DNA of 55,689 nt, from NCBI GenBank assembly GCA_003283665.1, contig QBWF01000005.1, positions 1-55,689 of the forward strand, written 5' to 3'. The number at the start of each line of letters is the position of its first letter. Positions within the stretch are counted from its first letter, which is position 1. Position numbers and translations under genes: made by a program. The notes beneath the pieces were generated by a model. It was not told the DNA's origin, searched no databases, and worked only from the letters and a program-made list of their open reading frames with translations. Of this stretch, positions 1 to 55,689 are shown one piece after another. Origin of the DNA: Prochlorococcus sp. AG-315-I14 (GTDB taxonomy: Bacteria; Cyanobacteriota; Cyanobacteriia; PCC-6307; Cyanobiaceae).

Positions 1-2150
1 AGTTCTTCTCCTGTTCTTTCGTCTCTACAATTCCATGAAAGTAAAAGATGTTGTCGCGATGAGATTAAGGCTTCTAGTAGTGAATAACGATCTTTATCAT
101 TTTGATTTGGATCACCTAGTTCCCAGCCTTTTTCAAGGATATTAAAACTAGTTCTAGAATTACTTCGTGGGAAGGATTTTCCTTCAAGACCCATGATTAC
201 GATGACGCGATGTGGTATTGCTCTCATTGGTTCTAAAGCGCTTATCGTAATCTTCCCAGATCTATGTCCAAATTTTCCACTAGTTGAACTTAGACATTGT
301 GTAATTAGATCTTTGACTACTGAACTATCAACATCTAATTGAAAATCGATTGTCATTTCATCCCAATTGTCTATTATATTTAGAAGTTGTTGTACTTCCC
401 ATATCCAATCTCCTCCATCTCCAAAAAAATCTACAATAATTGATTTTAGAAGAACTACCCATTCGCTACATTTATGAAATTTCCGTAGTTCTTCTATGTA
501 CTTAACTATATTTGTAAGTAAACCCCATGAATTTATTATCTCTAAGTGTGAAATACCATTAGAATATGGAGCTATATCTTTATTAGAATCTCGAACCTCA
601 TTTGGGAATATAATTCCAAGTAACCATCTTTCTAGGCACCAAGATAGACTATGTTCATTTTCACCAAGTCGATCTGATGCGTCAAGCCCCCAAGTGAATC
701 CTGTTTCTTGAAGACTATTGTTAATAGTATCAATTTCTTCAGCGCTGATATTTTGTTGCTTTTGTAATACTGGATTAGAAAGGAGTGAATCAAGGCTTGA
801 GGCAGTTATGCGATTAGAAGAAATATCTAATAATTTTAGGACAAAATGAATGATACCTACTTTATCGCCCTGACTCCTGTCAGTAATTGTCCATGGAAGT
901 TCGATATCAGATGTAGCTAAACTATTAAATACTGAGGCGAAGATTGGTGAATAGCTACTGAGTTGAGGTGTCATTATTAAAATATCTTTTGGCTTTAAGC
1001 TTTTATCATTGGCTAAAAAATTTAATATTTGATCCTTGATTAACTCTACTTGGCGTCTTTGACTAGGTGATTTTAGAAACAGTAATGAGTGGTCGTTCAA
1101 TTCTTTGGTTATAAGAGAATTATTTTCTGAAGATAGTAATTCTTGTTGAAGTTGTTCTAAGAGACTAGGTTCCTGACCTTTATTGATAGCAATATTGGCA
1201 GACAGAGAAAAGAGATCTTGATCTTTCCACTCGCCTAATTGATGCTCTCCGCTTCCTTCTAGAAGCTGTTGAAATTCAGAACCCATTCTACCTAAAGTTG
1301 TTTCAATCCTGGGAGATTCAAGTAACCACCTTCTGTCTGAAGTTGTATTCCATTCATTGCCGTATTGCAATCTACGTTGTTCACATCTTTGCCATAGGTC
1401 ATTACAGGGCGAAATTATAAAAATCTTTATTTCGATTGCCTTAGAAAGTGCTTGGACTAAATCTATTTGTATAGGAGCTAGAGAACTTAGACCAAAGATA
1501 TAAAGATTTTTAGGTAGTTTTAGATTCGAAATATCGTCATATTTTAAAATATTAATTGCCTTATAAACTTGTATACAGAAAGGATCTTTTTTTAACTTTT
1601 TATATAAAAGTTTGAATAATATCACTTGCCATAAGCTGTTCTCATCTACTAAATTCTTCTTCGTGATTGTTTTCAAATCAGACTTTATCCATTCATCTAC
1701 CATCTGAGGTCTAAAGAGGATATATTCATTAAATATATTTGCTAGACTATTAACTAGTTCCCATACATACATATTAATTTGATAACCATCTTGTGGTTGT
1801 TCTTCTAGCCAACTTTTAATAACACTTGCTTCTTCTTCTTTAATTAGTTCTGGTAATAGCTCTATAATATGCCAAACAAGATATTTTTTTTCCCATGGAT
1901 TAGATTCATTGTGATCTATATCTAAAATTATCTTTAGGAGCTTTTTTAAATAGACTCCAGGGAAGGGGAAATTTACTAAGGCATTTATTCCATTGATTAC
2001 TGAAAGTTGTTCGCTTAGCCACCTACTTGAAGGCCAGGAGCTAACAATAATGTCAACTTCGTCTGTTATAGCTGGAGGATCTAAGCGAAGCTCTTGTCCT
2101 AAAACCTCGGATAACCATTCAGCCTTATTACTACGATAGATCGTTAGCAA
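1..2150 (-). CDS. recC: Exodeoxyribonuclease V gamma subunit RecC (partial, 3' end outside window)
   Basis: An open frame runs from a TTG start at 2150 to the left edge (about 716 codons of a protein usually over 1000 aa). It begins MLTIYRSNKAEWLSEVL, and the early FPFPG stretch and a later block around HLLLSWNCRDERTGE match the RecC helicase-like fold. RecC is the subunit of RecBCD that recognises Chi and processes double-strand breaks. The preceding block with the VIVIMGLEG and KDRYSLLEAL segments is also RecC-like. The C-terminus lies beyond the window. The TTG start is chosen because the family-like N-terminus begins there; no strong ribosome site is visible. Confidence 0.85.
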   Translation of the reverse strand, partial: MLTIYRSNKAEWLSEVLGQELRLDPPAITDEVDIIVSSWPSSRWLSEQLSVINGINALVNFPFPGVYLKKLLKIILDIDHNESNPWEKKYLVWHIIELLPELIKEEEASVIKSWLEEQPQDGYQINMYVWELVNSLANIFNEYILFRPQMVDEWIKSDLKTITKKNLVDENSLWQVILFKLLYKKLKKDPFCIQVYKAINILKYDDISNLKLPKNLYIFGLSSLAPIQIDLVQALSKAIEIKIFIISPCNDLWQRCEQRRLQYGNEWNTTSDRRWLLESPRIETTLGRMGSEFQQLLEGSGEHQLGEWKDQDLFSLSANIAINKGQEPSLLEQLQQELLSSENNSLITKELNDHSLLFLKSPSQRRQVELIKDQILNFLANDKSLKPKDILIMTPQLSSYSPIFASVFNSLATSDIELPWTITDRSQGDKVGIIHFVLKLLDISSNRITASSLDSLLSNPVLQKQQNISAEEIDTINNSLQETGFTWGLDASDRLGENEHSLSWCLERWLLGIIFPNEVRDSNKDIAPYSNGISHLEIINSWGLLTNIVKYIEELRKFHKCSEWVVLLKSIIVDFFGDGGDWIWEVQQLLNIIDNWDEMTIDFQLDVDSSVVKDLITQCLSSTSGKFGHRSGKITISALEPMRAIPHRVIVIMGLEGKSFPRSNSRTSFNILEKGWELGDPNQNDKDRYSLLEALISSRQHLLLSWNCRDERTGEE

Positions 2151-2229
2151 TGGTCAAAACCTATGTTTAACATGGGTTGAATTGGCTTGATTTAGTCCTT
2201 TGCGTATTAAATACAATCATTGGATTTAT

Positions 2230-2961
2230 TTATAAATTATTTTTCCTTGGATTTAGAATTAGATTTTTCATTTCTCTTACTGCTTGAGTTAATCCCACTG
2301 CTAAAGCTCTTGAAATAATTGTATGACCAATATTTAGTTCTTCCATCCCTTCAATTGCTGCTATTGGTTCTACATTTTGATAAGTTAAACCATGACCAGC
2401 ATTAACTCTCAGACCGTATGTTTTGGCCTTAGCCGTGTTTTCTTTAAGTATTGATAATTGCAGTTCTCTATCTTTGTATTTTGTACTTGCATACTTCCCT
2501 GTATGAAGTTCAACCCAGCCGGCTTTGATTTCTGCAGAAATTTCTAATATTTCCTGTATGGGATCAACAAAAAGGCTTACAGGGATTTGTTCATCGTATA
2601 ACTTTTGGATTGTTTCTTTTAGTTTATTTTTGCTCTTGATTACATCAAGTCCACCTTCTGTTGTGACTTCCTCTCTTCTCTCAGGAACCAAGGTGACCAT
2701 ATCTGGTTTGACTTTTAATGCGATTGAAGTCATTTCTTCAGTGGCTGCCATTTCGAGGTTTAGACGAGAATGTACTGTTTCCTTAAGGAGTTTTAGATCT
2801 CTGTCCTGAATATGCCTTCTATCTTCTCTTAAGTGAATCGTTATTCCATCGGCACCTCCTAATTCAGCTAAAAGAGCCATTGGTACTGGATCAGGCTCAA
2901 ATGTTTTTCGTGCCTCCCTTACATTTGCAATATGGTCGATGTTTACACCAAGACTTGCCAT
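2230..2961 (-). CDS. pdxJ: Pyridoxine 5'-phosphate synthase
   Basis: The 243-aa protein has the length of PdxJ. It opens with [18 protein letters not shown], the family signature, followed by [45 protein letters not shown] and the C-terminal [13 protein letters not shown] phosphate-binding end. PdxJ condenses 1-deoxy-xylulose 5-phosphate with 3-amino-2-oxopropyl phosphate to give pyridoxine 5'-phosphate, the last step of DXP-dependent vitamin B6 synthesis, in the cytosol. It lies 79 bp downstream of the recC start on the same strand and diverges from the acyltransferase gene at 3099. The ATG start gives a full-length product. Confidence 0.96.
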
Positions 2962-3098
2962 TGGAAAAATAAATACAGGTTGAGTGTATGCCTAAATGAA
3001 TGATAAGCTCAGCCGCTGTAGTAACTGCCCAGTTAGATGCTTAATAGTAACGCCTTCACATTATCTTCTTAACAATACGATTTTATATTGAGGGTACT

Positions 3099-3779
3099 TT
3101 GCCCGTAGTCAATCGAGAAAAAAGTATATGTCTTGGTATAGATCCCTTTTGGAGTCGGTTAGCAATGCTTGCGACTCAGGATATTGCTTTGAAGAATTTT
3201 TTTCGAAGAAGAATAGTAATTGGGAGTGAATTCTTACCTTTGAATGGGGCTGTAGTTTTAGCTCCTACTCACAGATCAAGATGGGATGCTTTGATGCTGA
3301 CAATGGCAGCTGGCAGAAGGGTTACAAAAAGAGATTGTAGATATATGGTTACTCGGTCTGAAATGAGAGGTTTACAAGGTTGGTTCTTAAATAGAATGGG
3401 TTGTTTTCCTATTGATCAGGGACGCCCATCATTAAATAGTCTTAGATATGCAGTGGATTTGTTGATCTCACAGCAACAACTTGTAGTTTTTCCCGAAGGG
3501 AAGATAAATCGATTAGGTGAATCAATAAAGCTAAAAAGAGGTTTAGTTCGTTTAGCTCAACTTGCTTCTAACAAGGGAATTGATATTCATGTTGTCCCAG
3601 TAGGTCTTGCTTACAGCGAAGTGATTCCAAAACTACGAGGATCAGCAGCGATTTGTTTCTCAAACCCATTAATACTTTCCAAAACAGGTCAGCAATCATC
3701 CTCTGATTTTAATATTGAACTTTCCGAAAGAATGCATGCGGCTGAGAAAGCGGCCCTCTTGGCAGTTGGTAGAAAATAA
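3099..3779 (+). CDS. plsC: 1-acyl-sn-glycerol-3-phosphate acyltransferase family protein
   Basis: The 226-aa PlsC/LPLAT-fold protein has the acyltransferase H-x4-D box as THRSRWDA (about residues 57-64) and the substrate-binding block VVFPEGKINR (about residues 128-137). The family transfers a fatty acyl group to lysophosphatidic acid in phospholipid synthesis; exact substrate is not shown. There is no long membrane anchor. The start is a TTG at 3099; the next in-frame ATG (3162) would remove the family-like segment LGIDPFWSRLAM, so TTG is preferred. bolA and grxD follow on the same strand. Confidence 0.85.
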   Translation: MPVVNREKSICLGIDPFWSRLAMLATQDIALKNFFRRRIVIGSEFLPLNGAVVLAPTHRSRWDALMLTMAAGRRVTKRDCRYMVTRSEMRGLQGWFLNRMGCFPIDQGRPSLNSLRYAVDLLISQQQLVVFPEGKINRLGESIKLKRGLVRLAQLASNKGIDIHVVPVGLAYSEVIPKLRGSAAICFSNPLILSKTGQQSSSDFNIELSERMHAAEKAALLAVGRK

Positions 3780-3823
3780 TTTGGCAATTAAAGTTAAGTT
3801 GCATTGTTCTTTATTTTTGATAC

Positions 3824-4054
3824 ATGCTTACATCAACAGAAGTAATTGCCTCAATCAAAAAAGCACTTCCAGATGCTTTGATTAATGTTAAAGATATGGG
3901 AGGTGGTGATCATCTTGAGGTAGATGTGATTTCTAAAAGATTTTCTGGCTTGTCTCTTGTGCAGCAACACCAAATTGTATATGGGGCACTCAAAAACGAA
4001 TTAAAATCCGAAGCAATTCATGCATTGGCTTTAAAAACTTCAACTCCTTCTTGA
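3824..4054 (+). CDS. bolA: BolA family iron-sulfur regulator
   Basis: The 76-aa protein is a compact BolA domain: N-terminal helix ([10 protein letters not shown]), the DHLEVDV strand and [16 protein letters not shown], followed by [10 protein letters not shown] with the conserved C-terminal His. BolA proteins bind [2Fe-2S] clusters with monothiol glutaredoxins. Here the glutaredoxin gene starts 11 nt downstream, so the two are almost certainly co-transcribed and act together in Fe-S trafficking or iron sensing. Confidence 0.92.
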
Positions 4055-4065
4055 TTACTTTATTT

Positions 4066-4389
4066 ATGGAATCCCAAACTCGCTCAAAAATAGAACTGTT
4101 GATTAGTTCAAATCCCGTTTTTGTTTTTATGAAAGGCAATAAGTTAATGCCTCAATGTGGTTTTTCCAACAATGTGGTCCAAATATTAAATTCTTTGGGA
4201 ATAAATTTTGAAACTTTTGACGTCCTGTCTGATATGGATATTCGTGAAGGGATAAAAGAGTATTCAAATTGGCCCACCATCCCCCAAGTGTATGTAAAGG
4301 GCGAATTCTTAGGAGGCTCTGACATTTTGATATCCATGTATAACTCTGGAGAATTGAAAGAAAAACTTGAAATTGCTCTTGCTTCATAA
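4066..4389 (+). CDS. grxD: Monothiol glutaredoxin (CGFS type)
   Basis: The single glutaredoxin domain of 107 aa has the CGFS active site in LMPQCGFSNNVVQIL, the preceding VFVFMKGNK strand and the glutathione-binding WPTIPQVYVKGEFLGGSDI. CGFS glutaredoxins carry bridging [2Fe-2S] clusters with glutathione and partner BolA. A TTG at 4051 lies upstream in frame and overlaps the bolA stop, but the ATG at 4066 gives the usual MESQTR-like start. Confidence 0.93.
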   Translation: MESQTRSKIELLISSNPVFVFMKGNKLMPQCGFSNNVVQILNSLGINFETFDVLSDMDIREGIKEYSNWPTIPQVYVKGEFLGGSDILISMYNSGELKEKLEIALAS

Positions 4390-4411
4390 ACGTTTACTTT
4401 TATGTTCATTC

Positions 4412-4678
4412 CTAAATTTCTTTTTGAAAAAATAAGTCATTTATATTTCCATCTGGACCTATAAAGCTTGAAGGATCCATGATCCATCTATCTATTATTG
4501 CTTCCAATTTCTCTTGATCACGAGAACCTAATCTATTGCAATTCCTCAGAGAATGTAAGTATCCATCTGCATAGAGCCTTAGTTCTGAAGGCGTGTGATA
4601 CCTACTAGTTAGCTCTTGACAAGCATCACAAATTGATTGGAAATGCTTGATTGCTTCTGGGTCGTCAAAAGATGTCAT
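4412..4678 (-). CDS. Small conserved cyanobacterial protein, DUF6761-like
   Basis: The 88-aa acidic soluble protein contains SELRLYADGYLHSLRNCNRL and a C-terminal RWIMDPSSF. I associate this LRLY-x-DGYL-x-xLR pattern with the cyanobacterial DUF6761 family; function is unknown. It is convergent with grxD, with only 22 bp between the stops. The family name is from memory of the pattern. Confidence 0.7.
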   Translation of the reverse strand: MTSFDDPEAIKHFQSICDACQELTSRYHTPSELRLYADGYLHSLRNCNRLGSRDQEKLEAIIDRWIMDPSSFIGPDGNINDLFFQKEI

Positions 4679-4766
4679 GGTTTGCTAAGAGACAAGCTAT
4701 TGTTGGCAGCTTGTGAACAGTGTGCTTTAAAATCTTTTTTAGTCTAAGGGTGCTATTTTCTAGCCT

Positions 4767-5531
4767 GTGACATCAATACCTGCAGAACAACTTGCAACTG
4801 AGCAAATCCCAGGAACTTCTCCTGGAGGGCTAACTGCTCAGGGCACCACGCAATCACCTTCAAAGGTGCTTGTGGTTGAACCCCATCCCACCTTACGTAC
4901 TGTATTAGTGCAAAGGCTGAGACAAGATGGGCAACTTGCAGCAGCAGTAGGCTCTGCTGAAGAGGCTGTCGATCTTTGTAGAGATCAATCACCTGATTTA
5001 TTAGTTAGTGCAGAGTTGCTGGAAAAAAGCTCTGCTCTTCGCTTAGCTCAACAGTTAGGTTGTTCAGTAATTGTTTTAACGGCCAGAACAGGAGTAGAAC
5101 CTGTCGTAGGCCTTCTTGATGATGGTGCTGACGATGTTTTAAGAAAGCCTTTTGGACTAGAAGAATTAGCTGCAAGATGTAGAACTTTACTAAAAAGAGG
5201 AAGAATTGGTCTGCAAGAGAGAGTTACCGTTGGCCCCTTAGAAGTTCACCTTTTACTTAGACAGGTCACACTTAGGGAGAAACCTGTGGAACTTAGCCCA
5301 AGGGAGTTTGCCTTGCTTTGCGCTTTATTGATGCCTCCTGGAATGGTAAGAAGTCGGCATGAATTATTGCGAATGGCATGGCCTCCTTTTAGTGGTGGTC
5401 CTCGCTCTGTAGATACTCAAGTCCTTACTCTTAGAAGAAAGCTAGAACAAGCTGGTCTTGGCGATGGAGGCGGCATTACTACTGTTCGTCAACAGGGATA
5501 TCGCTTTAGTCTTGATAATTTGCCTTCTTAA
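4767..5531 (+). CDS. OmpR/PhoB-type response regulator with an atypical receiver lacking the phospho-Asp
   Basis: The 254-aa protein has a receiver (about residues 33-144) and a winged-helix DNA-binding domain (about 150-250: LSPREFALLCALL, RSVDTQVLTLRRKL, VRQQGYRF). The receiver keeps the LTA threonine region and the LRKPF lysine. The acidic pocket is VVEPHP instead of VVDDEP, and the strand that normally ends in the phosphorylated Asp reads PDLLVSAELL, with Ala (about residue 82) at that place. It is therefore probably phosphorylation-independent, like NblR-type atypical regulators; identity with NblR is not established. Start is GTG at 4767. Confidence 0.85.
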   Translation: MTSIPAEQLATEQIPGTSPGGLTAQGTTQSPSKVLVVEPHPTLRTVLVQRLRQDGQLAAAVGSAEEAVDLCRDQSPDLLVSAELLEKSSALRLAQQLGCSVIVLTARTGVEPVVGLLDDGADDVLRKPFGLEELAARCRTLLKRGRIGLQERVTVGPLEVHLLLRQVTLREKPVELSPREFALLCALLMPPGMVRSRHELLRMAWPPFSGGPRSVDTQVLTLRRKLEQAGLGDGGGITTVRQQGYRFSLDNLPS

Positions 5532-5556
5532 ATTTTAAAAGCAATAAATTAAATTT

Positions 5557-7119
5557 TTATTCAGGAAGTTTCCAGGGATTTATTCCAAGTTTGCCCCCTA
5601 TAAGATGAGCGCAGGCAAATCCACTAAAGGCCACGGCATTTAAACCTTGCCCAGGGAAGCAGGAGTCACCGACGCAATAGAGGTCTTGTATATTTGTACT
5701 GTTAAATGGCATTGGAAGTAATCCTGGCAATCTCATTAATGGAATTGGTCCATAGCTACCTTTATGCCTTGAGAGAAACCTTTCATGAGTTTTTGGACTG
5801 CCTATTTCTTTGTGAGTGATATTTTCGCTTAAACCTGGAAATAAATTTTCTAATTTTGCAATAAGTCTGTCTCCATCAATTTTTTTCTTAGCCAGATATT
5901 CTTTATTGGTCAAATGATTCCAGCACTCCATTGAAGAGGGAGTAAATGCATGAACTATGTGATTTTCAGGTGGTGCCAGTGTGGGATCTAAAAGTGTAGG
6001 TATTGATATAAATACGACTCCTTGTTCCTTCTCCATTTTCTTCCAGTTATCTAAAAGTAAGTGATGGCAGTGAGAATCTGAAGGAATTATATCTTTACTT
6101 ACTCCTAAATGAAGGGATAGAAATGAAGGCGATGGTTTATATCTCTTTCTCCACTTTGTCTCAGATTGAGGAATTTGATTTGCTTCAATGAGTGGAGTAC
6201 TAATTCCTTCTCCACCAAATGTATCCCATCTTGTCGCGTTGGATACAATAGTTCGACTGTAAATACTCGTATCATTGTCTAGTAAAACACCTATGGCTTT
6301 CTTGTTCTCTAGCATTATTTTTTTTACTTTAGAATTATATTGAACTTTCCCACCATATCGTTCAATCCCTTTTACAAGTTTTTCTGCAATGGTTCCAACG
6401 CCTCCTTTAGGATAGTTAATACCACCATAATGACGGTCAGAAAAGACCATACCAGCATTTATCATCGGAGTTAAATCGGCAGGCATTACTGACCAGCAAA
6501 AACATTCAATATCAATAAATTTCAATAAGGTGGGATCCTTTATATGTCGCCTGGCTACATCTCCTGCATTGACAGGAAGCCATCGAGCAAGTCCGAGGCA
6601 TGATAATGGGGATTTGAAAAAAACTTTTGCGAGATATGCAGGATCCTCTATCGAAAGTAAAGGCATTGAATCTAGACATTTAAATACATCCCAACATGTG
6701 TCATAAAAACGTTGTATTCCTTTTTTTTCATGGGGAAATAATTTAATCAATTTTGAAATGAATTTTTGATAGTCTCTATCAACAGATATTTCTAGATTGT
6801 CAGGAAGATGGTATGCAAGTTGAGTTGGATCAGCTATTGACTCGCATTCTTCGCCAACATCTGCAAGTGCACGAGTTAGTAAGTTTGTATATCCTTTTTC
6901 TCCAAAACCAAATATCATGGATGCTCCAACATCAAAAGTAAATCCTTTCCTTTTAAATGAGCCTCCACTTCCCCCTGGAATTTTGTATTGCTCTAGTACA
7001 AGAACTTTTGCCCCTTTTGAGGCAAGTTGACTAGCAGTTACTAAACCTCCAAGACCAGAGCCAATAACTATCGAATCCCAATCGTAGGAATCTTCTTTTT
7101 TATTTGTTGAAAGGTTCAT
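5557..7119 (-). CDS. crtH: Carotenoid cis-trans isomerase (prolycopene isomerase)
   Basis: The 520-aa FAD-dependent CRTISO/phytoene-desaturase-family protein has the N-terminal dinucleotide fold SIVIGSGLGGLVTASQLA, EQYKIPGGSGGSF, and the C-terminal FAD block DLYCVGDSCFPGQGLNAVA. These features fit CrtH, which converts poly-cis lycopene to all-trans lycopene for carotenoid synthesis. It reads toward the convergent response-regulator gene; the stops are 25 bp apart. trmFO starts upstream on the same strand. Confidence 0.92.
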   Translation of the reverse strand: MNLSTNKKEDSYDWDSIVIGSGLGGLVTASQLASKGAKVLVLEQYKIPGGSGGSFKRKGFTFDVGASMIFGFGEKGYTNLLTRALADVGEECESIADPTQLAYHLPDNLEISVDRDYQKFISKLIKLFPHEKKGIQRFYDTCWDVFKCLDSMPLLSIEDPAYLAKVFFKSPLSCLGLARWLPVNAGDVARRHIKDPTLLKFIDIECFCWSVMPADLTPMINAGMVFSDRHYGGINYPKGGVGTIAEKLVKGIERYGGKVQYNSKVKKIMLENKKAIGVLLDNDTSIYSRTIVSNATRWDTFGGEGISTPLIEANQIPQSETKWRKRYKPSPSFLSLHLGVSKDIIPSDSHCHHLLLDNWKKMEKEQGVVFISIPTLLDPTLAPPENHIVHAFTPSSMECWNHLTNKEYLAKKKIDGDRLIAKLENLFPGLSENITHKEIGSPKTHERFLSRHKGSYGPIPLMRLPGLLPMPFNSTNIQDLYCVGDSCFPGQGLNAVAFSGFACAHLIGGKLGINPWKLPE

Positions 7120-7162
7120 GAAAATTGGGAGTGGTTTAAATTTGATGTGTTCTTAGGAATTT

Positions 7163-8545
7163 TTATAGTTCTAGTAAAGCTTTTTTTTGTTGATTTATAA
7201 GAATTAAGGCCCTGTCTCGATATTTTTCATATCGCTCACGTTTGTTTTGAATTCTCTTGCTAAGTTCAGGTAATAAACCAAAATTAGCAGGCATAGGTTG
7301 AAAGTGTTTTTTATTTTTAAGACGTGTGCCTGTTTCACTATTACTGACAAAGTTTGTTAAGGCTCCAATCATGGTAGACGTTGGTAAAATAATCGATTTT
7401 TGACCTTTAGCTAATAAAGCTGCATTTGTTCCTGCCAGCCATCCTCCCGCAACAGCCGCAACATAGCCTTCCGTACCTGTGAGTTGTCCGGCTGCAAATA
7501 AAGTTTTTCTTTTTGTAAATTGGAGTGTAGGTTCTATAAGTTTTGGAGATTCAAGAAAAGTATTCCTATGCATAACTCCAAAACGAACAAATTCAGCATT
7601 TGATAATCCAGGAATCATTCTAATTAAACGTTTTTGCTCACTCCATTTTAAATTTGTTTGGAACCCAACGAGATTCCATAATCTCCCTCCTTTATCTTCT
7701 TGTCTTAGTTGAACAACGGCATGTGCTCTTTTTAGCCTTCGCAAATCTTTATCGTTTACATCGCCCCATCTTGGATCCCAAAGTCCTATGGGCTTAAGGG
7801 GACCATAACGCATTGTCTCTATTCCTCTTCTTGCTAGTTCTTCTATTGGAAGACATCCTTCAAAGAAAGTAGCTGAGTTTTTCTCAAAGTCCTTTAATTC
7901 TGCTTGTTTTGCTTTGATTAATTCAGAATAAAAGTTTAGATATGTCTCTTGGTTCATAGGGCAATTAACATAGTCAGCATCACCCTTGTCGTATCTACTT
8001 GCTCGAAAGGCTGTTGAAAAGTCAATACTCTCTCCAGTGATGATGGGACTAGCCGCATCAAAAAAATGACATTCTTTTTCCCCGGTAAAGCTCTTAATAT
8101 TTTCTGCTAGTAATTCGCTAGTAAGAGGCCCTGTTGCTAGAACTGTGATCTGATCTTTTTGGGGAAGAGATTTAATCTCTCTTCTCTCTATTTCTATAAG
8201 AGGATGCGAGGAGAGTTCTTTTGTAATAGCCAAGCTGAATTGACTTCTGTCAACCGCAAGAGCACCTCCTGCAGGTACAGAGTGTTGATCCGCTTTTTTT
8301 ATAACAATTGAATCCAATCGCCTAAGTTCTTCTTGAAGAAGCCCTGCTGCTCTGTCACTGCTAAGCGCACCAAAACTATTACTGCAGACAAGCTCACTAA
8401 ATTCTGAAGTATGATGAGCTGGAGATTTTTTTATCGGGCGCATTTCAGCAAGAGTTACTTTTATTCCAGCTTTTGCTATTTGCCATGCAGCCTCTGATCC
8501 TGCCAGTCCGGCTCCTATAACGATTACTGAAGGCTCTTCTTTCAA
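7163..8545 (-). CDS. trmFO: tRNA (uracil-54-C5)-methyltransferase, folate-dependent
   Basis: The 460-aa protein matches TrmFO: the Rossmann FAD site [58 protein letters not shown], and the C-terminal [20 protein letters not shown]. The enzyme uses methylene-THF and FADH2 to make ribothymidine at position 54 of tRNA. It ends 43 bp upstream of the crtH start on the same strand. Confidence 0.96.
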
Positions 8546-8592
8546 CTGTTAGTTAGTTTTATTATGAATAAGTTTAGGTAAATAATATTGGG

Positions 8593-8679
8593 ATGTCTTT
8601 TCATGGTTTTATTAATAGATCTAATGCTCCTCAGAAATTAATGAGTTGGTTGGAAAATAATAACTGTTTATTTTTTTAA
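8593..8679 (+). CDS. Possible 28-aa ORF between trmFO and tRNA-Lys
   Basis: A short ATG frame (MSFHGFINRSNAPQKLMSWL and eight more residues) sits in the 212-bp gap between the divergent trmFO start and tRNA-Lys. There is no recognised family and only a weak ribosome site (TTGGG). It may be chance; listed because nothing else explains this gap. Confidence 0.15.
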   Translation: MSFHGFINRSNAPQKLMSWLENNNCLFF

Positions 8680-8757
8680 TGCTCAAAAAGGAACAATAAC
8701 TTTTAAAGCTTCGACAACGTGATATTTTTCATAAGAAGCACTATTGCATCTTTTTAC

Positions 8758-8829
8758 GGGTCGCTAGCTCAGTGGTAGAGCATCCGGCTTTTAACCGGCT
8801 GGTCCTGAGTTCGAATCTCAGGCGACCCA
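8758..8829 (+). tRNA. tRNA-Lys (anticodon TTT)
   Basis: A 72-nt cloverleaf: acceptor GGGTCGC pairs with GCGACCC, D arm GCTC/GAGC, anticodon loop CTTTTAA giving TTT, T arm with GTTCGAATC, discriminator A. CCA is not encoded. The outermost anticodon-stem pair is a mismatch, the other four pair. Confidence 0.97.
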
Positions 8830-8841
8830 TATTTATTTTTA

Positions 8842-9216
8842 ATGTTTTCAAATAGATCAGTTGATGTGGTTAGTCTTTTAAAAGGATTAAGGCTTTTTTT
8901 GTTTTTCAGCCTTGTCTTTTGCGACTGTCCAGCTGGTAAAGCAGGTATAAATAAGTTCACGACTTTGATTTTTGTTGAAGACTGGTTAATAGAAAGAAAG
9001 ATTGATTTAAGAATGAATGATGTTGAATGTAGAGCATCATTGCCAAGAGATGGGTCTTGGTTTGGTTCCCGAATTAGATTGGGAAATGATGATGAATTGA
9101 TTAAGCCTCGTTGGATTTCTATAGAAGAGGAGAAAATTGGTGCTTTGAGGTTAACTAAAGTTAAAAGGGTGCTTAAAGATTGTCGGTCAGGATTACTTTT
9201 CCTTCTGGGAAAATAA
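8842..9216 (+). CDS. Conserved-looking hypothetical protein
   Basis: This frame of up to 124 aa starts 12 nt after tRNA-Lys. The C-terminal two thirds (VEDWLIERKIDLRMNDVECR, SLPRDGSWFGSRIRLGNDDE, KRVLKDCRSGLLFLLG) is well composed and soluble; the first 35 residues are hydrophobic and less convincing. Translation may start internally, for instance at ATG 9013. No family recognised. Confidence 0.55.
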   Translation: MFSNRSVDVVSLLKGLRLFLFFSLVFCDCPAGKAGINKFTTLIFVEDWLIERKIDLRMNDVECRASLPRDGSWFGSRIRLGNDDELIKPRWISIEEEKIGALRLTKVKRVLKDCRSGLLFLLGK

Positions 9217-9307
9217 TAGGAAAAAAATTGATTTTGTGTTGATGAGACTATAAATACTTTCTAAGTTCTAATTTTCTTGCTCAATTATATATATAGATTT
9301 TTATATT

Positions 9308-9391
9308 ATGAAAAAAGTCTCAGTCTTTACCGCAATTGCTATCAACATATCTTTCTATCTTTGGGCCTTGATGCGCTTACCTTTAAATTAA
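9308..9391 (+). CDS. Tiny membrane-helix ORF, 27 aa
   Basis: ATG at 9308 opens a 27-residue frame, MKKVSVFTAIAINISFYLWA and seven more residues: two lysines, then one hydrophobic helix. Tiny one-helix proteins of this kind are typical of picocyanobacteria, but no homologue is recognised. Confidence 0.35.
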   Translation: MKKVSVFTAIAINISFYLWALMRLPLN

Positions 9392-9580
9392 GTGGAAATT
9401 TATTGTAGGAACTTATATTTTTGAGAGACTCACTTCCCTCGATTCATTTAGAAGTTATTAAAAGATACTTTTTTAAATTTCATTGTTTTTGATGTGTTTC
9501 AACCCTCTTTTTATCCAATAACGCTTAGGGTCACTACTAAGGCACTTAATGCCCAAATGTCTATAAGGGGGAAAAGAAGA

Positions 9581-9910
9581 ATGGTCAAGCAATCATCTTC
9601 AATTACAAGATCTAATTCCCATTGGTTATGGAGATGGGCTGAGCCTGAAAGTGAGCTATCTGTAATTCCAAAATCTAAAACTAAACGTTTAGCTCAACAA
9701 GCAAAATTGGCAAATGTTGACGCTGAAAGAGCTGTCAGTCGTGCATACCAAATGGAATTATCAAGAACCAAGGCTATTGGGGAGGCCATGTTTAAATCAG
9801 GGAAAGCACTTCGTTTTACTCTATCTAGTTCTGGAAGACAATTATTACTTAGGACAGAGGCAGCTCGAAGGCAGTTTGAACCTGGTTATAGAAATAAAAT
9901 CAATTCCTGA
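9581..9910 (+). CDS. Hypothetical basic protein
   Basis: A 109-aa product from ATG 9581, with an AAGGGGGAAAAG ribosome-site-like stretch just upstream; the frame stays open back to a GTG at 9494. The protein is basic and helical (KSKTKRLAQQAKLANVDAER, ELSRTKAIGEAMFKSGKALR), possibly coiled or nucleic-acid-binding. There are no catalytic motifs and no family recognised. Confidence 0.55.
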   Translation: MVKQSSSITRSNSHWLWRWAEPESELSVIPKSKTKRLAQQAKLANVDAERAVSRAYQMELSRTKAIGEAMFKSGKALRFTLSSSGRQLLLRTEAARRQFEPGYRNKINS

Positions 9911-10009
9911 AGCTCATAGTAGCTCTATGATTAAATAAAAATATATCTTCAATAAATTTACATTTTTTTTTTACTCATTATTATATAAAAATATTTTATA
10001 TATGAAAAG

Positions 10010-10306
10010 ATGCAACTTTATGTAGTTACTTGGAAATTTGAATCATCTGAAGATCAGCTTTATTCATCCGAAGCATTGGTGGATTATGTTGAAAGCGGAA
10101 AGTCAGATAATCTAATTGATGGTTATGAAAGAATTGCATGGGCTCATACCCCTCAGGATGGCACAGGTGTAATAATATGTAGGGCTTCTAGTGCTTCTAT
10201 TCTTTTTAAGGTTTTTGCTTCTTGGAGAGATAAATATGGAATGACTTGGGAGTATAAACCTGCCTTGAGTACGGAAGAATTTATTTCCTTGATAAAGGAG
10301 AAATGA
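10010..10306 (+). CDS. DUF3303 family protein
   Basis: The 98-aa protein begins MQLYVVTWKFESSEDQLYSS and has the layout of DUF3303: YVESGKSDNLIDGYERIAWA, GVIICRASSASILFKVFASW, YGMTWEYKPALSTEEFISL. It looks like a small ferredoxin-like dimeric alpha/beta fold. Function is unknown; the family is common in marine cyanobacteria. Confidence 0.75.
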   Translation: MQLYVVTWKFESSEDQLYSSEALVDYVESGKSDNLIDGYERIAWAHTPQDGTGVIICRASSASILFKVFASWRDKYGMTWEYKPALSTEEFISLIKEK

Positions 10307-10676
10307 AATCAAGTTTTGTTTACTGATTACCAAGTTGTAAAAGCTAATATTCAATACATATCTAGATGACACTAAAAACAAGTTTTAATTAATTAGTATC
10401 TATTAGCTTTCCTGCCTTGATTTTGTTGGGTTTTTAATTTTCCTTGACTCCTAGTGAAATTGCCTTCAGTTCAGAATTAATGTTGTTTCCTATTGGTTTC
10501 TTTAATTATTGGCTTTCTAAAAAGCTCTAGAGAAAATGAGTATAATCAATTGATTTTTCATTGAAGGAAAAGATGAAAGTGATTGAATCTTTATTTATTC
10601 ACATTATTTAAAAGATTTCTTTAAAAATAAAATTTCATATGTAATAAGGCAGGATGGTAGAAACGAAGTTTTAAAT
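10307..10676. other. Intergenic region without a recognisable gene (370 bp)
   Basis: AT-rich, with stops in all frames and no convincing RNA structure. It probably holds the promoter of the SulP gene that follows, but no specific site could be supported. Confidence 0.5.
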
Positions 10677-12215
10677 TTGGGTATTTCATTATCAAAGGAG
10701 AGTGTTCTTGCTCCTTCAAAAGATGTATTAGCTGGATTGGTCGTTGCTTTCGCAATGATTCCAGAGGCAATAGCTTTTTCAGGGATCGCAGGAGTCGACC
10801 CAAGAGTTGGATTGTTTGGAGCATTTTTACTCTCAGTAAGCCTCGCGATTTTCGGAGGCAGAATGGCCATGATTACCTCAGTTACAGGTTCTACGGCTCT
10901 TTTGATGACGGGGATTGTGCAACAAGGTGAAAATATTAGTCCTGGACTTGGTTTGCAATATCTTTTGGCTGCTGGCCTCCTTACCGGTTTTCTTCAGATT
11001 GCCTGGGGTTATTTGCGACTTGCTTATCAAATGAGGTTTGTACCTCAACCAGTTATGGATGGCTTCGTAAATGGCTTGGCAATTTTGATTTTTGTTGCTC
11101 AGTTGCCTCATTTGGGTATAAATATTTCTCACTCTGAAACAGTTCTAACTGCCGCCCAAATCTTGCCTGTTTGGGGATTGACGATATTTACTCTATTAAT
11201 TATCTATTTGCTACCCAGAATTACTAAGCTTTTACCCTCTGCATTGGTTGCAATTTTCTGCTGCACAGCTATCTCCATCGGATTCAACTTGAATGTGCCA
11301 ACAGTATCTAATCTAGGAGTGCTTCCTAATGGATTTCCAGGATTTGGTTTCCCAAAAGTTCCATTTAATTTTGAAACACTTGGAATAATTCTCCCAACCG
11401 CGTTAGCGATTTCTCTTGTAGGACTTATGGAAACATTTTTAACACAAGATATCCTTGATGACTTGACTGATAAAAGTACAAATAAAAATGTTGAGGCAAG
11501 AGGTCAAGGAATTGGCAATATAGTTAGCTCTCTTTTTGGAGGCATGGCTGGATGCGCTTTGGTTGGTCAATCTGTTATGAACGTTGGTTATGGAGGTAAA
11601 ACTAGACTTTCTACTTTAAGTTCAGGAGTTTGTTTGATCTCAATGATTCTTATTGCAAAGGATTGGGTGAATCAGATACCAATGGCAACATTGGTTGGAG
11701 TAATGATAATGATTGCTATTAATACTGCAAATTGGGTTTCGATTAAAGATATACGTCGTATTCCTCGAAGTGATAGTTCAGTAATGATATTGACTGTATT
11801 CGTTACAGTAATTACTCATAATTTAGCTCTTGGCCTCCTTTCAGGGGTTGGACTTGCTGCGATTTTGTTTAGTAGAAAGGTTGCTAAGGTTATTAAGGTT
11901 GAGAGTACATTAAATGGAATTAATCATAGAATTTATAAGGTAAAAGGGCAATTATTTTTTGTAAGTAGCATATACTTTAGACAAGGTTTCGAATTACATG
12001 AACATCCTGAAAAAGTAACCATTGATATGGCCGAAGCTCATATATGGGATCAGAGCGGGGTCGCTATTTTAGACCAAGTTATTAGACGAATAAAGTTGGG
12101 TGGTAGCAAGGTTGAAGTGCTTAATCTTAATGATGAAAGTTTGAATCTGTTTTCTCGAATAGGTCAGGCTACTGAAGCTGGAGGCAGAGGAGGAGAATTA
12201 AAATCTGCTCATTAG
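10677..12215 (+). CDS. bicA: SulP family anion transporter, BicA-type bicarbonate transporter
   Basis: The 512-aa protein has a SulP core of roughly a dozen hydrophobic segments (AGLVVAFAMIPEAIAFSGIA at the start, GLMETFLTQDILDDLTDKST mid-protein, GGMAGCALVGQSVMNVGYGG) and a C-terminal STAS domain (about 420-505, VTIDMAEAHIWDQSGVAILD). In marine picocyanobacteria SulP proteins of this type are regarded as BicA, low-affinity Na+-dependent HCO3- uptake for the CO2-concentrating mechanism; sulfate or another anion cannot be excluded. Start is TTG at 10677, just before the conserved first helix. Confidence 0.82.
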   Translation: MGISLSKESVLAPSKDVLAGLVVAFAMIPEAIAFSGIAGVDPRVGLFGAFLLSVSLAIFGGRMAMITSVTGSTALLMTGIVQQGENISPGLGLQYLLAAGLLTGFLQIAWGYLRLAYQMRFVPQPVMDGFVNGLAILIFVAQLPHLGINISHSETVLTAAQILPVWGLTIFTLLIIYLLPRITKLLPSALVAIFCCTAISIGFNLNVPTVSNLGVLPNGFPGFGFPKVPFNFETLGIILPTALAISLVGLMETFLTQDILDDLTDKSTNKNVEARGQGIGNIVSSLFGGMAGCALVGQSVMNVGYGGKTRLSTLSSGVCLISMILIAKDWVNQIPMATLVGVMIMIAINTANWVSIKDIRRIPRSDSSVMILTVFVTVITHNLALGLLSGVGLAAILFSRKVAKVIKVESTLNGINHRIYKVKGQLFFVSSIYFRQGFELHEHPEKVTIDMAEAHIWDQSGVAILDQVIRRIKLGGSKVEVLNLNDESLNLFSRIGQATEAGGRGGELKSAH

Positions 12216-12557
12216 TAGTAAATAAGTTTTCTTATTTAAAATGATTGTAGATTTTCTTAATTGATTGCACTAAAGGCTTATAAGGATTCATTTCCATTTT
12301 TCTTGAGCTGGGTATATTAAATTGTTTTTAAATTTATAATCTGAACCAACCTGAGATCAACCTTTATTTTCGATAGTAATAGTAAGTATTAGTTTCTCTT
12401 ATGACTAGTCGTTTTGGCTTCCTTCATCTTGTTAGAGTTTTTGAGGTTTGATTCTCTATTCGTTATTGGTATTCCACTGAAAAACAAACAATTCTTTGCC
12501 TCAGACTTGTCCAAATATGAATTTGACGTCAATTTGGAAATGATTAATTAAATTGGC
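12216..12557. other. Intergenic region without a recognisable gene (342 bp)
   Basis: Only frames shorter than about 20 codons; no tRNA-like or terminator-like structure found. Confidence 0.45.
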
Positions 12558-12863
12558 ATGCTTGGACTTCTCTTTCTTGGATTTTCTGGTTTAGGTATTT
12601 GGACAGGCTTAACTCTCATGAGGAAAAGCACTAAAAATGATGATATTAAAGAACTTTTATCAGAGATAGGATCGAACATTTTAAAACTACTCGATGTATT
12701 TATTATTTTATTTGAAAACTTTAAAAACCTTATAATGATGCTTAATTATGCAAGGAAGGATCAGGACAAAAATTCATTTGTTAGTGGAGATAAAGAAAAT
12801 AGAGAATTAAGCTCTCCAAAGTTAATAAATATAAAAAACCAAGATGAGAAGAATGTTGCCTGA
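12558..12863 (+). CDS. Hypothetical membrane-anchored protein
   Basis: 101 aa. The N-terminus is a membrane helix (MLGLLFLGFSGLGIWTGLTL), then a charged stretch, a second hydrophobic segment (LLDVFIILFENFKNLIMML) and a lysine-rich soluble tail. No family recognised. It is the first of a run of short membrane-protein genes up to 18.7 kb. Confidence 0.5.
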   Translation: MLGLLFLGFSGLGIWTGLTLMRKSTKNDDIKELLSEIGSNILKLLDVFIILFENFKNLIMMLNYARKDQDKNSFVSGDKENRELSSPKLINIKNQDEKNVA

Positions 12864-12892
12864 TATTTAATGTGACCTTGCAGTTAATGCAC

Positions 12893-12929
12893 AAAAAAAA
12901 TCCCACTAAATGATTTTACACCTAATGGG
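12893..12929 (-). terminator. Rho-independent terminator
   Basis: CCCACTA (12902-12908) pairs with TAATGGG (12923-12929) with one mismatch. On the minus strand a run of eight Ts follows the hairpin. It sits about 120 bp past the stop of the 45-aa minus-strand gene at 13049-13186. Confidence 0.55.
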
Positions 12930-13048
12930 TCTTATTAATTTAATTGTAGAAATCTAAAAATCGTCTATAGATTTTTAATATCTACTCATCCTTTATGGAT
13001 TGGGATTTTGGAAATGGTATTGGTTTTGCTAGAAAAACCTTTCTAAGA

Positions 13049-13186
13049 TTAAGAATCAAATTTTGAAAGATTAGGTCCTGCAATCACACCAACGATTGCG
13101 AAAAGAGCAATTGATAAAACACCAACAAGAGCTGCTGATAGGCTTCCCTCTCCTATAGCGAAGGTTAAGAATGTCAAATGGGGCAT
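13049..13186 (-). CDS. Small membrane protein, 45 aa
   Basis: ATG at 13186; MPHLTFLTFAIGEGSLSAAL, then a helix VGVLSIALFAIVGVIAG and a polar tail PNLSKFDS. The residue composition and a terminator downstream favour a real gene. The single-helix design recalls small photosystem or cytochrome-complex subunits, but it matches none that I recognise. Confidence 0.55.
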   Translation of the reverse strand: MPHLTFLTFAIGEGSLSAALVGVLSIALFAIVGVIAGPNLSKFDS

Positions 13187-13305
13187 TTTCTTTTTGGAGA
13201 TGCAGTTTTAGTAAGCTATATATTTAAACCTACGATTGCCCAAAATTAATGATCTCGTTGCAACTTGAAAAGTTCAGACATTTTAATTAATGCTTTTATT
13301 GGGTT

Positions 13306-13551
13306 CTAAGCAGTAGGGAAATCATTTGGGAACATAGTATCCTTTTCATCTTTTATTGCATTAGTCTCGCCTTTTAGCCAGTCCCTGAAACCGTTAGGCT
13401 TGACTGTTTGAGCATTACGAGCTGCAAAAATGATTACATGAAAGGGTATTACTATCGCAAAGAAAAATAAATGAACTAAATACAAATCCCAAGGAATACC
13501 CTGATATCCATAATCGGGAAAAAATAACGCGGTAAGAAAGGTAAACGACAT
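13306..13551 (-). CDS. Hypothetical small membrane protein
   Basis: 81 aa with one long hydrophobic segment (DLYLVHLFFFAIVIPFHVII, extending to FAA), preceded by FPDYGYQGIPW and followed by a polar tail RDWLKGETNAIKDEKD. The well-defined aromatic and charged blocks suggest a conserved protein; no family recognised. Confidence 0.6.
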   Translation of the reverse strand: MSFTFLTALFFPDYGYQGIPWDLYLVHLFFFAIVIPFHVIIFAARNAQTVKPNGFRDWLKGETNAIKDEKDTMFPNDFPTA

Positions 13552-14244
13552 TGTTCCAATAATTTTGGTATCCTCATCATTATCGAAAAAGGATCAATTC
13601 TTAAGTGGCGGCCACAAATATTAACTTCTAGAAATGGAAATGTTGTTTGAAGTTCTTTTTTAGGCCATGTTTTGGGGCGTTTCTACGAAATATCTATTGT
13701 TTTTGTCTTCAGTATTGATTTAGATAGTTGCAGTATTGAATTTGGTGACAATCAGAGAATTAAAAAAATAAACAGTTTCTAGGAATTTCGAAATCACCTT
13801 GAAGTTGCTTAATAAAAGATTTTTCAATTAAGGTGATATTAAAATTAGTCCAACAAGGGGCAAACAATCTGATGGAACATTTTTACCAAAACTAATACAT
13901 TCTGATACCTGCATATACGTAGTTTAGGGCCAAACGGTGACATTCATTAAAGCAACTAAATCGATTGTTCCTCTCATTGAGGAGAAGGGAAGCATTGATT
14001 AACAGGTGATTAGTCAGTGATTTGCCTATGCAAACCTCCAGAAAATCTATAAATGAATTATCTTGTTGCACGTTGAGAGAAAAGATAATAATAGGACCTT
14101 GAAATTGGATAAAGATTTGATCTCTTGGGATTGAGTAGTCTTATTACTTCACTCATAATTAAATATATGAATATTAACTTGTATAGAGTATTAATGTTTA
14201 ATAGTTATCTTTCTAGGGAACTTTTTATAGGTCTATATTTTATA
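13552..14244. other. Intergenic region (about 690 bp), no gene supported
   Basis: Stops are frequent in all frames. A frame at 14125 on the plus strand reaches 74 codons, but its last third overlaps the better minus-strand frame at 14245-14517. No RNA gene recognised; a small regulatory RNA cannot be ruled out. Confidence 0.4.
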
Positions 14245-14517
14245 TTAATTAATGTAACCTTCAAGAAATTTTACAAGCCAAAAGCTAAAACATATACTGA
14301 CTACTATCCAGACTGTGATTATAATATTCCAAGCTTTCTTGTGTTTTAAAAGGATAACTTTATCAAGTGAGTAAGCTCCTGTAACAGGTATTGCTATTAA
14401 TATTGTCATTTTGAGAAAGACTTCAAGAAAACTTTGCGCAACATTGGGATTGATCAGCCAAGCTATTAGAACCCCACTTATTAAGTAGCCACCATATTGG
14501 ATTAGTTTTCTGAACAT
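14245..14517 (-). CDS. Hypothetical membrane protein, three hydrophobic segments
   Basis: 90 aa: helix YLISGVLIAWLI, helix MTILIAIPVTGAYSLDKVIL and C-terminal helix IIITVWIVVSICFSFWLVKF. It starts with ATG (MFRKLIQYGG). No family recognised. Preferred over the opposing frame because of its regular helix spacing and ATG start. Confidence 0.45.
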   Translation of the reverse strand: MFRKLIQYGGYLISGVLIAWLINPNVAQSFLEVFLKMTILIAIPVTGAYSLDKVILLKHKKAWNIIITVWIVVSICFSFWLVKFLEGYIN

Positions 14518-14750
14518 TTTCCTATATTGAGTTCCTTTTGAAAATTATCTCACTTACTTACTTCACCTCAATCGATTATTTGATTTTTCTAAATGATAGA
14601 AAAAAATTTCTTTTTGAATTTCTATTCTTAATAAGCTATGCACAGCTATGTCTAGTGCTCTTGATTTCAAGATTATGTAAAATAGGCATTTATCTAGGTG
14701 GTAATAATCTGAATTTTCAGCCAGTCTGACTTAATAGATTCCTGTTTAAT

Positions 14751-14966
14751 ATGGAAAAGCTTTTTATTGTTTTCTCTGACTCTGGTAGCTGGATGACTTC
14801 TTATGGCTTTCTTTACAGCGTCCTTATTGTCGGAGCGCTATTAACCGCGGGAGTAGCTTTGTCTGCATTTTCATTTTATGAGGATTTCTATTGGGGAGAT
14901 AAAAACTTTAGAGATCAATTGAGATTTCATCCTTCTTATCGAAGAGGTATGGATAAGGAAAATTAA
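14751..14966 (+). CDS. Hypothetical small membrane protein
   Basis: 71 aa from ATG 14751. A helix (LYSVLIVGALLTAGVALSAF) follows a polar start and precedes an acidic/basic tail (YEDFYWGDKNFRDQLRFHPS, YRRGMDKEN). The composition is that of a real protein; no family recognised. Confidence 0.6.
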   Translation: MEKLFIVFSDSGSWMTSYGFLYSVLIVGALLTAGVALSAFSFYEDFYWGDKNFRDQLRFHPSYRRGMDKEN

Positions 14967-15017
14967 ATAGTTTATCCATGAGTTTTATGAAATTTTATTT
15001 TTAATCTAAAATAATTC

Positions 15018-15185
15018 TTAATCATTATTCTTCGGGTAAAGTTTTGCAATGGCATCATTCTGAACCTTTTTACGTTTATTTTCTTTCTTAGCCTCAGTAA
15101 TTCTCCTTACGAGTATTCCAGGTATAAACCAAATAATTGTTATTAGAGTAAAAATAAATATAGGATTATTGATTGTCATATCCAT
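15018..15185 (-). CDS. Small membrane protein with basic tail, 55 aa
   Basis: From ATG 15185: MDMTINNPIFIFTLITIIWF, IPGILVRRITEAKKENKRKK, then a C-terminal AIAKLYPKNND. One transmembrane helix and a charged cytoplasmic tail. The frame is open further upstream (to 15245), but that extension is low-complexity. Function unknown. Confidence 0.6.
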   Translation of the reverse strand: MDMTINNPIFIFTLITIIWFIPGILVRRITEAKKENKRKKVQNDAIAKLYPKNND

Positions 15186-15403
15186 TAAATTACTTCTTAG
15201 TGACAATAAATAAGAACAATTTATAAATGAAAAAAGATAGGTCATTTTCAGTTTAATTCTTTTTCCTAGACTAATTTATATTATAGGATAATGCTTTTAG
15301 CGTCTTGAAATAATTTTTCGGAAAATATAGTTTATTATGTATGTAGTAAATCCTTAAAGATTCCTAAGATTTAACAGGAAGAAAAAAATTTCTTCCCTTG
15401 GGT

Positions 15404-15649
15404 TTAGGATTGTTCGTCAAGGAAAGTCTTAGATTGCTCAGCAATAACTTGCAAGTAATTATTCTTTATAGTATTTGATGAAGTGATACTATTTCCATTG
15501 AGGTCTTTATGATTTATTTTTATATCTTTACCAGACCAGGCCCTTTGATCCTTAACAAGATTTGATTTCAAGAAAGAGATAGCTCTCTTTGAAATAATAA
15601 ATAAGAATAGTATTATGAAACTAACGAGTATTAATAATTGCATTAACAA
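15404..15649 (-). CDS. Hypothetical membrane-anchored protein
   Basis: 81 aa: one N-terminal helix (LLILVSFIILFLFIISKR) followed by a soluble polar domain of about 60 residues. No family recognised. Confidence 0.45.
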   Translation of the reverse strand: MLMQLLILVSFIILFLFIISKRAISFLKSNLVKDQRAWSGKDIKINHKDLNGNSITSSNTIKNNYLQVIAEQSKTFLDEQS

Positions 15650-15770
15650 GAAATATAATATTTAGATTATATGCTATTTGAGGATTTCATTGTAGTAGTC
15701 AGATATAAATCTTGTTATTAGAACTTATCTACTCAAGGATTGACTATAATTTTTTTATTGGCTAGAAAAA

Positions 15771-16112
15771 ATGTTTTTATTGGCAGATCTTAAAAAAATA
15801 ATTTATATACTCTCTAACATAATAGTTATCCCAGCTTCTTTGTTCCCTCATTTTGAGCTTTTATCAAACATTTCCTTTATTGTTGGGTTCTCTTTTTATC
15901 TATCTCATCATTTTGGGTATGCCATAATTCTTTTGCTTCTATTAATACTTAAAAATAATGCGAATTATAGATTTAGTTTATTGTTGAAGGAGAAGGGACC
16001 AGAAAAAGCCAAGTCAGATATCGAATGCGTACATTTATATGCTTGGTGTACGATATTAAGATATTTTTTAATTGTAATAGCTGCAAATAGGCTTATTTTG
16101 ATTTTTAATTAA
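15771..16112 (+). CDS. Hypothetical membrane protein
   Basis: 113 aa with several hydrophobic segments (IIYILSNIIVIPASLFPHF, YAIILLLLLIL, ILRYFLIVIAANRLILIF) and an internal charged loop LLKEKGPEKAKSDIECVHLY. No family recognised; convergent with the gene at 16123, 10 bp apart. Confidence 0.45.
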   Translation: MFLLADLKKIIYILSNIIVIPASLFPHFELLSNISFIVGFSFYLSHHFGYAIILLLLLILKNNANYRFSLLLKEKGPEKAKSDIECVHLYAWCTILRYFLIVIAANRLILIFN

Positions 16113-16122
16113 ATATTGAAAT

Positions 16123-16428
16123 TTATAAATTTGCAACTATTGACTTGAACATTGCTAGAAACCTATTTCTATTTTTTTCTATTGGTGGACCAATTATGCC
16201 TGTGTCTCGGTTCAATCTTTTTTTTATTTCTTGAACTATTTGTTGATGTTGTTCTTCATTGATTTCTGGGTCTAGTGAAGCGAACCAGTTTTCAAGATCC
16301 CATGATTGACTTCCATTTTTGTGAACTTTTACTTTTGCAACCCCTTCTTGTCCAGTAAAGGAATAATTACCTTGAGGAAGGTTATCAAAGTCAAATTCTC
16401 CTTTTTGCTTTCTGCTGATGTATCCCAT
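16123..16428 (-). CDS. Hypothetical soluble protein
   Basis: 101 aa, starting MGYISRKQKGEFDFDNLPQG; it includes GVAKVKVHKNGSQSWDLENW and a helical charged stretch NEEQHQQIVQEIKKRLNRD. It is soluble with no signal peptide. The composition strongly suggests a real gene; no family recognised. Confidence 0.6.
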   Translation of the reverse strand: MGYISRKQKGEFDFDNLPQGNYSFTGQEGVAKVKVHKNGSQSWDLENWFASLDPEINEEQHQQIVQEIKKRLNRDTGIIGPPIEKNRNRFLAMFKSIVANL

Positions 16429-16639
16429 TTTATTTTAATGCTGAATTTTCGCTCTTCAATATTTTATATGAGCCATTGATTTTGAACTATCTGGACTTTT
16501 TCTATAGCATTTGAAAAGCACTTAACTCCTCAATGGCTTGGTCACCTTTTCTTTTTAACTTCTATTATATGTAGGAAATATTATTTTTATTTGCTTTTTC
16601 CCGTGAGACTGTAATTGTAATAGCAAATAATTATTTTTT

Positions 16640-16816
16640 ATGTGCCCATTTTCTAAGGAATTCTCCCTTCTTGCTAAAACATATGAGTATTCAGATTATT
16701 TAGAGGATTCAGATTGGAAATTTCAAAAATATAACATTGTTAATGCTTTGGGATATTCTGATCTTTTAGAAGATACAGAGTGGGGAACACGATCAGATGA
16801 TTTAGCTGTTGCTTAA
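16640..16816 (+). CDS. Small acidic protein, 58 aa
   Basis: ATG at 16640 opens MCPFSKEFSLLAKTYEYSDY; it contains two related motifs, SDYLEDSDWKF and SDLLEDTEWGT, an internal duplication of an acidic/aromatic unit. No family recognised. The repeated SD-x-LED-x-x-W unit argues against a chance frame. Confidence 0.5.
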   Translation: MCPFSKEFSLLAKTYEYSDYLEDSDWKFQKYNIVNALGYSDLLEDTEWGTRSDDLAVA

Positions 16817-16842
16817 TCTTTTTTAGGAAATGAGTATAATTT

Positions 16843-17343
16843 CTATTCTACTGTAATTAATTTGGATAAACAGTCATGACTTACCCATTCAAGTTGGTGA
16901 TTTTCGTTAGTGTTCCTCGCTAAAATAATAATTGGAATACGTAGATCAGTTTCATCGATTATTTTTCTATATTTCATTAATAAATTGGCATATGATTTAA
17001 ATGTCCATCCATTATTGCCTCTGTTTTTCCAATTTGAAGAGTTTCTAAGAGATCTGTGAAAGTCTTCTATACCAAATTCATGCCAACATTCTTGAATAGC
17101 AAATAAAGGATCACGTCCTTGATCTAATAGTTTTTGATATTGAATTAATTCCGGAGCCTCTTGTGAATTGTCTGGCTGAAGTTCTTTTGCTAACTCATAC
17201 AGGTTAACTTTTTGAAGTTTAAACCAAGATCTATTGAAAAGAAATACTGGAAAATTTAGGGACCATTCAATACCTTCAAGGCTTTCAATAGTAGATTCCA
17301 ATTCAATTAAGTGCTTTCTAAGAAACTTGTATTCTTTTTTCAT
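16843..17343 (-). CDS. Hypothetical soluble protein
   Basis: 166 aa, starting MKKEYKFLRKHLIELESTIE. Notable blocks are QYQKLLDQGRDPLFAIQECW, NRGNNGWTFKSYANLLMKYR and DLRIPIIILARN. No membrane helix or signal peptide. The conserved-looking GNNGWTF loop suggests a family restricted to picocyanobacteria. Function unknown. Confidence 0.65.
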   Translation of the reverse strand: MKKEYKFLRKHLIELESTIESLEGIEWSLNFPVFLFNRSWFKLQKVNLYELAKELQPDNSQEAPELIQYQKLLDQGRDPLFAIQECWHEFGIEDFHRSLRNSSNWKNRGNNGWTFKSYANLLMKYRKIIDETDLRIPIIILARNTNENHQLEWVSHDCLSKLITVE

Positions 17344-17458
17344 TAATTACTTCCTCATAAGTAATTAGTTCTGATAGGTAAAGTAATGCTTGGTAAACTC
17401 TAGATCCAAGTTTAATTATTCCTAGTATATTATGGCAAGGTTCAATTAATTGAATTAA

Positions 17459-17572
17459 ATGACTAAGAGTAATGATAGACCGCCTTGGTTGAACTGGGTT
17501 TACCTCGCGATATTTTTATATTCGACTTTTTTCTTATTTAATTCATGGTCTAATATACTTGTAGTTAAATAA
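17459..17572 (+). CDS. Tiny membrane protein, 37 aa
   Basis: MTKSNDRPPWLNWVYLAIFL followed by YSTFFLFNSWSNILVVK: a polar N-terminus and one helix. No family recognised. Confidence 0.45.
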   Translation: MTKSNDRPPWLNWVYLAIFLYSTFFLFNSWSNILVVK

Positions 17573-17670
17573 TTCAATGAAAACATTGTTGAAGAATTGA
17601 TATTAATTCTATATGAATAATATTATTGTATTTTAAATTTAAACTTTTTACTTTGTTTGAGCTTCTTTTC

Positions 17671-17832
17671 TTATCCAGCGAAAACAGGAAGACCAATAGT
17701 TGCCGTACTTATTAATGCTCCAGCAAAGAAAAGAAAAGGTAGAAATGGGTAATCTTTAATCATCGGAGGTAGTTCTGAATCTATATAGGTAATTATACCA
17801 TACTGAGTATTTATACTCCATTTGAGAGCCAT
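17671..17832 (-). CDS. Small membrane protein, 53 aa
   Basis: ATG at 17832, MALKWSINTQYGIITYIDSE, then a C-terminal helix FLPFLFFAGALISTATIGL. A second in-frame ATG at LPPMIKDYPF would give a 30-aa form. No family recognised. Confidence 0.45.
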   Translation of the reverse strand: MALKWSINTQYGIITYIDSELPPMIKDYPFLPFLFFAGALISTATIGLPVFAG

Positions 17833-18007
17833 GAAGCTATGGCCTCTTTCGTTTATGGTCCTGGTTGTTCTCTTTCTGGCATCATTATTGTTTTTGTCGT
17901 ATGGCTGATGTCCTTATGCTTTCTTCGAAAGAAAATTATTACGCCCTATTGGATTTTGGTGACTTTCTTTTGAGATCTTTATGAGTTTGTTCAAGAGAAT
18001 CATTTCC

Positions 18008-18103
18008 TCAATTGGGGCATGTTTTTCTTTGAAGATCTCTCCATAAGCAAGCCATTAGATATATAAAAGCGGCTATGGATAAATTGAAAAATATAGAATT
18101 CAT
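18008..18103 (-). CDS. Tiny membrane protein, 31 aa, coupled to upstream gene
   Basis: MNSIFFNLSIAAFIYLMACL then WRDLQRKTCPN. Its ATG overlaps the TGA of the upstream frame (ATGA at 18103-18100), the arrangement of translationally coupled genes. This supports both frames despite their size. Confidence 0.45.
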   Translation of the reverse strand: MNSIFFNLSIAAFIYLMACLWRDLQRKTCPN

Positions 18104-18216
18104 ATTAATCCTAGATTTCCAGCAGTAAAACCAACTGCACAAAAGAAAATAAATTCAACCAGGTCTCTGGTTCCAGAGGGAATAGAATTTAATGCAACGT
18201 TAATTCGTTGAGCCAT
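18100..18216 (-). CDS. Tiny membrane protein, 38 aa
   Basis: From ATG 18216: MAQRINVALNSIPSGTRDLV, then a helix EFIFFCAVGFTAGNLGLI. The frame continues upstream to 18291, but the extension looks random. Ends in an ATGA overlap with the 31-aa gene. Confidence 0.45.
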   Translation of the reverse strand: MAQRINVALNSIPSGTRDLVEFIFFCAVGFTAGNLGLI

Positions 18217-18474
18217 TTGACCTTGTACTCGCAGGTGAAAATAAAAGATAGTGAATTTTCTTGCTTCATGTGTTCCATAGAAAGGGAACAAGCCGTATTT
18301 TTATAATTTCTACTTATTTGGTGCCAGGCTTATTTGGAGAATATGAGTTAGGAGTAATTAAATTTATACTTAGCTTGTGCCAATATTTATACCATCACTC
18401 TATTAAATATTGGGTTTGAATCTTTGAAATAGATCTATATTGATTAGATTTTTGCTCTTCGCGTTTTTAAGGTT

Positions 18475-18636
18475 CTAGCCGAAAATTCTTCCTCGAATGT
18501 GGTCCAGAGATGGACCTCGCTTTTTCTCTTCTTTTGTAAGTGGAATCCAGTTCCAATCACAACTAACTGTTATAAGGTAACCAACTAGTAAGTGCCAAAA
18601 CAATATTGATAATGGATGATCTAAATGTGGAGCCAA
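18475..18636 (-). CDS. Possible small membrane protein, 53 aa, TTG start
   Basis: A frame from TTG 18636 gives MAPHLDHPLSILFWHLLVGY, LITVSCDWNWIPLTKEEKKR, GPSLDHIRGRIFG: one helix and a basic tail. The composition looks protein-like, but the frame lacks an ATG and could be the 3' part of a decayed gene. Confidence 0.35.
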   Translation of the reverse strand: MAPHLDHPLSILFWHLLVGYLITVSCDWNWIPLTKEEKKRGPSLDHIRGRIFG

Positions 18637-19103
18637 AAGTAAGACCTATTCAATTAGCTGATGATAACTAAGTTAAGAAGAATATGTTGTTGGATCTGAA
18701 AAACAATTATTTTAGGGTAAATTTTCTTAATCTTAATAGGATTTTTTATTAACTTTTTTGATTTAATTGATAGACAGGAATCATTTTTCTTACTTTATGT
18801 TATTTCTTTTGGAGAAGATGCCTTTTGGATTAAGAAAAGAATGAGTTTGATTTTGTTTCTCATGTATCTTAATCTTTAAGATAAGTAAAAAAACTTAGTT
18901 TGGAGTAGGGTTGTATCTTGGATTCTGTGTGAACAAGTAGAAATAGCTCAAATCAATTCAGGAAGAGAGATGATTCATTGTAAAAGGTTCCTTGAAAATG
19001 GAATAAAGATTTGTTTTAGAGTGTATTTTTAGTTAAAGTTTTTTTAATTTTCAACTATGAGTTGAAAATTTTAATCAGAATAATAATTGCAGTTAATTAC
19101 TAA
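18637..19103. other. Intergenic region (467 bp) upstream of the lectin pilin
   Basis: Very AT-rich with stops in all frames; no recognisable promoter motif or RNA. It leads directly into a pilin gene without a usual start codon, so the 5' end of that gene may have decayed here. Confidence 0.4.
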
Positions 19104-20099
19104 ATAAAAACTATTTTATATAATAACCAACAAAAAGAAGAAGGGTTTTCTTTAATTGAATTAGTTGTGGTCGTTACTGTTCTTTCAGTATTGTCCTCAA
19201 TTGCAATACCTACATTTAATTGTGTTCAGCGAAAATCTAAAGCTGTTGCTGCATTAGCAGCTTTGAGACAGATACAATCAGAGTGTCTGATTAATAGATC
19301 TCTTCCAGGAACTCCAGGTGATTTCCTTGTAAGCGACCTGAAGGATTATCAAATCCAACCAGATGGTCCCAATAGCTGTAATGGAGCCTCTGGTAGTGGT
19401 TTGATTACTGCAATACCTACTAATACGACTCAGCTTCCTACTTTTATTCTTGCAACAAATACTAATCTTTTGAAATACAAGTATAAAGGAGTAACTAGTA
19501 ATGATCTAGTAACTTGTTTAAAAGCAATTTGTGGTTCTAATGATCAGTCAATTGAAGGCTTGATTATGAGTAATAGTGATATTGTCTACGAAGATAGCTT
19601 AACGAAGAAAGATTGTTCAGCTTATGCTTTGGTTAAGGGGGCAACATGGACAGAAGCCAATGCAAATGCACAGCAATTAGGTGGTTTTTTAACAACCCCA
19701 AATAATGAAGCTGAGAATCAATTTTTAGTAGATACTTATACTGAAAAATTATCTGAACCGGATCCTAACTGGAGCAATGGACCTCGTGCTGGAGCCTGGA
19801 TTGGGTTGAGCTCAGATAGTGGAGGTGATTTTGTTTGGGCTAATGGTAATGAATTAGATGAGGGGTATGAATCACCATATGGTGCAGGACAAGAAGAGTA
19901 TTCTACTGAATATCAACAGCAAGGAGTGGCAGGTGGTTTTCACCTGTTGATGCAAGATCCTTCTGGTCATGCTCAACAGCATGGGGGCCTAAATGGTTGG
20001 TGGCAGGAACCGGTTAATGGGCAAGAGTATTATGGGGAAGATGAAAAACCTTATTGGCCATATAACTGGGGGATTGCAGAAGTCCCTATATGTAATTAA
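19104..20099 (+). CDS. Type IV pilin-like protein with C-type-lectin-like C-terminal domain
   Basis: The frame opens after a TAA at 19101 and reads through a prepilin signal EEGFSLIELVVVVTVLSVLS (cleavage before F) with the hydrophobic pilin helix, then RKSKAVAALAALRQIQSEC and the shared pilin module (GASGSGLITAIPTNTTQLP, TFILATNT). From about residue 170 it changes to a C-type-lectin-like fold: YALVKGATWTEANANAQQLG, GGFLTTPNNEAENQFL, AWIGLSSDSGGDFVWANG, and a final NWGIAEVPIC. No ATG, GTG or TTG precedes the GFS site. Translation would need ATA 19104 or ATT 19113, or the gene is broken; a GTG at 19167 lies inside the helix and would lose the signal. It resembles the pilins at 36112 and 36939. 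Predicted role: a surface minor pilin that binds sugars or proteins (inference). Confidence 0.75.
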   Translation: MKTILYNNQQKEEGFSLIELVVVVTVLSVLSSIAIPTFNCVQRKSKAVAALAALRQIQSECLINRSLPGTPGDFLVSDLKDYQIQPDGPNSCNGASGSGLITAIPTNTTQLPTFILATNTNLLKYKYKGVTSNDLVTCLKAICGSNDQSIEGLIMSNSDIVYEDSLTKKDCSAYALVKGATWTEANANAQQLGGFLTTPNNEAENQFLVDTYTEKLSEPDPNWSNGPRAGAWIGLSSDSGGDFVWANGNELDEGYESPYGAGQEEYSTEYQQQGVAGGFHLLMQDPSGHAQQHGGLNGWWQEPVNGQEYYGEDEKPYWPYNWGIAEVPICN

Positions 20100-20212
20100 T
20101 AGAAGTTTTCTAAATGGAAAGAATAGAAACAAATCTTGCGCCTTATCCTCTTCGATAAAAATAACTTTTACTAATCCATGGCTTGAAGACTAGGCAAAAG
20201 AAAATAGTGTTC

Positions 20213-20635
20213 CTATTTGTTAGCTAAAAATTCAATATATTTTTTCAATGTATAGCCATGACAATCGCAAGGGTATTTAGCTTGTAGACCTACAGCATCA
20301 TCTTGACCTCTAAATCTTCGACAATTACAGACAAGATCAATATCTGTTCCAGCTTTAAACTCTTTCACTCTTGCTTCAAACCACTTTTTAGCTGCTTTTG
20401 GAATATTTCCATCTTCATGCCAACTCTGCCAAACCAAACTATCAAACATTTTTATTCCCTCTTCCCTTATAACTCCATCGATTCTGTCGAAGGGGTTTCT
20501 TACAGAGCATTTTGGTTCATTTATAAAGAATCTCTTTGGTGACTTTGGACCATGGATCCATGAACGCTTCTCCATGGAGCCAAACACCTCTATTTGGTCA
20601 AAATATTTCTTTGGATGGACTTCAGGTTCAGTCAT
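20213..20635 (-). CDS. Small cysteine-rich protein, possibly DUF4326-like
   Basis: 140 aa, soluble. The middle and end (NPFDRIDGVIREEGIKMFD, KWFEARVKEFKAG, LVCNCRRFRGQDDAVG, CDCHGYTLKKYIEFLA) have the order NPF..., helix, C-x-C, CHG-x-x-L that I associate with DUF4326. The resemblance is by motif order only. It sits just outside the island, convergent with the lectin pilin. Confidence 0.5.
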   Translation of the reverse strand: MTEPEVHPKKYFDQIEVFGSMEKRSWIHGPKSPKRFFINEPKCSVRNPFDRIDGVIREEGIKMFDSLVWQSWHEDGNIPKAAKKWFEARVKEFKAGTDIDLVCNCRRFRGQDDAVGLQAKYPCDCHGYTLKKYIEFLANK

Positions 20636-20752
20636 ATGAGGTAGGGCTTTCCAATCTTCGGTTGTTTTTTAAGTTGATTTCGCCTATAAATTAATTGAGG
20701 CCAAACCTCATCAAGACATAGATTGACTCGATATAGTACGAATCAATTTAAT

Positions 20753-20790
20753 AACCCCTTTAGTTATTGGAATTTCTAGAGGGGTTTCTT
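20753..20790. terminator. Hairpin terminator between the DUF4326-like gene and tRNA-Pro
   Basis: AACCCCTTTAG pairs with CTAGAGGGGTT around an AT-rich loop; the plus strand continues TCTTGTCT. It lies upstream of both the minus-strand gene and tRNA-Pro, so its parent transcript is unclear. Confidence 0.5.
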
Positions 20791-20916
20791 GTCTCAACCT
20801 GTTTTAATTTGATTAATCCTTCATAGCCAAAGACCAATTAGGTGCAACTGAATTAACACCAAGTCTTTGTTTGGTTGCTCCAGATGCGACCCAGTCATAG
20901 ACTATTATGAATGTTG

Positions 20917-20990
20917 CGGGGCGTGGCGCAGCTTGGTAGCGCGGGTGCTTTGGGAGCACTAGGTCGCAGGTTCGAATCCTGTCGCCCCGA
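20917..20990 (+). tRNA. tRNA-Pro (anticodon TGG), integration target
   Basis: 74-nt cloverleaf: acceptor CGGGGCG/CGCCCCG, D arm GCGC/GCGC, anticodon stem GGTGC/GCACT with loop TTTGGGA (anticodon TGG), T loop GTTCGAATC, discriminator A. Its 3' 46 nt plus one base recur exactly at 35868-35914, so the left copy now has an element-derived 3' half. Confidence 0.97.
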
Positions 20991-20991
20991 T
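20945..20991 (+). repeat. Left attachment repeat (attL), 47 bp
   Basis: From GTGCTTTGGGAGCACTAGG through the T arm to CGCCCCGAT; identical to 35868-35914. It covers anticodon arm, variable loop, T arm and acceptor of tRNA-Pro, the usual core for tyrosine-recombinase integration. Confidence 0.92.
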
Positions 20992-20998
20992 CAGTCAG

Positions 20999-21025
20999 AG
21001 ACAGGTTTCCCAGCCTGTCTTTTTT
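20999..21025 (+). terminator. Rho-independent terminator of tRNA-Pro, inside the element
   Basis: AGACAGG/CCTGTCT stem with loop TTTCCCAG, followed by TTTTTT. It starts 9 nt after the tRNA and lies on the element side of the core repeat. No equivalent follows the right copy, so the element supplies the tRNA terminator. Confidence 0.8.
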
Positions 21026-21041
21026 AATGGCTATTTTTTGT

Positions 21042-21065
21042 TGTCCCCAAAAGTGTCCCCAAAAG
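21042..21065 (+). repeat. Tandem 12-bp repeat next to attL
   Basis: TGTCCCCAAAAG occurs twice without a gap. Short direct repeats next to the core are where integrase arm sites are expected; function inferred. Confidence 0.75.
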
Positions 21066-21136
21066 TTAGATGGAATAAGGGAAGTTAACTGGATTTAACG
21101 GACTTAGGCATAATGGAAGAATGGATCAGCTTATAA

Positions 21137-21463
21137 ATGGCAAACTCTAATTGGCTTTCAAGGTGGAAGGAGGAACCAGTAAATTCAGATCCTCCCGAAA
21201 TCGTAGAAAAAGAAGAGGAAGAACTATATAACAATTGGGGGCCTGGAGAATATTCTGATGGCTTATCAAAAGGTGAACAATATACAATTTTAAATTTATA
21301 TGATAACAGCAGTCGAGATCCTGGAATGGTTAGCACTGTTGCTAACAAACAATTTAACACCCAAGAGCTTCGTGATAGGGGAGGAACTCATATCTTTTAT
21401 GGACTTGCAGAAATTAAATTAAATCAGAATAATTATGTGGACGATAGTGAGTTAGATGAATAA
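21137..21463 (+). CDS. Hypothetical acidic protein, first gene of the island
   Basis: 108 aa from ATG 21137 (MANSNWLSRWKEEPVNSDPP); strongly acidic (EIVEKEEEELYNNWG) with no membrane helix or cysteine pair. No family recognised. The position right beside the attachment site is where an integrase is often found, but nothing in the sequence is integrase-like. Confidence 0.55.
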   Translation: MANSNWLSRWKEEPVNSDPPEIVEKEEEELYNNWGPGEYSDGLSKGEQYTILNLYDNSSRDPGMVSTVANKQFNTQELRDRGGTHIFYGLAEIKLNQNNYVDDSELDE

Positions 21464-21698
21464 GGTTAAGGATATTATAATAGTAAGTTTTTTATAATGT
21501 GAAGAAAGAGTAATCTGACTAATTAATGAAAATATTTAATTAATTTATAATCAGTATTTGCTATTTATTTAGACTGATTATCAGTTGACAAGCATATTTG
21601 GATTAGGCTTCTATCCATTGGAAACTTAATCATCACCCTAAAAATAAAAGTGTTAAACCAATGGGGCTATTGTTTTAATCTTTACGATATATGATTTT

Positions 21699-23462
21699 TT
21701 ATACTTTGCAAACTCTTTCAAGCTCATAAATTGTTGTTAGTTGTTTAGATATTAATTGTTTTCCATATTCCCTTAAAGTTATCATTCCATCTGCTATTGC
21801 AATATCTTCTATTTCAAGATCTGTCATGCCCTTTGAAATCGCATTTTTTATATTTCTGTTAATTATTAACAACTCAAATACTCCTATTCTTCCTATATAT
21901 CCGAACCCCATGCAATTTTTGCAAAGTGTTGTATTATCTATATTCCTTTTTTCTTCTGGTACAACATTCGCATATCTAATTAATGTATCAGCTTTGATAC
22001 CAGTTGTATATGAATCTTCTTCTTTAATTACTTGTACATTACTACAAGAGTTGCAGACACATCTCATAAGTCTTTGAGCTAAAATAGCTCTAACTGAAGC
22101 ATTTAACTTATACTTTGGTACTTCCATATCTAGTAGTCTAGTTAAGGAACTGGCAGAACTATTTGCATGCAATGTGGTGAAAACAAGGTGTCCTGTTTCT
22201 GATGCATCCATTGAGGCGTTTGCAGTCTCTGGGTCACGAGTCTCTCCAATTAAAATAACGTCAGGGTCATGCCTCATAAATGTTCTTAGAAGATATGGAA
22301 ATGTCTGATTTTTAGATTTATTAACTTGAGCTTGAACTATATCCCCCCCTAAATCATATTCAATTGGATCTTCGGCTGTAACTATTTTTATTTCTCCTGT
22401 ATCTATTTCTCTCAAAGCAGCAGCAAGAGTTGTAGATTTACCTGATCCTGTTGGTCCACAAACAATAATAATTCCATTTTGTAGGGAAATTAAATTCCTA
22501 AAAGATTTTCTAATATTTGCAGACTTAATTAAAGTATTTAAATCTAATAAAGATGAATGACTTTTTAAAAGTCTCAAAACCATAGATTCTCCATTCTTGC
22601 CTGGAAGAGTTGAACATCTAAATTCAAGCTTATTGTTATCAAGAACTTTATAAATTTTCCCATCCTGGCTAGCTCTTTTCTCTGAAACATCCATATCGGC
22701 TAAGTTTTTTAAACTTGCAACTAATTGAGATCCTTCCTCTCTTTTTATATTTATGAAGTGCTGTAGTATACCATCTTTCCTTGTACGTATTACATAATTA
22801 TCCTCTTTTGGTTCAATATGAATATCAGAAAAGTCTTTTTTATATGATTCTTTCAATATATGATTTACCATCTCTAATACTTCAGAACTATTTTTTTCTG
22901 ATAACAACTCACTATTATCTTGCATATTGATTTTTTTAGAGATCTCTTCTGTAAAAGAAAGACTTGGTTTATTCGCTAAAATATTATTTTTTCTTAGAGA
23001 ATTATAGCTTTTATTTCTGGAGGCAGAATTTATATTCTCATTATTGATATTATTACTATCTTTATATTTCTTTTTCGATTTGTTATTTGTTTGATCAACT
23101 TCTTCTGAAAAAGGTTCCCAGACAGAGTAAAAGAATCCACGGTCTGACTTGTCAATTTCAAATCCTTCTTCAAACCCCTTCGCAATAAGAATCAACCAAG
23201 GTAAAGCTCCAATTGCTTTTTCACGAGCTAGAAATTGATCATTAGAAAAATTATTGAATACAGAAATTAATAACGGAATAAAATCAATAATAATAAAGAA
23301 AAGAATTGAGTAGGCAAAAGCTCGTCTTCGATAATAACTTGATTTTCTTTTTAGATTGTCACTAAAAAGCTGAATAAACCACATTAAAGTTGGTATCACC
23401 CAACACATAAGAATCTTGTAAGTACTGGAGAGGAGTATCTCTAACACCAGAATCCTAACCAA
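21699..23462 (-). CDS. PilB/GspE-type assembly ATPase with N-terminal membrane helices
   Basis: 587 aa. Residues 1-70 hold two hydrophobic segments (YKILMCWVIPTLMWFIQLF; AFAYSILFFIIIDFIPLLIS), which is unusual because PilB is normally cytosolic. A polar, asparagine-rich linker follows (about 115-190). The ATPase core begins near FSDIHIEPKED (211) with Walker A GPTGSGKSTT (336-345), Asp box EDPIEYDLGG, Walker B and His box (DPDVILIGETRDPETA, TTLHANSSASSLTRLLDM), and a tetracysteine zinc motif (CVCNSC and LCKNC). It powers pilin polymerisation or type II-like secretion. It is paralogous to the protein at 41505 but lacks that protein's N-terminal domain. No PilC platform protein is nearby. Confidence 0.88.
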   Translation of the reverse strand: MVRILVLEILLSSTYKILMCWVIPTLMWFIQLFSDNLKRKSSYYRRRAFAYSILFFIIIDFIPLLISVFNNFSNDQFLAREKAIGALPWLILIAKGFEEGFEIDKSDRGFFYSVWEPFSEEVDQTNNKSKKKYKDSNNINNENINSASRNKSYNSLRKNNILANKPSLSFTEEISKKINMQDNSELLSEKNSSEVLEMVNHILKESYKKDFSDIHIEPKEDNYVIRTRKDGILQHFINIKREEGSQLVASLKNLADMDVSEKRASQDGKIYKVLDNNKLEFRCSTLPGKNGESMVLRLLKSHSSLLDLNTLIKSANIRKSFRNLISLQNGIIIVCGPTGSGKSTTLAAALREIDTGEIKIVTAEDPIEYDLGGDIVQAQVNKSKNQTFPYLLRTFMRHDPDVILIGETRDPETANASMDASETGHLVFTTLHANSSASSLTRLLDMEVPKYKLNASVRAILAQRLMRCVCNSCSNVQVIKEEDSYTTGIKADTLIRYANVVPEEKRNIDNTTLCKNCMGFGYIGRIGVFELLIINRNIKNAISKGMTDLEIEDIAIADGMITLREYGKQLISKQLTTIYELERVCKV

Positions 23463-23739
23463 ACTTTTATAAGCCTAATAAGTAATAATGTTTACGCAAA
23501 AGTTAATTAGAAAATCGTAATCTAACTATTTAAATATATATACAGTTTGAAGTTTAATTATTTATATTCAAACTAAATTATGGATAGATAAGAAAAACAA
23601 GTTGATTAAAAATCCTCAGTTACCAGGCTGGACAGCTAGTGGTTCGTGGAAATGTCTAGTAGGGAAATAGGTTCTTTCTAGGGGTGCTCAAGTGGGGCAT
23701 CTGAAAGGCGCGGATTCTGTCTAGCGTTAGCCTAAATAG

Positions 23740-23830
23740 TTGTGGACAGTGGTTAATAAGCAGTTATAGCAGTCGTTTTCGCGTCAATAGTGGTTAATTT
23801 GTCAACAGATGAAATAGAGCGTGTCCACAA
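23740..23830. repeat. Inverted and direct repeat cluster in a 381-bp gap
   Basis: TTGTGGACA (23740-23748) and TGTCCACAA (23822-23830) are exact inverted copies; GTGGTTAAT occurs at 23749-23757 and 23790-23798. The rest of 23463-23843 has no gene. The region lies between the divergent PilB-like gene and a secreted protein gene and may be a regulatory or protein-binding site. Confidence 0.5.
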
Positions 23831-23843
23831 TTAATATGCGTGA

Positions 23844-24086
23844 ATGAAACGCTTCTTACTACTCGCCCTGACTGCTGGACTTCTCTCTCCTATCGCTGCT
23901 AAGGCTGAAACTCATTGGTTGGTGCTTCATTACAGAACACAGGCCGATGATGCTGTAAGCAGCCTTGAATCAATAAAAATGCCAAGTGCAGAAGTATGTG
24001 AGAGGGAAGGTCGAAGATGGGAAAAAAGTCCCACCCATGGAGATAGAAGTAAATTCAGGAGATTTCATTGCGTCATAGGGGAATAG
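23844..24086 (+). CDS. Small secreted protein
   Basis: 80 aa with a signal peptide, MKRFLLLALTAGLLSPIAAK, and a likely cleavage near AKA-ET. The mature 60 residues have two cysteines (VCEREG, HCVIGE) that could form a disulfide. The signal peptide is almost the same as that of the 40465 protein, although the mature parts differ. Function unknown. Confidence 0.65.
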   Translation: MKRFLLLALTAGLLSPIAAKAETHWLVLHYRTQADDAVSSLESIKMPSAEVCEREGRRWEKSPTHGDRSKFRRFHCVIGE

Positions 24087-24087
24087 T

Positions 24088-24114
24088 CGCGGGTCCAGAC
24101 TTTTAAGAACCGCG
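24088..24114. terminator. Possible bidirectional hairpin
   Basis: CGCGG (24088-24092) pairs with CCGCG (24110-24114) around a T-rich loop, exactly between the convergent 23844 and 24103 genes. The stem is short and lacks a good T-tract, so support is moderate. Confidence 0.35.
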
Positions 24115-24324
24115 TGGAATGACTCCATTTACCTTCCATTGAACAATTGATGATAGATATTCAGGTAGTCGAGGCTCGCCAACAGGCTTCCAACAAAGAT
24201 GATCGATACCTCTAATTTCACAAATATATTGATCTAATAATCCGCGTTTTTTTAACGAATAAAGGGAACTTCTAGATTTAAAACCTAACTTTTTGCTCGC
24301 TTCTGTAAAAGATAAAATAGACAT
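24103..24324 (-). CDS. Short HTH DNA-binding protein, excisionase-like
   Basis: 73 aa: SFTEASKKLGFKSRSSLYSL then KKRGLLDQYI has the form of a MerR/excisionase-type helix-turn-helix; CWKPVGEPRLPEYLSSIVQW completes it. Proteins of this size and layout act as recombination directionality factors or small regulators in mobile elements. Role inferred from size, motif and location in the island. Confidence 0.6.
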   Translation of the reverse strand: MSILSFTEASKKLGFKSRSSLYSLKKRGLLDQYICEIRGIDHLCWKPVGEPRLPEYLSSIVQWKVNGVIPRGS

Positions 24325-24505
24325 AATCGAAAACCATTTAGTTGACTAGGGTGTCCAAAGTGAGATTACTTAAAGGCTCTCTATCACAGCTTAAATTGCC
24401 TTATACGAAATCAAATTAGTTAAGTTGTCCATAGTTTTAAAAGGGTGTCGCTAGAAAAATTCCGAGGTGCGAATAAACCCGCAATGTATTGCTACAAGGG
24501 ACCCG

Positions 24506-24685
24506 CTACGCAGCCATAAGTTCGTCATCATCTAATTCTTCATGATGTAGTAGACCATTCTCTTTCAAGCCCTCTACTATCTTTTGAGCAACAAAATCTG
24601 GATCGTCCGAACCTGTTGAATCAAAAAGATCGGCCAATACAGTTGCCACAAAGAACTCATCAAAATCAGAGGATGTCTTTTTCAT
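24506..24685 (-). CDS. Small acidic protein, 59 aa
   Basis: ATG at 24685: MKKTSSDFDEFFVATVLADL, FDSTGSDDPDFVAQKIVEGL, then an acidic end HHEELDDDELMAA. Predicted all-helical and soluble. No family recognised. Confidence 0.5.
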   Translation of the reverse strand: MKKTSSDFDEFFVATVLADLFDSTGSDDPDFVAQKIVEGLKENGLLHHEELDDDELMAA

Positions 24686-24778
24686 TATTCTTCAGTCCAT
24701 CAATTCTTTTTAACGCTATTTAGACAATTTAGAAAGAGTGAAAGGTTGAGAGAATCACGCAATTTAAGCGTGGCATGA

Positions 24779-25177
24779 TTACTGTGCCCAAGGACAGGGA
24801 TCTGCATATCTTTCATAAATACTTGCCAAACCATTTACCACCATAAACTGTTGAACATTAACTCCATCTATCGATAATTCTGCGACTGTTCTTCCATAGC
24901 GATCTGTCGTGATACGACGAATAGATTCACGTCTACCAGCTACTAAATCATTCAAGAAGTCCCTTGCCTCTTTTGCAGGAATTGGATCAGCTCGACTTCC
25001 TCGAAGCTCAGGAGTGTCAATACAAGCAAGTCTTATCTTTTCTCCCTCTGTCGTTGTACAAGTATCTCCGTCATAACAACTATCAATAAATAATGATAGA
25101 AAGAAAGGCTTTATTTTTGCTTTTCTTTCAGTATTATGTGCTGTCACAGCAGCAGCTTTATCAAGATGGGTACTCAT
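24779..25177 (-). CDS. Nuclease-domain (SNase-like) ORF, chimeric and probably inactive for secretion
   Basis: 132 aa. From about residue 31 it is a staphylococcal-nuclease-type domain with IRLACIDTPELRGSRAD and ITTDRYGRTVAELSIDGVN, retaining the Arg, Glu and Arg catalytic positions. DNA is more than 90% identical by eye to the 3' half of the gene at 39220. The first ~30 residues are not nuclease: they are the antisense of a transporter fragment (see 25098-25520), so the signal peptide and YHYH part are gone. Best read as a truncated duplicate fused to foreign DNA. Confidence 0.75.
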   Translation of the reverse strand: MSTHLDKAAAVTAHNTERKAKIKPFFLSLFIDSCYDGDTCTTTEGEKIRLACIDTPELRGSRADPIPAKEARDFLNDLVAGRRESIRRITTDRYGRTVAELSIDGVNVQQFMVVNGLASIYERYADPCPWAQ

Positions 25178-25520
25178 AAATTCTGATCTAAATCCCTTTC
25201 AAACTACTGAAATTCGATTAATTGGTAGCATTGTTGGGCTCCTTCCTTTTCTCAGGAAAGAATTGACTGATTCCGTCAGAAATCTACCTTTGAAAAATAA
25301 ATTTAGTCTTTTATATGCAACATTTTTGGGGACAAATATAGGTATCTTATTACAGCAAAATGTCTTCAAATTATTGCCTATTGGACTCGGTTGGACACTT
25401 TTAAGTACTTCACCAGTAATTGCGCTTTTCTTTGCAAGAGCCGAGGGGGAAGAAGTTAATTGGAAAACCTATGTATTAACTGCAACGACAATATTAGGTG
25501 TCGGCATAGTATTTATTTGA
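25098..25520 (+). pseudogene. 3' fragment of an EamA/DMT-family transporter gene
   Basis: A frame open from about 25098 with no start codon encodes GFIFAFLSVLCAVTAAALSR, WVLINSDLNPFQTTEIRLIG, SIVGLLPFL, then ATFLGTNIGILLQQNVFKLL, LGWTLLSTSPVIALFFARAE, ILGVGIVFI. This is the second EamA repeat (NPF-x-x-T-E-I-R and L-S-T-S-P). An in-frame TTG at 25263 would give 85 aa. Its 5' part overlaps, on the opposite strand, the N-terminus of the nuclease copy, so both were joined at one breakpoint near 25090. Not expected to be functional. Confidence 0.75.
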
Positions 25521-25596
25521 TAATGAGTTTGGCCTTTAGTAACGTATGCTTATTGAATAAAGACTCCTGATAATCATCAGGAAGACCTTATAAGAT

Positions 25597-25956
25597 ATGA
25601 CACTAAAAAATGTTTTAGGATCTGATCTCAAATCTTGTAGTTGTAATCCTATGACTGGATGGTATCGAGATGGCAGATGCCAAACAGATGCAACAGATAT
25701 GGGTATGCATACTGTTTGTGCGGTTATGACCGAACAATTTCTTTCTTATAGCAAGGCTCAAGGAAATGATTTATCTACACCGCAAATGGGATTTCCAGGA
25801 CTAAAGGAAGGCGATAACTGGTGTCTTTGTGCTCCAAGATGGAAGGAGGCTTATCAGGATGGTATGGCTCCCTTTATTGACTTAGAAGCGACAGAAGAGA
25901 GTACATTGACTATCATCTCACTTGAAATTTTAAAAGAGTTTTCTCATCGAAAATAG
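25597..25956 (+). CDS. DUF2237 family protein
   Basis: The 119-aa protein covers the whole DUF2237 domain: NVLGSDLKSCSCNPMTGWYR, DGRCQTDATDMGMHTVCAVM, TEQFLSYSKAQGNDLSTPQ, GDNWCLCAPRWKEAYQDGMA. Conserved Cys and His residues are present. Function is unknown; the family is common in cyanobacteria and proteobacteria. It appears intact within the island. Confidence 0.88.
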   Translation: MTLKNVLGSDLKSCSCNPMTGWYRDGRCQTDATDMGMHTVCAVMTEQFLSYSKAQGNDLSTPQMGFPGLKEGDNWCLCAPRWKEAYQDGMAPFIDLEATEESTLTIISLEILKEFSHRK

Positions 25957-26090
25957 TTAAATATTTGAAGCTTGCAATTAAATGCTCGGATGATGAACAA
26001 GTAATTGAGTTTTTTATAAACCTGCGGTGATCTATTTACCGTAGAAAGTGCCGCATATTGCGATAAATACGTTTAAGGCATAATGGGTGA

Positions 26091-26348
26091 ATGGCAATAG
26101 ATCAACTAAAGGCTTTTCTTGCAGAGCTTCAAAAAAACAAAGAATTACTCAACGAAATACGAAACGCTGCTACCGCAAATGAAATTGCCGAGATAGCCTC
26201 AGGATTTGGTTATGAATTTTCGGGTGATGAATTAAAAGCTATTTCAAAAGAGAATATTCCTGGTGTGAAAATCAAAAAACAAGATACTTCTCCCTCCTAT
26301 AGTTTTGGGGAGAGTGGAATAGACCCAAATGAAAAGAATTATAAATAG
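26091..26348 (+). CDS. Nif11-like (N11P-type) small protein
   Basis: 85 aa with a Nif11 leader-type domain: MAIDQLKAFLAELQKNKELL, NEIRNAATANEIAEIASGFG, YEFSGDELKAISKENIPG. In Prochlorococcus the same domain forms the leader of lanthipeptide precursors. This protein has no Gly-Gly cleavage site and no cysteine in its tail, so a lanthipeptide product is unlikely; it is best viewed as a stand-alone Nif11 protein. Confidence 0.75.
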   Translation: MAIDQLKAFLAELQKNKELLNEIRNAATANEIAEIASGFGYEFSGDELKAISKENIPGVKIKKQDTSPSYSFGESGIDPNEKNYK

Positions 26349-26357
26349 TGGAAACTA

Positions 26358-26807
26358 ATGAGCGAATTTAAGATTCCAGATGAGTGGAGAAATGAATTTA
26401 TAAAAGCATATATTCCATTAATTGCTGGTATCGATTCTGTTGGGGTTTATAAAGATAAAATTGAAGGGCTAACAACAGAGGAAGTATATAAAGTTATATA
26501 TTTTTGTGAGGTCAGCAGTAGAAAAGAATGGTTAGAAGGAATGACTAAATTTGACAAGCAACAAAGGGATCTTGCCTTAAGATATTTAAATAGTAGAGGT
26601 AGTATTGTTCCAAGATTAGCGATTCCTTTTTCAGTTAAATATAAAAAATATAGAGATGACCTTTTAAATGTAATTAAATTCCTTTCTTTATTATCATTCG
26701 CTTTGTTTTTTATTAGTAAGTATTTATGGATAAATTCGATAGTATATTTCTTATTAATTTTATCTATCTTAGTTCTGATATTTTTATATTTTAAAAGTAA
26801 AAAATAG
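26358..26807 (+). CDS. Hypothetical protein with C-terminal membrane hairpin
   Basis: 149 aa, starting 9 bp after the Nif11-like gene and probably co-transcribed. The first 100 residues are soluble and helical (DEWRNEFIKAYIPLIAGIDS, CEVSSRKEWLEGMTKFDKQQ); two helices follow (VIKFLSLLSFALFFISKYLW; SIVYFLLILSILVLIFLYF). No family recognised. Pairing with a Nif11 protein is the only functional clue. Confidence 0.6.
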   Translation: MSEFKIPDEWRNEFIKAYIPLIAGIDSVGVYKDKIEGLTTEEVYKVIYFCEVSSRKEWLEGMTKFDKQQRDLALRYLNSRGSIVPRLAIPFSVKYKKYRDDLLNVIKFLSLLSFALFFISKYLWINSIVYFLLILSILVLIFLYFKSKK

Positions 26808-26884
26808 TGTGTATACAATTAATCCTCCGAATAAATAAAACAATGCTTTTTCTTATAAAGTGAAAGAGAAGAAAAAATGCTCCT

Positions 26885-27016
26885 ATGACTGACGTCAAAT
26901 TAAATCCTAATTCAGATGATGTAGGAATCAAATTCAAGATCATTGGGATTTTAGTTACCTTGGGCTTAAACGCAATCGTTTTCATTTGGTATTTCTTCTT
27001 TTCAGGTCTTACCTAA
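26885..27016 (+). CDS. Tiny membrane protein, 43 aa
   Basis: MTDVKLNPNSDDVGIKFKII then GILVTLGLNAIVFIWYFFF and SGLT: polar N-terminus, one membrane helix. The form is common among picocyanobacterial tiny proteins; no family recognised. Confidence 0.5.
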   Translation: MTDVKLNPNSDDVGIKFKIIGILVTLGLNAIVFIWYFFFSGLT

Positions 27017-27080
27017 ACCTTGTCTTTAATCAATTATTTATTTATAGATATATACTGGTACTTTTTTTCTGTAGTCATTT

Positions 27081-27308
27081 TTAGTTTTTTAAGCTATGAG
27101 TACATTTCAAGTTTTCCAAGCTCATATTTATCAAACAATTCCTATCTATTCCCAAGAGCTCAATAGCCTTTAACTCAAAATCATCTAGATCAAAGTAGTT
27201 GTAAGGTACTTTTAACCTTAGGGTTAACTGACCATTTTCTTTTGAAATGGAGTGATTTGAAAAATTCAACTCTTTAAAATTATTTTCAAAATCAAACGAA
27301 CTTCTCAA
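27081..27308 (-). CDS. Hypothetical small protein
   Basis: 75 aa, soluble, MRSSFDFENNFKELNFSNHS and KVPYNYFDLDDFELKAIELL. No family recognised; no signal peptide. Confidence 0.4.
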   Translation of the reverse strand: MRSSFDFENNFKELNFSNHSISKENGQLTLRLKVPYNYFDLDDFELKAIELLGIDRNCLINMSLENLKCTHSLKN

Positions 27309-27446
27309 ACTGCTTTCCCCTAATGCCTGAGTCGGGATCTAATGATTTGTAGAACTCGTCAAAGGTTGCCACTTTTTATTTTTGGATCCTTTGTTCTTGT
27401 CTCTATTTTGCAAGATCTCACAAGTTTGTCTTATTTGCAGTTGGGA

Positions 27447-27848
27447 TCAGTAATACCTTTCGGGTGTTGCTCTTGTGATTTTCACTTGGTTGCCTGAATG
27501 ACCTTCTGACTTACTAATCCATAATTTTTTCTCTTGATCTGTCAATTCTTTTTTAGTGCCAAAAATCCTTATAAACACCTGACCTAATTTCACCCCATCC
27601 AGTTCTTTTAGATCTTCACCAATTCCAAAGAACTCTGCTAACTCTTTGTTGCCAGAGAAGAAATCATCACCTTTCCAAGTATCAATTCCATTTTTATCGG
27701 TGTATTTTCTCTTGAAAAAATAGTGCTTTCCTTCTCCTCCTGTGAGGTTCTTCCATATATGCCAACCAACGATTACGCAAGGTTTTCTATTGCTTTTGTT
27801 TCCCATTCCCTTCCTAATGCTTCCATTTTTTTTTAATGCTAAATCCAC
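27447..27848 (-). CDS. Hypothetical basic protein
   Basis: 133 aa. Starts MDLALKKNGSIRKGMGNKSN; an alternative ATG lies 14 codons in. It contains KPCVIVGWHIWKNLTGGEGK, HYFFKRKYTDKNG and DFFSGNKELAEFFGIG. The composition suggests a soluble nucleic-acid- or peptide-binding protein, but no family is recognised. Confidence 0.5.
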   Translation of the reverse strand: MDLALKKNGSIRKGMGNKSNRKPCVIVGWHIWKNLTGGEGKHYFFKRKYTDKNGIDTWKGDDFFSGNKELAEFFGIGEDLKELDGVKLGQVFIRIFGTKKELTDQEKKLWISKSEGHSGNQVKITRATPERYY

Positions 27849-27914
27849 TTGACCATATAAACAATAATAGTATATTTGTATTCTCTTATTCCCATGGCAA
27901 AAAAACTACTAAGC

Positions 27915-27949
27915 AAAAAAAAAGATCCAGTGAGCAGGATCCTTTTTTT
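27915..27949. terminator. Bidirectional terminator-like hairpin
   Basis: AGATCC (27923-27928) pairs with GGATCCT (27937-27943) with a one-base bulge; eight or more As precede and seven Ts follow, so it can end transcription on either strand. Confidence 0.65.
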
Positions 27950-27966
27950 ATCTATGGAAATAAAAA

Positions 27967-28071
27967 ATGAATCAACCAATTAGAGAAGCATTAGCAACAC
28001 CAGAGGATGTTTGGTCTCTACCACAAGAGAGTTTTGTATGTTCTTCATTCGTGATCCGAAATCTGCGATAG
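27967..28071 (+). CDS. Possible 34-aa ORF
   Basis: MNQPIREALATPEDVWSLPQ and 14 more residues, starting right after the terminator hairpin. Too short to support alone. Confidence 0.2.
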   Translation: MNQPIREALATPEDVWSLPQESFVCSSFVIRNLR

Positions 28072-28109
28072 AAATCCATCAACATTTGATAATTCAAATT
28101 TCGAACAAA

Positions 28110-28406
28110 CTATTCAAAATCAATTTCCACTTCTTCTTTCATATCCCTATCTAGGTCGGGAAGATTTGGTTCTATCCAATGAGATTTATTGTCCACACTA
28201 GCCGCAGTTGCATAATTCATAATGTGCTGATCTACTTGTTTATAAATATCATGTAGATTTAAATCTTTGCGAACATCATCTGCTATCTCTGAGACCTGTT
28301 GTTCTGTTAAACAATGATCAGGATGTCGTAAATCACAGCAAGGGATTCTTTGCTCTATCAACTCATTTATGTTGATTTTAATTTCGTAATCTGGGTAAAC
28401 AGTCAT
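28110..28406 (-). CDS. Hypothetical soluble protein downstream of ferredoxin
   Basis: From ATG 28406: 98 aa, MTVYPDYEIKININELIEQR, then PCCDLRHPDHCLTEQQVSEI and a helical acidic end. A TTG at 28478 would overlap the ferredoxin gene by 16 nt and is less likely. The CCDLRHPDHC cluster could bind metal. Same strand as the ferredoxin, so they may form one transcript. No family recognised. Confidence 0.55.
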   Translation of the reverse strand: MTVYPDYEIKININELIEQRIPCCDLRHPDHCLTEQQVSEIADDVRKDLNLHDIYKQVDQHIMNYATAASVDNKSHWIEPNLPDLDRDMKEEVEIDFE

Positions 28407-28462
28407 GTTATAAAAGAACTTTTTTTTTATTTCTAATTCAATTTTAGGATTTGTTTTTAAGT

Positions 28463-28777
28463 TTATCGTTGATCCCAAACAGCATCAAATTGATTCGCAA
28501 TTATTTTTAAATCTGATTTGGGATATGCCTGACATAAAAGAACATAACCTTCATCTTGCAATTCACTCTTCAAACCCATTGCATCCATGTCGACAGAACC
28601 TTCTTTAAGTAAGGCGGCACATGTGCAACACATACCTACAAGGCAAGAACTTGGTAGCTCCACATTTGCATCTGCAGCAGCCTCGAATACGGTCTGGTCA
28701 GACTTGCAACTAAAACTTTTCTGAACTTGATCAATCTCGATAGTTATCTGGAATATGGAATCAGACACTTTAACCAA
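28463..28777 (-). CDS. [2Fe-2S] plant-type ferredoxin
   Basis: 104 aa. Ligands follow the plant-type pattern: C45 and C50 in LPSSCLVGMCCTC, C53 in the same block, and C82 in GYVLLCQAYP (C-x4-C-x2-C...C). Other family blocks are DQTVFEAAADANVELPSSC and a C-terminal strand SDLKIIA. It carries electrons from photosystem I or another reductase to a partner that is not obvious here. The presumed TTG start lies inside a perfect hairpin (28774-28789); a GTG three codons in is possible. Being in an island, it is an accessory, not the main, ferredoxin. Confidence 0.88.
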   Translation of the reverse strand: MVKVSDSIFQITIEIDQVQKSFSCKSDQTVFEAAADANVELPSSCLVGMCCTCAALLKEGSVDMDAMGLKSELQDEGYVLLCQAYPKSDLKIIANQFDAVWDQR

Positions 28778-28789
28778 GGCGAACCTTGG
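28774..28789 (-). promoter_or_regulatory. UUCG-loop hairpin over the ferredoxin start codon
   Basis: On the minus strand CCAAGG-TTCG-CCTTGG forms a six-pair stem with a stable tetraloop; the TTG start (28777-28775) is in its 3' arm. This could block initiation or expose a downstream GTG start. No T-tract follows, so it is not a normal terminator. Confidence 0.45.
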
Positions 28790-29426
28790 CTTATTATGGC
28801 TTATTTGTTACACGAAAGGAAAACTTTTTATACGGCAGCAGTTTTGCCTCTTGGAGGCCAGCTGGAAGAGCAAAAACAATAGTTAGTGTGAAAATTTTGG
28901 CACTTTAATTTTCTTGGAATTTTGGGATCATACTTTTAATATTAATGACCATATAGGGATTGTAATCAAAGCAGCCAGAGTACTTGCCAATGGGTCCTTT
29001 GTTAATTAAATCGATGGGGGTCATCTAAAACGGGACCAGTTTTCCAGCGTCAGACCTTCAAATAATGAGAATGGATTGCTGTCATTCTTAAGAGCTTTTA
29101 GTAGTGTTTAAGCACCTTTTAGGCTTGTTTAGTGGTTGACTTCTGTTGACGCTTCATTTCATATCTATCCCTGTAGAGAGTTTTAAATAGTTGATCTAAA
29201 AATGGTTTTTCAGCTTCTCTTCTTTTATTGGTTTTAATCCTGCAAAGATCGCAGTTGTCTTTTTGAGGAATGGTGAAGCGAAATCAGGAGAGATCAAACT
29301 TATAAAAGATTTTTTGTAATCAAAAAAAACTCTAAAAAGAATAAACAAGCAACCTGATCACCTGATGAATGTTGAAGCAATAAGAAAAAATAGGCATGAT
29401 GGGTTTATGAGATAAATACTAAATTA
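28790..29426. other. Intergenic region upstream of tenA (about 640 bp)
   Basis: Contains a 28-codon frame at 28796 and, on the minus strand near 29130-29290, a start-less frame (DNCDLCRIKTNKRREAEK, FLDQLFKTLYRDRYEMKRQQ) that may be a gene remnant. No TPP riboswitch core was found before tenA. Confidence 0.35.
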
Positions 29427-30053
29427 ATGTTGATAACTCAAAAATTATGGGAAAGTAATTATGATCTTGCTTCACTCAGCCTAAATACTAAATTCGTCCA
29501 AGGGATAAAGAATGGAAATCTTCCTAAAACAAAATTCCAAGAATATTTAGCTCAAGATTATTTTTTCTTAGAAAGTTTCGCTCGTGCATACGGATTAGCA
29601 GTTTCCAAGTCAAGAAATAAAAAAAACATCAAAATTTTAAGTGTACTCTTATCAGGAGTATCAGAGGAGTTGATTTTGCATGAAACTTATGCAAAGGAAT
29701 GGGATATTGATTTGACTACTAATTCAATAGAACCTGCTACAAAAAAATATACTGATTTTTTAGAAGATGTCTCCATAAACTTAAGTTTAATCGAAATCAT
29801 GAGCGCAATGACGCCATGCATGCGTTTATATTCTTGGCTTGGAAAGAATTTATTAAATATGACTTCTGATAATCCTTATAAAGAATGGATCTTAACTTAC
29901 TCTGATCAAGGTTTTGATAATCTTGCAAAATCACTCGAATATCTAATAGATGAATATGATGATTCTTATGATGTTGACCAAGTTAATTTTCTATATAAAA
30001 GAGCTATGGAATTGGAACTAGAATTTTTCAATGCCTATTCATCTTTCTCTTAA
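29427..30053 (+). CDS. tenA: TenA family thiamin-salvage aminohydrolase
   Basis: 208 aa, the usual TenA length. Recognisable parts are QDYFFLESFARAYGLAVSK with the substrate-binding Asp, GVSEELILHETYAKEWDID, MTPCMRLYSWLGKNLL with the Cys that marks the TenA_C type, and a C-terminal LELEFFNAYS. TenA releases 4-amino-5-hydroxymethyl-2-methylpyrimidine from degraded thiamin. thiD starts 32 bp downstream, so the pair makes HMP and phosphorylates it. Start is ATG at 29427. Confidence 0.88.
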   Translation: MLITQKLWESNYDLASLSLNTKFVQGIKNGNLPKTKFQEYLAQDYFFLESFARAYGLAVSKSRNKKNIKILSVLLSGVSEELILHETYAKEWDIDLTTNSIEPATKKYTDFLEDVSINLSLIEIMSAMTPCMRLYSWLGKNLLNMTSDNPYKEWILTYSDQGFDNLAKSLEYLIDEYDDSYDVDQVNFLYKRAMELELEFFNAYSSFS

Positions 30054-30085
30054 ATTAGAAAAGATTTACTTTATAACAAGAAATT

Positions 30086-30868
30086 ATGTATTCTAAAATT
30101 GCTCTTTCAATCGGTGGTAGTGATTCTGGTGGAGGTGCAGGTATTCAAGCAGATCTAAGAACATTCATGTCTATCAAAGTGCATGGATGCACTGCCATTA
30201 CATGCATTACAGCACAAAACAGTATAGGGGTAACTGACGTAGAAGCTGTCCAAAGTCATTTATTAATCAATCAGATTGATGCTTTATTCTCGGATTTCGA
30301 GATACAGTGTTTAAAAACTGGAATGCTATTAAACGAAAGAATTATTATAAATACTTCAGCAAAATTAAAGGAATACTCTATCCCTAAAATTATTGATCCG
30401 GTTATGGTTTCAAGGACTGGGTCGAAATTAATCGAAGATAGTGCAATTAATGCTTATAAAAAATTACTTATTCCACAGGCGGAAATAGTAACTCCAAATA
30501 TTTATGAAGCTAATTTACTTTCAGATGTTCAAATAAAAAATGAAGAAGATATAGAAATATCTGCTCATGAAATTTTAAAACTTGGTCCTAAAGCCGTCTT
30601 AATAAAAGGAGGAGGATTAAATTCCTTGAAAGGCAAAGATTTTTATATTGATAGAGAAGGCAAAAGAGATTGGTTCCTTAATAAATTTATTAACACCTCA
30701 AATACACATGGTAGTGGATGTACATTAAGTGCTGCTATTTGTAGTTATGTCGCTTTAGGTTTTGAGTTGATAGAATCAATCAAAATGGCAAAATATTTTA
30801 TTGAAAGATCTTTAGAAAAATCCTATAAGATTGGATCTGGTCCCGGACCTCTTGGACATTATCAATAA
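30086..30868 (+). CDS. thiD: Hydroxymethylpyrimidine / phosphomethylpyrimidine kinase
   Basis: 260 aa of the ribokinase fold: ALSIGGSDSGGGAGIQADLR, TAITCITAQNSIGVTDVEAV, KIIDPVMVSRTGSKLIED, TPNIYEANLLSD, and the anion-hole motif NTHGSGCTLSAAICSY with the catalytic Asp position replaced by the S-G-C form usual in ThiD. It converts HMP to HMP-PP in two steps for thiamin synthesis. Directly follows tenA. Confidence 0.93.
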   Translation: MYSKIALSIGGSDSGGGAGIQADLRTFMSIKVHGCTAITCITAQNSIGVTDVEAVQSHLLINQIDALFSDFEIQCLKTGMLLNERIIINTSAKLKEYSIPKIIDPVMVSRTGSKLIEDSAINAYKKLLIPQAEIVTPNIYEANLLSDVQIKNEEDIEISAHEILKLGPKAVLIKGGGLNSLKGKDFYIDREGKRDWFLNKFINTSNTHGSGCTLSAAICSYVALGFELIESIKMAKYFIERSLEKSYKIGSGPGPLGHYQ

Positions 30869-30952
30869 CAAATAGACTGACGTTTAAAGTGATTTTTTAG
30901 TTAACGTAAATATAATTCTTACGACTAAAAGAAAGATTTCATATGAAAAGTT

Positions 30953-31969
30953 TTAATTTAAAATTGTCTTTAAAGAAATAGTCATATCTTCTAATGTTTT
31001 TTTAAAAGGAGTTGGCTCCCAATCGAAAATTGAAATAGTTTCGGATATATCTGCTCCATATCGACCTCTTTTAATCATAGAGGAAGTGCTTTTCATATCT
31101 CTATTGAACATTGCTAGAGAATTTATGACTTGAGTAGGGACCAAACTCTTTGGAGATTTATTAAATCCCAGTTCTCTTAAAATTTCTGAAATTTCTAAGA
31201 ATGGAATACCTTCTTGAGACGTTGCAATTATTCTTTTATGATCACTTTGGTTATTAGTTAATGATTGTACATGCAACTTCGCTACATCTCTTACATCAAC
31301 CACAGTGAAATAGATATCTGGTAAAGCTGGAAATTTACCGGTAATCATTTTTGTAATTAAACTCGCTGATATACCTTCTATATCATTACTAAGTAATGGT
31401 CCAAAAACCATTCCAGGGTGAATAGTAGTCATTGAAAATGACTCGTCGGTTTGGTTGTCAACAAAATCCCAAGCTGCTTTTTCAGCTATTGTCTTGCTTT
31501 TTATATAAGCCCCTACATCCTTTGAGGTATCAGTCCAATCATTAGTATTGCAGTAGCTCTTGCTATGTCCGTAAGCTATAGCTCCCATTGATGAAGTGAG
31601 GACTGCCTTTTTAACTTTTGATTTATGCGCAGCTTTTAATGCCCTTAATGTTCCTTCTAATGCAGGGGTGATTAGTTCATTTTCATTCTTTGGCTCTTCG
31701 ACAAAGCATGGTGAAGCGATATGAATAAGATAATCACAATCTGAAGCCGCATCGTCCCAGCCTTCATCCTTAAGTAAATTCAATTTACAAAAATCAAGAT
31801 TGTTATTGTTAAATTCTGTACCTAACGATTTTCTTACTTCATTCTCTCGATTTAGATCTCTTAGAGATCCTTTTACTTCATATCCATTATTTAATAATTC
31901 CAAAATGCAATGCAGAGCAATATACCCTGAAGCACCAGTTACTAGAACTTTTCCTTGATTAACAGTCAT
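30953..31969 (-). CDS. Extended SDR, dihydroflavonol-4-reductase-like NAD(P)-dependent reductase
   Basis: 338 aa. The Rossmann motif KVLVTGASGYIALHCILEL is followed by DYLIHIASPCF, KAVLTSSMGAIAYG and the catalytic YIKSKTIAEKAAW (Y-x3-K). This is the DFR/ketoreductase branch of extended SDRs, acting on ketone or aldehyde substrates in the cytosol; substrate unknown. It faces thiD convergently, 84 bp away. Likely horizontally acquired with the island. Confidence 0.85.
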   Translation of the reverse strand: MTVNQGKVLVTGASGYIALHCILELLNNGYEVKGSLRDLNRENEVRKSLGTEFNNNNLDFCKLNLLKDEGWDDAASDCDYLIHIASPCFVEEPKNENELITPALEGTLRALKAAHKSKVKKAVLTSSMGAIAYGHSKSYCNTNDWTDTSKDVGAYIKSKTIAEKAAWDFVDNQTDESFSMTTIHPGMVFGPLLSNDIEGISASLITKMITGKFPALPDIYFTVVDVRDVAKLHVQSLTNNQSDHKRIIATSQEGIPFLEISEILRELGFNKSPKSLVPTQVINSLAMFNRDMKSTSSMIKRGRYGADISETISIFDWEPTPFKKTLEDMTISLKTILN

Positions 31970-32054
31970 TAGATAATATTATCAATAAATGATCGGCCTG
32001 TTCTTTTACTTTGTATACATAACTGAATTAAAGGGATTTAACGGGCCAATAAAA

Positions 32055-32243
32055 ATGCTCTTAAGATATGGAACTACTTTTAAGTTCAAAGTGAAAAAGG
32101 TTATTTCATTAGTTTTCGCACTTTCAGTTATTGCTAGTCCATCTCTTGCTTGGGGTTGGGGAGGAGAAGGTGGATGCCCTCATTCAAAAGACAAAACAAA
32201 TCAAGATGCTAAAACTGAGCAAGTAGAAGAAACTGACGCTTAA
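32055..32243 (+). CDS. Small secreted protein, Trp/Gly-rich start
   Basis: 62 aa from ATG 32055 with a signal peptide (KFKVKKVISLVFALSVIASP, cleaved near SLA-WGW). The mature part starts WGWGGEGGCPHSKDK and is acidic and polar. An upstream TTG/ATG frame back to 31989 is open, but would put the signal peptide inside. No family recognised. Confidence 0.55.
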   Translation: MLLRYGTTFKFKVKKVISLVFALSVIASPSLAWGWGGEGGCPHSKDKTNQDAKTEQVEETDA

Positions 32244-32351
32244 GTTGGAAGACCAGTTAGACTAGACAGAGTTTTCAATTGAGTATTAGTGCCGAGAGCT
32301 ACAAAAGAGAGTTTGAGCCTTTAATAGAGAAAATATGGCCCATTCAGGAAC

Positions 32352-32468
32352 ATGACCAGAAAAGAGTTCATGGATAAGTTCTTTGATCTTTGCAAGGACG
32401 CTCAAGAAGAAATTCCACCAAATGTGATTGCAGAAATTCTCAGAGATTATGCAGATAGGTTGGATTAG
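32352..32468 (+). CDS. Tiny soluble protein, 38 aa, first of a micro-operon
   Basis: MTRKEFMDKFFDLCKDAQEE followed by IPPNVIAEILRDYADRLD: a compact helical protein. Its TAG abuts the next ATG (TAGATG). The ILRDYADRL end resembles VMLRDVADAF in the 32833 protein. Confidence 0.5.
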   Translation: MTRKEFMDKFFDLCKDAQEEIPPNVIAEILRDYADRLD

Positions 32469-32693
32469 ATGAAAATACTCTTTGCTTTTGTTCTTGGTCT
32501 TCTTTTGTTTTTCTGTCCTATTGCAGTTCAAGCAGAAGAGGTTGAATTAATGCACAAAGAGGAAATACTTGAAGCACCTTCAGAAGACGCACTAAATTAT
32601 TTACTGAGTGAGGACATATATCTAGGCACTCTTTCTTGGCAAGGAAATAAAGTTTCTACCAAATTTAATTACGACAAGAAAAAGAAGAAGTGA
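32469..32693 (+). CDS. Small secreted protein with Lys-rich tail
   Basis: 74 aa: signal peptide MKILFAFVLGLLLFFCPIAV with cleavage near VQA-EE; mature acidic part (EVELMHKEEILEAPSEDALN) and a terminal run of lysines. Its start abuts the preceding stop and its TGA overlaps the next GTG. Confidence 0.6.
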   Translation: MKILFAFVLGLLLFFCPIAVQAEEVELMHKEEILEAPSEDALNYLLSEDIYLGTLSWQGNKVSTKFNYDKKKKK

Positions 32694-32785
32694 TAAAGCC
32701 TAAATTCAAGTGGTTTATTACCTTCTATGTGATCAGCCCTCTGGTTTTGATATTTACTGTCTACGGATATTTAATTCTTAAGTGA
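32690..32785 (+). CDS. Tiny membrane protein, 31 aa, GTG start
   Basis: GTG at 32690 overlaps the previous TGA (GTGA). Product: MIKPKFKWFITFYVISPLVL then IFTVYGYLILK, one membrane helix with a basic N-terminus. The overlap supports it as the third cistron. Confidence 0.45.
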   Translation: MIKPKFKWFITFYVISPLVLIFTVYGYLILK

Positions 32786-32832
32786 AGGCGATAGAAATGC
32801 TGCATGATGTGTTGATTAACGCCTATTAATTG

Positions 32833-33045
32833 ATGACTGATAAGAGTAAAGAAACATGGCAACCAACAGATGCGCAAGTCGATAAAATAATTCTTCCTGC
32901 CATGCAGGGGCTCGCACAGCAATGCGCTGATTATATTAACGAACTTCAATGTCCTACTGGATTTATTGCTGTCATGCTTAGGGATGTTGCAGATGCATTC
33001 GAGAACCCAGCGCCCGAAGGCGATAGCGATTGTTCTTGTTGCTAA
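32833..33045 (+). CDS. Small protein with C-terminal Cys cluster
   Basis: 70 aa from ATG 32833: MTDKSKETWQPTDAQVDKII, a helical centre (MQGLAQQCADYINELQCPTG) and an end EGDSDCSCC that could bind metal. The next gene starts 2 bp after its stop. No family recognised. Confidence 0.55.
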   Translation: MTDKSKETWQPTDAQVDKIILPAMQGLAQQCADYINELQCPTGFIAVMLRDVADAFENPAPEGDSDCSCC

Positions 33046-33047
33046 TA

Positions 33048-33269
33048 ATGTCTTTACGTCATCCCCTTTTTCATAGAACCATTTTGGCTCTTCTTTTAGA
33101 TGTTCAAGAAGCAGGGTACGAACCACCAACGCTGGAAAATATAGAAGCCTTTAAAATTGAGCTGCTCCAGGAGTTAGAGGAAGGCATAACTCCCATAATT
33201 GAAAGATGTTGCTATCAGAATCCTTCAGTCAAAAGGAATGAAGAGAAATCAAACCTACCTAAGTGTTAA
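33048..33269 (+). CDS. Hypothetical small helical protein
   Basis: 73 aa from ATG 33048, MSLRHPLFHRTILALLLDVQ, EAGYEPPTLENIEAFKIELL, with three cysteines in its second half. Starts 2 bp after the Cys-cluster gene, so both are one operon. Confidence 0.5.
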   Translation: MSLRHPLFHRTILALLLDVQEAGYEPPTLENIEAFKIELLQELEEGITPIIERCCYQNPSVKRNEEKSNLPKC

Positions 33270-33458
33270 AGGGTCCTTCTCATAGCATTCTATGATTGAC
33301 AGCCAATTTCTTTTTGAACCACTGGGGCTGACTTAGGTCAGTCCATTTTATGGGCTAACTACTCAGAAAAAGACATCCATCTTTACTCTGAAGTGATTAG
33401 TCTTGGATCTTTAAAGAAAGATTGATACTCCATCACAATTCTTTGTAAAAATTGATAC

Positions 33459-33872
33459 TTTTCCACAGAAGGTGATTCTCGCTGCTCATTCTTCTTTGAA
33501 TAGAAAACGAATCTAAAATCAAAAATAACGTGAAGTATGATTTTGTGGGAATGCTTGGCCAAAGTTAATTAAAAGGTTTTTCTCTTCATTTTCAAAAGAA
33601 GAGAAATGAGAATTTTGATTAATGCTTTCTTCTTACAATTATGTGACTCAAAGCTGTTTGAAGAATAAAGATTTAAAGTGATATCGCTTACCAAGACTTA
33701 CAAGTTCCCTGAATGAGAACTTTAAAAGAAGCTAGATAAACCTATTTTTAGCTTTTAAGATACTCAATGAGAACCATAAGAGTAACTTATGGTACATATA
33801 AGAAGCTCTAATTGATCACTTTTTCAGCCTTTCCCCACGAGTAAATGACAACTTTTCCACATGTTTTCCACA
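33459..33872. promoter_or_regulatory. DnaA-box-like cluster in an 829-bp non-coding region
   Basis: Exact TTTTCCACA at 33459-33467, 33853-33861 and 33864-33872; the last two are 11 bp apart, one helical turn. An inverted repeat CCATAAG/CTTATGG lies near 33773-33791. The gap 33270-34098 has no gene. TTTTCCACA is the DnaA box form reported in cyanobacteria; use as an origin or DnaA-binding site is inferred. Confidence 0.4.
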
Positions 33873-34098
33873 GGATGAAAATAACTACTCCTTCTGAGAC
33901 TTAGTTCAGTGGAAAAACTAAAGAAACGTGCTTTTTGATCTACTTGAAAGTCAAATTCAGCTTTAAACTTATTCTTTAGCTTGACATCCTTTCATAGCAA
34001 AGGATCTCACTTTATGGATTCATGAGAATGTTTTTTTTTGCTTCCTTGACTTGATTCTGAAAATGTGAGGAACTGGAGTCTGACGAGTAAAGGTTTGA

Positions 34099-34389
34099 AT
34101 GCAAAGTTTGGCACTAGAAACGATTCAACAAAGAGAAACAGATGAAGTAACTAGTGCCTATGTAAATAATGAGGATGATGTATTAGTCAGTTTTATTCAA
34201 GAAATTCCTGAGTATCTCCAAGAGGCCATGTCTACTTTTATAGATAAACATCCTAATTGGGATCAATATCGACTAATGCAGGCTGCTATATCTGGTTACC
34301 TTTTACAGAAAGGGGGTGATTCAAGAGAAATCCACCGTCTTTACTTTAAAAGTATGTTTTGTAAAAAAGCCTTTGGTCAAATTCTATGA
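34099..34389 (+). CDS. DUF2811 family protein (copy 1)
   Basis: 96 aa. The core VSFIQEIPEYLQEAMSTFID, KHPNWDQYRLMQAAISGYLL, QKG and REIHRLYFKSMF follows DUF2811. Function unknown. Its TGA overlaps the ATG of a second DUF2811 gene (ATGA), so they are coupled. Confidence 0.78.
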   Translation: MQSLALETIQQRETDEVTSAYVNNEDDVLVSFIQEIPEYLQEAMSTFIDKHPNWDQYRLMQAAISGYLLQKGGDSREIHRLYFKSMFCKKAFGQIL

Positions 34390-34586
34390 ATATGGAAACG
34401 GAGATTCCAGAGATCCTTTTGAACAAGATGAAGGATTTCATTGAATCAAGCCCTGAGTACGATCAGCACAGTTTCATAACTTCAGCCGTGAATAACTTCT
34501 TATACAAAAATGGGTGTGAAGATAGGCGAGTTTCAGAGAATTATTTAAACGATATTTTTGATCAGTCTCCCTCTCAATCAACCTGA
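34386..34586 (+). CDS. DUF2811 family protein (copy 2)
   Basis: 66 aa: METEIPEILLNKMKDFIESS, PEYDQHSFITSAVNNFLYKN, ENYLNDIF. The same order of elements as copy 1 but strongly diverged, so the duplication is old or the two were acquired as a pair. Overlaps copy 1 by 4 nt. Confidence 0.75.
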   Translation: MNMETEIPEILLNKMKDFIESSPEYDQHSFITSAVNNFLYKNGCEDRRVSENYLNDIFDQSPSQST

Positions 34587-34824
34587 ATTGTGTCTTTAAG
34601 TTTTTGATTAATCAAAATGGCGAATGTTATATGCAATATCAACAAAAAAGAGCATAACTTCTATATATCTGCAATTCTTCTCCAACTCCAACAATATGAG
34701 CGATAGCGATTATTTCTTGTTGCTTAGTCTCTAGTGCCCAGATGAAAAGCATCAGGGGTAACAAAGCAGAGACTCGGTGTTAATTCAATTGCAATAAATT
34801 GGGCTTTGGCTCTTACGTAATAAA

Positions 34825-34842
34825 CCCCGCCTTGCGACGGGG
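34825..34842 (-). terminator. Terminator of the SET-domain gene
   Basis: CCCCG/CGGGG stem; on the minus strand TTTATTA follows. It lies about 100 bp past the stop of the minus-strand SET gene. The remainder of 34587-34944 holds nothing recognisable. Confidence 0.6.
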
Positions 34843-34944
34843 CTGAAAAGTGATCATTTTGTACAAGCTATGACGAAAAGGATCAGTGTCTTTTCATTTC
34901 TCAATACTGTGATGTGATTGCATGTCCTTCTGATTTACAAAAAA

Positions 34945-35229
34945 TTAATCCCTATCCATCTCTAAAAGATAGGGCGCAATAAATCCATTGTAATCAAGCT
35001 TCTTTTTTGATGATAATCCCTTCCATCCATTGACATATTTCCTGCATTCATATTCTCCGCATAAGCAAGGATTTGGAAAAAAATCGATTGAATAATTTCT
35101 CATCGCATAATCAAAAGTAATTTCTTCACCTTTGTCGATACTCCTGTAGGCAATGAAAACATGAGCCCCAGATGCGTTTACCGAAATGCCGCATGAAGGG
35201 CTGCATGAGTGATTGACCTTGCTGATCAA
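34945..35229 (-). pseudogene. SET-domain protein, N-terminally truncated
   Basis: 94 aa from a TTG. It holds only the C-terminal half of a SET domain: SKVNHSCSPSCGISVN, GEEITFDYAM and a post-SET zinc motif PCLCGEYECRKYVNGW. The N-terminal strands of the SET fold are missing; upstream the frame is open for some 20 more codons but not SET-like. SET proteins methylate lysine using S-adenosylmethionine; this copy lacks part of the binding site and is probably inactive. Confidence 0.7.
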
Positions 35230-35495
35230 ACCCCCATGCTGAACATGGCGCGAAGCCGAGATCTGCGAGGCGTGGGAGTTGTTTGATTTGTTTAAGGAAA
35301 TAGCTTGCTGACGTTTTGCTGACGTTTTTTGTCTAAAGGCATGGTTAGCCTCTTGATGGAATTAAGCTATTAAAGCGATTCAAGGGAAGGATGTAGTAAT
35401 TGCTACATTTTTGTTTCATTTTATATTTAGTTGATTCGCAGTAAACGGTATCAACCGCTACACTTTTAGTACGTTCGTTTTCCTCGCGGAAATGC

Positions 35496-35822
35496 ATGTT
35501 TGGACAACAGGGAACGGGGTTGTCTCTACAGAGAAACGTTATGAATCATCTAGCTTTAATAAAAAAGAGTCTCAGCAAGAAGGATCTACTTCATCAAGCA
35601 GAATTGGTTTTAGCTTCAAAGCCGTGTAAGGAAAAATCAGCTGAATTGAATATCCGTTTGATAGAGCAAAAAGCCAAAAGAAAAAATTTACATCAATTAG
35701 AATTGCTCTTAGCTTCTAAGAGTTCAAAAACTTCTTCTGCATTTTTAAATAGTCGTTTAGCAGAGAAAGAATCTCATAGTAAAAGGCTTCATTCAGCACA
35801 AATGATCTCAATGACTAAATAG
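35496..35822 (+). CDS. Hypothetical protein with internal repeats
   Basis: 108 aa, basic. A unit of about 33 residues occurs twice and starts a third time: LLHQAELVLASKPCKEKSAE, then NLHQLELLLASKSSKTSSAF, then RLHSAQMIS. Predicted helical. Last gene before the right attachment repeat. No family recognised. Confidence 0.5.
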   Translation: MFGQQGTGLSLQRNVMNHLALIKKSLSKKDLLHQAELVLASKPCKEKSAELNIRLIEQKAKRKNLHQLELLLASKSSKTSSAFLNSRLAEKESHSKRLHSAQMISMTK

Positions 35823-35867
35823 GATTGTGATTGTTATCCTTTAATTTATTTGCATAATTAAAGATTC

Positions 35868-35914
35868 GTGCTTTGGGAGCACTAGGTCGCAGGTTCGAAT
35901 CCTGTCGCCCCGAT
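35868..35914 (+). repeat. Right attachment repeat (attR), partial tRNA-Pro
   Basis: 47 bp identical to 20945-20991. It lacks the acceptor 5' strand and D arm, so it is not a functional tRNA; it marks the host-side 3' end left after integration. Confidence 0.92.
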
Positions 35915-35941
35915 TGGGATCTCAAGGAATGGGTTTTTGGT

Positions 35942-35963
35942 TTGTATCCTAGTTGTATCCTAG
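35942..35963 (+). repeat. Tandem 11-bp repeat beyond attR
   Basis: TTGTATCCTAG occurs twice without a gap, 28 bp after the core repeat. It mirrors the tandem 12-mer beside attL, though the sequences differ. Confidence 0.7.
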
Positions 35964-36111
35964 GAACGGTTAAAAGTTGATTTTGCTAGGCCTTTTGGCT
36001 TTTGGGATTTAAATATTTTTTGTTTGTATATATATTCTAGGTTGCATAGTTGACTTTCTTTGTTCTTGTCAGACTCATATCAATCAATATTCCTCCTTTA
36101 GGAGATCCCTG

Positions 36112-36942
36112 ATGCTTTGGGTTAAGGAATACAAGGAAGAAGGTTTCTCTTTGATAGAGCTTGTTTTAGTAGTGGCTGTTCTTGGCGTTTTAAGTGCTAT
36201 TGCTATTCCATCATTTAATTGTTTTCAGAGAAAATCTAGAGCAACTGCAGCATTGGCTGCGATAAAACTAGTGCAATCGGAGTGTGCTGTAAAGAAAGCA
36301 GATACTGGGAGCATTGGGAATTTTACTCAGAACAATCTTAATTCTTATCAAATCCAATCTGATGGATCTAATGGTTGTGGTGGTGCATCAGGAACTGGAT
36401 TAATTAGTGCAATACCTAGCGATACGAATGTATTGCCTACTTTTATTCTTGCGACGAACACAAATCAATTAACCTTTAGTTTCAAGGGACAAAATGGGAT
36501 CGCAGTCGGTGAATGTCTAAAATTAATCTGTGGTAACCAGCTCGGTAATAATAACCAAGGGGGAAGTGGAGATAATGATCAAGGTGATGAATCCCAAGAG
36601 TTAGAAGAATGTCAATATGTCCCAATGGATAATTTGGCTAATGCCAAATGGATGTATCACATGTGTGAGGAGGCCAGGCAGAAAGTAAATCTATGTCAAC
36701 ACCCTTATGTTCATCATTCTGCTGGCCCACCTTTCCCTGTTGTTTCTTGCACTTCGTTATGCACTTTGGCTTACCAACAAAGTTGGTCGTCTAGTTGGAC
36801 TCAATATCACTGTAATGATAATAGAAACGCTGAACCCCCTTGGCTTAGTGGTGGAGATAATGCTCAAATGAATAGCCTAGGCTTTGACAAAGATTCTATA
36901 ATTCAGCACTTCAAAGATAATGGTTATCAGAATAGTCCATGA
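36112..36942 (+). CDS. Type IV pilin-like protein with cysteine-rich C-terminal domain (1)
   Basis: 276 aa. Prepilin signal EEGFSLIELVLVVAVLGVLS follows a 10-residue leader; the pilin module (IPSFNCFQRKSRATAALAA, NLNSYQIQSDGSNGCGGAS, LPTFILATNTNQLTFSFKGQ, LKLICG) runs to about residue 145. After a Gly/Asn/Asp-rich linker comes a distinct Cys-rich end (LEECQYV, MYHMCEEARQKVNLCQHPY, VVSCTSLCTLAYQQS, QYHCNDN) that could be disulfide-bonded. The start has a good ribosome site (TTTAGGAG). TGA overlaps the next pilin's ATG. Likely exported and assembled by a PilB-type machine. Confidence 0.85.
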   Translation: MLWVKEYKEEGFSLIELVLVVAVLGVLSAIAIPSFNCFQRKSRATAALAAIKLVQSECAVKKADTGSIGNFTQNNLNSYQIQSDGSNGCGGASGTGLISAIPSDTNVLPTFILATNTNQLTFSFKGQNGIAVGECLKLICGNQLGNNNQGGSGDNDQGDESQELEECQYVPMDNLANAKWMYHMCEEARQKVNLCQHPYVHHSAGPPFPVVSCTSLCTLAYQQSWSSSWTQYHCNDNRNAEPPWLSGGDNAQMNSLGFDKDSIIQHFKDNGYQNSP

Positions 36943-37838
36943 GTTTGTTCCATGTTTTAATAAAAAAAAAGGATGGATTTTCACTGATAGAACTTGTCGT
37001 AGTAGTTACTGTCCTTGGCGTTTTAAGTGCTATTGCTATTCCATCGTTTAATTGTTTTCAGAGGAAATCAAAAGCAACTGCTGCACTTGCAGCTATGAGA
37101 CAAATACAAACTGAGTGTATATCAAACAAAACAGACGATAGAGCTACTGTGAATTTCTCTCCAAGTAATCTTAATTCTTATCAGATTCAATCAGATGGTT
37201 CAAATAGTTGTAGTGGTGCTTCAGGTAGTGGATTGATAAGTGCAATACCTACCGATACAAACACATTGCCTACTTTTATACTTGCAACGAGTACAAATCA
37301 ACTAAGTTATGACTTCAAGGGAGAGAGTGGAATTAGATTACAAGAATGTTTGGATTTGATTTGTGGAGGAACTACTAGAGGTAATAGTAATGGTTTTATC
37401 GGTAATGAAAACGACCCAATTCCTACTTCTTATCCAGAGGAGATTGTAAGCAACAACTATTGCATTTCACATGGAAAAATTACTGGAGGAAGGAAAACTA
37501 TGTGTGGTGCCGATTCTCAGCATACCAATGAACAACATGCCCACTGGCATTGTGAGGAGGCTGACGATGGAGGCGATTGGCGGCATGTGACTGAGTGTGA
37601 GCAGGCTCAAAAAGACTATGGATGTCAATGGAACTCAGAAAAAGGTAAATTTAATCTTTCCGAGGATGGGAAAACATGTGCTGAACAAATGAACGATACC
37701 GCTTGCAATCCAACGTGGACTAAGCGCTTAGTTTGTGCAAGATTTCTCTTTTGGCCATCCAGTTATCGTGCCTGCCTTGGACAAACCTCTGGATGCATTA
37801 AAGATTATGAGGATCCTCGTTGGGGAGCTGATAATTGA
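36939..37838 (+). CDS. Type IV pilin-like protein with cysteine-rich C-terminal domain (2)
   Basis: 299 aa. Leader MSLFHVLIKKKD, then GFSLIELVVVVTVLGVLSAI and the same module as the two other pilins (IPSFNCFQRKSKATAALAAM, SDGSNSCSGASGSGLISAIP, LPTFILATSTNQLSYDFKGE). From about residue 160 the sequence differs: CISHGKITGGRKTMC, HWHCEEADDGGDWRHVTECE, DYGCQWNSEKGKF, CAEQMNDTACNPTW, with about ten cysteines. Coupled to the preceding pilin by an ATGA overlap, so both are made together. Confidence 0.85.
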   Translation: MSLFHVLIKKKDGFSLIELVVVVTVLGVLSAIAIPSFNCFQRKSKATAALAAMRQIQTECISNKTDDRATVNFSPSNLNSYQIQSDGSNSCSGASGSGLISAIPTDTNTLPTFILATSTNQLSYDFKGESGIRLQECLDLICGGTTRGNSNGFIGNENDPIPTSYPEEIVSNNYCISHGKITGGRKTMCGADSQHTNEQHAHWHCEEADDGGDWRHVTECEQAQKDYGCQWNSEKGKFNLSEDGKTCAEQMNDTACNPTWTKRLVCARFLFWPSSYRACLGQTSGCIKDYEDPRWGADN

Positions 37839-37914
37839 GTTACTTAAACCTCGATAAGTTCTTTGTGGCTGTGGGAACGCTTCATATGTTGGTTTAGAAG
37901 AAGGCGTTTCACAT

Positions 37915-38568
37915 TCATTCAAACCCACCATAGTAGGGCTTTTGATATGCAGGTGGTTGTTGATATGCAGGTGGTTGATACATTGGAATCATCATTGGAC
38001 GACTTGATGGTGGGCTGATTGGAGCAGGGTTATTGATGATGAATGGACGCTTGCCTGATGCAGCTGTAGGCGTCATGGGATAGCGGAAATATTTACTATT
38101 GTTTGATTTAGCTTCTTTTACTAAACGATTCATTTGTGAGCAGTGCTCGTCAGAAACTTCTTTTGCGCCCCCCATAATACTGTCTCCTCCCGGATCTGAA
38201 TCTTTCAACTTTTTCCAACCTTTATTGTCGTTGAGCAAATTAACGGTCAAATCCTCGCAGTCTATATCTATACTCAATTGACTACTGGCTCCGCTTGAAC
38301 TTATTACAAGGTATCGCAAATTTAAGTAGCGGCCATATTCGCCTCTTACTTTTTTGGCAACAACAGTATCAGGATGGAAAAGTATTGTACTTCCATTTGA
38401 TCTCAACTTTGTTTTATATTTATCAGTTTTACCAAGCCTTAGCTCAACACACCCCCTGTAGTCAGCAACCTCTTTGCATTCATTATGAACTTTTCTAGGG
38501 ATTTTCACTTCTGCTGCTGACGGTAAAGCAATCCCAGCGATTAGGGCGACTAGTAATAAGAGTTTCAT
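37915..38568 (-). CDS. Secreted protein with proline/tyrosine-rich tail
   Basis: 217 aa. Signal peptide MKLLLLVALIAGIALPSAAE; mature part with VHNECKEVADYRGCVELRLG, which matches the start of the upstream interrupted protein (VHKLGKDVKDYLGCVKAQGS), so the two are paralogues. The C-terminus is a P/Y/Q-rich repeat (MYQPPAYQQPPAYQKPYYGG). The ATG overlaps the stop of the upstream frame. Possibly a cell-envelope protein; function unknown. Confidence 0.65.
   Translation of the reverse strand: MKLLLLVALIAGIALPSAAEVKIPRKVHNECKEVADYRGCVELRLGKTDKYKTKLRSNGSTILFHPDTVVAKKVRGEYGRYLNLRYLVISSSGASSQLSIDIDCEDLTVNLLNDNKGWKKLKDSDPGGDSIMGGAKEVSDEHCSQMNRLVKEAKSNNSKYFRYPMTPTAASGKRPFIINNPAPISPPSSRPMMIPMYQPPAYQQPPAYQKPYYGGFE
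37942..37977 (+). repeat. 18-bp tandem repeat in the secreted protein gene
   Basis: TTGATATGCAGGTGGTTG occurs twice exactly, encoding the QPPAYQ repeats; a likely slippage site for tail length. Confidence 0.85.
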
Positions 38569-39119
38569 TGATTCATATTAATTAAATTATTATTCATATT
38601 GTTTAGGTGCTTTGACCAGTCCACGGGAATCTTATTTGGTCTTTGAGTATTAGCCAATCTGTGAGCAAAAACTTGTCCTTCAGAAAGTTCATTAAGACAT
38701 GAATTGTTTTTACCAATCTCTGGTTCTTCATCCGGACACCTTTGATCAGTGATTGCTGGAATAGCTGAATTTCCAAGAACTAGAAATCCTTTTCCAAAGA
38801 GCGGCTTCTTAGGACATACCTATCCTTTTCCTGCAACCGTTGGATGATTAGAACCAAAGGAATCCATTACACATTTAACTTCTTGGCAATAACCTCCTCC
38901 CAAATACGCCCAACCACTTGGACAACTATTACTAGTCAATTCTCTTTTGCCTTGTATAACTCGAAGGCTTGGTATATCAGTTGATTTGCTTCCTTGTGCC
39001 TTAACACATCCCAAATAATCTTTGACGTCTTTGCCTAACTTATGAACCTCTGGATCAACCCCAGCTTGAAGTGGTAACGAAACACCAAGAAGTAATGGAA
39101 GTATTAGAAATCGGCGCAT
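38565..39119 (-). pseudogene. Secreted protein gene interrupted by an in-frame TAG
   Basis: From ATG 39119 a 99-aa secreted protein is read (signal MRRFLILPLLLGVSLPLQAG, then DYLGCVKAQGS, SNSCPSGWAYLGGGYCQE) up to TAG at 38822-38820. The same frame then continues without another stop for 84 codons: VCPKKPLFGKGFLVLGNSAI, PAITDQRCPDEEPEIGKNNS, LANTQRPNKIPVDWSKHL. Its TGA (38567-38565) overlaps the ATG of the next gene. The layout indicates one gene broken by a single stop, for example CAG to TAG, or read through. Confidence 0.7.
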
Positions 39120-39177
39120 AAACTAAACGAGTCGAAGTCGCAGGGCTTGTTGGTCCTCACTCGGCATTAAAGCATTT
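39120..39177 (-). promoter_or_regulatory. Leader repeat A upstream of the interrupted secreted-protein gene
   Basis: 58 bp, 53 identical to 40407-40464 in the same orientation relative to the start codon, running from AAATGCTTTAAT through GACTTCGACTCGTTTA to ATGCGCC. Probably a shared 5' untranslated region or promoter. Confidence 0.7.
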
Positions 39178-39219
39178 ATCAAACAAATCAACATTACTCA
39201 TTCGAAGTTTAATTCATAA

Positions 39220-39819
39220 TTACTGTGCCCAAGGACAGGGATCTGCATATCTTTCATAAATACTTGCCAAACCATTGATCACCATAAACTGTTGAACATT
39301 AACTCCATCTATCGATAATTCTGCGACTGTTCTTCCATAGCGATCTGTCGTGATCCTACGAATAGATACATGTCTACCAGCAACTAGATCATTTAAAAAA
39401 TCCCTTGCTTCTTTTGCAGGAATTGGATCAGCTCGACTTCCTCGTAGCTCAGGTGTGTCAATACAAGCAAGTCTTATTTTCTCTGCTTCTGTCGTTGTAC
39501 AAGTATCTCCGTCATAACAACTATCAATAACCACTGTTCCACTCTTTTTGCTTGATGGAGACACTTCAATTATCATTCTTGAATTTCCATTCTTGTTTTC
39601 AGAGGATCCTCTTTCGATTCTTATATTTGAATCTTTCTTTTGCGGCTGAGAAGGAGCACTCTGATGACAGTGATAAGTTCCTAATTTCTTATTGTTATGG
39701 CAACCACTCGCGTTCAATCGACCACCATGTGCCCTAACTGCAGATTCTCCAAAGGCCCCAACTAATACAATCCCTGTCAGGAAAGAGAGTAATAAACGTG
39801 TTGCGTTTTTATTGTTCAT
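39220..39819 (-). CDS. Secreted YHYH-type plus SNase-like nuclease
   Basis: 199 aa from ATG 39819 (a TTG/ATG frame back to 39861 is open). Signal peptide RLLLSFLTGIVLVGAFGESA; a short metal-type motif AHGGRLNASGCHNNKKLGTY with YHCHQ; a Ser/Lys linker; then a staphylococcal-nuclease domain (IRLACIDTPELRGSRAD, ITTDRYGRTVAELSIDG) with both Arg and Glu catalytic positions. It should cut nucleic acid outside the cytoplasm. The 3' half is duplicated at 24779. Its start overlaps the end of the K+ channel frame. Confidence 0.85.
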   Translation of the reverse strand: MNNKNATRLLLSFLTGIVLVGAFGESAVRAHGGRLNASGCHNNKKLGTYHCHQSAPSQPQKKDSNIRIERGSSENKNGNSRMIIEVSPSSKKSGTVVIDSCYDGDTCTTTEAEKIRLACIDTPELRGSRADPIPAKEARDFLNDLVAGRHVSIRRITTDRYGRTVAELSIDGVNVQQFMVINGLASIYERYADPCPWAQ

Positions 39820-40409
39820 TGTCTTCCGATTTGTTTTTTCCTTTTGCAATCGCTTCATCAAAACCAGATGCTATGAGACCTGCGGCAATCGCAATTACAC
39901 TAATACCAGCTAAGGCTGTCAGTCCTGTAATAATCCTACCGACTGGAGTTATTGGATAAGTATCTCCGTATCCCACTGTCGTGATAGTGATAATTGACCA
40001 CCACATCGCTTTTGGAATAGTACCAAAAGCTTCTGGCTGAACTTTGCCCTCTGCAAAATAAAGAAGAGCCGAGCTGATCAGAGTTAAAACACTTGTGTAT
40101 AAGCCAACGATTTTTAACTCTTCTAATCTGCTTGAAATTGCATAAGAGATATGACCGAAGGCATTCTGAAATTTTCCAACCTTCCCTAATCGAAAGATCC
40201 GAATCAAACGAAAAATCCTGACAAGATAAATCTCACTCCCAACGATTCCTAAAAACAGCGGAGCAATAGCAATTAAGTCAATTAATGAGCTTGGAGTGAG
40301 AGCATAACGAGTTATCCCTTTAATTCCTTTCCCATACCTTTTACTAAAGGGAGAGACCCAAGCTCTTATTAAATATTCAACAAGAAAAAGTACACCAAAG
40401 TTTGAAAAA
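39809..40409 (-). pseudogene. Voltage-gated K+ channel, 5'-truncated
   Basis: An open frame with no start codon encodes S2 (FGVLFLVEYLIRAW), S3 (RYALTPSSLIDLIAIAPLFL), S4 with regular Arg (YLVRIFRLIRIFRLGKV), S5, the selectivity filter ITITTVGYGDTYPIT and S6. The S1 helix and beginning are absent. The frame upstream of S2 is the antisense of leader repeat B. A TTG at 40207 inside S4 would start a 132-aa pore-only protein. Most likely a broken gene. Confidence 0.75.
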
Positions 40410-40464
40410 TGCTTTAATTCCGAGTGAGAACCAACAAGTCCTGTGACTTCGACTCGTTTATTTT
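40407..40464 (+). promoter_or_regulatory. Leader repeat B upstream of the 40465 secreted protein
   Basis: 58 bp matching 39120-39177 (minus strand) at 53 positions and ending directly at the ATG. It forms the junction with the truncated K+ channel. A weaker, partial copy of its central AACAAGTCCT block occurs at about 41022-41044. Confidence 0.7.
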
Positions 40465-40965
40465 ATGCGCCACCTTTTATTTGTTGCCTTGACTGCTGGG
40501 TTTTTGTCACCCACTGCCGCTATTGCAGATACATATGATGCACTTTGCAATAACAATGATTGTCAAATAACTATTGATAATTCTGGCTTGAGTACTCCTA
40601 AGGGTCTTATCGCTAAAGAAAAAATTACTCAATGGTATACAGGTGGAGACGAATACAATCTCGCTTTAGGTGCAGCTGGAGGAGCTGCAGGAGGAACTGC
40701 TGGATTAGCTGTTGCAACGGCAGCTTGCTTTACAGGAGTATTTTGTCCCGTAGCATTAGCTGCTGGAGTATTTGGTGGAGGTAAAGTAGGTTCAAAATTA
40801 GGGAAAGGAAAAAATTTCTTTTTTACTGTGATGGGCCAAAAAGATGACGGATCAAATGTTGCTCTAAGTTTTAGATTTTTAAATAAGAAAACCGCAAAGA
40901 AACTTCAAAAAGAATTAATTAAATTAACTGGTTTACAAATGGGACAAGTTAAATCTTCTGGATAA
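40465..40965 (+). CDS. Secreted protein with Gly-rich hydrophobic segment
   Basis: 166 aa. Signal peptide MRHLLFVALTAGFLSPTAAI, cleavage near IAD; then CNNNDCQITIDNSGLSTPKG and a Gly/Ala-rich hydrophobic stretch (LGAAGGAAGGTAGLAVATAA, VALAAGVFGGGKVGSKLG), and a soluble C-terminus of about 55 residues. The glycine-rich part resembles the glycine-zipper segments of envelope proteins. Function unknown. Confidence 0.65.
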   Translation: MRHLLFVALTAGFLSPTAAIADTYDALCNNNDCQITIDNSGLSTPKGLIAKEKITQWYTGGDEYNLALGAAGGAAGGTAGLAVATAACFTGVFCPVALAAGVFGGGKVGSKLGKGKNFFFTVMGQKDDGSNVALSFRFLNKKTAKKLQKELIKLTGLQMGQVKSSG

Positions 40966-41058
40966 CTATCATTACGAGCTTTAAAACACCTATTGCGTTT
41001 AATCTCTCTACCTCGGAGGCGTAGGACTTGTTAGTTCTCCCATCGATAAAAAGTATTT

Positions 41059-41196
41059 CTAAATCAAGAACCAAAGGAAACCCACTATTACGGCAGTAGC
41101 AAGTCCAGCACCTAAGGCTTGAGATTTAGTTCTACTTAAATTTGGCCCATATAATTCATCACGAATTTCAACAGGTTCTACAGTAAAAAGGATAAT
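41059..41196 (-). pseudogene. Start-less small membrane-protein frame
   Basis: A 45-codon frame without ATG, GTG or TTG encodes EPVEIRDELYGPNLSRTKSQ, then a helix ALGAGLATAVIVGFLWFLI. The composition looks like a real small membrane protein that has lost its start. Confidence 0.3.
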
Positions 41197-41229
41197 TCAC
41201 GTGTCGATGTTCCTTCTACACCAAAACGG

Positions 41230-41370
41230 ATGACAGATGAAGAGCTTGCGAGAATACGTGATCAAGTCCTTGCAGACTATAGAAAGAATAAATCGAGCAA
41301 AGTACAACCCTCAGTAATTGATGAAGAATACGATCCTTATTGGTCTCCCAGACCAATGAATCATTCTTAG
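41230..41370 (+). CDS. Small soluble protein, 46 aa
   Basis: MTDEELARIRDQVLADYRKN, KSSKVQPSVIDEEYDPYWSP, RPMNHS: helical start and polar end. The open frame extends upstream (DNSRVDVPSTPKR) with no ATG. No family recognised. Confidence 0.5.
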   Translation: MTDEELARIRDQVLADYRKNKSSKVQPSVIDEEYDPYWSPRPMNHS

Positions 41371-41504
41371 TACTTTATGAATCAAGCGTGTCTTGTTTTT
41401 ATGGATAACCTAAAAAAAATGCTGAACTTTACTTTTGCGGTTGTGAAAGACTGGTAAAGCTAATCTATAAGAAATAAGCACTGGTTTTATTTGTGGTTAT
41501 AGGT

Positions 41505-43157
41505 ATGAGCTATCAATTAAATACGATCAGATCTCTAATTGATAAACATTTATCTCTTCAGTGGTGTAGGGAAAATGTAGTGATCCCGTTGAGTATTGAG
41601 CCCAGCCTTCCCCCTAAGCAAAATAAGATTGTCATAGCTGTCGGAAATATCAGTTATCTAGGAACTATTGGTGATTTCTTAAAACATAAAATTTCATCAA
41701 AAGGATTGGATTGTTGTTTTATTGAATTGTCTATTGATGAAATACAGTCTCTGTTAGATCAAGTTTCTGAGGAAAGATTATTCAATAGACAAAACAATGA
41801 AAATAAGAATTTATCAGAAATTGATGTTATTGAATCATTAAGTGATGCTGCTGAAGAAGAAAAGGAAGAATCAGTAGTTAAATTTGAATTTGAAAGTAGT
41901 GAAGAAGCAATGATAGAAGATGAATATATAGATAAAGAATTAGATTTATCTATGGAAATGCAAGGAAATAAAATTCAAAAGGCAGCTGCGACAGTTTTAA
42001 TAGATTCTTGTGTTAAAGGTGCCTCTGATATTCATATTGACCCTCGTGAGAATTGCACAATAATTCGTTTAAGAATAGATGGGGAATTGGCTGATTATGT
42101 AAGTATGCCAAAACTTGCAGGCCTTAAATTAACAGCTTGTTTAAAGAACATGGCAAAGATGGATATTGCTGAAAAAAGAGCTTCGCAAGATGGAAAAATC
42201 ATGCGAACGTATCAGAACAAATCACTTGATTTTAGGTGCTCAACTGCGCCAGGAAAATATGGAGAAAAAATGGTTCTTAGATATTTAAATAATGATACTC
42301 AAATACTTAATTTAGATTTACTTATTCAAAATCAAGATATTAGATCTAAATTCAGAGAAATAACGAATCAAGTAAACGGTATCGTTATCGTTTCTGGTCC
42401 AACAGGCTCAGGTAAATCAACAATATTAGCTTCTACTTTAAGAGAGATAGATGATGGCAGCTTAAACATAGTTACGGCTGAAGATCCTATTGAATATGAC
42501 ATGGGAGGAGCGATTCAACAATTTCCTGTTCTCAGAGCAAAAGGTCAAACATTTGCAAATTTATTGAGAACTTTTCTTCGTCAGGACCCTGATGTGATTC
42601 TTATAAGTGAAACAAGAGATCCTGAGACCGCAGAGTCATCTATGGATGCAGCAGAAACTGGGCATTTGGTTTTTACAACATTGCATGCTAACAGCGCTGC
42701 AACTTCTCTTACAAGATTATTAGATATGGAGGTCCCTCCTTATAAATTAACTGCTTCATTGAGAGGAATACTAGCTCAAAGACTTTTAAGAAAAGTTTGC
42801 TCTAGCTGCAGCATTGAAAGACCATTATCTAACACCGAAGCCAAAATCACAGGCTTAAATACAGGTACACCAGTGAAAGTGGCAACATGCTTATCTGCTG
42901 AACAAAAAAGTCAACGGAAAAAGGAAGGAACTCTTTGTGATGAATGTATGGGGAGAGGATACAAGGGAAGAGTAGGCATCTTTGAGTTGTTAACAATTAC
43001 TAGACCAATATCAAATGCAATTAGACAACAACTTTCAACTCAAGAAATCGAAGATATAGCTATCGCTGAAGGAATGTTGACTATGAAAGGTTATGCGGTC
43101 CAGTTGATAGAGCAAAAACTCACAACAGTTGCAGAACTAACCAAGGTTTGTAGATAA
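41505..43157 (+). CDS. PilB/GspE-type assembly ATPase
   Basis: 550 aa from ATG 41505 (GTG at 41493 also in frame). An N-terminal GspE/MshEN-like part (about 1-90) and an acidic linker (EEEKEESVVKFEFESSEEAM) precede the ATPase core: SDIHIDPREN, Walker A SGPTGSGKSTI, EDPIEYDMGGA, DPDVILISETRDPETA (Ser in place of the usual Gly), TTLHANSAATSLTRLLDME, and cysteine pairs VCSSC and LCDEC for zinc. It polymerises pilins or pseudopilins. Adjacent pilin genes suggest they are its substrates; PilC, PilT and secretin genes are not in this window. Confidence 0.9.
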   Translation: MSYQLNTIRSLIDKHLSLQWCRENVVIPLSIEPSLPPKQNKIVIAVGNISYLGTIGDFLKHKISSKGLDCCFIELSIDEIQSLLDQVSEERLFNRQNNENKNLSEIDVIESLSDAAEEEKEESVVKFEFESSEEAMIEDEYIDKELDLSMEMQGNKIQKAAATVLIDSCVKGASDIHIDPRENCTIIRLRIDGELADYVSMPKLAGLKLTACLKNMAKMDIAEKRASQDGKIMRTYQNKSLDFRCSTAPGKYGEKMVLRYLNNDTQILNLDLLIQNQDIRSKFREITNQVNGIVIVSGPTGSGKSTILASTLREIDDGSLNIVTAEDPIEYDMGGAIQQFPVLRAKGQTFANLLRTFLRQDPDVILISETRDPETAESSMDAAETGHLVFTTLHANSAATSLTRLLDMEVPPYKLTASLRGILAQRLLRKVCSSCSIERPLSNTEAKITGLNTGTPVKVATCLSAEQKSQRKKEGTLCDECMGRGYKGRVGIFELLTITRPISNAIRQQLSTQEIEDIAIAEGMLTMKGYAVQLIEQKLTTVAELTKVCR

Positions 43158-43204
43158 AACTATGAAGTTAAAAAAGAATCTTTGAATATTTTTTCTATTA
43201 ACAA

Positions 43205-44914
43205 TTAAAGTAATAGATATCTCTGTGCAAGAGGTAAAGATTCAGCTGGTTCACAAGTTAAAAGTTCACCATTTGCAAAAACTTCATAAGTTTGAGGGTC
43301 AACTTCTATTTTTGGCCTTGCATTATTGAGTTTCATTGATTGTTTGGATATCTCTCTTGTGTTTTTCACAGCAGCATAAGATCGTTCTAATTTAAGTTGT
43401 TCTGGTACACCTGCGTTGATAGCAGTTTCACTTAAGAAAGTGAGGCAACTAGAATTTATAGCTTTCCCAAATGCGGAAAACATTGGTCGGCCATGTACAG
43501 GTTGAGGTGTCGGTATTGAGGCATTAGCATCGCCCATTTGTGCCCATACAATAGATCCCCCTTTAATTACCAAGTCTGGTTTTATTCCGAAAAAGCCTGG
43601 TTTCCAAAGGACTAAGTCAGCAAGTTTTCCAACTTCAACAGAACCAACATGACTACTAATTCCATGCGCTATTGCAGGGTTAACGGTCACCTTTGATATG
43701 TATCTTTTAATACGATGATTATCATTTCTGTCATTATCTTCTGGTAAAGCACCTCTTTGAACTTTCATTTTATGGGCAGTTTGAAAAGTTCTACTAATAA
43801 CTTCTCCAACTCTTCCCATAGCTTGAGAGTCACTAGCAATAATAGAAAAAGCTCCTAAATCGTGGAGTATGTCCTCAGCAGCAATAGTCTCTCTACGTAT
43901 TCTGGACTCTGCAAATGCAACATCCTCAGGAATTTTGGGATCCAAGTGATGGCAAACCATCAACATATCTAAATGCTCTTCCAGAGTATTTAGAGTGAAA
44001 GGTCTAGTCGGATTTGTACTACTTGGAATAACATTAGATTCTCCACAAATCTTGATAATGTCAGGAGCATGACCACCTCCAGCTCCTTCTGTATGGAAGG
44101 TATGAATTGTTCTTCCTTTTATTGCCCGAATCGTATCTTCAACAAAACCAGCCTCATTTAAAGTATCTGTATGAATACAAACTTGTACATCTAACTGATC
44201 CGCAACACTTAGGCAAGAATCAATACAAGCCGGTGTCGTTCCCCAGTCCTCATGAAGCTTTAATCCACAAGCACCCGCTCTCACTTGTTCTTCTAATGCT
44301 GATTTATTCGTTGCATTACCTTTTCCAAAAAATCCCAAATTAACAGGAAATCCCTCCGCTGATTGCAGCATTCTTGAGATATGAAATGCTCCTGGTGTAC
44401 ATGTCGTTGCATTGGTGCCTGTTGCTGGACCTGTCCCTCCTCCAAGCATTGTGGTAATCCCACTAGCTAAAGCAGTTTCTATTTGTTGTGGACAGATAAA
44501 ATGAATATGACTATCAATAGCTCCTGCAGTAATAATGTTTCCTTCTCCTGCTATTGCTTCTGTACTAGCTCCTACAATAATATTGACACCTTCTTGAGTA
44601 TCTGGATTCCCAGCTTTTCCGATACCTGAAATTTTTCCGTCTTTAATACCAATATCAGCTTTAACAATTCCCCACCAATCAAGAATAAGTGCATTGGTAA
44701 TAACTGTATCTACAACTCCATTATCTCTAGTTTGTTGTGATTGTCCCATCCCATCACGAATAACTTTGCCTCCACCAAATTTAACTTCGTCTCCATAGTG
44801 AGTATGATCTTGTTCAACTTCGAGAATCAAGTCTGTATCAGCAAGTCTAATGCGATCACCTTTTGTAGGGCCATAAGTCTCGGCATAAGCTTGACGTGAG
44901 ATTTTGAAAGGCAT
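43205..44914 (-). CDS. ureC: Urease subunit alpha
   Basis: 569 aa, full length. Active-site parts: [11 protein letters not shown] (nickel His pair), [12 protein letters not shown] (carbamylated Lys), [27 protein letters not shown], flap [20 protein letters not shown] with the mobile His, and [16 protein letters not shown] (nickel Asp). It hydrolyses urea to ammonia and carbamate. Last gene of the ureDABC set; its start is 4 bp after ureB. Confidence 0.98.
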
Positions 44915-44918
44915 TTAA

Positions 44919-45236
44919 TTAATGTAGTGAATCGTTTATAAGTCCGTTGAAGCCAAAGACCTTACGGTCTCCTGCGTAAGGCACAAGATCAACCTCTCTC
45001 TGATCACCTGGCTCAAACCTAATAGCAGTACCAGCTGGGATGTCTAACCGCATACCAATAGATCGTTGACGATCAAATTCCAGGCCGTTATTAGATTCAA
45101 AGAAATGATAATGAGAACCTACTTGAATTGGTCGATCGGAAATATTAGCGACTTTAAGAGTTGTGATGTCTCTACCTTGATTTAATTCGATGAAACCATC
45201 TTCGGGAATAAGTTCTCCAGGGATTAAATTTGACAT
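44919..45236 (-). CDS. ureB: Urease subunit beta
   Basis: 105 aa: [68 protein letters not shown]. Structural subunit of the trimeric urease. Lies 8 bp after ureA and 4 bp before ureC. Confidence 0.97.
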
Positions 45237-45244
45237 GATTTTAA

Positions 45245-45547
45245 TTAACTAATTGGATTGTGAAGTGTTACCAGTTTTGTTCCATCTGGGAAAACGGCTT
45301 CTATTTGAACTTCATCGATTAGCTCGGGTACACCCTCCATAACTTGTTCTTTTGTGAGCCATGTTGTCCCCTCAGTCATTAAAGTTGAGACATTTTTTCC
45401 ATCTCTTGCACCTTCAAGTACTTGAAAGCTAAGCCAAGCAACAGCTTCTGGATGATTTAATTTAAGTCCCCTTTTCAATCTTCGCTCTGCAAGAAGAGCA
45501 GCCGTAACCACAAGTAATTTGTCTTTTTCTTGAGGACTTAAGTACAT
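45245..45547 (-). CDS. ureA: Urease subunit gamma
   Basis: 100 aa: [72 protein letters not shown]. Complete family match. Follows ureD by 52 bp. Confidence 0.97.
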
Positions 45548-45599
45548 TTTTTAATTATTACAAAATCATTTTACTGGGATTCAATTCCAGAAAAGTTCA

Positions 45600-46520
45600 T
45601 CATGGACAATCTGTATCTGTTAATGCATTCTCTTGCATAGGCCAAATCCTCATATAATCAGGAATAGTAGATTTCCTTAAAACTCGTGTAAGACTCCAAA
45701 TTCTATAAAACCAAAATCGAGCTGATTGCGTTGATGTACCTCTATACCTTGCTGAAATACCATTATCAAGCAGGCTGCAAGTCATGAATCCTTGAAGCCC
45801 TTCTCTTCGTTGACGACATTCTTCTAATAATTTTGATAAGGCTTGTTTGTTTGTACTTTTGGGTGTTACCCATGTTAACGATCCAAATACTGGCTGATCA
45901 TCTAAACCATGAATTGATTCAAGCGCATTACCGGAAAGTTCTAGTCGATCACTGAATTCATATTGCTTCCCCTTGCTACTCTCTCTAAAGATCTCTAAAG
46001 AGGATCTCCATACTCCAGATCCAAGTTTTTCTCCTATTGCAGTTCGTCCTAAGCGAACCAAATCAACACATAGGAAACTTGATGAGTTGTCCAACTTAAC
46101 AGTCATATTCTGTTCAAAAAGCCCCCCTTGATAAATAATTAGTTCTTGAGGCATCCATTCAAAGTCAGCATTTTTTTCAATATGAAAAAAACAATTTTGA
46201 TTTGACCAGATCCCTTCTGGATTCAATTTTGATCTACCTCTACTTCCATAAACTTTTTGAGCTGCAACTGAAGAACATATTGCACTACTATTTTCTTCAG
46301 CATTTACATTTATCGTTAGTTGGTCACCTCCCACAATCCCTCCTGCACTGTGAAGGATGGGAACTTCACACCTCCCATCCTCTTTGTTGTTGAACACTTT
46401 CATTATTTTTAGAGGAGCTTTGCACTTGGCTTGATGGATAGTTATTAAATTGTCAATGTCTCTGGATCCTGGCTTCTTAAAAAGTCTTAGATCACAAGTT
46501 CCATGCCATTTAGAAGTCAT
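45600..46520 (-). CDS. ureD: Urease accessory protein UreD
   Basis: 306 aa: ILHSAGGIVGGDQLTINVNA, AAQKVYGSRG, WMPQELIIYQGG, LVRLGRTAIGEKLGSGVWRS. UreD/UreH binds apo-urease and, with UreF and UreG, forms the complex that inserts nickel. First gene of the minus-strand urease operon, divergent from ureE. Confidence 0.95.
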   Translation of the reverse strand: MTSKWHGTCDLRLFKKPGSRDIDNLITIHQAKCKAPLKIMKVFNNKEDGRCEVPILHSAGGIVGGDQLTINVNAEENSSAICSSVAAQKVYGSRGRSKLNPEGIWSNQNCFFHIEKNADFEWMPQELIIYQGGLFEQNMTVKLDNSSSFLCVDLVRLGRTAIGEKLGSGVWRSSLEIFRESSKGKQYEFSDRLELSGNALESIHGLDDQPVFGSLTWVTPKSTNKQALSKLLEECRQRREGLQGFMTCSLLDNGISARYRGTSTQSARFWFYRIWSLTRVLRKSTIPDYMRIWPMQENALTDTDCP

Positions 46521-46622
46521 TTATTCGTTGTATCATTTAAATTAAAAAAATATTGAGGAAATAAGAATTCTTTAAACTTGTAGATATAACCGTTAAAATC
46601 TAAATCCACAACTAATTGAAAT

Positions 46623-47063
46623 TTGTCAGAGACAATAATCTATCTCACAGAGAGAACAAGTACACAGGCCAACGAAAATTGTCTGATACTATCTTTATCT
46701 GCGAAAGAGAGAGTCCAACTACGAGGGAAGCGATCCACCTTAAATGGAATTGAGGTTATTTTAAATTTACCTCGAGGCGGCGGCAGGTTGATTCCTGGAG
46801 AGGTTTTAAAAAGTGATGATTCATTATTTTATGTAACCATCGAGGCCGCTAAAGAGGATTTAATAAAAGTAAGTTCAGACAATAGATTGAAATTATTAAA
46901 AGCTGCATATCATTTAGGTAATAGACATGTTGCGATAGAGTTTCATGAGAGAGATATATATTTACTAAACGATGTAGTTATGAGGAAAATGTTAGAACAA
47001 CAAGGATTCGAAATAGAATTTGCTCAATGTGCTTTCTCTCCCGAGATTGGAGCTTATAAATAA
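46623..47063 (+). CDS. ureE: Urease nickel metallochaperone UreE
   Basis: 146 aa from TTG 46623. RVQLRGKRSTLNGIEVILNL, PRGGGRLIPGEVL, AYHLGNRHVAIEFHERDIYL. It carries nickel to the UreDFG complex. The C-terminus ends without a His-rich tail, so it has only the interdomain metal site. Starts the plus-strand ureEFG set. Confidence 0.93.
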   Translation: MSETIIYLTERTSTQANENCLILSLSAKERVQLRGKRSTLNGIEVILNLPRGGGRLIPGEVLKSDDSLFYVTIEAAKEDLIKVSSDNRLKLLKAAYHLGNRHVAIEFHERDIYLLNDVVMRKMLEQQGFEIEFAQCAFSPEIGAYK

Positions 47064-47084
47064 AAATCTTGATAAAATCAATTA

Positions 47085-47756
47085 ATGCAACTTGAGTTTT
47101 TACAATTATTAAGTCCATCATTACCAGTTGGTGCTTTTAGTTACTCAGAAGGATTGGAGTGGCTTGTTCAAAATAAAAAAGTAAATAACGAGACAACTCT
47201 TTTTAATTGGATCGAAAGTGAGCTTTCTAGAGGTCAGTTAACAATTGAGGCAAGCTCAATTTCTTATATAATGAAAGATTTAGTTGATTGGAAGAATAAT
47301 CGAGATGTCCAACATAAATTTGTTATTGAAGAGTGGAATTCTTGGCTTAGTTCTTTAAGAGATTCTCCAGATGTTAGATCTCAACAAACACAAATGGGTG
47401 AATCTTTATTACAGCTTCTCATTGATCTAGATCACCCTCTTCCTGACAATGAAAAGAAGTTCATATGGCCGATAGCTTGGGCATGGGCTGGAGTATGTTG
47501 GAATATCCCCCCAATTGATTTAGTCGAGGGATTTTTATATAGTTGGGTAGCTAATCAATTAAGTGCAGCATTAAGGTTATTGTCATTAGGGCCAACAAAA
47601 GCTCAAAAACTTCAAAAAAAATCTCTATTAATTATTAAGTCTCAAGCAAATTACTTATCACAGCAAAATCCAAAAGAAATTTGGATTAGCGATGTTGGTG
47701 CAATCATGGCCCAACAATCGCATGTAGAACTTTATTCAAGATTATTTAGAAGCTAA
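47085..47756 (+). CDS. ureF: Urease accessory protein UreF
   Basis: 223 aa: [35 protein letters not shown]-like helix [32 protein letters not shown]. GTPase-regulating partner of UreG. Its stop shares a base with the ureG start (TAATG). Confidence 0.95.
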
Positions 47757-48364
47757 TGGAAAGTAAATTAAGAGTAGGAATTGCTGGCCCAGTTGGTTCT
47801 GGTAAAACGGCTATTATTCAAAAACTATGTGAAAACCTTAAAGATCAATTAGAAATCGCAGTAGTAACTAATGACATTTATACGCAAGAAGATGCAAAAT
47901 TTTTAACTAATTCAAAGGCTTTAGCACCTGAGCGTATTAAAGGAGTTGAAACTGGAGGATGTCCACATACAGCGATAAGGGAAGATTGTTCTATAAATCG
48001 CATTGCGGTTGAAGAGTTAGAACAAAGGTTTTCAAATTTAGATTTAGTATTTGTAGAAAGCGGTGGAGATAATCTTGCCGCCAGCTTTAGCCCTGAGTTG
48101 GTAGATATATGTGTTTATATCATTGATGTTGCTGCTGGAGACAAGATCCCAAGGAAAGGTGGACCAGGCATAACTCGTTCTGATTTATTAGTTATAAATA
48201 AGATTGATCTTGCTGAAATGGTGGGTGCCAGTTTGAAAGTAATGGAGAGGGACACTTTATTAATGAGGGGTGATCTTCCATGGTGCTTCACAAATACAAA
48301 GACAGGAGAGGGGATAAACAGAATTGAAGATTTTTTGTGTAATCAAATACCTTTTTCTATATAA
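47756..48364 (+). CDS. ureG: Urease accessory GTPase UreG
   Basis: 202 aa: P-loop [35 protein letters not shown], nickel-binding [19 protein letters not shown] (Cys-Pro-His), [35 protein letters not shown] hydrolysis drives nickel transfer to urease. Confidence 0.98.
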
Positions 48365-48367
48365 AGA

Positions 48368-48381
48368 GTATTGACAGATAC
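48368..48381 (+). promoter_or_regulatory. NtcA-binding site upstream of urtA
   Basis: GTA-TTGACAGA-TAC is a perfect GTA-N8-TAC palindromic box, 128 bp before the urtA ATG, with a TAAACT (TA-N3-T) 26 nt downstream at about 48407 that may be the -10 box. Spacing to the -10 is slightly longer than typical. Confidence 0.75.
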
Positions 48382-48508
48382 GTAAATTTATCTTCTTTTC
48401 GAGAAATAAACTAAAACGTCTTATTAGCTACAAAAGGAAAGTTGTTCATTTAGATACATTCCGTTCAACCCCCAAAGGTGGGCAATCAACTAATTTAGTT
48501 AGTAATTC

Positions 48509-49786
48509 ATGAAGCTTTCAAAGCGTATTTTTGCAGGTTTAGCGACTGCCTCTTTAGCCGTAACTGTTACTGCTTGTGGTGGGTCAGATTCATCAGGCAA
48601 CTTTGATGACACAGTAACTGTTGGGATTCTCCATTCTCTATCAGGGACAATGGCAATATCGGAATCAACTCTTGTTGATACAGAGAAAATGGCTATTGAG
48701 GAAATCAATGCAGCTGGCGGGGTAACAGTCGATGGAAAAAGCTACAAAATTAAGTACATCGTTGAAGATGGTGCCTCAGATTGGCCTACCTTTGCTGAGA
48801 AATCTAAGAAGTTAATCGACCAGGATGGAGTACCCGTTGTCTTTGGTGGCTGGACATCTGCAAGTCGTAAGGCAATGCTTCCGGTTTATGAATCTAAAGA
48901 TGCATTCCTTTATTACCCAATACAATATGAAGCCCAAGAGTGCTCCAATAACATCTTCTATACCGGAGCAACTCCTAATCAGCAATCCGAGCCTGCTACA
49001 GATTTCATGTACAAGCGCTCACCAGCTGCTGGAGGAGATTTCTTCTTAGTTGGTTCTGATTATGTTTTCCCAAGAACTTCTAATACAATTACTAAAGCTC
49101 AAGTTAAACAACTTGGCGGTAAAGTTGTTGGAGAAGATTACCTTCCTTTGGGTAACACAGAGGTAGCACCTATTATATCCAAGATAAAAGTTGCTCTTCC
49201 TGATGGCGGAATAATCATTAACACCTTGAATGGTGACCAAAACGTAGCTTTCTTCAAACAAATCCAGGACGCAGGAATCACTCCTTCCAACGGTTATTAC
49301 GTAATGAACTACTCCATTGCGGAAGAAGAAATTAGCACAATTGGACCTGAGTTCCTTGAGGGCCACTATGGTGCTTGGAACTACATGATGTCTATTGATA
49401 CTCCAGCCTCTAAGAAATTTGCTAAGAGCTTTAAGAAGAGATGGGGTAGTGATCGTGTTGTAGCTGATCCTCAAGAATCTGCTTATAACATGGTTTATCT
49501 TTGGAAGCAGGCAGTTGAAGATGCCGGTACATTTGATGACAATGCGGTTAGAGAAGCATTGGTTGGACAGACATTCGATGCTCCTCAAGGCCCCGTGGAG
49601 GTTATGGCAAACCATCACCTATCTCAAACAGTGAGAATTGGTGAAATCAACGCAAAGGGTGGATTTACAATCCTTGAAGAAACTGGAGTTGTTGAACCAC
49701 AAGCGTGGAACCAAAAACATCCAAGTTCAAAAGGTTATGCATGTGATTGGACTGATCCTAAGAAAGGTGAAAAATATAGAATGTGA
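48509..49786 (+). CDS. urtA: Urea ABC transporter, substrate-binding lipoprotein
   Basis: 425 aa. Signal with lipobox (LAVTVTACGGSDSSG, Cys lipidated), then VGILHSLSGTMAISESTLVD, FGGWTSASRKAMLPVYESKD, FLYYPIQYEAQECSNNIFYT, LPLGNTEVAPIISKI. It binds urea in the periplasm for UrtBCDE. First gene of the uptake operon, preceded by an NtcA box and followed by a hairpin before urtB. Confidence 0.97.
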   Translation: MKLSKRIFAGLATASLAVTVTACGGSDSSGNFDDTVTVGILHSLSGTMAISESTLVDTEKMAIEEINAAGGVTVDGKSYKIKYIVEDGASDWPTFAEKSKKLIDQDGVPVVFGGWTSASRKAMLPVYESKDAFLYYPIQYEAQECSNNIFYTGATPNQQSEPATDFMYKRSPAAGGDFFLVGSDYVFPRTSNTITKAQVKQLGGKVVGEDYLPLGNTEVAPIISKIKVALPDGGIIINTLNGDQNVAFFKQIQDAGITPSNGYYVMNYSIAEEEISTIGPEFLEGHYGAWNYMMSIDTPASKKFAKSFKKRWGSDRVVADPQESAYNMVYLWKQAVEDAGTFDDNAVREALVGQTFDAPQGPVEVMANHHLSQTVRIGEINAKGGFTILEETGVVEPQAWNQKHPSSKGYACDWTDPKKGEKYRM

Positions 49787-49816
49787 TTCAATTTTGACTT
49801 ATAAATAGATTCTAAT

Positions 49817-49840
49817 AAGGAGCCTTCGGGCTCCTTAATT
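49817..49840 (+). terminator. Attenuator-type hairpin between urtA and urtB
   Basis: AAGGAGCC-TTCG-GGCTCCTT is a perfect eight-pair stem with a UUCG loop, followed by AATTTCTG, not a long T run. It probably protects or partly terminates the transcript so that urtA is made in excess over urtBCDE. Confidence 0.75.
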
Positions 49841-49864
49841 TCTGTAAAAATAGAAACTAATCTA

Positions 49865-51022
49865 GTGCAAATTATTTTTGAAAGTCTTTTTAATGGCGTT
49901 GCCATTGGTTCTGTTTTGCTTATCGCCGCACTGGGATTAGCAATTGTCTTTGGACTCATGGGTGTTATTAATCTTGCTCACGGTGAGTTAATGATGCTTG
50001 GAGCTTATTCAACTTACATAACTCAATTAATTTTCAAACAAGTTTCTTTTTTAAAACCATTCTATGACTCCTATGTCATTGTTGCTATTGGAATTGCTTT
50101 TTTAGTTAGTGGAACAGTTGGCATTCTTTTAGAACGAACAGTTATTAAACGTCTCTATGGAAGTCCTCTTGAGACTCTTTTAGCGACATGGGGGGTTAGT
50201 CTAATTCTCCAACAATTTGTCAGGAGCGTTCCACTTGCTTATGGAAGTGGGCTGGTTATAGCAATTTTTATTGGCTTAATTACACCACTATTTTTGTCAG
50301 ATGATTTACTTCGTGGAGATAAAGGTAGATTAATCAGGTCAGGTACTTGGGGCATGTCTGCATTAATAGGAGTAGCAACAGGAGGTGTTTTATCATCTTT
50401 AGTAAGTAAGCTTGGTCGCGCTAGTGCAAGAAATGTTGATGTTACTGCCCCCTCCTGGATGAGAGGAGGAATTGATTTTTTGGGAAGCACTTATCCTAAA
50501 ACACGTCTGTTAATAATTCTGATTACACTTATATCTGTTCTTGTTGTTATTTTCTTTCTTGATAAAACAGCTTGGGGGCTTCGGATTAGAGCAGTCACTC
50601 AAAATAGATCCATGAGTGAATGTTTAGGTATTTCAACAGAGAAAGTAGATATCATCACTTTTGGAATTGGTTCTGGTATTGCTGGTGTTGCAGGTGTAGC
50701 TGTATCACTTCTTGGTTCAGTTGGTCCAAATGTAGGCGTAAATTATATCGTTGGATGTTTCATGGTTGTAGTCCTTGGTGGGGTTGGCAATTTACTAGGA
50801 ACAATCCTTGCTTCTTTCTCAATTGGGATAATGACTGATTTGATTGGAGCAGGAAGACTTCTAACGATTTGGCCAGATATGCCTTCACCTTTAGCTTCGA
50901 TAGTAGATTTCTTTGCGACAACAAGCATGGCTAGAGTCATGATATTTGCCCTAATAGTTTTATTTTTGCAATTTAGTCCAACAGGGATGTTCCCTCAGAA
51001 AGGAAGAATGGTGGAGTCTTAA
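49865..51022 (+). CDS. urtB: Urea ABC transporter permease UrtB
   Basis: 385 aa, GTG start at 49865. LivH-type permease: LFNGVAIGSVLLIAALGLAI, VINLAHGELMMLGAYSTYI, AVTQNRSMSECLGISTEKVD and a long hydrophobic series. Inner-membrane half of the urea channel. Confidence 0.95.
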   Translation: MQIIFESLFNGVAIGSVLLIAALGLAIVFGLMGVINLAHGELMMLGAYSTYITQLIFKQVSFLKPFYDSYVIVAIGIAFLVSGTVGILLERTVIKRLYGSPLETLLATWGVSLILQQFVRSVPLAYGSGLVIAIFIGLITPLFLSDDLLRGDKGRLIRSGTWGMSALIGVATGGVLSSLVSKLGRASARNVDVTAPSWMRGGIDFLGSTYPKTRLLIILITLISVLVVIFFLDKTAWGLRIRAVTQNRSMSECLGISTEKVDIITFGIGSGIAGVAGVAVSLLGSVGPNVGVNYIVGCFMVVVLGGVGNLLGTILASFSIGIMTDLIGAGRLLTIWPDMPSPLASIVDFFATTSMARVMIFALIVLFLQFSPTGMFPQKGRMVES

Positions 51023-51025
51023 TTT

Positions 51026-52153
51026 ATGTCAATTATTTCTACAAAAAAAAATTGGATCAACCTAATTATCTGGGTTGTAATTATTGCCTTAATTATTGCT
51101 GCACCAACTTTTCTTCCGGTTTTCAGATTGAATCTCTTAGGTAGGTACCTATCCCTTGCAATTGTTGCACTTGGAGTTGATTTGATTTGGGGATTTACTG
51201 GAATGTTGAGCTTAGGTCAAGGAATTTTCTTTGCTTTAGGTGGCTATTGCGCCGCAATGTTTCTTCAATTGAATAGTTCAGAAGGATTTCCCAATGGTAT
51301 CCCAGAATTTTTTGGTTTATATGGCATAGAAAAACTTCCATTTTTCTGGGAACCTTATAAAAATTCAATTTTTACTCTTATTTCTATTTGGTTGCTACCG
51401 GCAATAATTGCTGGTCTTCTTGGTTATTTAGTTTTTAGAAATAGAATTAAAGGTGTTTATTTTTCAATCCTTACACAAGCAGCTCTTCTTGTTTTCTTCA
51501 ATTTCTTCAATGGTCAACAGAAACTAATAAATGGAACAAATGGTTTAAAAACAGACGTGACGGAACTTTTTGGACAAATGGTAGGTTCAGAAATAATGCA
51601 AAGAGGGTTCTTTTGGTTAACTGCAATTTTAGTTATATTTGCATGGCTTTTTTCACGTTGGATTGTTCGCGATAGGTTTGGAGACATCTTGATTGGAATT
51701 AGAGATGATGAACCTAGAGTCCGCTTTACTGGTTACAATCCAGTTGTTTTTAAAACCATAATTTTTTCAATAGCAGGTGGATTAGCAGGAATTTCAGGAG
51801 CTTTATATACAGTTCAATCCGGTATAGTTTCACCTCAGTTTATGACTGTTCCTTTTTCTATTGAAATGGTTATTTGGGTTGCGGTTGGAGGAAGAGGAAC
51901 TTTACTTGGTGCAATTTTAGGAGCTGTTTTCATCAATTATGCAAAAAGTTTAGTTAGTGAAGCACTACCAGCAAGCTGGATGTTTATACAAGGCGGGTTA
52001 TTTATTTTTGTTGTAACAGCACTCCCCGAAGGTGTTTTAGGCTGGATAAGAAGAGGTGGTCTAAAGGAATTACTTTATTTGATAGGCATTAATAAAAAGC
52101 TTAAAACATATCCAAGTCTTGAAGTCAACGAACAAGGTGAGGTGAAATCATGA
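51026..52153 (+). CDS. urtC: Urea ABC transporter permease UrtC
   Basis: 375 aa LivM-type permease: LAIVALGVDLIWGFTGMLSL, GQGIFFALGGYCAAMFLQL, IGIRDDEPRVRFTGYNPVVF. Starts 3 bp after urtB; its TGA overlaps the urtD ATG (ATGA). Confidence 0.95.
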   Translation: MSIISTKKNWINLIIWVVIIALIIAAPTFLPVFRLNLLGRYLSLAIVALGVDLIWGFTGMLSLGQGIFFALGGYCAAMFLQLNSSEGFPNGIPEFFGLYGIEKLPFFWEPYKNSIFTLISIWLLPAIIAGLLGYLVFRNRIKGVYFSILTQAALLVFFNFFNGQQKLINGTNGLKTDVTELFGQMVGSEIMQRGFFWLTAILVIFAWLFSRWIVRDRFGDILIGIRDDEPRVRFTGYNPVVFKTIIFSIAGGLAGISGALYTVQSGIVSPQFMTVPFSIEMVIWVAVGGRGTLLGAILGAVFINYAKSLVSEALPASWMFIQGGLFIFVVTALPEGVLGWIRRGGLKELLYLIGINKKLKTYPSLEVNEQGEVKS

Positions 52154-52902
52154 ATTCTCCATTGCTAGAGATAAAACAAATTTCAGTTAGTTTTGATGGA
52201 TTCCTTGCTCTTAATGATCTTAATCTAGTTATGAATGAAGGTGATCTTAGAGCAGTTATCGGTCCAAATGGCGCAGGTAAAACTACCTTTTTAGATGTTA
52301 TTACCGGAAAAGTAGTACCAACCAAAGGTGATGTGATTTTCAAAAATAAATCATTGATTGGGCAAAAAGAATATCGTATAGCTCGTAAAGGGATTGGTAG
52401 GAAATTTCAAAGTCCTAGAATATTTAAAAATTTATCTGTACAAGAAAATCTAGCTCTATCAGTTAGCAGACCTAAAACTCCATTTTCATTATTAATCAAT
52501 AGTTTAAAGGTTAAGCAATTAGATAAAATCCAACACTTAATGAGTATTGTCAATCTCCAATCCAAATCAAATATCAAGGCTGGAGCTTTATCTCATGGTC
52601 AAAAACAATGGCTAGAAATTGCAATGTTAGTTGGACAAGATCCAGATCTATTATTGGTCGATGAACCTGTAGCAGGTTTAACAGATGAAGAAACAGATTT
52701 AACGGCTGATCTTCTTAAATCTTTAGCTGGTGATCATACTATCTTAGTTATTGATCATGATATGGAATTTATTCGTAGACTTGATTGTCCAGTTAGTGTT
52801 TTACATCAAGGACATATATTGAAAGAGGGGTCTATGAGCCAAATAGAAAAAGACCCTTTAGTAATAGAGATTTATTTAGGACAGTCTGAGGAGGAAGTTT
52901 AA
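52150..52902 (+). CDS. urtD: Urea ABC transporter ATPase UrtD
   Basis: 250 aa. Walker A IGPNGAGKTTF, signature LSHGQKQWLEIAMLVGQDP, Walker B LLLVDEPVAGLTDEE, His switch LVIDHDMEFI. LSHGQ in place of LSGGQ is usual in UrtD. Its stop shares a base with urtE. Confidence 0.96.
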   Translation: MNSPLLEIKQISVSFDGFLALNDLNLVMNEGDLRAVIGPNGAGKTTFLDVITGKVVPTKGDVIFKNKSLIGQKEYRIARKGIGRKFQSPRIFKNLSVQENLALSVSRPKTPFSLLINSLKVKQLDKIQHLMSIVNLQSKSNIKAGALSHGQKQWLEIAMLVGQDPDLLLVDEPVAGLTDEETDLTADLLKSLAGDHTILVIDHDMEFIRRLDCPVSVLHQGHILKEGSMSQIEKDPLVIEIYLGQSEEEV

Positions 52903-53609
52903 TGACCCTTCTTAAGACAAATGGTTTGAATACTTACTATGGCGAGAGTCATATACTTCGAAATGTTGATATAAATATCAACTCAGGTGAGATGGTATGT
53001 CTTATAGGTCGAAATGGTGTGGGTAAGACTACATTTCTAAAATCATTAATAGGCTTATTAACTCCTCGTAGTGGCGAGATTACTTTCAACGGAGATTTGA
53101 TCAATAGAAAGCCTCCTCATCAAAGGGCTCGTGCAGGTATCGCTTATGTTCCTCAGGGTCGAGAGATAATACCTTATCTCTCTGTTGAGGAGAATCTTCA
53201 ACTTGGAATGGAAGCTTTACCTGGAGGAGTTGCGAAGCATAAAAAGATTGACGAACTTGTCTTTGAATTGTTCCCGGTTCTTAAACAGTTTTTATCCCGA
53301 AGGGGAGGAGACTTAAGCGGTGGACAACAACAACAACTCGCAATTGCACGTGCATTATTGGGTAAACCGAAGTTACTGTTACTTGATGAACCAACTGAAG
53401 GAATACAGCCCAATATCGTTCAAGATATTGAGTCGGCAGTTAGAAGGATAATTGATGAAACTGGTATTGCTGTTTTATTGGTAGAGCAACATCTGCATTT
53501 TGTTAAGCAAGCAGATCGTTATTACGCAATGCAACGTGGAGGCATAGTGGCTAATGGGCCAACAAGTGAATTAAGTAAATCTGTAGTCGAGAAGTTTCTT
53601 AGCGTTTAA
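52902..53609 (+). CDS. urtE: Urea ABC transporter ATPase UrtE
   Basis: 235 aa. Walker A IGRNGVGKTTF, IAYVPQGREIIPYLSVEENL, signature LSGGQQQQLAIARALL, Walker B LLLLDEPTEGIQPN, LLVEQHLHF. Second ATPase of the urea importer and last gene of the operon. Confidence 0.96.
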   Translation: MTLLKTNGLNTYYGESHILRNVDININSGEMVCLIGRNGVGKTTFLKSLIGLLTPRSGEITFNGDLINRKPPHQRARAGIAYVPQGREIIPYLSVEENLQLGMEALPGGVAKHKKIDELVFELFPVLKQFLSRRGGDLSGGQQQQLAIARALLGKPKLLLLDEPTEGIQPNIVQDIESAVRRIIDETGIAVLLVEQHLHFVKQADRYYAMQRGGIVANGPTSELSKSVVEKFLSV

Positions 53610-53734
53610 AGATTATTCTTTTTTCTTCGCTTCAGAAAGTAAGCGTTTCATATTTACCAACTACCTAATTGATCGAAGATAATTGCGCAGCCTATAGATT
53701 GTTTTTCTGAGAGTTTCTATATGAATAAGAAATT

Positions 53735-54025
53735 TTATGTTTTTTCAATTGGTGCCATTGTTAATCCTTTGCTGATCAGTTGCTGATGATATAGCTCTGC
53801 CTGTTCAAAGGGGCCTCTCCATACTTCCGCTAAACCTTCCCTATCTACTTCGACGGCAAGTACCCATGATCTTTTTTGACTCATTCCTGGGATGATTTTC
53901 TCAAGACAATTTGCCACATGTTCAAACGTATTAAAATTATCATCAAGAACTATTATCCTTGCTTCTGGATATTTTCTTTTTGTTGTCTTTGGATCTAAGA
54001 CTGTAGTAGTAGTTTCTTGATCCAT
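53735..54025 (-). CDS. clpS: ATP-dependent Clp protease adaptor ClpS
   Basis: 96 aa from ATG 54025 (a TTG/ATG frame back to 54049 is open). Conserved core ARIIVLDDNFNTFEHVANCL, with the N-degron pocket region, then AVEVDREGLAEVWRGPFEQA. ClpS delivers N-end-rule substrates to ClpAP/ClpCP. Convergent with urtE, 125 bp away. Confidence 0.9.
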   Translation of the reverse strand: MDQETTTTVLDPKTTKRKYPEARIIVLDDNFNTFEHVANCLEKIIPGMSQKRSWVLAVEVDREGLAEVWRGPFEQAELYHQQLISKGLTMAPIEKT

Positions 54026-54131
54026 AAAAATGGGGGGCAAGGCCCACAAGATAAATCGACTGTCAACAATTCAATTCTGAATTTAGAATTCATTGCTGCA
54101 ACAATTAGATCTGCTTTGCTAACCATTGATA

Positions 54132-54160
54132 CTTTCCTCTCCCCGCATGCTCGAGGAAAG
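54132..54160 (-). terminator. Hairpin downstream of the 47-aa gene
   Basis: CTTTCCTC/GAGGAAAG, eight exact pairs with a 13-nt loop containing CCCGCATGCTC. It lies 76 bp past the stop at 54236 on the minus strand. No T-tract follows, so termination is uncertain. Confidence 0.45.
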
Positions 54161-54235
54161 AGGCTGAATATGAACTGAAGACAATAAAAGTGCCTTAGAA
54201 ATTGTAATTGGAAAGTAAGAAAACTAAGCTGGTGT

Positions 54236-54379
54236 CTACTTTACGAGAGATTTTAAATACCTCTTTCTTTGACCACTTCCTTCTACTTCAAAATGCCATG
54301 TAGGCCTTTTTCTGTCGGATGTTTTCAAATAGTCTTGAGACTTAGACGAGCTTGAATTCTTCTTAAACGAAGTAACCAT
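54236..54379 (-). CDS. Small basic protein, 47 aa
   Basis: MVTSFKKNSSSSKSQDYLKT, SDRKRPTWHFEVEGSGQRKR, YLKSLVK: basic, soluble, no membrane helix. The composition and ATG start support it; no family recognised. Confidence 0.5.
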   Translation of the reverse strand: MVTSFKKNSSSSKSQDYLKTSDRKRPTWHFEVEGSGQRKRYLKSLVK

Positions 54380-54477
54380 AGCTCTATTGAACCATATTTT
54401 CCGATAATTTGCTGTTCGGATAACATCTCAGGCCTGTTTTAAGTAATACTCGAAGTAACTAAATCAGAGAAAAGCCC

Positions 54478-54500
54478 CTTCCCCCGTTGCTCGAGGGAAG
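54478..54500 (-). terminator. Terminator-like hairpin after the 88-aa gene
   Basis: CTTCCC/GGGAAG with the loop CCGTTGCTCGA; on the minus strand GGGGCTTTTCTCT follows. It is 51 bp past the stop at 54552 and shares GCTCGAGG-type loop sequence with the hairpin at 54132. Confidence 0.55.
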
Positions 54501-54551
54501 AGCCAATCGAAAAATCAATGCTCTAAATAACTAACGTCCTCAAGTTACTTT

Positions 54552-54818
54552 TTAAGCAGCGACTTTTTCTTTCTCTTTCTTAGCTGGAGCCAGTGCTTTG
54601 AGCTCCTCTTGCAACTCAACCTCACGATCTGTCAATACTTTGACTCGTGCCTGATAGTTCTCTTCAAGTCTCATACGAGAAGTCTCAATATTATCGAGTT
54701 CTTCTTGATGTTGCTTACGTTTTAGTTCTTCTAACTGACTATCAGAGACAACATATACAGTTCTCATAGGAGACAAGAAAGAGTCAGAGAATACAGCATC
54801 AAATAAAGAGTAATACAT
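54552..54818 (-). CDS. Hypothetical coiled-coil protein
   Basis: 88 aa. After MYYSLFDAVFSDSFLSPMRT the protein is charged and helical with heptad-like spacing (LEELKRKQHQEELDNIETSR, LEENYQARVKVLTDREVELQ, EELKALAPAKKEKEK). No catalytic motif; probably a structural or scaffold protein. Function unknown. Confidence 0.6.
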   Translation of the reverse strand: MYYSLFDAVFSDSFLSPMRTVYVVSDSQLEELKRKQHQEELDNIETSRMRLEENYQARVKVLTDREVELQEELKALAPAKKEKEKVAA

Positions 54819-55055
54819 CAGGTCTCTTGCGAGTTACATAACTACTTTCGCCCGACTAATTAAATTCAGAAAGGTTGCAAACCGAAGAAATATATTCGGT
54901 GTCTACTACTCAGATCGGTTGCCACTAATGATTAGTTGGGTATACCGATAAGAGTATTGATTATTATTTAAGCCTATAGATCCTCTTAGATTTCAAAACA
55001 AGCCTTATTACTTTCAGGTTGGTCTAAATATTGAAAATAATTTCACACGATTTCT

Positions 55056-55689
55056 TTAATTAATTGCATCATATCTTTCGCATCGAACTTCAAGACTTGG
55101 ATCGTCGAACCATTCTTGAGGTTGAGTAAATAAATCGGTCAACAGGGATTCTCTTGAATTTGTGGGAGGTTTATATCCATATTCCCATCGAGCTAGTGGA
55201 GGCATCGACATGAGAATTGATTCCGTTCGACCATTTGTTTGAAGTCCAAAAATTGTACCTCTATCCCATACAAGATTGAATTCTGCATATCGACCACGTC
55301 TATATAATTGAAAGTCTCTCTCTCCCTTTCCATATATTTTGTTATTTCGTTTTTGCACAATTGGAGCGTAAGACGGCAAAAATGCCTTACCACAGGCTTT
55401 AGCTAAAGAAAGTAGCTCATGCCACGTTTTCGTTTGCTCACCCAACGAATCAGAGGCTTGGGAAGCATGGCTATTAGGTTGATTTCCTTTATATAGACTT
55501 CCAGTTCCATTTTGATAATCATAAAAAATACCTCCAATCCCTCTTGTTTCAGATCTATGTTTTAGGAAAAAATATTCATCACACCATCGCTTGAACACTG
55601 GGTAAAAGTTTTTATCCACTGAATCACAAGCTTCTTTATGCACATTGTGAAAATGTTTAACATCTTCTAAATAGGGATAATATGGAGTC
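55056..55689 (-). CDS. hemF: Coproporphyrinogen III oxidase, aerobic (partial, 5' end outside window)
   Basis: The frame enters from the right edge ([14 protein letters not shown]), so the GTG at 55643 is internal. Blocks of Hem[69 protein letters not shown] and a C-terminal [12 protein letters not shown]. It decarboxylates coproporphyrinogen III with O2 in haem and chlorophyll synthesis. About 210 codons are visible of roughly 340. Confidence 0.96.

Follow-up and report, generated by a model that had tools for sequence, protein, structure and literature searches.

Probable modular type IV pilins beside and inside a Prochlorococcus tRNA-Pro island, and signs of recombination between a shared N-module and its C-terminal tips

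The window analysed here, a stretch of 55,689 nucleotides from a Prochlorococcus that is inferred to belong, probably, to low-light clade I, carries three prepilin genes that share one N-terminal module and end in three unrelated C-terminal tips. This observation, made in an earlier note on the same DNA, is confirmed. Comparison with homologues shows that module and tip have repeatedly been recombined with respect to one another, the borders lying close to where the module ends. The three proteins are most likely minor pilins. The best explanation, which we consider probable, is that they are modular type IV pilins belonging to a multi-copy family whose genes lie both within a tRNA-Pro island and next to it: the 131-residue module would be cleaved and then packed into the filament, and the C-terminal part, often a C-type lectin, would be displayed as a putative binding domain. 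The interpretation in the earlier note is, as a whole, partly supported.

The three pilin genes and the step at the module end

The three frames align over the prepilin signal and the 131 residues of the module (about 130 had been claimed), and the motifs YQIQ-DG, GASG-G, LPTFILAT and C-L-ICG lie within the aligned part of each. In profile searches the prepilin motif PF07963 (Pfam) scored above its cut-off in all three copies, as did TIGR02532. Lectin_C (PF00059) passed only in the tip of copy 1 (27.5 bits, cut-off 22.6), where it matched residues 180–255 over 66 of the 107 profile positions; in the tips of copies 2 and 3 Pfam found nothing, leaving 135 and 156 residues without a known domain. 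Cysteine makes up 6 of the 135 residues in copy 2, 10 of the 156 in copy 3 and 2 of 187 in copy 1. These results bear out the description of one lectin-like tip and two unrelated cysteine-rich tips. Matches of the N-module to the sequences of solved pilins were limited to the N-terminal helix region, and searches of solved structures with the tips of copies 2 and 3 gave nothing but weak matches of copy 3 to antibody chains, which were taken as chance. A profile of the shared module recovered the three frames and no fourth in the window (next match E = 1.5).

Table 1 Features of the window; G139 and G182 are the two complete relatives used as comparison genomes
Feature	Position	Strand	Remarks
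Copy 1 open frame, modular pilin	19104..20099	+	N-module 19143–19535, C-type lectin tip 19536–20096; conserved locus
tRNA-Pro (tgg)	20917..20990	+	Separates conserved left flank from variable island; same place in G139 and G182
Left 47-nt repeat	20945..20991	+	3' part of tRNA-Pro
Orphan C-terminal part of lectin tip, family F3	21137..21463	+	Without N-module; 147 nt beyond tRNA-Pro end
Second PilB-type ATPase, between the repeats	21699..23462	−	T2SSE E = 3e-102; 77% to G139 1089656–1091376
Right 47-nt repeat	35868..35914	+	197 nt upstream of copy 2
Copy 2, modular pilin	36112..36942	+	N-module 36142–36534, Cys-rich tip 36535–36939
Copy 3, modular pilin	36939..37838	+	N-module 36975–37367, Cys-rich tip 37368–37835
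PilB-type pilus ATPase	41493..43157	+	T2SSE E = 2.3e-97; 76% to G139 1057304–1058931

Copies 2 and 3 share 4 nt, the latter starting before the former has ended. For copy 1 the frame is real, but its first position, at which the earlier note places the protein, is merely the first base after a stop codon. No ATG, GTG or TTG occurs in frame upstream of its prepilin motif, unlike both orthologues in the complete relatives, which have an ATG at the aligned place.

The three genes were aligned at the DNA level, with positions counted from the prepilin G so that the module ends at nt 393. The identity of copies 2 and 3 is 83% at nt 240–300 and 270–330, 73% at 300–360, 60% at 330–390, 34% at 360–420 and 22% at 390–450. 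The fall from 73% to 34% is thus completed within about 60 nt, and identity in the pairs 1/3 and 1/2 falls there too. The drop is step-like, with its onset some tens of nt upstream of the ICG codons, which agrees with the sharp border that had been proposed and not with gradual divergence.

Modules and tips across the family

The relation of module to tip was examined in 106 family members, the N-module border being set by the module profile. Modules at least 85% alike were found in 133 pairs, 49 of which had tips lacking any match at E ≤ 1e-3; tips at least 80% alike and at least 15 points above the identity of their N-modules were found in 27 pairs. Relative to the module end, the median change-point was 0 for 123 pairs and +5 residues for 27 pairs; the pairs are not independent of one another. 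On the N-module tree, in which 43 of the 105 inner branches are without resolution, the 19 tip families require 43 changes, against a minimum of 18 and a shuffled mean of 78.5. The lectin-tip family F7 was rejected as a single N-module clade (AU test, p-AU 9.9e-6).

Among the window copies, the N-module of copy 2 clusters with modules that bear lectin tips (support 100/96), and this supports a change of tip in the copy 2 lineage. Its own tip occurs in one further protein only, P0006 (95%), the two forming one clade. The tip of copy 3 is also present on other N-modules (P0124, P0125, P0126). A quick tree split this tip family, but an AU-type test preferred a tree holding it together, and a single origin of module and tip was not rejected (p-AU 0.93); the careful tree was therefore used for the counts and no swap of the copy 3 tip is claimed from topology. 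The protein P0005 has the look of a naturally arisen chimera between the types of copy 2 and copy 3, but as one sequence on an 817-nt contig it carries little weight. With copy 3 alone as the query, no relative was found in viral contigs. A scan of genome contigs, matching on the generic prepilin motif, gave at least 79 loci, most of them not strictly relatives.

The families of lectin-group tips are related to one another in a graded fashion. The canonical sugar-binding motif of C-type lectins is EPN or QPD. Each of these was found in just 1 of 74 lectin-group tips, so the usual calcium type of sugar binding is not supported.

The strongest cases of exchange all come from one contig of 1.93 Mb, that of the complete relative G139. 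Between nt −60 and 360, two of its pilin genes, 51 kb apart, show 93–100% identity when compared in 60-nt windows; the lectin tips that follow are only 36% alike. A gene with a propeller-like tip has 83–95% of its module up to nt 330 in common with the lectin-tipped copies. In the pilin at the conserved locus the tip has been kept and the first 220–290 nt of the module have been replaced by a sequence resembling the island copies: up to nt 290 of this mosaic gene, 71 of 86 informative sites agree with an island copy, but only 39 of 283 do so after that point. The simplest reading of this mosaic is gene conversion by way of the conserved 5' part. An unrelated tip in the paralogue makes a maximum chi-square split trivially significant, so only the share of sites left of the split was used. 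By that measure conversion is favoured in G139, and there was no conversion bias in copy 1 of the window (44/92 and 48/111 sites, and 65/127 against G139) or in G182 (48/97, 46/95 and 70/180). No 3' anchor common to the G139 island copies was seen.

Domain swapping at a sharp border, as the earlier note had it, has good support across the family from the identity steps, the incongruent tree and the mosaic gene. In the window the picture is mixed: copy 2 fits, copy 3 gives no swap and copy 1 is conserved. The expectation that tips vary while the N-module stays constant holds in that unlike tips occur on like modules, but the module, although conserved, is exchanged as well and was replaced at the conserved locus in G139, so it is not simply fixed. 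A tip that tracks its N-module, the pattern named as contrary to swapping, is approached by copy 1 and is not that of the family as a whole.

The tRNA-Pro island and the pilus machinery

Copy 1 occupies a conserved locus left of the tRNA-Pro gene, and copies 2 and 3 sit in a hypervariable island. Over the whole gene the copy 1 orthologues are 72% (G139) and 74% (G182) identical to it, and both the locus and the lectin tip are syntenic. Gene order left of tRNA-Pro is kept in the relatives; to the right hardly any order is kept, and there the pilins vary among the three genomes in their tips, their orientation and their distance. The sequence that had been taken for an attachment site is the 47-nt repeat. 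The proposal that an insertion there split what had been one pilin cluster is not supported: the synteny of the copy 1 locus and the unlike right-hand pilins speak against it, yet pilins do flank both sides in all three genomes. The orphan frame is a partial fourth family member of the window. It is 91% identical to the tip of P0050 over 81 residues and 75% to that of P0072 over 99 residues, and further 5' no similarity to either was found. Two orphan tips are also present in G182.

Copies of the tRNA-Pro 3' end number 2 in the window and, at up to 2 mismatches, 4 in G139 and 3 in G182. Candidate tyrosine recombinases accompany one distal copy in G139 and two in G182, at 79–152 nt. The G139 candidate itself is below the Pfam cut-off (22.2 vs 27.1 bits), and a search of the window for its relatives gave nothing better than E = 0.64. 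Most pilins of both relatives lie outside the recombinase-bearing intervals.

Both PilB-type ATPases of the window have counterparts in G139, that of the rightmost one adjoining PilC (1055094–1056077) and that of the one between the repeats adjoining a 304-residue prepilin frame. PilC is absent from the window frames scanned; both complete relatives have PilC and secretin. The module model matched 6 of 41 genus genomes, with secretin in all 6 of these and in 2 of the other 35. Three of the six matches cover just the first 72–87 positions, mostly the general prepilin part, and with the longer matches alone 3 of the 8 genomes with secretin are matched and 0 of the 33 without.

Explanations and known systems

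That whole pilin genes are gained and lost with elements integrating at tRNA-Pro, exchange within genes being rare, is rather unlikely as the full account. The copy 1 locus is the only one common to all three genomes among intact pilins, tRNA 3' copies occur in each, with recombinase candidates beside distal ones, and an orphan tip lies just inside the left end of the window's island. This reading does not account for the intragenic identity steps or the mosaic gene, most pilins of the relatives lie away from the recombinase candidates, and that of G139 has no counterpart in the window; both processes can nevertheless act together. Duplication and divergence only, with modules under selection and tips diverged past recognition, is very unlikely. 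It agrees with purifying selection on the modules (dN/dS 0.12–0.49, well below 1, for modules and tips where computable), with the clustering of tip families on the N-module tree and with the lectin gradient; like tips on unlike modules, the rejected F7 clade, and the G139 DNA that is identical up to a step or mosaic already contradict it for the family, and for copy 3 it could still hold.

It is highly improbable that the swaps are assembly chimeras joining different genes. Such chimeras are possible among the many homologues on short metagenome contigs (about 1–3 kb, few members), P0005 included, but the strongest cases lie within a single long contig and the swapped tip families each have many independent members. 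Diversity-generating retroelements commonly target C-type lectin folds. Hypermutation of the lectin tips by such an element is scarcely credible and was set aside: reverse transcriptase PF00078 was found in neither complete relative, and what sets the tips apart is entire domains rather than point changes at a single site. Active switching within one population, perhaps one clone, through a promoter, leader and N-module anchor is quite unlikely; the orphan tips would then be a reservoir of partial copies, and the family would amount to combinatorial recognition in a photosynthetic organism that ranks among the most abundant.

Recombination of module against tip thus remains the preferred reading. 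A wholly new tip may have arrived on incoming DNA that was joined at a single homologous N-module or, alternatively, by illegitimate joining after duplication. The tips would set what the pilus adheres to, so that their reassortment may diversify adhesion or recognition; it probably changes what the pilus can stick to. The family is a natural reassortment series among close relatives within one free-living ocean genus: like bases bear many tips, and like tips sit on a range of bases. It opens tests of whether ligands such as phage, grazer, particle or partner surfaces drive tip turnover in the open ocean, and of conversion via a conserved pilin module as a general route for changing adhesins.

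In Neisseria, pilin antigenic variation proceeds by gene conversion among pilin copies, with partial copies in the genome. Partial copies and conversion are alike here, but whole domains differ, the converted part observed is the N-module, and neither a donor array nor change within a clone was seen. Prochlorococcus tycheposons, as described in the available text of PMC10872708, resemble the island in the tRNA-bordered variable region and the repeats of the tRNA 3' end; recombinase candidates stand beside the repeats in G139 and G182 but a search of the window with the G139 candidate found no tyrosine recombinase, and the pilins lie mostly outside the intervals that bear one. The marine picocyanobacterial clusters PilA1-PilE, PilA2-PilV and PilA3-PilW (PMC7994388, available text) come from the same organisms and show a similarly patchy presence of pilus genes, PilA1 being listed in 6 of 28 low-light I single-cell genomes (Table 1 therein); they are characterised there by a GFTLxE motif and are not presented as modular pilins of varying tip.

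The closest likeness is to the modular type IV pilins surveyed across species in PMC8179133 (264 architectures, more than 1,200 proteins). There, as in PilB and PilC of Streptococcus sanguinis, an unrelated domain is likewise grafted behind the prepilin motif and pilin module, and lectin-type domains are among those grafted. That work, in its available text, is a catalogue without mention of module/tip recombination; here one module occurs on many paralogues of one genus with many, recombined tips. Modular pilins are thus known, and what is new is a multi-copy family recombining module against tip.

The shared module and its border

The three pilin genes of the window (copies 1, 2 and 3) have 131 residues in common, from GFSLIE to ICG, which include the prepilin motif and are called here the N-module; a fourth N-module was not found in the window. 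All three proteins score above the cut-off for PF07963, and the C-terminal domain, or tip, of copy 1 scores above that for Lectin_C (PF00059). For copies 2 and 3 the PHROGs and NCBIfam matches were confined to the prepilin part. DNA-level alignment of these two copies located the drop in identity: in 60-nt windows along the module this is 83% at nt 240-330, 73% at 300-360, 60% at 330-390, 34% at 360-420 and 22% at 390-450. The description in the earlier note of a shared prepilin signal and about 130 residues, followed by unlike tips, is thus confirmed.

Pilin genes, tips and neighbouring features in the window and in two related genomes, G139 and G182 (F numbers are tip families)
Feature	Position	Remarks
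Copy 1 pilin frame	19104-20099	Prepilin motif, N-module, Lectin_C tip
Stretch with 140-residue frame	20175-20657	No Pfam match
Rfam sRNA Yfr13	20697-20772	DNA recurs elsewhere in the islands of G139 and G182 (85-89%)
Orphan lectin-tip frame	21137-21463	F3 remnant without N-module, 147 nt past tRNA-Pro
Second PilB-type ATPase	21699-23462	Between repeats; G139 counterpart adjoins 304-residue prepilin frame
SNase nuclease stretch, twice	24774-25073 and 39215-39514	94% over 300 nt; flanking right repeat
Copy 2 pilin frame	36112-36942	Prepilin motif, N-module; tip without Pfam match
Copy 3 pilin frame	36939-37838	Prepilin motif, N-module; tip without Pfam match
Inverted repeat	39094-39184 / 40400-40490	91 nt, 84% complementary, around nuclease and channel-like frame
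Rfam 5' ureB sRNA match	44473-44759	Opposite strand to urease alpha frame
Window tips		F6, F10, F8 and F3 remnant
G139 tips		F18, F0, F1, F7, F6, F1, F3 (F3 at 1331 kb, away from island)
G139 divergent prepilin	1089 kb	
G182 tips		F4, F11-like (64 residues only), F0 (internal stop), F6; decayed piece at 884 kb
Two orphan tip pieces, G182	526733-526987 and 616441-616566	

Exchange of tips across the family

The N-module of copy 3, taken as query for homologues, matched 203 proteins; the 120 that were listed, copy 1 among them, were used and together with copies 2 and 3 gave 122 distinct sequences. The module/tip border was set by profile and 106 of the 122 had both parts long enough. The tips showed no similarity at E <= 1e-3 in 49 of the 133 pairs with N-modules at least 85% alike, and in 27 pairs the likeness of the tips was 80% or more and exceeded that of the N-modules by 15 points or more, these pairs not being independent of one another. 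Relative to the end of the module, the change-point had a median of 0 residues (range -38 to +4) in 123 pairs with N-modules at least 80% alike and no tip hit, and of +5 (range -63 to +26) in the 27 like-tip pairs.

Two relatives of the tip of copy 3 were then added, a third one, which is partial, being left out, and the resulting 108 proteins gave 12 tip groups without detectable similarity between them and 19 closer families. The largest group, of 74 proteins, takes in each of the 25 proteins on the list for which a Lectin_C match had been precomputed, the remaining members being called lectins by similarity linkage only. On a careful N-module tree, which leaves 43 of its 105 inner branches open and whose bootstrap had not settled, the 19 families required 43 changes, against a minimum of 18 and a mean of 78.5 after shuffling, and the 12 groups 23 (minimum 11). 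The tips are therefore clustered on the tree, yet far from tracking the module. The least changes forced by starred branches were 6 for F0, 5 for F7, 4 each for F1 and F4, 3 for F3 and 2 each for F2, F5, F9 and F6, so that the family of copy 1 (F6) also has at least 2; F8 and F10 are compatible with one origin. F7 as a single clade was rejected (p-AU 9.9e-6). This rejection and both sets of pairs argue for exchange of tips at a sharp border in the family in general, as the earlier note had proposed.

P0030 and P0015, which carry tips of the lectin-group families F0 and F7, have N-modules 82% and 81% like that of copy 2; together with P0006 the three form a group of four N-modules (support 100/96). 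The tip of copy 2 turned up in just one other protein. The tip appears to have changed within this N-module lineage, in either direction. The tip of copy 3 recurs in P0124, P0125 and P0126 with 65-69% likeness, on N-modules that are 47-56% like that of copy 3, and its exchange is suggested; its family, F8, was not rejected as one clade on the N-module tree in the topology test.

A scan of 400 genomes sampled within the family of genome G001 gave the N-module at E <= 1e-20 in 13. Most copies were in G139 (8) and G182 (5), the hits in each lying on one long contig (1,929,203 and 2,046,712 bp). Two G139 pilins, at 1100 and 1152 kb, have 93-100% DNA identity in the 60-nt windows between nt -60 and 360, then 66% at nt 330-390 and 36% at 360-420; as proteins their whole modules are 94% alike and the tips, which both belong to the lectin group, 36%. 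The 1098-kb pilin, with a propeller-like tip related to P0079, which matches PD40, is 81-95% identical to two lectin-tipped copies up to nt 330 and then about 30-35%. In three pairs that were tested, homology already starts 120-262 nt before the module, so promoter and leader are part of the shared segment. No shared 3' stretch was seen in the 150 nt past the stop, which are 6-39% alike in six pairs from four copies of the G139 island, the variable region beyond tRNA-Pro (shuffled letters about 28%). The orphan pieces of the window and G182 may be remnants or donors of tips.

The conserved locus and the tRNA-Pro island

Swapping was not borne out at copy 1. The first 18.6 kb of the window, up to this gene, keep a single order relative to G139 and G182 (about 67-79% in larger pieces), tRNA-Pro comes next after the locus in all three genomes, and copy 1 is 72% and 74% identical over its whole length to its syntenic orthologues. 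F6, the family at this locus, is the sole tip family present in all three. In the G139 gene, 71 of 86 informative sites in the first 290 nt favour an island copy and afterwards 39 of 283. Its identity to the island copy is 85-95% in windows over nt 0-240 and about 55% from 240 on; against the G182 orthologue the figures are 60-75% for the first 240 nt and 70-91% for most of the tip. The base of the G139 gene was overwritten and the tip kept; the N-module is not simply the fixed part that the earlier note took it for. Neither window copy 1 nor the G182 gene has such a site bias toward island copies.

Copy 1 lacks ATG, GTG and TTG in the stretch from the stop before it to its prepilin motif (19101-19145), and each orthologue has ATG at the corresponding position; copy 1 may have an unusual start, be impaired or contain a sequencing error. 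Against the two orthologues, dN/dS is 0.49 and 0.16 for the N-module and 0.17 and 0.16 for the tip, and the tip values count against plain decay.

The tRNA-Pro repeat, a 47-nt copy of the 3' part of the tRNA, occurs four times in G139 and three in G182, tRNA included, at no more than 2 mismatches. A candidate tyrosine recombinase (PF00589, 22.2 bits, below the cut-off of 27.1) adjoins one distal repeat in G139, and its relatives (E 6e-41 and 5e-35) adjoin two in G182; none was found in the window. Between its repeats the window holds thiamine, DUF2237, 2Fe-2S ferredoxin, SET and nuclease genes and the second PilB-type ATPase. The stretch at 20175-20657 has 93-96% identity with pieces of the islands of both relatives, against about 74% in the flank, and would be recently moved DNA. 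On the island side of tRNA-Pro, G139 has PilC, PilB, a secretin and two more prepilin frames at a distance of about 143-154 kb; in G182 such pilus genes are about 91-105 kb from the tRNA. The right part of the window holds urease and urea-type transporter genes, the urease region directly after pilB, and has only small pieces matching the compared regions of G139 and G182.

The earlier note had also taken the three copies for one pilin cluster before insertion. This is unsupported. In each of the three genomes pilins do lie beyond the most distal repeat found, the nearest at a distance of 0.2 kb in the window, 6.9 kb in G139 and 5.8 kb in G182, so a former two-sided cluster is possible, though unsupported.

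Organism, function and known modular pilins

The window has about 35% G+C over most of its length and its best named relatives are from Prochlorococcus sp. MIT 0801; the organism is probably of low-light clade I. Among genomes of the genus, a secretin was found in 6/6 that have a module hit at E <= 1e-15 and in 2/35 of the others (Fisher p = 6e-6); when hits must span at least 110 positions, the figures are 3/3 against 5/38 (p = 0.005). By the E-value threshold alone, PilC was found in 5/6 against 3/35. As EPN and QPD each occur in 1 of the 74 lectin-group tips, no canonical sugar site is indicated.

Among the titles listed in the literature searched (modular pilins, Prochlorococcus pili, pilin shuffling or conversion), none was on such a recombining module/tip family, which is weak evidence of novelty since most subscription journals were outside its scope. 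Judged by sequence, these are real modular pilins in which module and tip have recombined. By analogy with the modular pilin family described in PMC8179133, the tips would be displayed on a pilus and serve in binding.
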